The notes below the pieces were generated by a model, which saw nothing but the letters and a program-made list of their open reading frames with translations, made no database searches and had not been told where the DNA came from. Positions 1-40,618 of a DNA stretch of 40,618 nucleotides are shown one piece after another. The translations under genes were made by a program, and so were the position numbers. The first letter of the stretch is position 1, and each line of letters opens with the position of its first letter. This DNA comes from a virus: positions 1-40,618 of the IMG/VR virus record IMGVR_UViG_3300025151_000100; one strand, 5' to 3'.

Positions 1-221
1 TTTATTATGCCGAGCAGATAATCCCAGCCATACAACAAATAAAAGAATACCACAAGTAATTCTTTTTGTTGAGCGATATGTATACATTCGTGATTTAATG
101 TGTCTTCTGACATCTCTTCCCTGCTGATAATAAATGGGAACAGGGTGATAGCAACAATATCTACCACTATCGAGATTGATTTAAGAAACTTGGGTGCAAT
201 TAGTAATATAGGTATTTTCAT
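1..221 (-). CDS. Partial small membrane protein with HExxH motif (putative zincin-like)
   Basis: The first 73 codons are present and the gene runs off the window at base 1. The ATG overlaps the stop of the upstream 445-aa gene as ATGA, which fixes the start. Residues about 5-33 are strongly hydrophobic (likely a membrane segment). Then comes LNHECIHIAQQKELL, in which HECIH (residues 44-48) fits the HExxH zinc-binding consensus, followed by a second hydrophobic stretch (about 55-73). I recall short uncharacterised proteins in phages and Bacteroidetes with an 'NHExIHxxQQxELL' core between hydrophobic segments, and this looks like that type. Metalloprotease activity is not shown: the third zinc ligand would lie downstream or may be absent. 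The Q-Q after the motif differs from typical peptidases. The reading frame is secure; the function is an inference from the motif only. Confidence 0.72.
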   Translation of the reverse strand, partial: MKIPILLIAPKFLKSISIVVDIVAITLFPFIISREEMSEDTLNHECIHIAQQKELLVVFFYLLYGWDYLLGII

Positions 222-1555
222 ATGTCCATCTTCAATTTAAATGTGTAATCTTGCTCTTCTTCTTTTAAAACCGGATCAGCAAGTGTTGCGATTCCAATTA
301 GGTTCTTCATATTATCATATATGCCGACTCTTGAGATGTATACTTGACGTTTAAATGGGGCGTCAAAACTTGCAAAGCTTGATGACACTGTGTTCTTTAT
401 TCTTAAGACAGGGTTTTCTTCATAAACCTGAGAGCCTGTTCTAAGTAGCTTACTCTGATTAAACGCAACATATGTCGGATTATTCGAGTGATTAACCTGA
501 CCCCGGTGCGCATGAGCAAACATGGTTTGAACTTGTGTCTCTGTTGTTCCGTTAAAGACTATCTCAAAAGATGCCGATGCAAACCTAACATTGTTAACTG
601 TATGTGACGTGATTCCATCGTTGGCGCCGGCACCAAAGTATATCCATTTTGACGTGACGAGTCCGCCGGCGGTAGTTCCATCTACCAAGGGCAATAACTG
701 ATCGTTAATATCCCATGAGCCTGTCAACAAAATCAGACCTTCATTATACAAAACAACGCCTGCAACTTTTCCGTTATCGCTGGCACTTCCAGATACTTGG
801 ATAAGCTCTCCATTCTCTTTTGTGTCTCTAACCTCCGCTTTCAGGGCGCCTGATATATAATACCTCAGCGAAACAGTGCCTTCCTTCATTTTGTTTCCGT
901 AGAAGATAGATGGAATGTCAATTAGGTTGGTTGGCTGATTAGCCTTGTCCCAACCAAGCGAAGATGATACAACATAATGCTGACTCATGTATCCATATTC
1001 ATTGAGCCTATTTTTCAAAGCATAGAACTGACGATACTTGGGGGCGCCTAAAATAGTCTCTACGGTATTGGTTTCTCGATTGAGTACCACTGCTGCCCTA
1101 GCGGGATCGAAGTTATCGTCATATAGCGGCTCTCTTGCTCCGGGAAGTGGCGACATGAACACTCTAGTAATCGAAGCGGTCAAAGGATAGTTCGCCTGAA
1201 TCACATCGCCAAATTGAAATTCGTTGTTAAAGGACAGCTTGCCGGCTGAGCGGAATGATGCACGTGCAGAATCCTTTGTTATGTATGGAGATATAGGTGG
1301 ATTAAAGCCGGTGGTGGTTACTGATTCATCAGCAGCAATCTGCACCCCTCCGTCTCTATCTATATTCTGCTCATATAAACTAACACCCCCCGAAGTGCTG
1401 GAGGTGATATTCAGAATATTGTCTGAAAACGCACCAGACTGGTGAGGCGTATTATTGTAGTACACCTTGGTACTGTAGATATTAAAACGGACTTGTGGAT
1501 ATGCCCGCATTGTGTTCAGCACAATATCGTTTGGGCCAAACTTACGGAAAGACAT
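218..1555 (-). CDS. Virion structural protein, 445 aa, paralogue of the preceding 368-aa protein
   Basis: Beta-rich, Ser/Thr/Asn-rich protein with no signal peptide or membrane segment, as expected for a tail or baseplate component. The N-terminal 150 residues include FGDVIQANYPLTASI, a pattern I associate with marine phage structural proteins. The C-terminal half parallels the 368-aa gene directly upstream in the same order: a KEGTVSL segment, a GVVLYNEGLILLTGS segment, NNPTYV near residue 358, and VGIYDNMKNLIGIATLADP starting exactly 36 residues from the end. The start lies only two bases after the previous stop, so the two genes are translationally linked. A His-rich bit (AHAHRGQVNH) precedes NPTYV. 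No catalytic motif is seen. Likely an outer-baseplate or fibre-attachment subunit; the exact role is unknown. Confidence 0.85.
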   Translation of the reverse strand: MSFRKFGPNDIVLNTMRAYPQVRFNIYSTKVYYNNTPHQSGAFSDNILNITSSTSGGVSLYEQNIDRDGGVQIAADESVTTTGFNPPISPYITKDSARASFRSAGKLSFNNEFQFGDVIQANYPLTASITRVFMSPLPGAREPLYDDNFDPARAAVVLNRETNTVETILGAPKYRQFYALKNRLNEYGYMSQHYVVSSSLGWDKANQPTNLIDIPSIFYGNKMKEGTVSLRYYISGALKAEVRDTKENGELIQVSGSASDNGKVAGVVLYNEGLILLTGSWDINDQLLPLVDGTTAGGLVTSKWIYFGAGANDGITSHTVNNVRFASASFEIVFNGTTETQVQTMFAHAHRGQVNHSNNPTYVAFNQSKLLRTGSQVYEENPVLRIKNTVSSSFASFDAPFKRQVYISRVGIYDNMKNLIGIATLADPVLKEEEQDYTFKLKMDI

Positions 1556-1557
1556 TT

Positions 1558-2664
1558 TTAGTAGTCCAGTCTTACCCTAATCGTCAACTCATTTTGCGGT
1601 GTCTTCTTAAGCGGCTCAGACAATTTTGCAACCGCGAGAAGCTCGTTACGGGCGTTGTACAGTCCCACAGTCGTTGCATATGCTACTGGTTCGTCCGAAG
1701 CCACGCTCTTAACCTGTATCTTACTTTGAGAGACATACGTGGGGTTTGCGCTGTAGTTGAACTTGTTTACCGGCAAGCGACAGAAGTAGATTGTAGAGTT
1801 AATTTCTGTGGAGTTGTTAAAGGTAAGGTTTGTAATTCTTTCTCTGAGAGCATCCGCGGAGCTTGAGATTGATCCTGTGGCGATGGATGCCGCACATCCG
1901 AGCGCGGGACCGATAGACGTTGTGAATGCGGTAGCTGCGCCACTAGCAAACTGATTGAATCCAGAGGAGTTAGATAAGTCAAAGACCGAAGATGTAATAA
2001 CGGCGATACCAGCTTGGTAGAACACTACACCGTATGCACCATTATTTGTGGCGTCCGTCGAGCCAGTCGAAGCTACGCCGGCGTTCGTTGCGAACAGGAC
2101 ACCGTAGTCACCACCCATGGTGTTGACGGTTCCGTCGCCATTGGTTGAGGCACTAACGTCTTGCAGTGTAACAGTCTCTGAGTGTCTGTTACCCCATGGA
2201 CCGATTCCTAACTCAAGTGAGAAGGTACCCTTCTTAATTTGATCTTTGGTTATCAAACGAGAGAACGAAACAACCATCACCTCTTTCATTGAACCAGTGT
2301 TATCAAGCTTTAAATCTTTCTCGAACAGGCGGACCTGATTGTTAGATCCTGTATATCCCAGCAAAACTTGAGAAAACTGATTGTACATGTTAATCTTCTT
2401 GCTGTTTTGAGTATTTGTTGAAGCTGATAACTCTGATGACTCGTCATATCCTACCGTAATGTCCAAGATATGGTTCGCCGAGGAACTCAAGTATGGGTAG
2501 TCATATACACTCTGGAACATGCCATGTGTGTAATTTTTGATGTTATCGTTGTTATATGTGCCACTATTGATGATCGTGCCTGTGAGCGGGATCACCTCGT
2601 GCAGTATTGTTTTTGTTGTTGTTACGTCTGTGTTAACATTTAAAGGTTCGTAAGAAACAGGCAT
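1558..2664 (-). CDS. Virion structural protein, 368 aa, paralogue of the following 445-aa protein
   Basis: The N-terminal region contains GMFQSVYDYPYLSSSANHI and DITVGYDESS, a conserved-looking motif followed by a beta-rich body with many Ser, Thr, Gly and Asn residues. The second half carries IKKGTFSLELGIGPWG, GVVFYQAGIAVITSS, ANPTYVSQSKI (near residue 305) and VGLYNARNELLAVAKLSEP. These match segments of the downstream 445-aa protein in order, and the last begins 36 residues from the C-terminus in both. Tandem duplication is the simplest explanation. The ATG at 2664 is preceded by GGAG about 8 bases upstream. No membrane segment or enzymatic motif. Probably a tail or baseplate subunit. Confidence 0.85.
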   Translation of the reverse strand: MPVSYEPLNVNTDVTTTKTILHEVIPLTGTIINSGTYNNDNIKNYTHGMFQSVYDYPYLSSSANHILDITVGYDESSELSASTNTQNSKKINMYNQFSQVLLGYTGSNNQVRLFEKDLKLDNTGSMKEVMVVSFSRLITKDQIKKGTFSLELGIGPWGNRHSETVTLQDVSASTNGDGTVNTMGGDYGVLFATNAGVASTGSTDATNNGAYGVVFYQAGIAVITSSVFDLSNSSGFNQFASGAATAFTTSIGPALGCAASIATGSISSSADALRERITNLTFNNSTEINSTIYFCRLPVNKFNYSANPTYVSQSKIQVKSVASDEPVAYATTVGLYNARNELLAVAKLSEPLKKTPQNELTIRVRLDY

Positions 2665-2678
2665 TCATTTTCTCCAGT

Positions 2679-3704
2679 TTATGTCTGTGCTAGCTTGATA
2701 ATTCTGATTGGCAACTGTAGATTAGCGTTGGACGCTAGTCCCATGACGTAGACAGTTGTGTCAATAAAGTCATAAAGTGTGCCGTCTCCAAACAAGTCGT
2801 TGGAAGTTGTTCCAAACTTGCTGTAATCTGTTTGTGTGATATCGCCTCTGATTCGGAAATTCAATGCAGTGAAGGCGCCGCGGGGACCAGTTATGGCAGA
2901 GTATTGACCACTATCGTCAACATTAACGCCAGTTGTCCCAACGTTTGAGTATACTCTTGTGACGCCTCCTCCAACGACTGTTTCCAAGTAGTTGGCTAAA
3001 GTAGCAGATCTTTTGGCGTTTTTTCCGACTGCTAACTTGACTTCAATGGTTGCACCCTGTTGGGTTCCATTAGAAAACATAGCGCCGGCGCCTGCGCCCA
3101 TCGCAGTTTGAATAAATCTACCATCGTATCGAACGAGGAATCCGCTATCCATAAGTCCAACCGACGCAATGTACGTGGCTTGATTGACGGAAGAAGCAGC
3201 GATATCGGTGCTATTAATTCCAGTCTCGACCAAGATAAACCTTCCGCTGGTGTCCGCATCAATAAGGATGTTCGCGCCGGGCACGTTAGATGTGTCGGTC
3301 ATAACTTTAGAAGTAGGAACGCCGTTAGCATTGGTCTTACTATTATCAGCCAAAAAGAAAACATTTTTGGATACTGATTTGGATGCGATTCTAGGGCTGA
3401 ACGTTTTTTCGTTTACTTCGGCAGAGGGAATATAGAGCAGGTCTTGTCTCGCATACGAAACTAAGCCGTAATTAATATTAGCGTTCGGCTGAGTGAACGC
3501 TTCTAATATGGGAGTTTGTAAAATTTCTAAATCATAATATGCAGAACCCGATGGATGATTTTTCTGGTAAAGACCGTAATCAATCTCATCATCTCCAACA
3601 CTGAACTTTGTTATTTTAAAATTGCCTCTGGCCATTCTCTTTCTGCCAACATCGGTCAATACGGCGTCTAAAATAATGTCGCCTGAGTTATCTAAAAATC
3701 CCAT
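2679..3704 (-). CDS. Virion structural protein, 341 aa, with the shared 'DxxLTxxG' N-terminal domain
   Basis: The first 46 residues contain D13, L16-T17, G20, G27, K30, T32, D38-D39, I41 and Y43. The same residues stand at exactly the same positions in the 357-aa protein at 13573-14646, so I regard this as a common docking or folding domain of about 45 residues. The rest is beta-rich with several Gly/Ala/Ser patches (MGAGAGAMFSNG, TVVGGGVTRVYSNVG) and no recognisable enzyme motif. An AGAGAGGAAA-type ribosome binding site lies just before the ATG, in a 35-base gap after the 1045-aa gene. Context (baseplate module, same strand) supports a structural role; the specific role is unknown. Confidence 0.85.
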   Translation of the reverse strand: MGFLDNSGDIILDAVLTDVGRKRMARGNFKITKFSVGDDEIDYGLYQKNHPSGSAYYDLEILQTPILEAFTQPNANINYGLVSYARQDLLYIPSAEVNEKTFSPRIASKSVSKNVFFLADNSKTNANGVPTSKVMTDTSNVPGANILIDADTSGRFILVETGINSTDIAASSVNQATYIASVGLMDSGFLVRYDGRFIQTAMGAGAGAMFSNGTQQGATIEVKLAVGKNAKRSATLANYLETVVGGGVTRVYSNVGTTGVNVDDSGQYSAITGPRGAFTALNFRIRGDITQTDYSKFGTTSNDLFGDGTLYDFIDTTVYVMGLASNANLQLPIRIIKLAQT

Positions 3705-3739
3705 TTAATTTCCTCTCTCTATAAATAGTCTTGGTTTTT

Positions 3740-6700
3740 TTAATCTTCGTCATCTTCTTTTAATTTTATATCTGGGTCATTATAAGTAATGTTTAAATCG
3801 ATTTTTTTGCCAGTTTTCTTGGATGTTAGACGAATCTTGAATATTTTACCCCAGATGTCATCGTTTGTTCCGCCAATGTCAACGCTGTTATATTGACTGC
3901 GGGCATCTTTGCTGAAATCTGCTGCGGAAGTGTTGATCTTAAGTTGATCTAAGTGTGGACTAAGCTGGAACATATTCTTGAACGACTTGGATGGATTGAT
4001 AAATTCTTCTTCTAACAGATCTTGCTCAAACAGCACATCGAAAATTCCGTATTTATATCCTCCGTCATTGACAAGCTCAGCTTCTATGATTGTGTCCACA
4101 TGTCCTGACATATTATTATCATTAACCGCCCTAAACAAGTAGTAGTATTTGTGATTTGATTTTATAATATCATTAAAGACAGCAGTTGTATATGAAAAAT
4201 CCATACCATCAATTGATAAGTCTACTATTTTAGGTATCTCATTTTCAAAATCTCTAAAGCTCTTGGGTTTATTGTCTAGCCTAAACACTTCTATGCGCTT
4301 TTGAGGAGAAGCTGTTCCCTCGTGGATCCTAGTGTGATCCAATATGTCATTTGCATGCAGGTAGTCTCTCTCGTTCTTTATATCATTCTCAGTGATTGGT
4401 CGAGGATACGGCTTGGGGCTAGTATTTTCATAGTTTATATCAAAGGTAATCATGTTGTCATTATTTAACGTATACCCCGGTACCACATCCAAAGAATTTG
4501 GAGGATGGTCCAACACCTTGAAAGTCTTATCCATAATCGGAACTTCAATTAGTCTCAAGGATGGCTGCATAGTTACTTGGAAATTTGCCACATATGGCGG
4601 AAGCACGTTGCCATCATCATCGCTAAATGCAGACACTTGAATTCTTTGGGCGTCTGTCGCTTTTTCAGAAAGCTCGTCTCGAACTTCTGCATCGACTTTC
4701 GCAAGATAATCATTCGATCTTAAGAAGTCGTCTTGATATTCATTTGTGTAGGGATTATAATATTCAACACAATATCCCAGAGGTGCTGTTGGTGGACCAC
4801 CATCGAGACCCGAGGCGACCTCTACAGGTCCGGTGTAGCCATCTTCCCTAACTTGCCCAATGATTCTGCTAAGTTGCAAATTGGAATATTTGTATTTATA
4901 CCCTTTCACAAGATAATAAGCAAACACCTTGTAGTGGTAATCCTTTTGATATTTTACTTGTGAATCGATTAAATCATAGCCGTCCATCAGTTGCGAATTA
5001 AAAATCCAGAAATTCTGTATGTCTGCTAGTTGTGAGCTATCTTCCAGTGTTGGTCCTTGTTTTTGCACTCGGTATGCGATCACCTCATTATATTTTGGCT
5101 GAGGAGTTAGCGAGTTGAAATCCATTTTCTGGTACACCTCTGGAGTAAACCCGACCTCGTTTTCTTTCAGGGTTCCTGCCGAACTAGGCGATGTTGGAAG
5201 AGTACGCTCTTGTGAGTTCAACAAAGATGCTATATCGTAGATGGAGGTGCTAGCGAAACTTGTTCCAAACTGAGCTATGACTTCAGAGATCAAATGACTC
5301 AGGTTTCTGCTGTTCAGGGAGCGATACAGAGCCCTTGTGTCAGTGGCTGCCATTCTACTTAGATTCTGAAGACCTACTACTTGGAAGTCTTCGTGCTCCA
5401 TGATTACGTTATCATATGCATACAACAGCATTCTCAAGAAGTCGACAGTGCGATACTGTACCGATCTGTTTGTTGTGGTGGTAACATTTTTTGTTTTACC
5501 CACAGAGCCGCTTACATACTTCGAAGTTTTTTGAAATTGCATCTCTGTTATTGGCACTGTAGCGCCTGCTTGCCCTAAAAAGACTTCCTTTATTGTTCTT
5601 ATTAATATGGTGTCACTGTTTGTCTTTTCTATCATATTCCTATAAAGTATGTTGTCAGCATATTTTCTCCAACTTACTTTTGCATAATATGGCCACGCCA
5701 ACTGTGTCTCGCTGAGAGACGTGTCGTTGTCGAGCAATTCGTATGCAGCATCAGCGTCAAACAAGATATTTCTACAGCTTTCGTTATGTCTTTGCCGAAC
5801 TGCAAATTCTAATGAACTATACCTAGAGGGTATCATTTGATCTATGTATTTGGTGCTCGGTATCAGCCACGAAGGTACATTTAAGGTAATGTGACCTTCT
5901 TGTTCAATTCTCTCTGGCGGGATAATAAGCGCATTCATTTCTTTAAAAGTCAATCCACCGCCAAAGCTGTAATATTGGTAGTTGTAATCTTCGATCTGCT
6001 TTTTCGCTCTTAACTCTCGTTGTGCCACTTTTGCTGTCGCGACTGTGTTATAGGCACTTCCTATGGTGTACACGGTGTAATAATTTGGAATGTCTCTTTC
6101 GGATGGCAAGTCAGCAACAAAATTCTGATAGATTGGAAAATATCGATTATAGTCGTATGACAACTCTATTGTTTCAGTGGCTGTTGTGTAATTTTCTAAA
6201 TAATTTTCTTGTATTTTTTCATATGGCAGGGATATTACAGTAAAGTGATCATCATAAGCGCCTGTATTGAACATTGGCTTTAAGTTGTGATTTAGATATC
6301 TTCCACCAGTAAACAAAACTTGCCAGTATTTGCTCGCTGTAGTCACATCACTTAAGTGCTCAGACCTGCTTGGATCTCCCTCAACGCGAACAATAAAATT
6401 AGTAGATGGAATCACGGTGTCGCGAGCAGCAGCATATCGATAATCATCTCCAAAACCACGCTCAAGAGAATTACCTCCAAATTGAACCATCATGTCACCA
6501 ACATAGGAACCAATTTGTTCTACATCTGGATGTGGATTATACGCTGGATTAAACGGAACAAACCTAGGTGGGACGTTAAGAATTCCATGGGTGTTAACTT
6601 CATTAACAAAATATCCACCTAAAGAATTGCGGATCCTATCGCTTGAGCCAGACAATAAATTTAAATCCACTAAAGAGCATTGTTGTATTGTAGGATCAAC

Positions 6701-6877
6701 AGGGGCTGCCGCTTCAGAAGCCGGTGGCGCCATAGGCGACTCAATCGGAATTTCTTCTTCGGCTATATCAGACACAGCCGCAGCCCTTTCAGCCATGGCT
6801 TTCTCCCTCATTTCTTTTAACATTGTCTTTTTCTTGAAGGCTAAAGATTTAGCGCGTGCTTCTTTATCCATTGACAT
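3740..6877 (-). CDS. Large virion structural protein, 1045 aa, with FN3-like segments
   Basis: The start codon shares its A with the stop of the upstream gene (TAATG), giving tight translational coupling. Residues 1-45 are Lys/Glu/Ala/Met-rich and probably alpha-helical or coiled coil. The middle is unrecognised. Two stretches look like fibronectin type III or related beta-sandwich repeats: about 590-665 (VIAYRVQKQG ... YHYKVFAYYL) and about 860-930 (RIEVFRLDN ... KYYYLFRAVNDNNMSG). In both, a substrate-like strand is followed by a 'Y.Y.F.A' strand. The C-terminus is Lys/Asp/Glu-rich (LKEDDED). No signal peptide or membrane helix. FN3-like folds are common in phage tail proteins and would fit an exposed adhesion or scaffold part of the baseplate. 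The FN3 assignment is by eye and tentative; the structural role is inferred from context. Confidence 0.82.
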   Translation of the reverse strand: MSMDKEARAKSLAFKKKTMLKEMREKAMAERAAAVSDIAEEEIPIESPMAPPASEAAAPVDPTIQQCSLVDLNLLSGSSDRIRNSLGGYFVNEVNTHGILNVPPRFVPFNPAYNPHPDVEQIGSYVGDMMVQFGGNSLERGFGDDYRYAAARDTVIPSTNFIVRVEGDPSRSEHLSDVTTASKYWQVLFTGGRYLNHNLKPMFNTGAYDDHFTVISLPYEKIQENYLENYTTATETIELSYDYNRYFPIYQNFVADLPSERDIPNYYTVYTIGSAYNTVATAKVAQRELRAKKQIEDYNYQYYSFGGGLTFKEMNALIIPPERIEQEGHITLNVPSWLIPSTKYIDQMIPSRYSSLEFAVRQRHNESCRNILFDADAAYELLDNDTSLSETQLAWPYYAKVSWRKYADNILYRNMIEKTNSDTILIRTIKEVFLGQAGATVPITEMQFQKTSKYVSGSVGKTKNVTTTTNRSVQYRTVDFLRMLLYAYDNVIMEHEDFQVVGLQNLSRMAATDTRALYRSLNSRNLSHLISEVIAQFGTSFASTSIYDIASLLNSQERTLPTSPSSAGTLKENEVGFTPEVYQKMDFNSLTPQPKYNEVIAYRVQKQGPTLEDSSQLADIQNFWIFNSQLMDGYDLIDSQVKYQKDYHYKVFAYYLVKGYKYKYSNLQLSRIIGQVREDGYTGPVEVASGLDGGPPTAPLGYCVEYYNPYTNEYQDDFLRSNDYLAKVDAEVRDELSEKATDAQRIQVSAFSDDDGNVLPPYVANFQVTMQPSLRLIEVPIMDKTFKVLDHPPNSLDVVPGYTLNNDNMITFDINYENTSPKPYPRPITENDIKNERDYLHANDILDHTRIHEGTASPQKRIEVFRLDNKPKSFRDFENEIPKIVDLSIDGMDFSYTTAVFNDIIKSNHKYYYLFRAVNDNNMSGHVDTIIEAELVNDGGYKYGIFDVLFEQDLLEEEFINPSKSFKNMFQLSPHLDQLKINTSAADFSKDARSQYNSVDIGGTNDDIWGKIFKIRLTSKKTGKKIDLNITYNDPDIKLKEDDED

Positions 6878-7926
6878 TAGTAGGAACCTCCGCCACCGCC
6901 GCCGCCGGAACCACCACCGCCGCCGGTGCTACCTCCGCCGCCGAAGGAAGATTCAGACTCGGAGGGTGCCGATGGTGGTGCGGATGTTGATATTGTGTCT
7001 GAGTCAGATTTTATTCTTACATTTGCACCGGAAACACTCTCAGTGCCTCCAATTCCTCTTGTTCTGGTTGCTGCTCTATCAGCCATCATAGTTTTATCAG
7101 TACTCAATGTCATCTCTTCTGCCAAAAGAGTATCCTCTTTCAACTCTGGCTCTTCAATTGCTTCAAAGTCTCGGAACAGGTTTACTTGCTCAGTAATCCT
7201 TCTTATGTTTTGTCTTTCCGTGTAGCCTAATTGAAGCATCTCTAGTGCGTCTTCCAACTCGCGACCCATTCTCTCATACGAGCCATTATAAACGTCGGGA
7301 GAATATGTCGTGGCATCATATCCAAATTTTAAAACCATCGATAAAATCTCCAAAGGATCATACGTGAAGGGGCTCTTGTACCGCGCCGATCCATACTCTT
7401 GTTCAAGGTCGGTAACAAGTGAGCCCTCCACATCGTTAACTTGCGGGTCGAATGGGCGATTAAAGAAGGGTACCGGAGACATATGCCCGTATATCTTCAA
7501 GCCTGTTCGACCATCAAGCACGCCCCGATCCGGATCAACGTATACGCTGGCGGCAGTCGTCTCTGCTAGCATTACTCCAAAACAACCACTAAAGAAATCC
7601 ACAGCCATATTGACTACCCATGGAGGTAGCGATTCAATATCTGGCCATCCCCATTCAGTGACCTGAAAGCCCGACGTGGTACCGAAGACATTCATCTGGT
7701 CCCTGTCTATCGTTCCCACCGCGGTGGGGGACATGTTATGTGAAATTTTCTCACCAGTGAGCACGCCAAAGCCTGTGGGCACTACGGCAGTTGTCTCATC
7801 TATGACATCTACTCTTTCTTCTTCAAAATATTGATAGTGCTCTGCCTCAGAGGCTTCCATAGCAAGATCTTGATTATTGCCTGCACGCTCTACAACGCCA
7901 AATGGATTTGTTGGTTGATCACCCAT
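6877..7926 (-). CDS. Virion structural protein, 349 aa, with polyglycine C-terminal tail
   Basis: Unrecognised body of about 300 residues, with an acidic, helical patch around 255-280 (EEPELKEDTLLAEEM). It is followed by a Ser/Pro-rich linker and a C-terminal tail (residues 328-349) in which 16 of 22 residues are glycine, ending in Ser-Tyr. The tail is encoded by the GC-rich GGN run at about 6884-6942, which stands out against the AT-richer surroundings. A similar Gly-rich end (…GGSGIVGY) closes the 3686-aa protein. Gly-rich ends occur in phage tail and fibre proteins as flexible or assembly segments. The start is supported by AGGAG upstream and a short gap after the 191-aa gene. Probably a minor baseplate or tail component. 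Confidence 0.82.
   Translation of the reverse strand: MGDQPTNPFGVVERAGNNQDLAMEASEAEHYQYFEEERVDVIDETTAVVPTGFGVLTGEKISHNMSPTAVGTIDRDQMNVFGTTSGFQVTEWGWPDIESLPPWVVNMAVDFFSGCFGVMLAETTAASVYVDPDRGVLDGRTGLKIYGHMSPVPFFNRPFDPQVNDVEGSLVTDLEQEYGSARYKSPFTYDPLEILSMVLKFGYDATTYSPDVYNGSYERMGRELEDALEMLQLGYTERQNIRRITEQVNLFRDFEAIEEPELKEDTLLAEEMTLSTDKTMMADRAATRTRGIGGTESVSGANVRIKSDSDTISTSAPPSAPSESESSFGGGGSTGGGGGSGGGGGGGSY
6884..6942 (-). repeat. GC-rich GGN codon repeat encoding a polyglycine tail
   Basis: Dense run of ccgcc/accacc units (GGN codons on the coding strand) at the 3' end of the 349-aa gene. It is much richer in GC than flanking sequence. Such simple triplet runs are prone to length change by slippage. 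Confidence 0.75.
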
Positions 7927-7939
7927 TTTCTAACATCTC

Positions 7940-8515
7940 CTAGTAGTATTTGTTTTTACCATGATAATCTCTTTTTTGATTTATTACCGTCATTTGTGAA
8001 AGTATGTAACTTAAGTCTGGAACTTTTTTTATCTTTCCGGTTCCTATTACTTTTGGCATTGTATATGCCGAAGGGGCACGTACTGAATCTTCAAGCTGAT
8101 AGAATGGATCATTGTCATAAGGAAATTTGTCTTGAACACGAATTTCTTTATTCACTGTGTTTTTAAAGTCGTCGATGTCCATTATGTTTACGTTTGAAAG
8201 AGAAGGCTTATCGGAGTTGTCCTGTAGCAGAGAAAAATTTTCTGTATGCTGGGATACTGTAATGTTCATCTTTGCAAGAGTCTGTTCCGCAATTACGTTT
8301 CTCCTATTCTCAATAAAACACTTAGGTCCCCTCATTTGTCGAATGTTTGTGTAAGGTCCAGTGCTAGTTTCCATCGATAGTCTGGCAGATTCTATGTTAT
8401 AAAGAAGCGGTTCATCCTTTCCATTTACTATTTTATCCATAAAAACTTTAGTTGATTTTCTACGGTTTTGGATTGGCGTTGTTTTAAATTTTACAAGTGG
8501 TGCTTTTAGTAACAT
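7940..8515 (-). CDS. Hypothetical protein of the structural module, 191 aa
   Basis: Basic at both ends (KFKTTPIQNRRKSTK near the N-terminus, KRDYHGKNKYY at the C-terminus) with a central acidic part. No signal peptide, membrane segment or domain I recognise. It is the only short gene between two very large structural genes and is read in the same direction. The ATG is preceded by AAAAGGAAAA and, just upstream, CTAAATA, a possible late promoter. It could be a small baseplate connector or an assembly chaperone, but nothing in the sequence decides this. Confidence 0.78.
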   Translation of the reverse strand: MLLKAPLVKFKTTPIQNRRKSTKVFMDKIVNGKDEPLLYNIESARLSMETSTGPYTNIRQMRGPKCFIENRRNVIAEQTLAKMNITVSQHTENFSLLQDNSDKPSLSNVNIMDIDDFKNTVNKEIRVQDKFPYDNDPFYQLEDSVRAPSAYTMPKVIGTGKIKKVPDLSYILSQMTVINQKRDYHGKNKYY

Positions 8516-8523
8516 TATTGTTT

Positions 8524-8540
8524 TCCTTTTAGATATTTAG
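8524..8540 (-). promoter_or_regulatory. Candidate T4-type late promoter box plus ribosome binding site
   Basis: In the 45-base gap before the 191-aa gene the minus strand reads CTAAATATCTAAAAGGA and the ATG follows nine bases later. CTAAATA resembles the late-promoter box (T4 TATAAATA) recognised by gp55-type sigma factors, and a gp55-like gene lies in this window. The spacing is tight: a start about six bases after the box would leave a very short leader, so the site is tentative. Confidence 0.4.
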
Positions 8541-8560
8541 TCATCAACAAAAATCAATCA

Positions 8561-11500
8561 TCAGAGTTCGTCAGTCATAGTATAAGAATCATCGGTAGCG
8601 CGGGAGCTATAATCACCAATATGATCGATAACTGGTGTTCCTATGATGGTCTTGAATGTAAAAGAGAAGCCTTCTTGCAAGAACTCCGGATCGGTCCTCA
8701 TGGTTGCTTGCATAGTGGTTAACATTTCATGCATCCCTTCACATTTTTCTTTGAAATTTCTTAATGAAAGCAGATTTCCAGTTTCAGGTCGAATTCGCTC
8801 AAGAATGTTATTGGATGTCTCGTTCATCAAAATCCTGTCTCCACCAAAAGTGTCAGTGAATATATTCTCATAAATAGTATTTAGGGCCACCATACGATGC
8901 CATGGTGTGTCGGGTGGGTCTGGGTACTCTCCTATCATTGAATCAACAAAAAACTTGTTAAACTGTTGGTCAAATGCGTTGAAGGCGCACGCCTCTTCTG
9001 CAAAATCATAGTATTCTTCTATAAATTCTTGATATGTGACGTGATACAGTCGCACCATTGCATAAACGGTTTGTGTTGACTCGTCAGTAATGCTGACTCT
9101 GATATTCATGTTATCCCACGAAATTCTTCCGTAGTCTGCCAAATCGCCCTCGCCGCCGTCGGCTGCCGGGACGTATGGAGGCGGATCTTCTGGAATTCCT
9201 GCGCCTCCATCTGGTCCGGGGAAATACCCTTCTTCGCTAACGTACGGGTTGTTATATTCAAAAGCCAGATCATCATCTATGAAAGTTTGATACTGGAACA
9301 TCATCATGCGGTAATCTTTTCTCCAAGATTTGCCGCCCAACAATGCGGCGTTATTGAATCCGGGGAATATATAGTTTCGCATCACCAACTTGCTGTGTAG
9401 GTCCACAGGAGCGTGCTCAGAGTTCATCAAAGCTGTTATGTCGACTTCGCTCATTCGTGCGGCTTCGGCTGCGGCTTCCATCTCTTCTTCCTGTGCTGCG
9501 GCTGCCTCGCCCTCGTTGGATTCTACAACTACGTCTCGCAGAAGCGTGAACCCGGCATCTTGAATCATATCGAGCATGCTGCGATTAAGACTCGCGTCAC
9601 CTCGCAAGTCAAATGCGGGACTCTCTGCGACATTGTACCCTCCTCCGCCGGCACTTCCGGCGCCGCCGGTATTAACTTCTAGTTGAGCACTACCAAGACT
9701 TTCACCGGTGACTGAGGGTGTTGCGTCAGCGAATGCCTGATCGGCTAATATTGATCCCGAAGTGTATTCTGTTATCTGTGCAAAGTTTATATTCTGAACA
9801 GCATTGATCTTTCGGTATGCATATGGTCGATTGTTAATTTCATCTACCGGAGATTCGAATGTCATTTCACTAAAACTGGTTGGGTTTTGCATCGCAGTAT
9901 TAGTACTCTTATCTTTTATTAGCGCCAGCTTTACAGTTCGCTTTGCGGGGGCGCCATTATTTCCGGGAGTGTCTTGAAAATTGTCCATTGTAACCATCGC
10001 ATGATTAAACTTAATCGCAAGATTGGTCATTCCTTTTCCACGAGGGAAGTACGACAAAAACCTATCGACGTTCATGACTTTAGACATGTGAGATTGTTTT
10101 CTGATGTACTTCTCTAAATCAAAAAAGAAGTAGCCATATTTTTTGACCACAATGTCAAATTCTGCCAGCGCTGAATGCACGCCCACATCACTCACTACAC
10201 CCTCTAGTTCTTGTCTTTTATTTAGATATTGCCTTATCAACTGAAGTATTTCAAACTGATTGCTTCTAATGTGCTCTTTTATTTGGTTTACCAAATCTTT
10301 ACCAAAATTAACTACAAAGGTGTTGGTATTCGTTCGATTACTGGGTGCGCCTTCCCATAAACCATATGGCAGCACCGGTCGATCATTTGCGCTAACAGAG
10401 TTCAGAGAAGAATAGTCAACAGAGCACACCGCTCTAGCTTCACTGAAACCGAAGCGAGACCGGTCTACAGAGCCAGCCCATCGGTCCACTTCATAATAAG
10501 AATATTCCGGATCCGGAATCACTGTGGCTACATAAATTTTACAAAGACTATTGTTGAAGTACGATTCAATTTCTTCGTCCATCATAGCTATAAAACGATC
10601 TTTGAACACCATGGCTTGATTATCTCTTTCTGCTTCAGAGTTTATTCTGTCATAAGGCATCGAGTCAAGCATTGAAAAAAGCCTACTAGAAGCATTTTCT
10701 GCACATATTTCTGGACCTTCTTGAATATATTCATCGAGCCTTGTCAAAGCATTAGCGCCGGCATCGTCACCGTCGCCGTCCTCAATGCCCATTGCCGAAT
10801 CCACAAGAGTCTTAATATCGTCACGAAGGTTCTTGTATTTTCTTCTGCTACAATAATAAAATAAAACTCCGTCGCTTGGAGAGGCCGGGCGACCGACTTC
10901 GCTGAAATACAACAAATTAGTTTTATCACACCTGCTTGAATTGGCATTTAGCGCCCTTACTCCACCAATCTCTTCAAAGTAGTTACTTAAATAATCCTTT
11001 GCTATATCAAAATTGTCTTCATACAATCCAGATGACATCTGTTGAGCAAAATGATTTGTATCATCATCATCGATCCCTGCCATACCAACGAATTGGGGCG
11101 TGTTGCCTGCAAATTCTACGACCTCGCGAACGCCATCAGCATTCAAGCCTGATTTGGGGACATAAAAAATAAGCTGTTGATCTAATTGTGCCAACCTATA
11201 CAGACTTAGTATATCGTGCCCACTCGCGGCACTCCAGAAAAATGGATCCATATATGCGTTGTTTTCTTCTACAGATCTGTAGTGTGTATGCCATCGCTTC
11301 GTCAACTCCCAATCACCCCTCTCATACTTCTTGTAGACAACCTTTGCCGGTGTTCCATAGTCATCCTGTGATGGGTGTGCGTATGCTGGTGTGTTGTCAG
11401 GGCGGCTTCTCATAAGCTCGCGCATCTCTAGTCCGCTGTATCCATTGACACCTCCGCCGTCTGGAGTATCGCCTGTTGCAAAATATTGATTATAGTAATC

Positions 11501-13585
11501 TGAAAGACCGGCAAAAGTCTCACCATGAGATGAATTTACATGAGGGACATAACCAAAAATATCAATTGTTGCTTGAGGGTCAAAAGTTGTTGAACCTTCC
11601 CAGTCGCTCTTTTTTAAATTTCCTCTGGACCTTGGTCTGTAGATCCCGCCTTTTGTATCGCCGCCTGCCCAATATTCAGTACCGGCATCAGGCTGACTAT
11701 CTTGAACCATTTTGCGAAAATAATTCGGCGCGTATTTTTTACTACGCTTACCACCCAGTGTTTTATCAGAGTGCCAATAGAATGGTGGCTTGATTGGTCC
11801 GTTTCGATTATTGAAAAATTCTGAGTTTTCAACATATGTGTTGCTGACGTTGTAAGGCGAGTCTTTTTGTGGCTCCATGCAATAATAATGCGCACCATCG
11901 TGATTTTCTGAGAATCTGTAGTGTTCAGATTGACTACCTTTTATAAACCTTGCGCTCCATGTATCGTACACCCATCTAGTGATAGCTTCGGTGGCGTTGT
12001 CAAAATGATTTACTCTTTCGCCGTTTTCGTCCACGTATCCTGTAAAGCTAAAATTGTCACCAGCAGGATTAACAAGCGTTTGAAAATCTGCTCGGATGGA
12101 CGAAAATGCCTCTGCTGCATTTTCAATTCTTTCGGATGGGCTCATGGGCAATTCTGACTGTCCGGGGAAAGACGCGGGCTGATGCTCCATGGGAACATAA
12201 TTTGCTATGTTGGTGTGATAAAGATGATTATATAAGAAATCGCGGTCTGTTAGAGACGAGTCAAATGAAGCCTGAGAAAATTCTGGTAGTGTTAACTCGC
12301 GCGAATCAACCACACGATAATTTCTATATATCCTTTTTACAACTTCAGGCTGTGTTCTAAGGGCGCCGTCTGCATTGTTGATGAGCGCACGCAAGCGATC
12401 ATGGTATCTTACTGCTCTTGAATCCTCCAAGGTTACGGAAAACAATTGTGCAGCTTTATTTAGATTCTGTAGAAGACCCACACTACTTCCATACGCTTGT
12501 AGAACATACTGTGTTTCTGCTAAAGTCTCCTCTAGTTCCTCGTCGACCGGAGCATAGGGTGTATATTCTTGCATTAACTGCGAGATTTGTCCTATAATTT
12601 CTTCGTGTCCCAAATCATCTGTTTTGTAGTATTTTTTGTTTAAGGAAGCTAACACCTTATTGGGGTATTGTATGCCGTCGGCATCAACAAATACGGGCTC
12701 GCCAAATGTCGCAAGAGAGCCATTTTTTAAGATATCTTCATAAGTAAAGTCACTAAAATTCAACGCATATGTTCGGGGATCTAACTTTTCATTAGCAGCA
12801 ATGCTATAGGGATGTCCACTGGTAGATGCTGCATAAATTCTCAACGATTGCAAGTCATTAAAATGAGAGATGTAGACGGGAATTTTTATGTTTGATATTT
12901 TTAAGACAACGTTATTATCTGTATCATACTCTGCCGTAACATCGGCAATTTCAAAAAAATCCGATAATGGCATTGATAATATATACTCGTTTGACCCCAT
13001 AGCTGCTGTTGCTATTGCGCTCCAGTACTCGTTATCGCCGCGGGTACCTTCTTGTAACGCGGTGCGCTGTCCATCGGCATACAGATCAAATATTGATACT
13101 AAATCAACCTTTCTGGGTATGTCTGATGGTGCCGTTATATCAATGAGCAAGCTCATGTAAAGGCTTTCACCTTCGCCATATTCATCTTCTATTCTTGAAA
13201 ACAACTCAGTTGACAATTCTTCAGGATTAAACCCCTCCCATGTAGACATGTAAAAGGATAAATCTACATCAACTCTAGTGAGATAACGAAATCCCTGATC
13301 CCGATCGAGCATCTCGGCTGGAGGACTGTCGGGTGGCGCCAAGGGGGCGGGAGGTGAATCGATAAGAGGAGCCAAGGGCGTGTCGACGGACGGGGCGCCC
13401 GAAGATGGTGGACTCTCAAGTCTAGTGAAGTGCAATTTCCTGTCTTTGTATATATCTTCAAAGTCCAGATACTTGTAAATTGAATCATCCTTGTTGACTG
13501 TGTAAAGAGTCATCTTTTCGATGGTGGGTGTAGGAAGGTTCCTGCCATAGTATTGAATGGCTTGTTTTTTTGTTAATCTAGGCAT
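8561..13585 (-). CDS. Very large virion structural protein, 1674 aa
   Basis: The ORF starts inside the 3' end of the upstream gene (13-base overlap). Residues 58-91 form a Pro/Ser/Ala-rich linker (repeated 'SPPAPLAPPDSPP'-like units) that separates a short basic N-terminal head from the main body. The body is acidic and Tyr/Asn/Asp-rich with no signal peptide and no domain I can name. Around residues 1308-1375 a Gly/Ala-rich patch (NTGGAGSAGGGGYN) is followed by a Glu/Ala-rich helix (EGEAAAAQEEEMEAAAEAAR), probably another flexible hinge and coil. The length and layout (short anchor, linker, long body) suit a baseplate appendage or fibre-like protein, which is inference from context. No catalytic motif noticed. 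Confidence 0.85.
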   Translation of the reverse strand: MPRLTKKQAIQYYGRNLPTPTIEKMTLYTVNKDDSIYKYLDFEDIYKDRKLHFTRLESPPSSGAPSVDTPLAPLIDSPPAPLAPPDSPPAEMLDRDQGFRYLTRVDVDLSFYMSTWEGFNPEELSTELFSRIEDEYGEGESLYMSLLIDITAPSDIPRKVDLVSIFDLYADGQRTALQEGTRGDNEYWSAIATAAMGSNEYILSMPLSDFFEIADVTAEYDTDNNVVLKISNIKIPVYISHFNDLQSLRIYAASTSGHPYSIAANEKLDPRTYALNFSDFTYEDILKNGSLATFGEPVFVDADGIQYPNKVLASLNKKYYKTDDLGHEEIIGQISQLMQEYTPYAPVDEELEETLAETQYVLQAYGSSVGLLQNLNKAAQLFSVTLEDSRAVRYHDRLRALINNADGALRTQPEVVKRIYRNYRVVDSRELTLPEFSQASFDSSLTDRDFLYNHLYHTNIANYVPMEHQPASFPGQSELPMSPSERIENAAEAFSSIRADFQTLVNPAGDNFSFTGYVDENGERVNHFDNATEAITRWVYDTWSARFIKGSQSEHYRFSENHDGAHYYCMEPQKDSPYNVSNTYVENSEFFNNRNGPIKPPFYWHSDKTLGGKRSKKYAPNYFRKMVQDSQPDAGTEYWAGGDTKGGIYRPRSRGNLKKSDWEGSTTFDPQATIDIFGYVPHVNSSHGETFAGLSDYYNQYFATGDTPDGGGVNGYSGLEMRELMRSRPDNTPAYAHPSQDDYGTPAKVVYKKYERGDWELTKRWHTHYRSVEENNAYMDPFFWSAASGHDILSLYRLAQLDQQLIFYVPKSGLNADGVREVVEFAGNTPQFVGMAGIDDDDTNHFAQQMSSGLYEDNFDIAKDYLSNYFEEIGGVRALNANSSRCDKTNLLYFSEVGRPASPSDGVLFYYCSRRKYKNLRDDIKTLVDSAMGIEDGDGDDAGANALTRLDEYIQEGPEICAENASSRLFSMLDSMPYDRINSEAERDNQAMVFKDRFIAMMDEEIESYFNNSLCKIYVATVIPDPEYSYYEVDRWAGSVDRSRFGFSEARAVCSVDYSSLNSVSANDRPVLPYGLWEGAPSNRTNTNTFVVNFGKDLVNQIKEHIRSNQFEILQLIRQYLNKRQELEGVVSDVGVHSALAEFDIVVKKYGYFFFDLEKYIRKQSHMSKVMNVDRFLSYFPRGKGMTNLAIKFNHAMVTMDNFQDTPGNNGAPAKRTVKLALIKDKSTNTAMQNPTSFSEMTFESPVDEINNRPYAYRKINAVQNINFAQITEYTSGSILADQAFADATPSVTGESLGSAQLEVNTGGAGSAGGGGYNVAESPAFDLRGDASLNRSMLDMIQDAGFTLLRDVVVESNEGEAAAAQEEEMEAAAEAARMSEVDITALMNSEHAPVDLHSKLVMRNYIFPGFNNAALLGGKSWRKDYRMMMFQYQTFIDDDLAFEYNNPYVSEEGYFPGPDGGAGIPEDPPPYVPAADGGEGDLADYGRISWDNMNIRVSITDESTQTVYAMVRLYHVTYQEFIEEYYDFAEEACAFNAFDQQFNKFFVDSMIGEYPDPPDTPWHRMVALNTIYENIFTDTFGGDRILMNETSNNILERIRPETGNLLSLRNFKEKCEGMHEMLTTMQATMRTDPEFLQEGFSFTFKTIIGTPVIDHIGDYSSRATDDSYTMTDEL

Positions 13586-14646
13586 ATCTCGGGCTCCACT
13601 GTACTTCCATAAATGTCGTTGTAGACGTCTGCTTCATCTGTTGGTTTGCAGTCCAAATCAATATCTATATAATACGATGATTTGTTGTATTCTTCAAGCG
13701 ATTTACACACAATATCTTTATCTGCCATTTGGTCTGTCTTAAAATCAAAATAATATTCCACGGCGGTTTCAGGATACTTGCCAACAAAATCTGGTCGCGG
13801 GTTGGGTCGCGTCATCAATCCATCAACAATTTGCTTATCGACGTTCTCAAAAAATTTTCTAGTTAAATCTTCTGGCTGATTTGGCCCAGATGACGTTACT
13901 ACAAACATTTCTACATCATAGTTTTCTGCTAAAAGCTCAGTGTTAACTTCATCTATATAAACTATTGGATCTTGAGAGGTCAGATATATAAATTTTTGAT
14001 CGGCAAAATCAGCGGTTGAATTAATAGCTCCCCTGATTGACTCAGGACCAATTTGGTCACTTTGCCTAGTGGGGTGTCTAGCTTCTCTTATCTCTTTCCT
14101 GTAGTCCACTGTTATATTTACTTGGGGTATGCTTGATGTCAGCTTTCCTGTAAGTTCGTACTTTGTGCTCGTGCTGGTGATTTTGCCATTTAGTACTACG
14201 ACTTTCCATGCCGGCATGACATCTTTTTCTTTGCTGTCATGCATTGCGTCACCAAGAGCGGCATCAAATCGAAAAATATCTTTTCTGGGGCGATATCTGA
14301 TTGGTGTAATGTCTGATAGGTAGTAGCTTGTGGCGCCGTCTTGAATAATCTCAGACATCCCCGTGACCCCTCGATTGAATCCTATGTTTTCTACCAACGT
14401 TTGTCCCGTAGAATCAATGTCCTCAAATAGCGTCAATGTTCCAATGTACGGTGTTTCGTTTTTGATTCTCTCGTTTATTGAATTTTGAGACTCACTTATG
14501 TTGTTGTATCGATTGTCATATACTATGTTATCATCGTAAAACGCATAATACGTTGGCTTGTAGTGTCCTATGGATAACAAATACTTTCCATAATTTGTCA
14601 ATTCGAAATCGTATACACTGTGCTTTTTATTGAGTATCTTGGTCAT
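13573..14646 (-). CDS. Virion structural protein, 357 aa, with the shared 'DxxLTxxG' N-terminal domain
   Basis: The N-terminus (VYDFELTNYGKYLLSIGHY, then AFYDDNIVYDN) matches that of the 341-aa protein at 2679-3704 residue for residue in register at D13, L16, T17, G20, G27, K30, T32, D38, D39, I41 and Y43. The remainder is different, mixed alpha/beta by composition, with an acidic Asp-rich C-terminus (YIDIDLDCKPTDEADVYND). It follows the 3686-aa gene after a 45-base AT-rich gap and overlaps the start of the 1674-aa gene by 13 bases. Probably a connector that uses the common N-terminal domain to dock on the baseplate while the variable C-terminal part binds a neighbour. The docking idea is inference. 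Confidence 0.85.
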   Translation of the reverse strand: MTKILNKKHSVYDFELTNYGKYLLSIGHYKPTYYAFYDDNIVYDNRYNNISESQNSINERIKNETPYIGTLTLFEDIDSTGQTLVENIGFNRGVTGMSEIIQDGATSYYLSDITPIRYRPRKDIFRFDAALGDAMHDSKEKDVMPAWKVVVLNGKITSTSTKYELTGKLTSSIPQVNITVDYRKEIREARHPTRQSDQIGPESIRGAINSTADFADQKFIYLTSQDPIVYIDEVNTELLAENYDVEMFVVTSSGPNQPEDLTRKFFENVDKQIVDGLMTRPNPRPDFVGKYPETAVEYYFDFKTDQMADKDIVCKSLEEYNKSSYYIDIDLDCKPTDEADVYNDIYGSTVEPEICLD

Positions 14647-14691
14647 GTTATCTTAATTATCTCTATTATAAATATGTTTTTGGTTTATTTT

Positions 14692-17600
14692 TCAATAACC
14701 CACGATGCCGCTGCCGCCGGCGCCACCGCCTTGGTCACCACCGCCACCTTTTTTCAGCTTGCCCATTTTACCCATTGGCGGAAATTTTCCTTTATTAGGA
14801 ATCCTGTTTTTCTCTTGCAGTTCATCCAAGTGTAAGTCGTTCATTTTCTTTCTCTTCTTCTTATCTAAAATTTGGTTTTGCTTGTTGCGCTTGTTCGTTG
14901 CTGCGTCGAAAGATTTTTCTTTGTCTCTGTCGTATTTCACATCAGCATCGAAAGTTATGGTCTCAACAATGGATATGTAGTCATATGGCCAGTTGAACTT
15001 AAGTGGGTAATCATTTGACGTGTTCCGAGAGAATTCTTTTTGATTATTAGGCTGGTCAACTTGTCTTGTGATCATATCTGCATACATTGTTTGACCGCGT
15101 TGTTTGACCTTAAAGACCATCCATCTCAGATTAGGATTCGAAAGTAAGTTGTATTCGGTCAATAGCTCTGTATTCATAAGAGTGTGGGCAGTCGACTCTT
15201 GCTCAAAGGCTGCGTGCTTGTAGTCGCGGGGTGCAAGGTTCTGCCAGATGTATGAGAGGTCGTCCTTATCAAGAGTGTATTCAAACTCGAACATGTACAT
15301 GACGATTGGAGACACCTTTTTGTTGTTTAAGAAGTCAAACTGTGGCGGCAGCACATAGTCTTGCATCTGGTCTACAAGGCGTCTAATCGATGCTCCGGCG
15401 GTATCCAATGAGTCACCCTCAATGCTTCCCTCTAAGTTCTTCAGAGCAGCCTCAAACCTCTTTTGAGGTATGTTAATGAACTGCTTTCTCGATTGACCAG
15501 ATTGAGCAGCGGGCTGAGTTTCTCCTTCTACAAGACCTGTTTCAATGTATGGGATCGCCACAACTGCTTCTTTGATAACTTGCTGATTTGCAACATCACC
15601 CAAGCGCACTGTAGAGTTGTTTTCATTGAAGCCGCAAAGATCAGCAAATGACTTCATATTCTTGTAAAGCAAGGGACCTTCTGCCGGTGTGTAGTTGTTA
15701 TAAACCGACGAGCCGGTCACAACATCATAGTGGTTTTGCAGCCATTCGCGCGGAATCTCACCGATCTCCATGAAGATTCCCTTATCATCACTGTCGGGCA
15801 GAATACCAAACTGGTGCCACATACCTTGTGCCAATGAGCCAGACCCAAAGTGCGCGGGTACCGATATCTTTGTTGGATCTGTTGGGACCTCACCCAATAC
15901 TGAGTGTCTTTCTAGCGGGCGTACGCCAGTATCAGCAAAGTTCATCATTGGTGTCTCAAACTTGGGCTGAATGACCCATCTTTGTCCTGTGCTTTCGTTA
16001 TCTTGCGAGATTAGATTGCCAAACTTATCATATTTTTCTTTTGCCTCTAACTCAATACCGAACAGGTTAACGCATGAATCGACTTGCATGGCGTTGTCAT
16101 TAATGTTTTCGCTAGCGTATGGTGTAAAGTTTCTACCAAAGCTAGGGAAATGTGCGCCGACGCTGGCTGTATTCTCTGTTGTGAATACCATTTGATCGCG
16201 ATGAAGGGTTCTACGATAGAATCCATCTATCTTTTTGTGACCATGCATTGGAGAACCAGCATCATATCTTCTTTGGATAACTTGTGTTTCTTTAAGTATT
16301 CTTGCTAGATCATAGTCAACACTTGACGATGGTCTAAAGATAAAGTCAACCCAAGATTCTCCATAGTAGTACGGCGGAGTGAATGACCAGTTGTAGCCAT
16401 TGAGAGAATCCTTAACACCAAATGACGAAGCCGATAGGTTGAATTCATGACCGCGCTGGCGGAAAGGTTCAGTGTAAGATGCGGAACCAAAAACTGTTAT
16501 ATCCTGTCTTCCAGATACGGCTGGCCCAAACGCTGTTGGTCGACTATACATAATAAAGTTTTGCTTGAACGTAGTGCTAAGTTCTGGGTCTTGTGGAAGT
16601 TCGTAGGAGCCAGATACGCCTGTAATTTTGGATACTGGTGGGGTGGAGGCAGAAGTAAAGTTTTTGAAGAAAGCGCGAGCACCATTTGAAGAGTAGAAAT
16701 AACTTGTGCCATCCGAACCTTTCTCGTTTTCGTATGTTCTTGAACCCTCATATGATGTTCTCATACGCAAGCGGGCTCCGTACACTTCGCCGGCTCTAAA
16801 TTGCTTCTTACCAAAGTCAACGCCTTCGCTTCGAAGCTTGGTGTATTCTCCATCTTTAAGGAAGAATTTACCAACCTCTGCAAAGAAGTTAGAAGAAATA
16901 CCTTCGTAAAGTCGAGATCCTGCACGAGAGGCGATCGATGCTGTTGCACCTCCCAATATTGGCAATCTTGTTCTTGGGTCTACTTCCATATCAGGGAACC
17001 TAACGCCATTGATGTACCTCATTGGCTCCATGATTGCTTCAAACGGAACGCGGAAGTCCCAGAAAGCTCCGGAAATATATTCGGCTGATCCAACTGATGA
17101 GCCAGAAATAGCACCGCCGGTGGCGCCACCGGGAGTGGTCGGATTTGCCGCGGCAATCATGTAGTTTGTGGGCGAACCCGTAACTACATATGGGTTCGAA
17201 CCGGAAGCCGCTGTTCCCGTAACTTCTTGCGCAAACATCTTATATCCATTAGTTACAACTGGATAGTCGACCGCCATACCGGATTTAATTGAATTATATA
17301 AGATTCCGGGAGCAAAGAGCGGCTGCATAACTGGTCGAGCGTAGCTGTACTGCATCAAGGCTGTGCTTGTTACAGCAGTAATATCTGTTCCTGTTGAGTC
17401 TAGCGAAGTAAATGTTAACGATTCAGCGTAGGATCTTGAGAATTGACTTACAAGATCTAGCGTTCTATCTGCCGGGTAGAAGCCCTTGTACGGATTAAAC
17501 TTAATGGTTGCCTTGCATGTCAGTCTGATTTCGGAGCCTTTGAGGTCTGACATCTTCTTGACGTCGACAAAGTTTTTCATGAAATCAGAGTTAGAATAAT

Positions 17601-20600
17601 CTTTGTAGAAAGTATCTTGCGAACTGCTCAGGTCGGTTCCGGGAATCTCCAAGTAATCAAATACCTGTCCGTCTACTCCAACCTTGGCATACTTGCTAAT
17701 TTGTTCGGAGATTCTAAACTCCGGAACAACTGCGTACCCCTTAGCAATTGTCTTGATGTCGTACCTGAAGTCGTCGTAGTCATTATACCATGGTTCTGAC
17801 GGAGCAGGCACAAATCCAACAACACCATTCGAGGTAGTGAGGTATCCTGCCATTCTTCCAGCTTCCCATGCAGCCTCTCCTGAACCAGTCATCAATGAAG
17901 CAGTAATCGGAAGAGAGCCGATTCCTGAGCCTGTTTGAGTAAGCACAAAGTTATTGGCTTCGATACCAGCAACATCTCGGCTAGTTGCCTGAGAAATACC
18001 AACTGGGCTGTGTGCTGAAAGTGGCGATTGAAGCATGTGCTTGCGGGCATACAAGCCTCCATTTCTAATCACTAACTGTATCTGCGAAGTTTCGGATGCA
18101 ACACCAAATTGGAATGGTACTAATACAATGCTTGTGCTTGTACTAGATGTTGCGGGAACACCGAAATGATATGTGGAATACGTATTCTGTAATTCACCGG
18201 CGCTGTTCGAGTGTATCAAGCTTGAGCCGTAATAAAGCTGCATTCCATCAGTGTGCCACAACAAGCCACCTATTGAGGCTGGATCAGATGAAGCAGTTGA
18301 AGTTATTATCGGAGGAGCAGTTCTATCTAGGAAGTCTAGCGGCGCGTCGAGCGGCCAAATACTTTGAGTAATAGATCTGTTTACAACATCGAAATCAACA
18401 TAGGATAAGGCACCAACTGAGTTTGGCACGCCCGCTCCACCACTAACACGTGTTTCTTGGTCGTTTCTCCAGAATTTGTTATCATACCCAACACGTGTCA
18501 TTGATGAGGAAATAAACTCTCTTCGTGTTGATGGGAACAGGTTCTCGGAGTATAGAATCCAGTTAAGGTTTACATTTCGATCCAATCGCATGGCGACAAG
18601 CTGTTCAAATGGAGTTACCTCGCTATCAAAGTTAAGATTTGCGAAAACATCTAGCTCTTGTTCGTTGAACCCAATCATTTCATTGTTGTAAGTTGTCTTA
18701 AGTGTTACATTGTCGGGCTGCTCGACTAAACCGCCAAGAGATGTTGAGAATGCGTTTGCGTAATCCATGTTTATGTACGCTGGTCTACCCTTCAGAGACA
18801 GAGGCGGAAGATCAAAGTTTCTTTGTACATTGCCCATGTACATTGTGGAGAGTTTGTTTGTTCTCTTCTCGTTAGTAAGGATTGGGTGATCGCCTTGGCG
18901 CATGCGAACCCAGTTAGCGCCAGCATATTGATTTTGGCGCTTGTACATTAGGTTATTAAAAGCTGGAGCATTAGCAAGTGAATCGTTACCAACAATGCCG
19001 ATTAAATCAGTATTCACATACTGACTGTTGGTTTCGGTAGAATCAGATAAGGGTATCTCATTTCTGTATCCCATTGTGTTGGTTGCGGCTACAATTGGCT
19101 CTTCAATGTTTAAATTTAGTCTACTTACCTGTGGAATAAATTTATTAGTGACAGCAGGCGATGCTGTTGTCACGCTCGGGAATGCCCTAGTGCTAGAGGG
19201 CACAGAACTACCAACCTCACTAGCGCTAACAAAGTTCAGAGGCTCGATATAGGTTGAGCCGCTTCGGAACAAGAAGTCACGAGGAGTGAATCCACAGTGC
19301 CACCATGATGCTGTCGATTGCAGCGATGCCGTAATCCAAGCGTACTGTCTTGAGTCGCGAGGAATCTGGTGCTGGATGAAGAAGTTGTCAAACAGAGGGC
19401 GAGCTTCAAAAGTACAATCTTCTCTTAAACCAATGAAGGCTGCTACACAACCTTTTAGCGGATCAGGGAATACTGTTGACATTGGTGCACCGGCGGAATC
19501 GCCGGAACCACTGCTAAAGCAGAAGTCAGAGGTTGTAAAATTCTCACCCATCTTGCAAACGGGATACATGTTGTTGAGAGGCTCACCGGAGTGATCGAAA
19601 ATAATGTTATTACCTGAGATGGGCTGTCCGGGGTTAGAGCCATAACGAATCGCGTCGTCGTCAGAGATACCTGCTGGTGACGGGTCACCTAATGGATACC
19701 AAGCATGCAGCTTGGTTGGAGCAACGGAATACGCGACGGACGCTGTTAAATCACACGGCACACCACCGTTATATATTTCAGAGATCTCAGAAGCTGCAAG
19801 TGAACGGGTCCATATGGAGCACTGATCCAAGGCACCTGAAAAGTTTGTAGTACCTACTGCGGCATCGCTCGACTGCCCGCCGAAAGTATATACCTGATCT
19901 CCTGTCTTACGGGGCTGTGCTGTTGCTGTTGCCGTGTCGAAGCCCTTATACGCATAAGGCGAATCTATTTGTGCATCGTAGGATCGGATAGTGCCAGAAG
20001 ATGCCATACTGACTACCGAGGCTGTCATATGAACACCATCAATATATATTCTAACCAAATCGTGTGAATCTTGAGTGCTATTCAAGGCTCCTTCGGTGCC
20101 TTGGAAAGTTACTGCATAATGATGCCATTGTCCATCTTGTAGCTGATTGGCACCAGTGACTGTGTAATCAGATTGAAGGGCACTACCTCCAAAACCGGTT
20201 GTAGTGCTGCGATATCGAGTTCTAACAACAAATTGATTATTTGAAACCTTGTCAATACGAATAAGAGGTGAACTAGTGGCGGCCGCTTTTCCAACGGTCC
20301 AGAAGGTCATAGTTGTCAATTGAGAACTTGGAACTGCCCAAAATGAAACAGTGGCACCATTTTTATTACCAAGAGTTCTGAATGATGCGGTAATAAAATT
20401 ACTACTACCAGTATCGGCACTAGCCAGCACTGGACCTCTTGTTGACCTATCGAGGAAGTACAGCGATCGATCATTGTTTAAAGCTGCACCTGATGCAACG
20501 GGTATCAAATCGCACGAGATAGCTCTGGTTTCACAGACGTTATTCCTATGTATTTTATGAAATCCGGGTAACTGATTGTAAGATGCACCGGGGTTTGTAA

Positions 20601-23600
20601 CGTGTAGCGAATCTCTTCCAAACCTAGCTGTGTGTCTGGCGTAGTGCGAGCGAAGACCGTAATCTTTGCCATGGATGTCGAATACACGAATACCAGCAGT
20701 ACCACTACCTGTCGGCTCTGAAATGCTACCAGATGGTCCCTGAGACGTCTTAATGACGGTTGGGTATCGCTTACCTAATGTGTTGTAAACTGAGAATGTG
20801 TTTGACCTGAAATCTCTATATCCCGTACCGTCTGTTACTGGTCCTCCGACGGTGCCGAATCTAGTTGAAATTATTGAGTTGTTTGTTGTCCCGGTCAAGT
20901 AGCCGACATTATATTCATCTATAAAGTTAAAGTGACTCTCATCAGTTCGATGGATATCTAAAATAGTCCTTGTTTGGGTTGAACTTGTTGTGTTGTTTTG
21001 AAAAGCTTGCGCTGGTAACGCAGGTTGATTTTCAATAAACTGTCTGGGGTTTGCGTACGCATCAAACGAGTGGACAATCTCATAATTATGTTCGAAGTTA
21101 CCAAGAATTGTTGAACCAGTCCGCATGCGGATGTTCTTGATATTGACAGGACGCTTAGCAACAAAATCGCGATAATAGACTGCTTTTTGAGAAGCGGTCA
21201 TTGGGTACGCAGGCTTATCAGTTGCATTTGCTTCTGGCCACGGATAATCAGCAGAGACAAGACCAATAGCGCCCGAGAGGCGAGGTCCAGCGTCACATAC
21301 ACCGCGATATCCAAGGAGCAGCTTCCAAGCCTCTGGGCGGCTTCTGTAGTTATCAAAGCCTGAGTAAAGCAATCCCTTGTGCGATGCACTGACGTTGAGT
21401 GGCACGTGTCGAGATTGATGACCACCAACTGCATATTCAGTGAATGGACCTTGCATTGGCTTCTCTAAGTCGGTACCATATACATCATTGTGCAAGTTAG
21501 TTATTGTTACACTAGAAGAAAGGCTGCTTGAAATCCACTCATCTATACCGCCTCGGATAGTCCCGCTCATAATGTTGAATGGGAAAGCAAAAGTGTTCTT
21601 GGTGTTGGTGTAGTTGGTAAAGTCACCGTCGTAATCTCTACCCTGTATGACGCCTATAATTCTGTGTCGTTTCTTGCCAACGTTACCATCCTGATTCCAT
21701 TGTTCCAAATCTTCAATTTCTAATAAGTCTTTATCATGAGCCAACAAAACGTTTGTGGGAACAAATATCCCACCATGAGTGTTTATCGGACCTGCAGGAT
21801 ATGTTGATGCGTATGCGAAGGCAAAGCTCTTGTTTGGTGGGAAGTTAACACCACCCTTGATCGTCGCTCTTCTTGAATTAGTAATTCCATCTACTGCAAA
21901 CTCGCCAATCTCAACAACGCCATTGAACTGTGTTGATAACAATCTGTTTCGACGATATATGGTGCCGCCCACAGTAGTAAGATTAATTGCAGAACCAGAG
22001 AACGCAGGGCGACTCCATTTTATGTTTCTGATTTGACGACGTTTTGCGTCGATGGTTGCATCGCCAGAACTAATCTCATAAGAACCAATACCTTCGGCGC
22101 CGGGTTGGGCGCGTTTTTTCCAATAATCTTTATGCAATCTAGTCGGGCGTGGAGAAGATGGAACGCCACCAAACAAATCGACTTCATATTTTTTCGATTT
22201 TGCTGCAATACCCAACGCAGATGCTTCTGGTTCAGGTGCCTTAAACTCTAGTGTCGGGAACTGAGTTTTATATTTTGGTCTCTCTAATACATGACTCTCA
22301 ATAGTGTTGTAGGTGTCATTTGCAAACTCTGCAGAGGCTGGCACCACTTGTTGGATAATGGTCGAGAGGGCGTCATCAAACCACTTATAGTATTCGGTGA
22401 ACGCCTCAACGGTTCTTAAGTCTCCAAACTTTTCAAAATAAATATTTCTGAGCGTTTCCAAGCCCTTGTACTCGGCTCGATAACGGTTGACGGGATCACC
22501 AATTACATTGTTGAAGTCAATTGCCCCAGCAAAGTAATCAAGAATCTCCTCCGATATTGCACCGTACAGACTCTTCTCTAAAGTGTGAATATATTTTGGT
22601 ACCTCGTCAAACAATCCATACAATTCATCGTCAGCAGTGAGAATGTGAACCATATCATCACTGGTGACAACTTCCGGATCAATAAACTTGAACTCATTTG
22701 TTAATTCATTTCTAACAACGTAGTCGGCACTAGTGGCGAATTTCGCTCCCTTACCCGGATATGGACGCCCGGCAATCTCGCCGGCCCAGCCAAAGTTGTC
22801 TCTCACGAATGTGGAACCAGAACTCAAATCTGTAGAGAAGAAGTTTCCTGAGCTATCTGAACCAGTTATCGTTCCAAAGTGCCAGTTCAAGGCTAAAGAA
22901 TTCAGATTGTAGATGTCATGAGTGGTAGCCGCGCTATCAAACGGTGAGATGTTTTGATGTGAGCCAGAGATACCAGCGTTCTCACGATCAACAGTGTGCT
23001 GCTTTAAGCTCAAATTGTCGACATACTGAGTCCAATACTTCAGGCTGTTGAACTCAACGTCAGAAGGATTTAAGTTGGAGCCGGTTATGTTTGTGTTTTG
23101 AGCACCAACGTACAACCGCTTCCACGAGCGAATCATGTTTTTACCAGTTGCCGCGGCAATTGAAGCGCTGACCTCGAACTGATTTCGAATTGTTCCCAGA
23201 ACATTGTTATAACCCCTGAAGACAACCTCATAGGCATAATCTTCTGAGCCTGACATAAAGCCGGGATTTTCTTTTGTGGGTCTCAAGCCAACTGACAGGT
23301 TCCAGTTTTCAGCATTGTAAACGCCTATGTAAGTGCTACTGGTCAGTTCGCCAAACGGGTGCGGGTCAAATGATGATGTTAGCAAGAAACGAACATTCTT
23401 AGAGCTTTCTTGATCTCTGACAGCATATACTTGGAAGTTAGCAACATCTTGCGCACCAGTAAGCGATGTAGTACCGCCGCCATATCCAGCACCCGAGCCC
23501 GTAAAGACAGTTTGCATACCAAACAGCGATGAAGATAAGAAATATCTGTCCATAGAATTCTTTATGGAGAAGAATCTAGGGAAGTGTACGCTGGCTTCAA

Positions 23601-25752
23601 CCGTCAATCCGTAGGGATCTTGAGCACCAGCCACACCATCGGGGAATGCGCCCGGTAGCGCAGGCTCACCGGCGCCGGTTATGTACGATAAAGAATCTGA
23701 TAAAGATGGGTCTTCGTCATTATACATAACAGCATGAAGTGCTGATGCGGTGTTAAAATTAAGTCTCTTTTTCTTCTTGAGTGTTTGTTTTAAGTTTGTG
23801 TCCAATTCATAGGTTTGATTATCTGAGTAAGTTTTAAAATATAAAAGATTGTCATCAACATTGAAGCACCTTAGAACATTTCTAACAGATGCCGCAGTAC
23901 CTTTTGATTTAAAAATGTGGGTTAAGCTGTTGTAAAGGTTTTGATAAATGAGGTTCTTCGTATCATTTAGCTCATTTTCGTATAACTCAGAGTCGCTTCT
24001 GTCCTTAAACTTATCCAGTACATCGGCATCTATCATTATCTCTGGAGTCATAAGACCAAGAGACTGCGGTAGGTGTTGCGCAAACGGCAGTGGCTTATGT
24101 GATGCACTTGTATATTGTTCGTGCCTAAAAGACGGGAGCGCTGTTATTTGTAAGTACAACTTGTCGAAGTAGGCACCTACAATGTGCGCCATTTTCTCTA
24201 GATCACTCTCACCAGTAGCGTTGTCCTTACTCTCAGCTTCTTCAACTACCCATGATGGTATAAGATTGATAAACTGGGAACTGTTTTGCCCATCATGATA
24301 GAGACCCTTTTCTTCCAACTCGCTCTTAAGAGATACAACAGAAGGGTGTGTTTTGTATATAATTGGGTCTTCGTACTCACGTATAGCTGCCGATGCGGAT
24401 AAAATTGCCGAGCCTGTATTTCTTGAGACAGTGGAGTATCCGGTCCATGCACCGTTACAAACTCTTCCACCGTAATCTAATACAACGCTGTCAATGCTCG
24501 AAGTACCTGTGATACCCTCGTTGAACTTATAGTACACCCCTAATGTTGTGTTGGAGATGTCTGTGTTTACACCTCCCCTAATTTGGGTGAACCAATTTCT
24601 TCCAATCTGTTGCCCATCGCGTGCAACTTTCCAGAATCTAAACTCGTCTAGCGAACCACTTAACTTACCTGCTCCCGCATATGCTGTGGGCAGTACACCG
24701 CCCTCTGCTGCGCCAGAAGGTGCTGTTAGGAGCGCACCGATTCTTGCCTGCATGTTTTTCGGGGACAACTCACCTATGTTTGTTGAGGCGTAGATGTTGG
24801 TGTCATCCAAGACGCCGTTTACATATAATTTAGCATAGAAATCAGAACCTGAGTTCTGGAACACAAAGGCGTAGTGATTCCAGTCAGAAAGACTGGATGA
24901 CAAAGATGTAGAGCCGATTGACGATGTACTTATCTGCAGACATGACGCACTCAGTGTTCCTGACTGCACTGTAATCAAGAACGGAGATGTTGCGCCACCG
25001 GGATCAACATTTGCTTCAATTCTAAGACGTCCGTAGTCCTGCGCGGTGGAGGAACTTACAACCTCGTTCCACATGTCAAAAAATACTTGACGATCCGTCT
25101 GGGTGGGCGTGATATCAGAGCCTGTAACGGCCCAGAACTCAACTGTAACCCCTGTATCAAAGTTAGATCTCAAGTTTGAGAGTCGAGTGCCGCTACCATA
25201 ATCAGATGGCAAGCCTGCGTTCACATATAAATTATCATCGTATACATTGTTAAATTGGAACTTACTGCTGTTCTCGTCGGGCAAAATCTTGCTAAGTGGT
25301 TGCGCCTTGCTTGTTGCAACTCCCGGACCACCTTTTAGTGTGATGTATTCCGGAGTCGATGGCACACCATACCCAACACTATGGTATGTCAGCTTGCTGG
25401 AAACTGCAACACTTGTTGGAGAAAGAGTGGCATATCCTGTTGTTCGGGGGTATCTCTTGTCAAAGATATATTTTTCAATATCTAAAGACTTGTTGTAAAA
25501 CTCGGTAATCTCTGCATCAGAACCATCGTAGGGATAGAAATCAGGAATTCTATCTATCGCGCTCTTGTAGTAAAGATTTGCTGATCCAAACTTTGCGAAA
25601 GAAAACGGATTACTGTAATCTATCTGTGGAACAAAGGCATCTTTTCTGGCTTTTTGAGCCTTGAGATTTCTTGATGATTCTATGTCTTCTGTTAATTCTT
25701 TTTCGTTTTTATCTGGTATAAAGTTTCTACCAAACAGGTCCTTAATACTCAT
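14692..25752 (-). CDS. Giant virion protein, 3686 aa, with two LamG/ConA-like domains (putative baseplate/adhesin)
   Basis: One open frame of 11 kb overlapping the upstream gene by 11 bases. Two regions show the LamG (concanavalin A-like jellyroll) pattern. The first, residues about 195-415, has VTVEFWAV, WNHYAFVF, LYVNGVLDD and GSLDEFRFWKVAR. The second, about 1800-2015, has ATVSFWAV, WHHYAVTF, IYIDGVHM, GALDQCSIWTRSL, SEIYNGG and LHAWYPLGD. LamG folds usually bind glycans or proteins, so receptor contact is plausible. Long Ser/Thr/Gly-rich stretches lie between and after them. A C-terminal region of about 400 residues contains WPYDYISIVETITFDADVKY, then a Lys-rich helix and a Gly-rich end (GGGAGGSGIVGY). 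No transmembrane segment. It follows gp6 and the 531-aa gene, where T4 has genes 7-10, so it may combine wedge and adhesin roles; that is inference. Confidence 0.88.
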   Translation of the reverse strand: MSIKDLFGRNFIPDKNEKELTEDIESSRNLKAQKARKDAFVPQIDYSNPFSFAKFGSANLYYKSAIDRIPDFYPYDGSDAEITEFYNKSLDIEKYIFDKRYPRTTGYATLSPTSVAVSSKLTYHSVGYGVPSTPEYITLKGGPGVATSKAQPLSKILPDENSSKFQFNNVYDDNLYVNAGLPSDYGSGTRLSNLRSNFDTGVTVEFWAVTGSDITPTQTDRQVFFDMWNEVVSSSTAQDYGRLRIEANVDPGGATSPFLITVQSGTLSASCLQISTSSIGSTSLSSSLSDWNHYAFVFQNSGSDFYAKLYVNGVLDDTNIYASTNIGELSPKNMQARIGALLTAPSGAAEGGVLPTAYAGAGKLSGSLDEFRFWKVARDGQQIGRNWFTQIRGGVNTDISNTTLGVYYKFNEGITGTSSIDSVVLDYGGRVCNGAWTGYSTVSRNTGSAILSASAAIREYEDPIIYKTHPSVVSLKSELEEKGLYHDGQNSSQFINLIPSWVVEEAESKDNATGESDLEKMAHIVGAYFDKLYLQITALPSFRHEQYTSASHKPLPFAQHLPQSLGLMTPEIMIDADVLDKFKDRSDSELYENELNDTKNLIYQNLYNSLTHIFKSKGTAASVRNVLRCFNVDDNLLYFKTYSDNQTYELDTNLKQTLKKKKRLNFNTASALHAVMYNDEDPSLSDSLSYITGAGEPALPGAFPDGVAGAQDPYGLTVEASVHFPRFFSIKNSMDRYFLSSSLFGMQTVFTGSGAGYGGGTTSLTGAQDVANFQVYAVRDQESSKNVRFLLTSSFDPHPFGELTSSTYIGVYNAENWNLSVGLRPTKENPGFMSGSEDYAYEVVFRGYNNVLGTIRNQFEVSASIAAATGKNMIRSWKRLYVGAQNTNITGSNLNPSDVEFNSLKYWTQYVDNLSLKQHTVDRENAGISGSHQNISPFDSAATTHDIYNLNSLALNWHFGTITGSDSSGNFFSTDLSSGSTFVRDNFGWAGEIAGRPYPGKGAKFATSADYVVRNELTNEFKFIDPEVVTSDDMVHILTADDELYGLFDEVPKYIHTLEKSLYGAISEEILDYFAGAIDFNNVIGDPVNRYRAEYKGLETLRNIYFEKFGDLRTVEAFTEYYKWFDDALSTIIQQVVPASAEFANDTYNTIESHVLERPKYKTQFPTLEFKAPEPEASALGIAAKSKKYEVDLFGGVPSSPRPTRLHKDYWKKRAQPGAEGIGSYEISSGDATIDAKRRQIRNIKWSRPAFSGSAINLTTVGGTIYRRNRLLSTQFNGVVEIGEFAVDGITNSRRATIKGGVNFPPNKSFAFAYASTYPAGPINTHGGIFVPTNVLLAHDKDLLEIEDLEQWNQDGNVGKKRHRIIGVIQGRDYDGDFTNYTNTKNTFAFPFNIMSGTIRGGIDEWISSSLSSSVTITNLHNDVYGTDLEKPMQGPFTEYAVGGHQSRHVPLNVSASHKGLLYSGFDNYRSRPEAWKLLLGYRGVCDAGPRLSGAIGLVSADYPWPEANATDKPAYPMTASQKAVYYRDFVAKRPVNIKNIRMRTGSTILGNFEHNYEIVHSFDAYANPRQFIENQPALPAQAFQNNTTSSTQTRTILDIHRTDESHFNFIDEYNVGYLTGTTNNSIISTRFGTVGGPVTDGTGYRDFRSNTFSVYNTLGKRYPTVIKTSQGPSGSISEPTGSGTAGIRVFDIHGKDYGLRSHYARHTARFGRDSLHVTNPGASYNQLPGFHKIHRNNVCETRAISCDLIPVASGAALNNDRSLYFLDRSTRGPVLASADTGSSNFITASFRTLGNKNGATVSFWAVPSSQLTTMTFWTVGKAAATSSPLIRIDKVSNNQFVVRTRYRSTTTGFGGSALQSDYTVTGANQLQDGQWHHYAVTFQGTEGALNSTQDSHDLVRIYIDGVHMTASVVSMASSGTIRSYDAQIDSPYAYKGFDTATATAQPRKTGDQVYTFGGQSSDAAVGTTNFSGALDQCSIWTRSLAASEISEIYNGGVPCDLTASVAYSVAPTKLHAWYPLGDPSPAGISDDDAIRYGSNPGQPISGNNIIFDHSGEPLNNMYPVCKMGENFTTSDFCFSSGSGDSAGAPMSTVFPDPLKGCVAAFIGLREDCTFEARPLFDNFFIQHQIPRDSRQYAWITASLQSTASWWHCGFTPRDFLFRSGSTYIEPLNFVSASEVGSSVPSSTRAFPSVTTASPAVTNKFIPQVSRLNLNIEEPIVAATNTMGYRNEIPLSDSTETNSQYVNTDLIGIVGNDSLANAPAFNNLMYKRQNQYAGANWVRMRQGDHPILTNEKRTNKLSTMYMGNVQRNFDLPPLSLKGRPAYINMDYANAFSTSLGGLVEQPDNVTLKTTYNNEMIGFNEQELDVFANLNFDSEVTPFEQLVAMRLDRNVNLNWILYSENLFPSTRREFISSSMTRVGYDNKFWRNDQETRVSGGAGVPNSVGALSYVDFDVVNRSITQSIWPLDAPLDFLDRTAPPIITSTASSDPASIGGLLWHTDGMQLYYGSSLIHSNSAGELQNTYSTYHFGVPATSSTSTSIVLVPFQFGVASETSQIQLVIRNGGLYARKHMLQSPLSAHSPVGISQATSRDVAGIEANNFVLTQTGSGIGSLPITASLMTGSGEAAWEAGRMAGYLTTSNGVVGFVPAPSEPWYNDYDDFRYDIKTIAKGYAVVPEFRISEQISKYAKVGVDGQVFDYLEIPGTDLSSSQDTFYKDYSNSDFMKNFVDVKKMSDLKGSEIRLTCKATIKFNPYKGFYPADRTLDLVSQFSRSYAESLTFTSLDSTGTDITAVTSTALMQYSYARPVMQPLFAPGILYNSIKSGMAVDYPVVTNGYKMFAQEVTGTAASGSNPYVVTGSPTNYMIAAANPTTPGGATGGAISGSSVGSAEYISGAFWDFRVPFEAIMEPMRYINGVRFPDMEVDPRTRLPILGGATASIASRAGSRLYEGISSNFFAEVGKFFLKDGEYTKLRSEGVDFGKKQFRAGEVYGARLRMRTSYEGSRTYENEKGSDGTSYFYSSNGARAFFKNFTSASTPPVSKITGVSGSYELPQDPELSTTFKQNFIMYSRPTAFGPAVSGRQDITVFGSASYTEPFRQRGHEFNLSASSFGVKDSLNGYNWSFTPPYYYGESWVDFIFRPSSSVDYDLARILKETQVIQRRYDAGSPMHGHKKIDGFYRRTLHRDQMVFTTENTASVGAHFPSFGRNFTPYASENINDNAMQVDSCVNLFGIELEAKEKYDKFGNLISQDNESTGQRWVIQPKFETPMMNFADTGVRPLERHSVLGEVPTDPTKISVPAHFGSGSLAQGMWHQFGILPDSDDKGIFMEIGEIPREWLQNHYDVVTGSSVYNNYTPAEGPLLYKNMKSFADLCGFNENNSTVRLGDVANQQVIKEAVVAIPYIETGLVEGETQPAAQSGQSRKQFINIPQKRFEAALKNLEGSIEGDSLDTAGASIRRLVDQMQDYVLPPQFDFLNNKKVSPIVMYMFEFEYTLDKDDLSYIWQNLAPRDYKHAAFEQESTAHTLMNTELLTEYNLLSNPNLRWMVFKVKQRGQTMYADMITRQVDQPNNQKEFSRNTSNDYPLKFNWPYDYISIVETITFDADVKYDRDKEKSFDAATNKRNKQNQILDKKKRKKMNDLHLDELQEKNRIPNKGKFPPMGKMGKLKKGGGGDQGGGAGGSGIVGY

Positions 25753-27337
25753 TATCCGCCACCCTGAACTTGAATAATTGATCTTGTTCTAACCAAGAAG
25801 AAAGTTCATCGTCATAAAATGCAAATTTGAGCCCATACTCGTAGCCGGGCTCAAGTAGTTTCATACTTAAATCAAAGTAATTTCCTGATACATCGTAAGA
25901 TAAGCCGGTTGCGTTGTCGCTTCCTGTAAAGTACGGTATCACTTCTAAAGAGTCTAAAATCCTAACCACGCGGTACGAAGCACTGACAATTGGAACATGC
26001 TCTGGTGTAGTTTTTGCTTTTGTATAGATGGTTGGATTCCAATATTTATTTCTTACGTAAAGATTAAATCTAGCTTTTTCTGTTGGACTGTATCGCCTCT
26101 GAAGATTTGTTACGTTGATGAAATAGACGGGCTCTCTTGTGTCTGTGGTGGCTCCAAAATCTTTCGTGTTGATTGAGCCAGTAAATAAGAAAGTATTATT
26201 TGACCCGAGGGCGCCGCCGCTTCCTGTGTACCATACATCGTAAAGAGTCTTAATTTCAGATGTGGCGCCAGTTACGGCAATAGAGCAGGAGTAAATTCCT
26301 GTAGAGACGTAGCCACCCGTAATCGCATATTGGCCATCATATAGTTTTAACTTATGTCCATCGGGCTCTGAGTTGTCATCGGAGCCAGAGAATAGACTGA
26401 CCATAATTGAACCAGTCGTACCTATCGAGGGGATGTTTGCCAGTCTTCCGCGGACGTAGTTGTAAAGATAAAGTGTGTTCAAGTTGTCTGGACCGGGAGC
26501 AAGGGAGCTACTAAAGTAAAAGTCTCCTCTGTCATCACGAGTAACAGAGTCCCAGCGAGCCTCAATTACCGGTCTCTTGTAGAAATATTGTGTGCCTCTT
26601 CCGAAGAACCTCTTTGTATAATAAGAGTCTTGAGCACCACCAGTATTGTTAATGATGCTGCCTGTGTAAAGCGGGGTGATGACCGTAGAGTTTGACGCTG
26701 AATAATATGCCTCAAATGAGGAAGAAAGAAAGATTCCAACGCCGTAATTTGTTTTTGTACCGGCGATCCAGTGTTCTACCAATGGTGATATATCTATTTC
26801 TAAATTCTCTAATCCGCTAGAGAACGTTTGTTTGAAACGAGGATCAGTAGCACCAGTTAAATATGAACCACCAACGGCTCCTACAGAAGAAGTCCAGTTT
26901 GTGGTTTTAGTTGCCTTAATCCAGTTTGAGCCGATGCCGCCCTTTGTTAAGTCTTTGTAGTTTTCTAAATCCAATCCGAGTCCTTCCTCCCACTCCTGCG
27001 AGATTGGGAGAATCTCTAGTGTGAAGTCTCTGGGGACTGTCTTTGAGGTCTCTGCATTGAAAAGCTTGAGATAAAATGAAACAGAACCGCTACCCGGTAT
27101 TTTGTTTGCACTGCGATCAGCACCTATGGAGCTAATCGGAAACTGAATAAGTATTCTAGAAAGTTCTTGTGAACCACTGGCTGCTGAGGATGTTGCTTGC
27201 TGCCTTCCGTAAATGGAGTACGTCTCTATTATGTCTGCCTGACCGCAGTTTGCGCCAGTGCCGCGGGTGGTCATGCTTGGCTGATACGCATTTACAATTG
27301 TGTTATCTATACTAGCAGTGTATCTTACGAGAGCCAT
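25742..27337 (-). CDS. DNRLRE-like structural protein, 531 aa, following gp6
   Basis: The start shares its A with the stop of gene 6 (TAATG). Residues about 30-220 resemble the DNRLRE/beta-jellyroll pattern: SRILIQFPISSI, SVSFYLKLFNA, ISQEWEEGLGLD, GSNWIKA and IDISPLVEHWIAGTKTNYGVGIFL. In that family such a set marks a beta-sandwich found on surface-exposed and phage tail proteins. The middle is Gly/Ser/Thr-rich with SGSDDN-type loops. The C-terminal part (VYFINVTNLQRRYSPTEKA ... EPGYEYGLKFAFYDD) may be another beta-sandwich. Placement directly after gp6 corresponds to T4 gene 7, but I see no clear resemblance to gp7. Likely an outer wedge or adhesion protein. Confidence 0.83.
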   Translation of the reverse strand: MALVRYTASIDNTIVNAYQPSMTTRGTGANCGQADIIETYSIYGRQQATSSAASGSQELSRILIQFPISSIGADRSANKIPGSGSVSFYLKLFNAETSKTVPRDFTLEILPISQEWEEGLGLDLENYKDLTKGGIGSNWIKATKTTNWTSSVGAVGGSYLTGATDPRFKQTFSSGLENLEIDISPLVEHWIAGTKTNYGVGIFLSSSFEAYYSASNSTVITPLYTGSIINNTGGAQDSYYTKRFFGRGTQYFYKRPVIEARWDSVTRDDRGDFYFSSSLAPGPDNLNTLYLYNYVRGRLANIPSIGTTGSIMVSLFSGSDDNSEPDGHKLKLYDGQYAITGGYVSTGIYSCSIAVTGATSEIKTLYDVWYTGSGGALGSNNTFLFTGSINTKDFGATTDTREPVYFINVTNLQRRYSPTEKARFNLYVRNKYWNPTIYTKAKTTPEHVPIVSASYRVVRILDSLEVIPYFTGSDNATGLSYDVSGNYFDLSMKLLEPGYEYGLKFAFYDDELSSWLEQDQLFKFRVADNEY

Positions 27338-29139
27338 TATCTAACCTTCCCTATGATATCTGTGTCTGGGAATTTTAACTCCAGTATTGCATTTTTTGGA
27401 ACCGCGAGATATGATCCATCAGTTGAGATATTTTTGTTAATATCTATGGATGCCGTTGAATATTCTCCGCCACTTTTTGAAGTGAGTGTTACCTTGATGA
27501 CATCTAATACTCCGGAAACATTTTTTAGAACTTCATATATGTCGCTGATGTACAATGCTTCTCCGATAAAAAGTGGCTGTGAGAAGTTCTCTTTTAGAGC
27601 TTCTACACATTGATCCATAACAATAAACTTGTCCGACATCTTTTTGGGCTTAACTATGAAATTGATACCGAAATTCAATATGTAAGGATCTAAAATATCA
27701 ATTGTATCATTAATCATTCTATATTGATTGATCCAAGTTTTTAAATTATTTTTAATAGTGGCATTTGCAAGTGTTAGTTTTCCTGACGTATTTTCAGAAA
27801 CAACATACATATTCAGATTTCTCTTTTGGGAATCTAAATCTTTTTGAACCGACACTCTCTTGATAGAGCCAAACTTTGGGTGCATGCGATATGCTAAGTT
27901 TTCATAATCAGCCTGTGTGACTGCGCGGTTTTGAGTTGGAAACGTGTCGTAGACTCTTTGTTTTATTTCTTTAGTGTTGGGGTAAGTAACGTCACCAGTT
28001 ATTGGTTCTTCGTTGGTTACCTCAAGAGAAGCTTGGACGTCATTAACAAGCGCTCCATTAAGTTGCTCTCTATTTTCAAACATGTAAACGCCCTGAGCAA
28101 CAGAGTTTAATCCACCAACAGCAACATTAGAGCTAGTTCCGTTTGTGGTCCTGTATGTAACAATAAGAGTCGTGTTAGTCGGAACGATTCCAAAGCTTTC
28201 GTTTTCGCTCAGGCGTGTTGGATCAAAAGATGTTTTGCTAATATATGTTTTTCCAAATACATCAACCGCAACGTTTTGTGGGTTGGCAACCACGTCTGTG
28301 TTTGACATCTTGCCGCTTCCAAATTGCAGCGATACTGTGTCTCTTACCATCTGGGTTATAAATTTTCTTGATACAAGTGTTGGTTTTATAATTGATGGCA
28401 CATTATCATTTTTGAAATTTGAATTTGCTACATCGCGGTATATCATGTCTTGAACCAAGTAGTCTACCTCGAAATACTCATTACCATCTGAATCAAATAC
28501 GGATATAATCTCCGATACATTTTGGGCCGAAAGTGTTACTTTCTTGAACCTCTCAAAAGCGCCCACGTCAACTCTCTCTTGTCCGAACTGACCCGAGACC
28601 ACGTTACCATACGCCTTCACAGCAAAATGGGTTGGGGCGCCTGTAGATGCGTTTGTTCTACCTACAACGAAAATGTTCCTTGGATCTGAGAAGTCAACAT
28701 TCTCAGTCAACACAAAGCTATTTCCATCTTCTGAGCCAAATGTAGTTCCTCTCTTCAAAATGGGAATGTATCGAGTATCTGGACCTATGCCTAAACTGTT
28801 TGCTGGCACCAAGAGATAAAGCGCCACTCGACCATACGTGGAGGGTCTGCCGCCAAACTTATATCCCATAACAGCGCCATGGCGCACAACATTACTATAT
28901 TGAAAAGCCGTGTCCATGAACGACTCATTGATGTTATAGTCCATGTAAAACGAAAGCTGATCACCAACATAGGCAACAGCGTCTAACATTAGAGCACCAA
29001 AAGATGCTTCACTAAAATCTTGAAACGAATCCGGATAAAATCTTTCTGCTATCTCAAGTAGATCTTGTTGAATCGTCTCGAAATCACGGTGTGTATAGTC
29101 GATTGGAAGAAGCTTTTTCTGATTTTTGGAGTTTGCCAT
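27337..29139 (-). CDS. 6: Baseplate wedge protein gp6-like (baseplate J family)
   Basis: 600 aa, near the 660 residues of T4 gp6. The N-terminus has the family pattern DYTHRDFETIQQDLLEIAE followed by GALMLDAVAYVGDQLSFYM and then NESFMDTA, as in baseplate_J/gp6 proteins. Around residues 395-415, TQNRAVTQADYENLAYR is the typical segment after the central domain, and the C-terminal part contains the conserved-looking FIVKPKKMSDKF strand. gp6 dimers form the inner ring of the baseplate wedge and are needed for its circularisation. The gene follows gp25 by 14 bases with TTGAGGA upstream of the ATG, the same 25-6 order as in T4. High confidence from family pattern and gene order together. Confidence 0.93.
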   Translation of the reverse strand: MANSKNQKKLLPIDYTHRDFETIQQDLLEIAERFYPDSFQDFSEASFGALMLDAVAYVGDQLSFYMDYNINESFMDTAFQYSNVVRHGAVMGYKFGGRPSTYGRVALYLLVPANSLGIGPDTRYIPILKRGTTFGSEDGNSFVLTENVDFSDPRNIFVVGRTNASTGAPTHFAVKAYGNVVSGQFGQERVDVGAFERFKKVTLSAQNVSEIISVFDSDGNEYFEVDYLVQDMIYRDVANSNFKNDNVPSIIKPTLVSRKFITQMVRDTVSLQFGSGKMSNTDVVANPQNVAVDVFGKTYISKTSFDPTRLSENESFGIVPTNTTLIVTYRTTNGTSSNVAVGGLNSVAQGVYMFENREQLNGALVNDVQASLEVTNEEPITGDVTYPNTKEIKQRVYDTFPTQNRAVTQADYENLAYRMHPKFGSIKRVSVQKDLDSQKRNLNMYVVSENTSGKLTLANATIKNNLKTWINQYRMINDTIDILDPYILNFGINFIVKPKKMSDKFIVMDQCVEALKENFSQPLFIGEALYISDIYEVLKNVSGVLDVIKVTLTSKSGGEYSTASIDINKNISTDGSYLAVPKNAILELKFPDTDIIGKVR

Positions 29140-29153
29140 AAAAAATCCTCAAT

Positions 29154-29522
29154 TTAAATAGTGAATTCTAACAAATCTTGAATATTTAAATTCGGTATTG
29201 CATATCGAATATGAAGTCCCAATTTGTTATTATCGGGGTCTGAAGCTCCAAAAGAAATTTCTAGTATCTGGATTGCTGGTATATAAATTCTTGTTTGATT
29301 TAAAATATCGCGCTCAATCTTGGCAAATGTTCCTTCGTTGAAATTTTCAAACAGGTACTTCTTTATACCAACACCAAATTCTGGCTCCATTACTCTTTCT
29401 CCCGGATGAGTCAGCAAAAGCATTTTAAAGTTTTGCTTAATCATGGTCTTGAAATTCTTTATCATCGTAAAACCATCGATGGTGTCACGAGTGAGCGGTA
29501 ATCTTACTCCGAGAGATGACAT
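29154..29522 (-). CDS. 25: Baseplate wedge protein gp25-like
   Basis: 122 aa, close to T4 gp25 (132 aa). The family signature is clear: an N-terminal LTRDTIDGF region, then LLLTHPGERVMEPEFG (residues 35-50), which corresponds to the conserved 'LLT..GER.M.P.FG' of the gp25/P2 W (lysozyme-like fold) family. It continues with YLFEN, RDILNQTRIYIPAI and a C-terminal strand. gp25 sits at the inner wedge beside gp6 and the sheath start. The ATG at 29522 is preceded by AAGAGG about 6 bases upstream and by a candidate late-promoter box. The gene precedes gp6 as in T4. Confidence 0.94.
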   Translation of the reverse strand: MSSLGVRLPLTRDTIDGFTMIKNFKTMIKQNFKMLLLTHPGERVMEPEFGVGIKKYLFENFNEGTFAKIERDILNQTRIYIPAIQILEISFGASDPDNNKLGLHIRYAIPNLNIQDLLEFTI

Positions 29523-29526
29523 GTGT

Positions 29527-29547
29527 TTCCTCTTTTCTAATATTTAG
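29527..29547 (-). promoter_or_regulatory. Candidate late promoter (CTAAATA) with ribosome binding site before gp25
   Basis: In the 44-base gap between the 2282-aa gene and gp25 the minus strand carries CTAAATA (29547-29541), then TTAGAAAAGAGGAAA and ATG. The arrangement of box, short spacer and AAGAGG ribosome site resembles T4 late promoters of structural genes (TATAAATA followed closely by a GGAG-type site). CTAAATA is a form I recall for marine T4-like late promoters. It would start a transcript for the baseplate wedge and all downstream genes. Confidence 0.5.
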
Positions 29548-29553
29548 ATCTTC

Positions 29554-29567
29554 GTTGAATATTCAAC
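29554..29567. repeat. Perfect 14-base palindrome gttgaat/attcaac at the end of the 2282-aa gene
   Basis: GTTGAATATTCAAC reads the same on both strands and touches the TAG stop of the 2282-aa gene (29567-29569). It lies upstream of the candidate promoter for gp25. No loop or T-run follows, so it does not look like a terminator; it could bind a dimeric regulator or be chance. Confidence 0.35.
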
Positions 29568-32500
29568 TATCCCTTTTTGCACTCATTGCCTTCTGCATCG
29601 AATGGGTTTCCGCGGGCTTGCTTCTTCTGGAATGACGGTAAAATCTTGTAGGCAGAGTTAAATCGGAACTTATTAACGATACCATCAATCCACTCTCCGA
29701 CTGGATCTCTGTCTCCATAGTCAGGCTTAGACCATTTTCTATTTCGATAATGAGTTCGGAACGCATTCTTCATGTAACGAGTGGTTTTTCTAAGTATTTC
29801 TTGATCCCATTCATCATAATCCAAGAATCCAAAGCTACTGAACCAGCCGTTTCGATCATCCTCTGATAGCCATCCGGGAATAAAGTCGACAGAGAAATTG
29901 AACTTGGGTCGCGTTCCTCCCCCTTGATTTTCAGGAATCTCCACTGACTCATAGAAAGCACCCTGTGAGCCGTCTGGCTTGCGTGGGCGCTTCAGGTGTA
30001 GACCGGGCTTGCCAGAATCACTAAAAGTCGGTGGGAACCCAGTTGGAAGGGTTGGAGAAGTTAAAGTTCCGCTCTCCGTAGTCCACTCACCAATCGATGG
30101 AGTCAAACCTATACTATTGTAGATAGCTAAAAGAGATAGCGATTTTCTAATTGAGAAAATGTATTGAGTTAAGAACTTGTATCTGGGAGAATCTTGAAGT
30201 TGATTGATCAAGCAGAGCAATATTGCACTGTTGGGCTCAATCCCCTTGAATCTTGAACAAGGCAGGTCCAAAGCGTCAACTCTCGTTTCTGCAACCGGGA
30301 TCTCTCGTCCGTTGTGTAGCATTCCAATTTCAAGCTGATACTGAACGCCTAGGCGGCCTGAAACTCCGATTGGCTTACCTTTACCAACCACTTCGCCATC
30401 CCTAATAATATCCTCTAAGACTAACTCCATGGTTCCGGGGAAGTTAGTAGAAATGTTTCCGGGCAGACCACGAATCATAGCTACGCCATCAGCGTTGCTG
30501 TGCTTATCTCCATCAATGATAATGTGCTTCTTCAGATAAAATTCTTTTTCATCCAATGAGCCACCGGAGGTGGCGACGTCAACTATATCTCCAAGAGGCT
30601 CTTCAACATAATCGACAACACCGGTGGGCTGCTCTGAGTCATCATATTCTACAATCTTTTTGATTGTTACTATTTCAAGATTCTCAGCAAAGGGTATAAG
30701 TCGATCTTGTTCTTCCTCTTCGGAATGCTCAGCGCCGACCATGTAGATAATCTCTCCATCAACATCCATGTGTGAGTGATACTCTCCAACATACGGGTCT
30801 CCGTTTGGCAAGGAAAGCATATCACCAGTGGTGTAAGCAGAGACTCCTGCTTCAGCCGGCAAAGATCCGGGGGAGCCGGCTCTTGCAACTCGATGCTTGT
30901 GTTCCCCGTGCAGCTTCAAGTTTTGACCACCGGCGCAATACTTGTTGAAGAAATAGTAATTCATGTTCTTGTACTTTGATTCAATTCCACCGCGGTGAGA
31001 ATTCTTTATAAAGAGTTTTCCGATTTCTATCAATTGCTCTTGTACAAGTTCTTGTAAAATAAGTTTCGCCTCTGACTCTACTCTCTTAACAGCTTCAAGG
31101 TTCTTGCTTTCGCGGAAGCTCTTCATAGATTCAAATGTACCGTAGTCCTCGCTATTAAAGTCATCAAAGTCCCATGGATACTTATATGATTTCTGCAATC
31201 TGTCGATTTTTTCGAGAGCAACACGAATATAGTCCGGCATCTTATCTAGCGTTATATACTCATCGTTAGGATCATCGAGACGGTCAATGTAAAACTGGAC
31301 ACTCATCTCCAAGAACGCATACCAGAACTCATTGTCGTTAAATGGGTTTAAGAAGTTACCGCCAGTTGTCATGCAAGATTCCTGCATGGATTCAACAATA
31401 TATCCTGAGAAAATCTTGCTATAGTTGTTTTCAAAGTCAGGAGCAAAGGTGGCGAAAGTACCCAAAGCACGCAAGATCTCCACGTTTCCAAAGCATCGTA
31501 TACCGCCCATAATCAAGCCACGAATTGCACTCTTACCAGTTCGGGGTAGAATCCTATCAAAAGGCAACTCTCTTGTGCAGTCAGGGTCACCAGTCAATCT
31601 GCTATCCTCGGACAATGAAGCATACGTATCCCTGACCATTTCTTGTACTTGATCAAACCCTATTATACCTTGCTGCTTGTTCTTGCAGGTGCTTGGGCTG
31701 CGCTCAGGGAACATAACATCTATCATGCCAACCCAACCGGTATTGGGGGGTGGCTTTGCATAGACCGGTGGGAACACGTAGCTTCCGCCATACTTACCGG
31801 GCTCAAGATAAAAAATCTTAGTATTCTCTGGAGTACCCTTTTCGGTCTCAATATGTTGATTATAACTGATTCCTAAGAATCCGGGAGTCATCCAAACCGG
31901 AACAACATCGTTATCGTCGTCCTTAACTTCAAGTTTCCAGTATGGGCACCACTCACCAACATCCGGATTGTCACCAATCCCTGCTAACTCTGGAGTCATT
32001 GTTACTCCGTATTCGAAGTCTCGTCTACTGTAGTTGGGGAATGACGCACCAAAAAGCCAACCAGTACTGTTGTCATATATTTCTTTAGAAAAATCTGTAT
32101 AGAACTGCTGTGTTACTCGATCGTATTTTGCCTGTGCGGCGCCATAATCCATATCACTCTCAACACCAGACTGATCAACCAAATCCATGATTGCTGCAAC
32201 TTGCGGAGGCGTGTTGAAGAATCTCTCAAAGTGTTTGTTCAACCTTTCAAAAGCAAATAAGTTTATTCCAGTCAAGCTATCATCGACTGACAAGAATTCG
32301 AATCTTTGTGACCCTATAATTTTATTGCCATCCTTAAATGCATCGGCAGCGTTTGCAAAGGCGTCCTTCTGTTGTCCGGGCGAAATGGCAGGATTACCGA
32401 GACCATATGCAGATCCTAAGTTAATAGCGCTCATAATCTCTACACGAGTATTATCATCAGGTCGGTTAACTAATGGTGAGCCAGATTTACCATCAGGCTG

Positions 32501-35500
32501 ATAAAGATCTGCATAGAACGCATTTACTTGATATCCAAATCCCCACGTGGACTTTCCATCCCATATGCCATCCAATGCATTAGCGCCCTTATAATATCCC
32601 TTTGCATTATCTCTGAAGGCCAGAGAAATATCGGGCGTGTTCTTTCTTGGAAGCTTTGTAAATTTAACAGTGTCGGAACCAAAATTAACTTTAGTCTTAA
32701 CATTGTAACCGTAGTTTGAAGTATCGACCAGTTCTACATCAGTATCCCACAAGAATCCGACGAAGCCTAATCTGTCAAAACTTCTGTTGAATGATTTTGC
32801 GCGGCGCTTATCATTTACAGACTTAAATTCCATGGACTTAGAGATGGGTCGACCCATTCCTTTAATTGTTGAACCATAAAGCGACGAAGTGGATCCGCCT
32901 TGAGCAAGGTTTCCAAGTGGATTGAATGTTTCTCGCAAGAAGCCACCAACATATTTTGGATAGGCACCACGAGTGTCACTGAAGAACAACTTGTCAATGA
33001 CCCATATGATTATAAGCAAAGGAAGCACAACTATGTATGCAACAAATTTAATCAACCAGAGTGGAAGCTCAAAAGGATTACTTGGCACATCTGGTGGTCC
33101 GGGGAAGTCCTCCTCTGATGGTTCTCCGTAGTAGGAAACCCACTCAATACCACCAGCTACCTTGTCTTGGTGGACAGTCCATGGATTACCATAAGTGTCC
33201 GACAAACACATATTCATGAATCCCCAATCCTTTTGCTTGGAGAAGAAACCACCTTCTCCCAACATATCTGCCGTAAATGTGGCTTCCATCTTTTTAAGAC
33301 CACCCTCTACGCCTAAGAGTGCTGCTTCTTTCAACTCTTCAGGCTCGTATGGTAGCAATCCATTTTCACAGCCGGGGTCTGAGAACACAGGCGGCATATT
33401 AGCCTCAACAAGATTTGGGATACCCATCTGCAGGGTGTTTCCAATATCTTCAAGATCATCTAATAACTGCTCCTTGGCGCTCTCATTGAGTGCTGCACAC
33501 TGTGCTGGTGACATGCGCCCTTCCAACAATGCGCATCGTTGCTCTTCGAATCTTTGAATTTCTTCTGGCGTAGCACACAGTGTTGGGTTTGCGGGTTGCT
33601 GAGCTTCTTCGGGGAACGCCTCTAGTACATCTCTCATGTCTGATCTGACTTGTGCTGGCATCAGCACTCCAACATTCTTAAAGAAGCTTCCAATAGACGT
33701 CTTACTGGGGAACGCATCCCGGTATTCGGGGTAGTCATATTCAATGATGTTATCGATGAGGTCAAGAGCCGTACTACTTGGTCCGTCAACAAAAGCCTCA
33801 AACATTTCTTCGCGAGTCATAGAGTTAATTGCATCTGCGAAGAAGTTGATTGCTGTGTCTCTATCTGCAAGTGCGGCTCCGCCTACACCGAACTGGTCAA
33901 CAAGCGATACAACCGTTTCTTCAATTTGAGATATTGAAGCTTGAGGACCGCAAATTGAGTCCCTGATAACGTTATACAAACTCTCTCTACCGCTGAGAAG
34001 TTCAGGTAACGAGCCGGCGACTGCGCCAACGGTTTCCAAAGCCTTACAGATAGCATTTCCAATAACCTCGCATATCTTAGCCAGAATCATAAGAAGGATT
34101 TTCACAAGCAACATTATCAATAACTTTTTCAAAAGTGCGAATATCAAACCAAGAATATCGCTCAATTTTGGCCAAGCTCTAAATGGATTCTCCATTCGAA
34201 TCGATACAATGTCGTAAGGCTCGGAGCAGAAAGGCATTGTAAGACTCTTGATAAAGTCCATAATACTTGGATTAAATAAAGGTGGTGATGGACAGTCGAA
34301 CAAAGCAATGACGGCGGAGATAAGCTGGGCTCCGGGGAAACTGCTTAGATGATCTAAGAGTGCTAGATAGTTGTCTTCGTATACTTCTACCAACCCAAGA
34401 ACATACGCCTCTAAAACAACGTTTGGATCTAAGCCGCCTTTTTGAGCCGAGGACGGTCCACCAAGCTTATCTGCCAGTGTTCTGTTTTCAGTTGTAGGAT
34501 CATAACTGCCAATACCGGATGCTTTAGCTGATTGAGTTCCGCCGAATGGACCGGGGCGAGCAGTTCTTCGTTGACGTTCAACAAAATCGTCGTCATCCCA
34601 AGGGTGAGTAATTCCAACACCACCGAAGAATGCATCTTGGTTTTGTGCTCTAGGTGACTTGTCGTCAACACCCTCAAACATTTTACCTGACTTAAGATTC
34701 TTTCGTACGAGGGCATCGAGTTCGGCGCGTTTCTCTGGTGGCAGACCCACGAAAAGTGCTCCAAAATCTTCAACACCCATCGCTTTAAGGGTGACTAATA
34801 CAATCCTACCCAGTGCTTCGCCCAAGGTCAAACCCTTGAACAAACACTCCATCGCTTCAAACAACAGATCAAACAAGCCACAATATTTCATTGGACCCAA
34901 TCCATGACGATAAAGCGAGTCTAAGGAACCCATTCCCATACCACCAAATCCGTGGTATAGAAGTGCTCTCTTGCACATGTTAACAAATATCGGATCTTTT
35001 TCGTCAACAGTAAAAAACTGCTGCATCTGCGCTTGACTTTCTTGGTTAAAAATATCCGTGAATGAGGCGCCGGGAGACAGTCCCATTTCCGCTAAATCTT
35101 TTCTAACTTCATCCGGGTTGCTTCGACATAATGTGTCGTGAAACTGCTTTGCAATTGCATCTCCAATACTGAAGACCTCATCAAAAATATCTTGACCAAG
35201 TTCTTTGAACTCGTTTTCTAGGTTTGCATTAATACAGTCACTAATAGAAGGCTTTCCAATTGGTCCCTCTGGCTTGTATGCGAATATCTCAGGTACTGTG
35301 TATTTCTCCAAAAACTCAATCCACGGCATTGGTCTACGTGAACTTGCATCTCGCATCATGTTGTTTTGTTGAGCAAAATACGCGACAGCGGTCTTATCGC
35401 GCCAACCACTTTGCCGGCGCAAACTTGCAAGCCTATTCATCCGATAAGTCTTGGCAGGTCTATCCCTACACCCTTCCGTAAAAATTCGCAGCTTTTTAAT

Positions 35501-36415
35501 CTTGTAGTCTCCGGTGAAATGCATTTCCATCTTGGTAATCAATTCATCCGAACTGAACATATCGAAGAAGCTTACGCCTAAAGTAAATCCTCGTGCTGCT
35601 AGCCAATTATCTAGTTGATGATATGTGTCAGCTAGGATTCCTGCACCAAACAAACCATCATCGCCATAGTCGCCAAGGTTGAATACTCGCAAGTCGTCTT
35701 TAAATTTTAAGTTTCCTCCCTCAGTTGCCCTAAATACTTTCAAGTATCTGTTATAAAGATCTAGAGTTTTTCTCAACCTTGTAACATTTACTTGAACATC
35801 TTTTGCCATTAAGACAAACTCTTTGTCCTCTGGGTCCGGAGTGGTATCATAGTCGTCTGCCTCTTCCTCTGGCAGTGGTGGCAGGGCGTCTACATCATCA
35901 AAATCTATAGAGTATAATAACTTAAGTCGTGAGCCAGTACGAGCCTCTAGGTAGTAATCAGTGTAATCAGTCACAAGCATTATCTTTTTGACAGTTTCTG
36001 CTGAGTCATCTTTCTGAAAATGCTCAAGTAAAATTTGAACTGCCTGATAAGCATAATTTTTGAAGATTCCCTTGAGAACTTCCTCGGCTTCTTCTTCGGT
36101 CATACCTTCAACGAAGCCCGTGGTGGTCTCCGGAGTGACCATTGTTATCTGGTACTTACAGCTTTTTTCGTTTAAAATGGGTTCAAGTTGATTTCTCTCC
36201 CGCCAATTTGATATGATTGCATACGGATTTGGTACACAATTGCGACACTTCTCAATAGGAGGGGGGACGTCAACGCAGACATCCGGTAACATATCTCCAT
36301 TCTTGTCTTGAAATTTTAAAAACTGAGACTCACCTTCGCGGGGACCCTGTTCGGTCGCGGGCACCATCGTTTTGTTTTTTGTTAATTTCTTTTTAGGATC
36401 GTTTTCTTCAGCCAT
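29567..36415 (-). CDS. Giant virion protein, 2282 aa, with hydrophobic segments, Cys cluster and His-rich motif
   Basis: The N-terminal region has a Cys group (C47, C57, C60, C86) in CVDVPPPIEKCRNCVPNP. Residues about 752-785 (LLIMLLVKILLMILAKI) and 1117-1143 (FVAYIVVLPLLIIIWVI) are strongly hydrophobic and could be membrane-inserting segments. Around 1835-1895 a His-rich section, GEHKHRV then VGEYHSHMDVDG and MVGAEHSEEE, follows a 'YHxH...G...MxGxxH' pattern I associate with marine phage structural proteins, and probably binds metal. Helical stretches with many Leu/Lys flank these parts. It precedes gp25 where T4 has hub genes (5, 53 and others). Options are a hub/tail-tip protein that enters the envelope, or a tape-measure-like protein; the His motif and its position favour the first. 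Function uncertain; the frame is uninterrupted. Confidence 0.85.
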   Translation of the reverse strand: MAEENDPKKKLTKNKTMVPATEQGPREGESQFLKFQDKNGDMLPDVCVDVPPPIEKCRNCVPNPYAIISNWRERNQLEPILNEKSCKYQITMVTPETTTGFVEGMTEEEAEEVLKGIFKNYAYQAVQILLEHFQKDDSAETVKKIMLVTDYTDYYLEARTGSRLKLLYSIDFDDVDALPPLPEEEADDYDTTPDPEDKEFVLMAKDVQVNVTRLRKTLDLYNRYLKVFRATEGGNLKFKDDLRVFNLGDYGDDGLFGAGILADTYHQLDNWLAARGFTLGVSFFDMFSSDELITKMEMHFTGDYKIKKLRIFTEGCRDRPAKTYRMNRLASLRRQSGWRDKTAVAYFAQQNNMMRDASSRRPMPWIEFLEKYTVPEIFAYKPEGPIGKPSISDCINANLENEFKELGQDIFDEVFSIGDAIAKQFHDTLCRSNPDEVRKDLAEMGLSPGASFTDIFNQESQAQMQQFFTVDEKDPIFVNMCKRALLYHGFGGMGMGSLDSLYRHGLGPMKYCGLFDLLFEAMECLFKGLTLGEALGRIVLVTLKAMGVEDFGALFVGLPPEKRAELDALVRKNLKSGKMFEGVDDKSPRAQNQDAFFGGVGITHPWDDDDFVERQRRTARPGPFGGTQSAKASGIGSYDPTTENRTLADKLGGPSSAQKGGLDPNVVLEAYVLGLVEVYEDNYLALLDHLSSFPGAQLISAVIALFDCPSPPLFNPSIMDFIKSLTMPFCSEPYDIVSIRMENPFRAWPKLSDILGLIFALLKKLLIMLLVKILLMILAKICEVIGNAICKALETVGAVAGSLPELLSGRESLYNVIRDSICGPQASISQIEETVVSLVDQFGVGGAALADRDTAINFFADAINSMTREEMFEAFVDGPSSTALDLIDNIIEYDYPEYRDAFPSKTSIGSFFKNVGVLMPAQVRSDMRDVLEAFPEEAQQPANPTLCATPEEIQRFEEQRCALLEGRMSPAQCAALNESAKEQLLDDLEDIGNTLQMGIPNLVEANMPPVFSDPGCENGLLPYEPEELKEAALLGVEGGLKKMEATFTADMLGEGGFFSKQKDWGFMNMCLSDTYGNPWTVHQDKVAGGIEWVSYYGEPSEEDFPGPPDVPSNPFELPLWLIKFVAYIVVLPLLIIIWVIDKLFFSDTRGAYPKYVGGFLRETFNPLGNLAQGGSTSSLYGSTIKGMGRPISKSMEFKSVNDKRRAKSFNRSFDRLGFVGFLWDTDVELVDTSNYGYNVKTKVNFGSDTVKFTKLPRKNTPDISLAFRDNAKGYYKGANALDGIWDGKSTWGFGYQVNAFYADLYQPDGKSGSPLVNRPDDNTRVEIMSAINLGSAYGLGNPAISPGQQKDAFANAADAFKDGNKIIGSQRFEFLSVDDSLTGINLFAFERLNKHFERFFNTPPQVAAIMDLVDQSGVESDMDYGAAQAKYDRVTQQFYTDFSKEIYDNSTGWLFGASFPNYSRRDFEYGVTMTPELAGIGDNPDVGEWCPYWKLEVKDDDNDVVPVWMTPGFLGISYNQHIETEKGTPENTKIFYLEPGKYGGSYVFPPVYAKPPPNTGWVGMIDVMFPERSPSTCKNKQQGIIGFDQVQEMVRDTYASLSEDSRLTGDPDCTRELPFDRILPRTGKSAIRGLIMGGIRCFGNVEILRALGTFATFAPDFENNYSKIFSGYIVESMQESCMTTGGNFLNPFNDNEFWYAFLEMSVQFYIDRLDDPNDEYITLDKMPDYIRVALEKIDRLQKSYKYPWDFDDFNSEDYGTFESMKSFRESKNLEAVKRVESEAKLILQELVQEQLIEIGKLFIKNSHRGGIESKYKNMNYYFFNKYCAGGQNLKLHGEHKHRVARAGSPGSLPAEAGVSAYTTGDMLSLPNGDPYVGEYHSHMDVDGEIIYMVGAEHSEEEEQDRLIPFAENLEIVTIKKIVEYDDSEQPTGVVDYVEEPLGDIVDVATSGGSLDEKEFYLKKHIIIDGDKHSNADGVAMIRGLPGNISTNFPGTMELVLEDIIRDGEVVGKGKPIGVSGRLGVQYQLEIGMLHNGREIPVAETRVDALDLPCSRFKGIEPNSAILLCLINQLQDSPRYKFLTQYIFSIRKSLSLLAIYNSIGLTPSIGEWTTESGTLTSPTLPTGFPPTFSDSGKPGLHLKRPRKPDGSQGAFYESVEIPENQGGGTRPKFNFSVDFIPGWLSEDDRNGWFSSFGFLDYDEWDQEILRKTTRYMKNAFRTHYRNRKWSKPDYGDRDPVGEWIDGIVNKFRFNSAYKILPSFQKKQARGNPFDAEGNECKKG

Positions 36416-36424
36416 GATATATCT

Positions 36425-37429
36425 CTATGTTAAGTGAACATTCCTGCTACAAATATACTTGTAACCACCGGAATTGCAGTAATTGAAGTTTACAAAATTC
36501 AAGTTTACGCGGGTCTGATACAACGCTTGCAAGGTCCAGTTTGACATCATAGCGGCATACCAACCAAAGTTGGGGAAAGATCCTCCCCAGTTGTAAAACG
36601 GTACCAAAAATGCAAGAATAAAATTATGATACATATTACACAAAGCATGTGCAGTGATACAACTGATAAGGGATTCGGTAACTTCTGCATATTCAAGCAG
36701 TGCATCACGTGCCAAATCACCGCGAACCGCGGGCTGCAAGTTTTGAATCTTCTCTAGAGGATGATAAATACCACCGAAAGTAATGTATGTTCCTGTGTGG
36801 TTACCTGCGATTAAGTTAATCTGTGGTGCCCTCGTAACGATTCTTCCGCCCATTGAGTTTGTCTCACCAGTCAGAGCATAGCCTTCCGGACCTTGAGCCT
36901 CGCCAGTTACGATGTTGACACCCTCGCGACCGATAAGTCGAATAGTATCCGCTTTTGCAGCGATTGAAGCTCTAGCCTTAGATGGCCCAGTAAAACCAGC
37001 AGCTAATCCAAAGTTTTTATCCACGTCAGTCAACTGGCTAATTAGGATACGAGCAGCATCAGCAAACATTGAATTGTCTACTACCGCAGTCCCCTCCTCG
37101 GTGCCGGGAGGACCCTTACCTCCGCGAGAGTTTGACATTCGACCAACAACCAGATCAATAGAGTTCGCTCTGTTGGAGCCTTTCGCTCCATAACCAGAAG
37201 CACAACTGTCCGGACGGTCGGTTCCTAAAACAATATAAGCACCCTCATTAGTTATGACGTATTCATTGGGGCACTGCTTGAACGCTATATTCTGTTGCGG
37301 CTGAGGAGTATGAAATATACCATTTTCAGCATACTGGGGGGTTATTCCGGCTTGCTGTCTTTGTGCTGAGGTTGGAGTGTTTTCTTCTGCTTTTGCTGTT
37401 TTTTCGTTATTATATATTTTTGTTGACAT
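36425..37429 (-). CDS. Spike- or hub-associated structural protein, 334 aa
   Basis: The N-terminus is Gln/Ala/Thr-rich. The middle contains short beta-strand repeats (SIDLVVGRMSNS, AADTIRLIGREGVNIVTG, RIVTRAPQINLIAGN), resembling the stacked strands of gp5-like spike C-termini. The C-terminal third is rich in aromatic and hydrophobic residues (MYHNFILAFLVPFYNW, FGWYAAMMSNW) and ends with two Cys-containing turns (NFNYCNSGGYKYICSRNV). It sits directly between the M23 peptidase gene and the 2282-aa gene, a position matching a baseplate hub or spike component. No clear PAAR motif seen. Start at 37429 has only a weak ribosome site (GGTG). The spike assignment is inference from the strand pattern and context. 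Confidence 0.8.
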   Translation of the reverse strand: MSTKIYNNEKTAKAEENTPTSAQRQQAGITPQYAENGIFHTPQPQQNIAFKQCPNEYVITNEGAYIVLGTDRPDSCASGYGAKGSNRANSIDLVVGRMSNSRGGKGPPGTEEGTAVVDNSMFADAARILISQLTDVDKNFGLAAGFTGPSKARASIAAKADTIRLIGREGVNIVTGEAQGPEGYALTGETNSMGGRIVTRAPQINLIAGNHTGTYITFGGIYHPLEKIQNLQPAVRGDLARDALLEYAEVTESLISCITAHALCNMYHNFILAFLVPFYNWGGSFPNFGWYAAMMSNWTLQALYQTRVNLNFVNFNYCNSGGYKYICSRNVHLT

Positions 37430-37445
37430 TTAACACCATTTTTGT

Positions 37446-38543
37446 TTATGCGGGTGAGCCGACGGTTTCGACTGGCTCGTCATCCATTGGAGATTCTGAA
37501 TCATTAGCTGTTCCTTCAGCAACTGCGTTACCTGAAGCCAAGTACGCCACGGGGTCAACCGGGATTCCATCCACTCTGATTTCAAAATGTAGGTGAGGAC
37601 CGGTTGATTTTCCAGTGTTACCAGCTAATCCAATTAACTGCCCCTTCTTGACAACTGAGCCATCTGGAACCGACCAATCGTCCAAGTGGGCGTATCGCGA
37701 CTCAACTGATTTAGCATTCCCAACTTTACTATGATATAATTTTATATATTTTCCGTAGCCAGTTTTATAGGTCATATCATTAGAATTTACTTTTCGCTTT
37801 ACTGTGCCATCTGCAATTGCATATATAGGGGTGCCTACCGGGGTTGCATAATCTACACCTTTGTGCATTTTTCGCTCACCAGATTTAGGATCATTTCGCA
37901 TACCAAAGCCACTACTAATACGGAAATTGCCGTTTAAAGGAGATGACAAGACGTCGCCAATGTTTTGTACTATTTGACCCGGATCAAGACTGTCTAATGA
38001 TCTTTGTGAGAAAACGGCGCTTGGCGAGGCGCATTTATATCTTTGAGCGACTTCGCTACTAGCATCTCCCACAACTGATGTGATGAAGCCGAAATCCGTG
38101 TCGTAGGAAAAGTCTGTCTTATTTAGTTTTAGAAACACCACTGAATTCTTTGTAATTGTGCGTGATTCGTCCTGATCGATTGCTATAGTATACATTCCTT
38201 GAATCAGGTGATTTTTAGTTGTTTGGGCTAATCCAGTTGAGCCTTGCGGGCATGGATCGGGAAGATAAGCATGTGGTGAGTTTTCTACTATTTTAACAAA
38301 GTATGCGTGTGTTCTTCCTTGTTGTCTTGTATTGCTTTTTACATAACTGCTCCCAACAAGTCCAGCTAGCTCAGTGTTGGTCATCTTATCTCCAGCAATT
38401 CGAGTCAATACAACGGCTTTAAACGTATCTTTTCCTTGAAAGGCGTCCTCACCGCCGGCTGATTTTCTGACAGCATCTCCTAAGAGATCGATACCGCCTA
38501 AGCCGGTTACAAGATCGGGGAACGAAATTAGGTCTTTAGCCAT
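37446..38543 (-). CDS. Tail-associated M23 (LytM) endopeptidase fused to a hub-like N-terminal domain
   Basis: 365 aa. The C-terminal domain (about 205-335) is a complete M23 family zinc metallopeptidase with H227-x3-D231 (MHKGVDYATPVGTPI), the YAHLDD histidine H286, and GPHLHFE with H317 and H319. M23 enzymes cut glycyl or cross-bridge peptide bonds in peptidoglycan. The N-terminal 180 residues contain FKAVVLTRI, YFVKIVENSPHAYLPDPC and TIAIDQD, a pattern like the OB-fold region of baseplate hub proteins. The protein therefore looks like a virion-borne, tail-tip peptidase that opens the cell wall during entry, taking the place of the lysozyme in T4 gp5. No signal peptide, which argues against a secreted lysis enzyme. 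The start overlaps the previous stop by eight bases (ATGGCTAA). Confidence 0.88.
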   Translation of the reverse strand: MAKDLISFPDLVTGLGGIDLLGDAVRKSAGGEDAFQGKDTFKAVVLTRIAGDKMTNTELAGLVGSSYVKSNTRQQGRTHAYFVKIVENSPHAYLPDPCPQGSTGLAQTTKNHLIQGMYTIAIDQDESRTITKNSVVFLKLNKTDFSYDTDFGFITSVVGDASSEVAQRYKCASPSAVFSQRSLDSLDPGQIVQNIGDVLSSPLNGNFRISSGFGMRNDPKSGERKMHKGVDYATPVGTPIYAIADGTVKRKVNSNDMTYKTGYGKYIKLYHSKVGNAKSVESRYAHLDDWSVPDGSVVKKGQLIGLAGNTGKSTGPHLHFEIRVDGIPVDPVAYLASGNAVAEGTANDSESPMDDEPVETVGSPA

Positions 38544-38835
38544 CTGCTGCTTCCCCTTGTATTAGATTAAATATACTGTCTTTGTCTTCGTCAGAAAGCT
38601 CGAAAGAAGTAGCTTGTTCTTTTTTCTGAATTGAAATTATCTTGACCAACTGCTCATTGGAGCGCTGCAATGTTTCGATATGTTTGGCGGCAACAGGGCT
38701 GAGGTATTTGTTTTGATCTGGAGACGTTGCTATGCAGTTAGCAATTTCATTAAGGAACTCTCGGGCCGACTTTCTATCGTCGCGAATGTTCCCAAGTGCC
38801 TCGTTTATTAATGATTCCAGATCGTTATTGCTCAT
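38536..38835 (-). CDS. Small helical hypothetical protein, 99 aa, after the sigma-factor gene
   Basis: The ATG at 38835 overlaps the stop of the sigma-factor gene as ATGA, so I prefer it to the in-frame TTG at 38853. The protein is predominantly alpha-helical by composition, with NDLESLINEALGNIRDDRK and a central part HIETLQRSNEQLVKIISIQ that has a coiled-coil-like look. No Cys, no membrane segment. I recall similar short proteins in marine T4-like phages without an assigned function. Its placement between a sigma factor and the M23 hub protein suggests either late-gene control or virion assembly. Confidence 0.8.
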   Translation of the reverse strand: MSNNDLESLINEALGNIRDDRKSAREFLNEIANCIATSPDQNKYLSPVAAKHIETLQRSNEQLVKIISIQKKEQATSFELSDEDKDSIFNLIQGEAADG

Positions 38836-39548
38836 AATGCCCCATTGTTCCAATTTTGAGTGAAGTAATAATACTTCTTTTTGAACTTCTTAAGAGAATT
38901 CACGATTTGCTTGGTGTTTAATCCAGTAATCTCGCGAAGGTATAAATAAATAGCCTTCTTATTAAAAATTTGAATCTCCTCTTTGGAATCAAATAAGACA
39001 CAAATTGCCTGATATACCTTCAGATCGTTTTCCTTCATTTGTGAAGTATCCCACGATTTAAGTTCCTTGTAAAACAGTTCCCAGAATTCATTCTCTTCTC
39101 TTTCGCTGATGTATGACTCTGTGGTTGAGAGATATTGTTCTTCGTAATTTTTTGCTAAGTTATCAAAATTGACTTCTGTTTTGTTTTTTCTTTGCTGTCT
39201 TTTAACTTTGTGAATAAACCAGTTTTTTGTAATAACAGAGAAATAAGAGAAAGCTTTTGAACCTTTGGAGGGATTAAACTTATCTAAAATTGTCATCAGC
39301 CATATTTTGCATTCATCTCTCAAAGAGTCAATATTTGGCAGATTTGTAAACTTGTATGTAAAAACGATTTTATCAACCATCTCATTAAAAGCTGGTTCAA
39401 TCCATTTTACATATAGTTCGGTTCTTTCTCTAACACAAGTTGTTTGACAATATCTTATGATTGCATCTTCATGATCTTGTGTAAAGTAATGATTTTTCTT
39501 ACGACGTTTCTTCTTCGGCGTCTGGGTCGGTGTTTTCGTTTTCGGCAT
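38832..39548 (-). CDS. 55: Late-transcription sigma factor, gp55-like
   Basis: 238 aa from the ATG at 39548; an upstream TTG (39557) would add three residues and is less likely. The start lies inside the 3' end of the previous gene (50-base overlap). The central region CKIWLMTILDKFNPSKGSKA followed by FSYFSVITKNWFIHKVKRQQRK matches the helix pattern of sigma region 2, in gp55 style ('KF.P.KGSKA..YF..I..N.FI...K....'). The N-terminus is very basic (PKKKRRKKNH). Region 4 of ordinary sigma factors is lacking, as in T4 gp55. In T4, gp55 directs RNA polymerase to late promoters (TATAAATA) with the clamp gp45. It would therefore read the CTAAATA boxes in this window. Confidence 0.85.
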   Translation of the reverse strand: MPKTKTPTQTPKKKRRKKNHYFTQDHEDAIIRYCQTTCVRERTELYVKWIEPAFNEMVDKIVFTYKFTNLPNIDSLRDECKIWLMTILDKFNPSKGSKAFSYFSVITKNWFIHKVKRQQRKNKTEVNFDNLAKNYEEQYLSTTESYISEREENEFWELFYKELKSWDTSQMKENDLKVYQAICVLFDSKEEIQIFNKKAIYLYLREITGLNTKQIVNSLKKFKKKYYYFTQNWNNGAL

Positions 39549-39834
39549 CTTCTTCAATTAGTCCATAAATATATTCGAAGGTCTCTAACTGTTCGTTAAA
39601 TGACCTTGCATGCTCCATGAGTCCTCCTAGAGTTTCGTCTCCGTAAAACATATCAAGCTCATAGACTCTCTCAAGATGTGTAGCGAATGAATCGACCATC
39701 TCCTTGAAGTCATACATTTCCTCTGAGATGGATAACAATTTTACGATGGCGGTTCGGACGTACAGTCCTAAGCCAACATTTAAAACTAAAGACAGTGTGA
39801 GGATTATGGATATAATTGTTTCAAGATTTGTCAT
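39499..39834 (-). CDS. Small membrane protein, 111 aa, with one N-terminal helix
   Basis: Residues about 7-26 (ISIILTLSLVLNVGLGLYV) form a single membrane-spanning helix. The rest is helical and increasingly acidic, ending in EENEN/DPDAEEE-type sequence, and probably faces the cytoplasm. The gene overlaps both neighbours: by 14 bases with the FmdB-like gene and by 50 bases with the sigma-factor gene. I recall proteins of this layout (one N-terminal helix, acidic tail) next to gp55 in marine T4-like phages. Function unknown; membrane location is supported by the sequence. Confidence 0.8.
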   Translation of the reverse strand: MTNLETIISIILTLSLVLNVGLGLYVRTAIVKLLSISEEMYDFKEMVDSFATHLERVYELDMFYGDETLGGLMEHARSFNEQLETFEYIYGLIEEDAENENTDPDAEEETS

Positions 39835-40081
39835 AAACTTTCTCTCTTATCTCTTTCTTTTGTTGTTCTAAAATTTCTCTATTTTCTTCAATAAATTTTT
39901 TAGTAATGTCGCCCGTAGTGCTGGAGGCTTCTTTTGTTTTGGTGACATATGGCTTGTTAAGCAATCGGACAAGACTATTCTCGCTACCACAATGTGGACA
40001 CTCCTTTAAGTCATCTCCAATCATATGAATAACTTTTGTTATTTCATCGCAGTTTTCACAACTGTACTTAAATATGGGCAC
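39821..40081 (-). CDS. FmdB-like zinc-ribbon protein, 86 aa
   Basis: The N-terminus MPIFKYSCENCDE with C8-x2-C11, and CPHCGSENSLVRLL with C28-x2-C31, form the paired CxxC zinc ribbon of the FmdB regulatory-protein family ('MP.Y.Y.C..C.....'). A charged helical tail (residues 60-86) follows. The start is GTG at 40081, sharing its G with the stop of the preceding gene (TAGTG). Members of this family occur in marine T4-like phages; a nucleic-acid-binding or regulatory role is assumed for the family, not proven. Confidence 0.85.
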   Translation of the reverse strand: MPIFKYSCENCDEITKVIHMIGDDLKECPHCGSENSLVRLLNKPYVTKTKEASSTTGDITKKFIEENREILEQQKKEIREKVYDKS

Positions 40082-40287
40082 TACCGGTCTACCATATTTG
40101 TTAGGTCTTGCTCGGTAATTGACGAACTATCACTAATACGTACTGTGGGAGGGTTCTCAACCACAAGACCATCTTCTGTCTCAACTAATGTAAACCCACT
40201 AAGAATAGGCACGATGTCCAATTCATTAAGAAGGGATTCTTGAAGCGCCATCATGATAGCGCCCAAAGCTTGGTTTGATAAATGCAT
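40081..40287 (-). CDS. Small conserved phage hypothetical protein, 68 aa
   Basis: Begins MHLSNQALGAIMMALQESL, a helical start I recall from short proteins near FmdB-like genes in marine T4-like phages, followed by ILSGFTLVETEDGLVVENPP and an acidic C-terminus. The ribosome site TAGGAGT overlaps the stop of the upstream gene and lies about 8 bases before the ATG. No Cys or membrane segment. Function unknown. Confidence 0.82.
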   Translation of the reverse strand: MHLSNQALGAIMMALQESLLNELDIVPILSGFTLVETEDGLVVENPPTVRISDSSSITEQDLTNMVDR

Positions 40288-40297
40288 TTTTTTACTC

Positions 40298-40522
40298 CTA
40301 TAAAGACTCTATGTCATTTTCATTTAATGTTATTATATCATTGTTTTTGTTTCTGTATACTTCAAAGTTTGTGTACTCATACACGCTTCCACCCGTCGAT
40401 TTATAAAAATGAGTCTTGGCGTCAACGATTACTCCGGTGCCGGCGTCTTTTACAATGTCTCCATCGGCATAGTATTCATACCACTTAACGAGTTGCCCAA
40501 CAACAAAATCATGGCGCGGCAA
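40298..40522 (-). CDS. Small conserved hypothetical protein, 74 aa, probable TTG start
   Basis: Beta-rich protein (FVVGQLVKWYEYYADGDIV, GTGVIVDAKTHFY, FEVYRNKNNDIITLN) with the look of a small SH3-like barrel. No in-frame ATG or GTG lies near the N-terminus. The frame can open at TTG 40522, which overlaps the last codons of the dehydratase gene by 14 bases and has GAGGA about 11 bases upstream. I recall proteins of this type ('VGDLVKW ... GTG.I') in marine T4-like phages without assigned function. The frame is well supported by composition and packing; the exact start is less certain. Confidence 0.75.
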   Translation of the reverse strand: MPRHDFVVGQLVKWYEYYADGDIVKDAGTGVIVDAKTHFYKSTGGSVYEYTNFEVYRNKNNDIITLNENDIESL

Positions 40523-40618
40523 TTGATTTCAAGTCCTCATCATACATCATTCTTGCAAGACCCTTGAACTTAACCTTTGGTTCCCATCCAAGTTTTTCTT
40601 TTGCCTTTGTGGGATCTC
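40509..40618 (-). CDS. gmd: C-terminal end of GDP-mannose 4,6-dehydratase (partial)
   Basis: The last 35 codons are visible (codons complete from base 40616); the rest lies beyond the window. The sequence DPTKAKEKLGW followed by EPKVKFKGLARMM matches the strongly conserved C-terminus of GDP-mannose 4,6-dehydratase ('GDP.KA...LGW.P...F..LV..M'). The enzyme converts GDP-mannose to GDP-4-keto-6-deoxymannose, the first step to GDP-fucose and other deoxysugars. Phages that carry it may modify host surface polysaccharide or glycosylate virion parts. It is too short to the TGA stop to check catalytic residues. Identification rests on the C-terminal motif alone. Confidence 0.82.
   Translation of the reverse strand, partial: DPTKAKEKLGWEPKVKFKGLARMMYDEDLKSIAAP

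Follow-up and report, generated by a model that had tools for sequence, protein, structure and literature searches.

Baseplates of related contractile tails

In T4 and XM1, each baseplate wedge combines two chains of the gp6 type with one of the gp7 type, and gp25 provides the connection to the sheath. The (gp6)2-gp7 wedge is common to XM1, whose gp7 ortholog has 242 residues (PMC10457771). In AlgoCIS, the gp7-like part binds the tail fibers and is a hotspot of re-engineering (PMC8894135), and in eCIS the fiber genes follow homologs of Tail_P2_I, J and gp25 in about 90% of loci (PMC12923769).

The locus described here, in which proteins are named by their length in residues, shares with the W-J-I-H operon of P2 (NC_001895) the order of a gp25-like gene, a gp6/J-like gene, an I-like wedge gene and collar/fiber genes, as well as a short I-like motif (in p3686) and weak gpH-like traces (in p341, p368, and p445). 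Unlike P2, in which gpI has 176 aa against 3,686 for p3686, it carries an inserted gene, p531, and several extra putative rim genes; the position of p531 between gp6 and the wedge-slot protein also sets it apart from T4. A giant outer-baseplate block at the corresponding place is already known from the cyanophage S-PM2 (NC_006820, 26866-66563), where the genes run gp25, gp6, a giant gp7-slot protein of 3,048 aa with a K-G-T motif, 175 aa, gp8, and then 2,747, 67, 1,251, 168, and 3,338 aa. With its further giants of 2,747, 1,251, and 3,338 aa, this block behind gp25-gp6 resembles ours and is larger, but it includes a recognizable gp8, and no sequence homology to our locus was detected for its remaining proteins. 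A literature search found no paper on phage Mel-JY01, a relative introduced below, or on Far-T4 baseplates.

A conserved gene block behind gp25 and gp6

The window, that is, the whole stretch of DNA analyzed, is an IMG/VR record of 40,618 bases. Ten minus-strand ORFs at 218-27337 together encode 8,987 residues, with gp25 and gp6 directly upstream (Table 1). Their lengths (531, 3686, 357, 1674, 191, 349, 1045, 341, 368, and 445 aa) and places are exactly those given by the first-pass annotation, and neighboring ORFs abut or overlap by a few bases. We read the block as an outer baseplate, the part that contacts the host, on the contractile-tail plan gp25 (W)-gp6 (J)-gp7-slot wedge (I)-collar/fiber (H), with p3686 as the wedge protein, and give this reading a probability of about 0.75.

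Table 1. Positions of the anchor genes, block genes and p3686 segments in the window, with the basis for each assignment.
Feature	Position	Strand	Basis
gp25, sheath-initiator wedge protein, 122 aa	29154..29522	-	Pfam GPW_gp25 9.2e-13; hhalign to P2 gpW profile 96.7%
gp6, wedge protein, 600 aa	27337..29139	-	phrog_6 4e-21 (PHROG baseplate wedge); hhalign to T4 gp6 97.6%
p531, putatively jelly-roll-like, between gp6 and gp7-slot protein	25742..27337	-	conserved throughout; homologous to Mel-JY01 386 aa, LR756508 420 aa, immuto 369 aa
p3686, giant protein in putative gp7/gpI slot, with LamG domains	14692..25752	-	Tail_P2_I matches confined to p3686 or counterparts; core homology
LamG domain 1 of p3686, residues about 202-383	24604..25149	-	Pfam Laminin_G_3 above cut-off
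gpI-like K-G-T helix motif of p3686, residues 614-657	23782..23913	-	Tail_P2_I positions 72-118, E 0.003, sub-cut-off
Predicted LamG/pentraxin-like sandwich inside wedge core, residues 660-1025	22678..23775	-	AF2 blocks mostly pLDDT 70-94; VIA-align Z about 11-16 to pentraxin/LamG domains
LamG domain 3 of p3686, residues about 1782-1991	19780..20409	-	Pfam Laminin_G_3 above cut-off
p357, N-terminal domain common with p341	13573..14646	-	hhalign p341-p357 89.8%; p341 and p357 profiles match same RM378 protein
p1674, length variable (about 730-1754 aa), C-terminal part conserved	8561..13585	-	syntenic in clade; no PDB or Pfam match
p191, small syntenic protein	7940..8515	-	synteny
p349, fast-evolving slot, Gly-rich tail	6877..7926	-	slot about 180-820 aa in relatives
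p1045, large conserved protein	3740..6877	-	weak Fn3 hint: best relevant PDB profile match Fn3 E 0.67
p341, adaptor-like, weak P2 gpH N-terminal similarity	2679..3704	-	hhalign 23% to gpH; homologs in immuto, Mel-JY01, LR756508, RM378 (E 5.5e-13)
p368, outer protein, C-terminus resembling gpH collar core	1558..2664	-	hhalign 60.3% to gpH; RM378 homolog 1e-21; AF2 pLDDT 76
p445, paralog of p368	218..1555	-	hhalign p368-p445 99%; gpH 24%

A scan of viral contigs with gp6 gave 239 relatives, of which 80 were kept; 13 contigs were stitched and 12 of these extend past p1674. Where a kept contig is long enough, its genes run from gp25 through gp6 and p531 into the beginning of p3686, and the order gp25-gp6-p531-p3686-p357-p1674-p191-p349-p1045-p341-p368-p445 is maintained in 12/12 of the stitched IMG/VR contigs that pass p1674, as far as each goes. 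Duplication of p341 occurs in three stitched contigs, and the p349 slot is split in one. Scanning with p368 added 69 loci, most with the same gene order; a more distant sub-clade among them mostly lacks p191 and p349 as separate ORFs. Conserved order together with gp25/gp6, which the first-pass annotation had named as support for its reading, is thus seen in dozens of marine contigs, a recurrence that chance does not explain. As p445 is followed in relatives by RuvC-like, DnaG-like and SbcCD-like genes, and then by terminase and a T4-type portal, the boundary on the p445 side is real as well. The T4 late-promoter word TATAAATA occurs five times against 2.1 expected, with as many in 4 of 100 shuffles, and was set aside.

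Placement within the T4 superfamily

By gp6, the named relatives are the immuto phages (Flavobacterium), Mel-JY01 (Microcystis) and LR756508 (uncultured), at 28-31% identity; by p368, they also include the Rhodothermus phage RM378, the reference of the Far-T4 group. In a portal tree, eight clade members group with RM378, immuto and Mel-JY01 and split from T4, 44RR, K571, S-PM2, and HTVC008M with support 100/100; this tree covers eight relatives of the window, which has no portal gene of its own, and the RM378 branch in it is very long. Judged by the portals of its relatives, we place the window, as a marine phage from a T4-like branch that has received little study, on the RM378/Far-T4 side of the T4 superfamily, the group-defining capsid gene being absent from the window.

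Immuto, Mel-JY01 and LR756508 share with the window the run gp25, gp6, a p531-like gene and a large gp7-slot protein, and further on p341-like genes and p368-like paralogs. In contrast to the window, they have a gp7-slot protein of just 1,265-1,400 aa, and either no p1674-p191-p349-p1045 stretch or an unrelated one. RM378 has a p341 homolog (205 aa) adjoining a p368/p445 homolog (416 aa), whereas a search of 26.6 kb turned up no other gene of the block.

p3686, a probable wedge protein of the gp7/gpI type

Downstream of gp25/gp6, and separated from them by p531 alone, p3686 occupies a position that is constant in the clade. In the equivalent slot, Mel-JY01 (1336 aa, 97.8%), immuto (1265 aa, 96.6%) and LR756508 (1400 aa, 95.5%) each have one large gene, to which residues 430-1200 of p3686 are homologous. 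When whole genomes were searched with Tail_P2_I (PF09684, the P2 gpI family), seven matched (G000, G005, G010, G012, G013, G018, and LR756508), each solely in p3686 or its counterpart; these are non-independent orthologs, so that their count overstates the evidence, although LR756508 is remote. The window's p3686 scores 12.2 bits (E 0.003), and only the G018 ortholog, with 20.9 bits, exceeds the Pfam cut-off of 20.6. The signal spans just about 25-50 residues, and hhalign of p3686 against gpI gives just 7.2% against a decoy maximum of 4.4%, aligned exactly on the K-G-T motif. The same motif is present in the gp7-position proteins of Mel-JY01, immuto, LR756508, HTVC008M, and S-PM2, as a comparison of P2 gpI (AYFIHCHKGTIGAIRRVVEPLGY), p3686 (LTHIFKSKGTAASVRNVLRCFNV), immuto (SYLLKTKGTERGLRALINCFGI), the 3,048 aa protein of S-PM2 (SDFYRAKGTDQSIKFIFNTL) and the 1,016 aa protein of the pelagiphage HTVC008M (ISLYKAKGTKAANEIFFRAL) illustrates. 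An AF2 monomer of residues 430-1200 (35 sequences) has a helical core of low confidence (pLDDT about 30-64), and profile searches of PDB sequences with the p3686 core gave no meaningful match.

Laminin_G_3 lies above the Pfam cut-off in 14/14 genomes (p3686 of the window and 13 orthologs). The predicted sandwich within the core is flanked by low-confidence helical parts in the AF2 model, and lectin-type domains thus seem both to interrupt the wedge core and to flank it; we infer that the LamG domains of p3686 bind glycans. Slot, motif and core homology support the view that p3686 is an ordinary wedge protein of the gp7/gpI slot beside gp6, which appears to have been enlarged by sugar-binding-type domains. 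That it is instead a tape-measure protein or a non-virion enzyme, neither wedge nor adhesin, we consider very improbable: its sheer length would suit the former, and LamG-type folds are known in enzymes too, but it follows gp25-gp6, carries the wedge motif and is rich in beta-type LamG content rather than in long helices.

Two paralogous pairs and the remaining genes

p341/p357 and p368/p445 form two paralogous pairs. The part common to p368 and p445 is the C-terminal domain, which is also found in five Mel-JY01 proteins of the corresponding block. The pairs were compared by hhalign with P2-like and T4-like family profiles, with the profiles reversed to serve as decoys (which reached at most 4.4%); gp6-gpJ, an established true pair and the positive control, gave 59.5%. 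Sub-cut-off matches to Phage_tail_fib (gpH, PF12571) occur in two genomes, at the C-terminus of the p445 of G021 and at the homologous C-terminus of a Mel-JY01 protein. A structure search with the p368 model (Foldseek/VIA) had phage tail proteins in its top rows, including a T4 gp6 domain, with a best Z of 5.2, below the significance guide of the tool, and is at most suggestive. Profile searches of PDB sequences with p341, p357, p368, and p445 gave no meaningful match. The hhalign values and the two Phage_tail_fib matches, though weak, support, but do not prove, a relationship of p341, p368, and p445 to P2 gpH.

In the p531 family, 11/40 members weakly match Disaggr_repeat (disaggregatase-type; best 6e-4), and p531 may be a jelly-roll. 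Profile searches of PDB sequences with p531, p1674, and p1045 gave no meaningful match, and a scan of viral contigs with p349 found no relative.

Search for T4 gp7-gp12 and gp53

The block shares with T4 gp7-gp12 the position after gp6, and presumably the role, but no profile similarity was found for any of them. Pfam and PHROG scans matched none of the ten proteins to gp7-gp12. As single-sequence T4 profiles were too insensitive (gp6-gp6 gave just 75%), we used profiles built from six phages together with decoys; with these, hhalign yielded no gp8-gp12 signal above decoy level in the block. The T4 gp7 profile (phrog_964) had no match in the block, which is weak evidence since this low-power profile misses S-PM2 and HTVC008M as well. 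The gp8 profiles (phrog_977/phrog_438) detect T4, 44RR, K571, S-PM2, and HTVC008M, with E of 1e-11 to 1e-168 for T4, S-PM2, and HTVC008M, yet they were silent in every relative tested.

Under one-to-one orthology with T4, the ten genes would be gp7 to gp12 (plus extras), true gp8-gp12 included, diverged beyond recognition. Position and strand fit such a history, gp6 and gp25 are true T4 relatives, and the gp7 profile fails even within the T4 superfamily; but the decoy-level results for gp8-gp12, the silence of a gp8 family that reaches S-PM2 and HTVC008M, and paralogous pairs that point to gpH-like parts instead make it an improbable account. The contractile-tail plan with p3686 as wedge protein explains the block better.

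For gp53, p349 of the window gave one sub-significant match. We do not believe this assignment, since six other genomes have their match in a LysM-like ORF of 101-115 aa that lies elsewhere. Given this short LysM-like gp53 relative, the inner wedge is probably complete.

Interpretation of the block

The first-pass annotation saw in these mostly unrecognized proteins, none resembling gp7-gp12, a distinct and very large adhesion module that replaces the T4 genes and may be an undescribed machine. The block is distinct, very large and conserved, and its LamG domains support adhesion. Scans of the single window proteins with Pfam and PHROG returned almost nothing, LamG in p3686 being the only feature recognized at once among the ten; LamG, the gpI motif and the weak gpH similarity are nevertheless recognizable. 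Similarly, deep profiles find no gp7-gp12, but p3686 carries the gpI/gp7-slot motif. As it has this wedge signature and occupies the slot, gp7 does not appear to be replaced, and the frame is the general W-J-I-H or gp25-gp6-gp7-fiber plan, with giant blocks behind gp25-gp6 on record in S-PM2; the idea of an undescribed machine is therefore overstated, if not wrong, and the block looks like an unusual form of a machine already known. A wholly distinct adhesion machine, in which p3686 and its neighbors have no counterpart in other baseplates, would agree with the lack of Pfam/PHROG matches for most of the ten and with p1674, p191, p349, and p1045 having no recognized relative outside the clade. 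It accounts poorly for the gpI motif, for the shared slot and homologous core in Mel-JY01, immuto, and LR756508, and for the p341/p368 pair in RM378, and we regard it as slightly less credible still than T4 orthology.

On the contractile-tail plan, the helical core of p3686 (about 470-660 and 1000-1180) would form a bundle with the two gp6 chains. The protein would also be decorated by LamG lectin-type domains, three or more of them, which would hang at the rim and allow the wedge to touch host surface glycans. p341/p357 and p368/p445 would act as collar/fiber-type adaptors at the periphery, and p531, p1674, p191, p349, and p1045 would make up the rest of the rim. Once attached to the host, the rim may then pull the wedges outward and, via gp6 and gp25, release the sheath. 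A bolder version, which we put forward tentatively and with the odds against it, is that the wedge protein now serves as a main receptor-binding protein in its own right: host glycans would be bound directly by its LamG domains, the rim would sense the host without separate short tail fibers, and p1674, p191, p349, and p1045 would form a clade-specific rim without counterpart in any solved contractile tail.

What is new here is the version of the block, which belongs to a clade on the Far-T4 side, has LamG domains in its putative wedge protein, shows no gp8 that could be detected, and includes clade-specific rim genes. If p3686 is the wedge protein, such a protein can grow about twentyfold (from 176 to 3,686 aa) with its slot fixed, and the K-G-T motif offers a way to spot the wedge protein of the gp7 slot even at lengths above 3,000 residues. 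The block is a candidate for filling the gap pointed to by Roux et al. in a common aquatic phage group.

Probable spike, sigma-like and large genes of the window

The M23 peptidase of the window is likely the tail spike or lysin, and the 334-aa protein encoded next to it may be the remainder of the spike. The 2,282-aa protein is kept across the marine clade; it has no PHROG or Pfam match, and a counterpart is absent from Microcystis phage Mel-JY01, Flavobacterium phage immuto and the uncultured phage LR756508. The 241-aa protein is kept in these named relatives and looks like a late sigma factor of the T4 gp55 type.

Coordinates of genes in the window and at loci of compared phages (L-numbers)
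Feature	Location	Remark
M23 peptidase	window 37446-38543	Pfam 1e-29
334-aa protein	window 36425-37429	next after M23 peptidase
2,282-aa protein	window 29567-36415	between spike/hub genes and gp25
241-aa protein	window 38832-39557	weak Sigma70 region 2 similarity
3,048-aa virion protein	L227:5073-14219	S-PM2
Phosphoesterase/ATPase protein	L096:807-3917	
Tubulin-like GTPase	L089:3164-4297	Pfam Tubulin 4.8e-8, above cut-off
ORFs listed with the L089 gene	L086:5015-6139; L092:6030-7166	375-379 aa

Features of the relatives

The giant virion protein of cyanophage S-PM2 carries a gpI-like K-G-T motif near residue 197, which makes it the probable gp7-slot protein of that phage. In a relative's genome (G020, L225/L226) and in LR756508 (L215/L216), T4-type portal matches are split inside frames of 1,204 and 1,387 aa, which suggests that the portal gene holds large in-frame insertions, possibly intein-like. 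Short LysM-like gp53 relatives (101-115 aa; L110-L114) lie far from the outer-baseplate block, and a 345-464 aa gene precedes such a relative in several genomes.

L096 and its equivalents encode one protein of 1,035-1,070 aa that combines a calcineurin-like phosphoesterase with an SMC-type ATPase, as though SbcD and SbcC had been fused. The best-known carriers of phage tubulins are nucleus-forming jumbo phages. In this T4-superfamily clade, a gene for a tubulin/FtsZ-family GTPase, recognised by a Pfam search that covered L089 only, follows the baseplate genes and the SbcCD-like genes on their downstream side.
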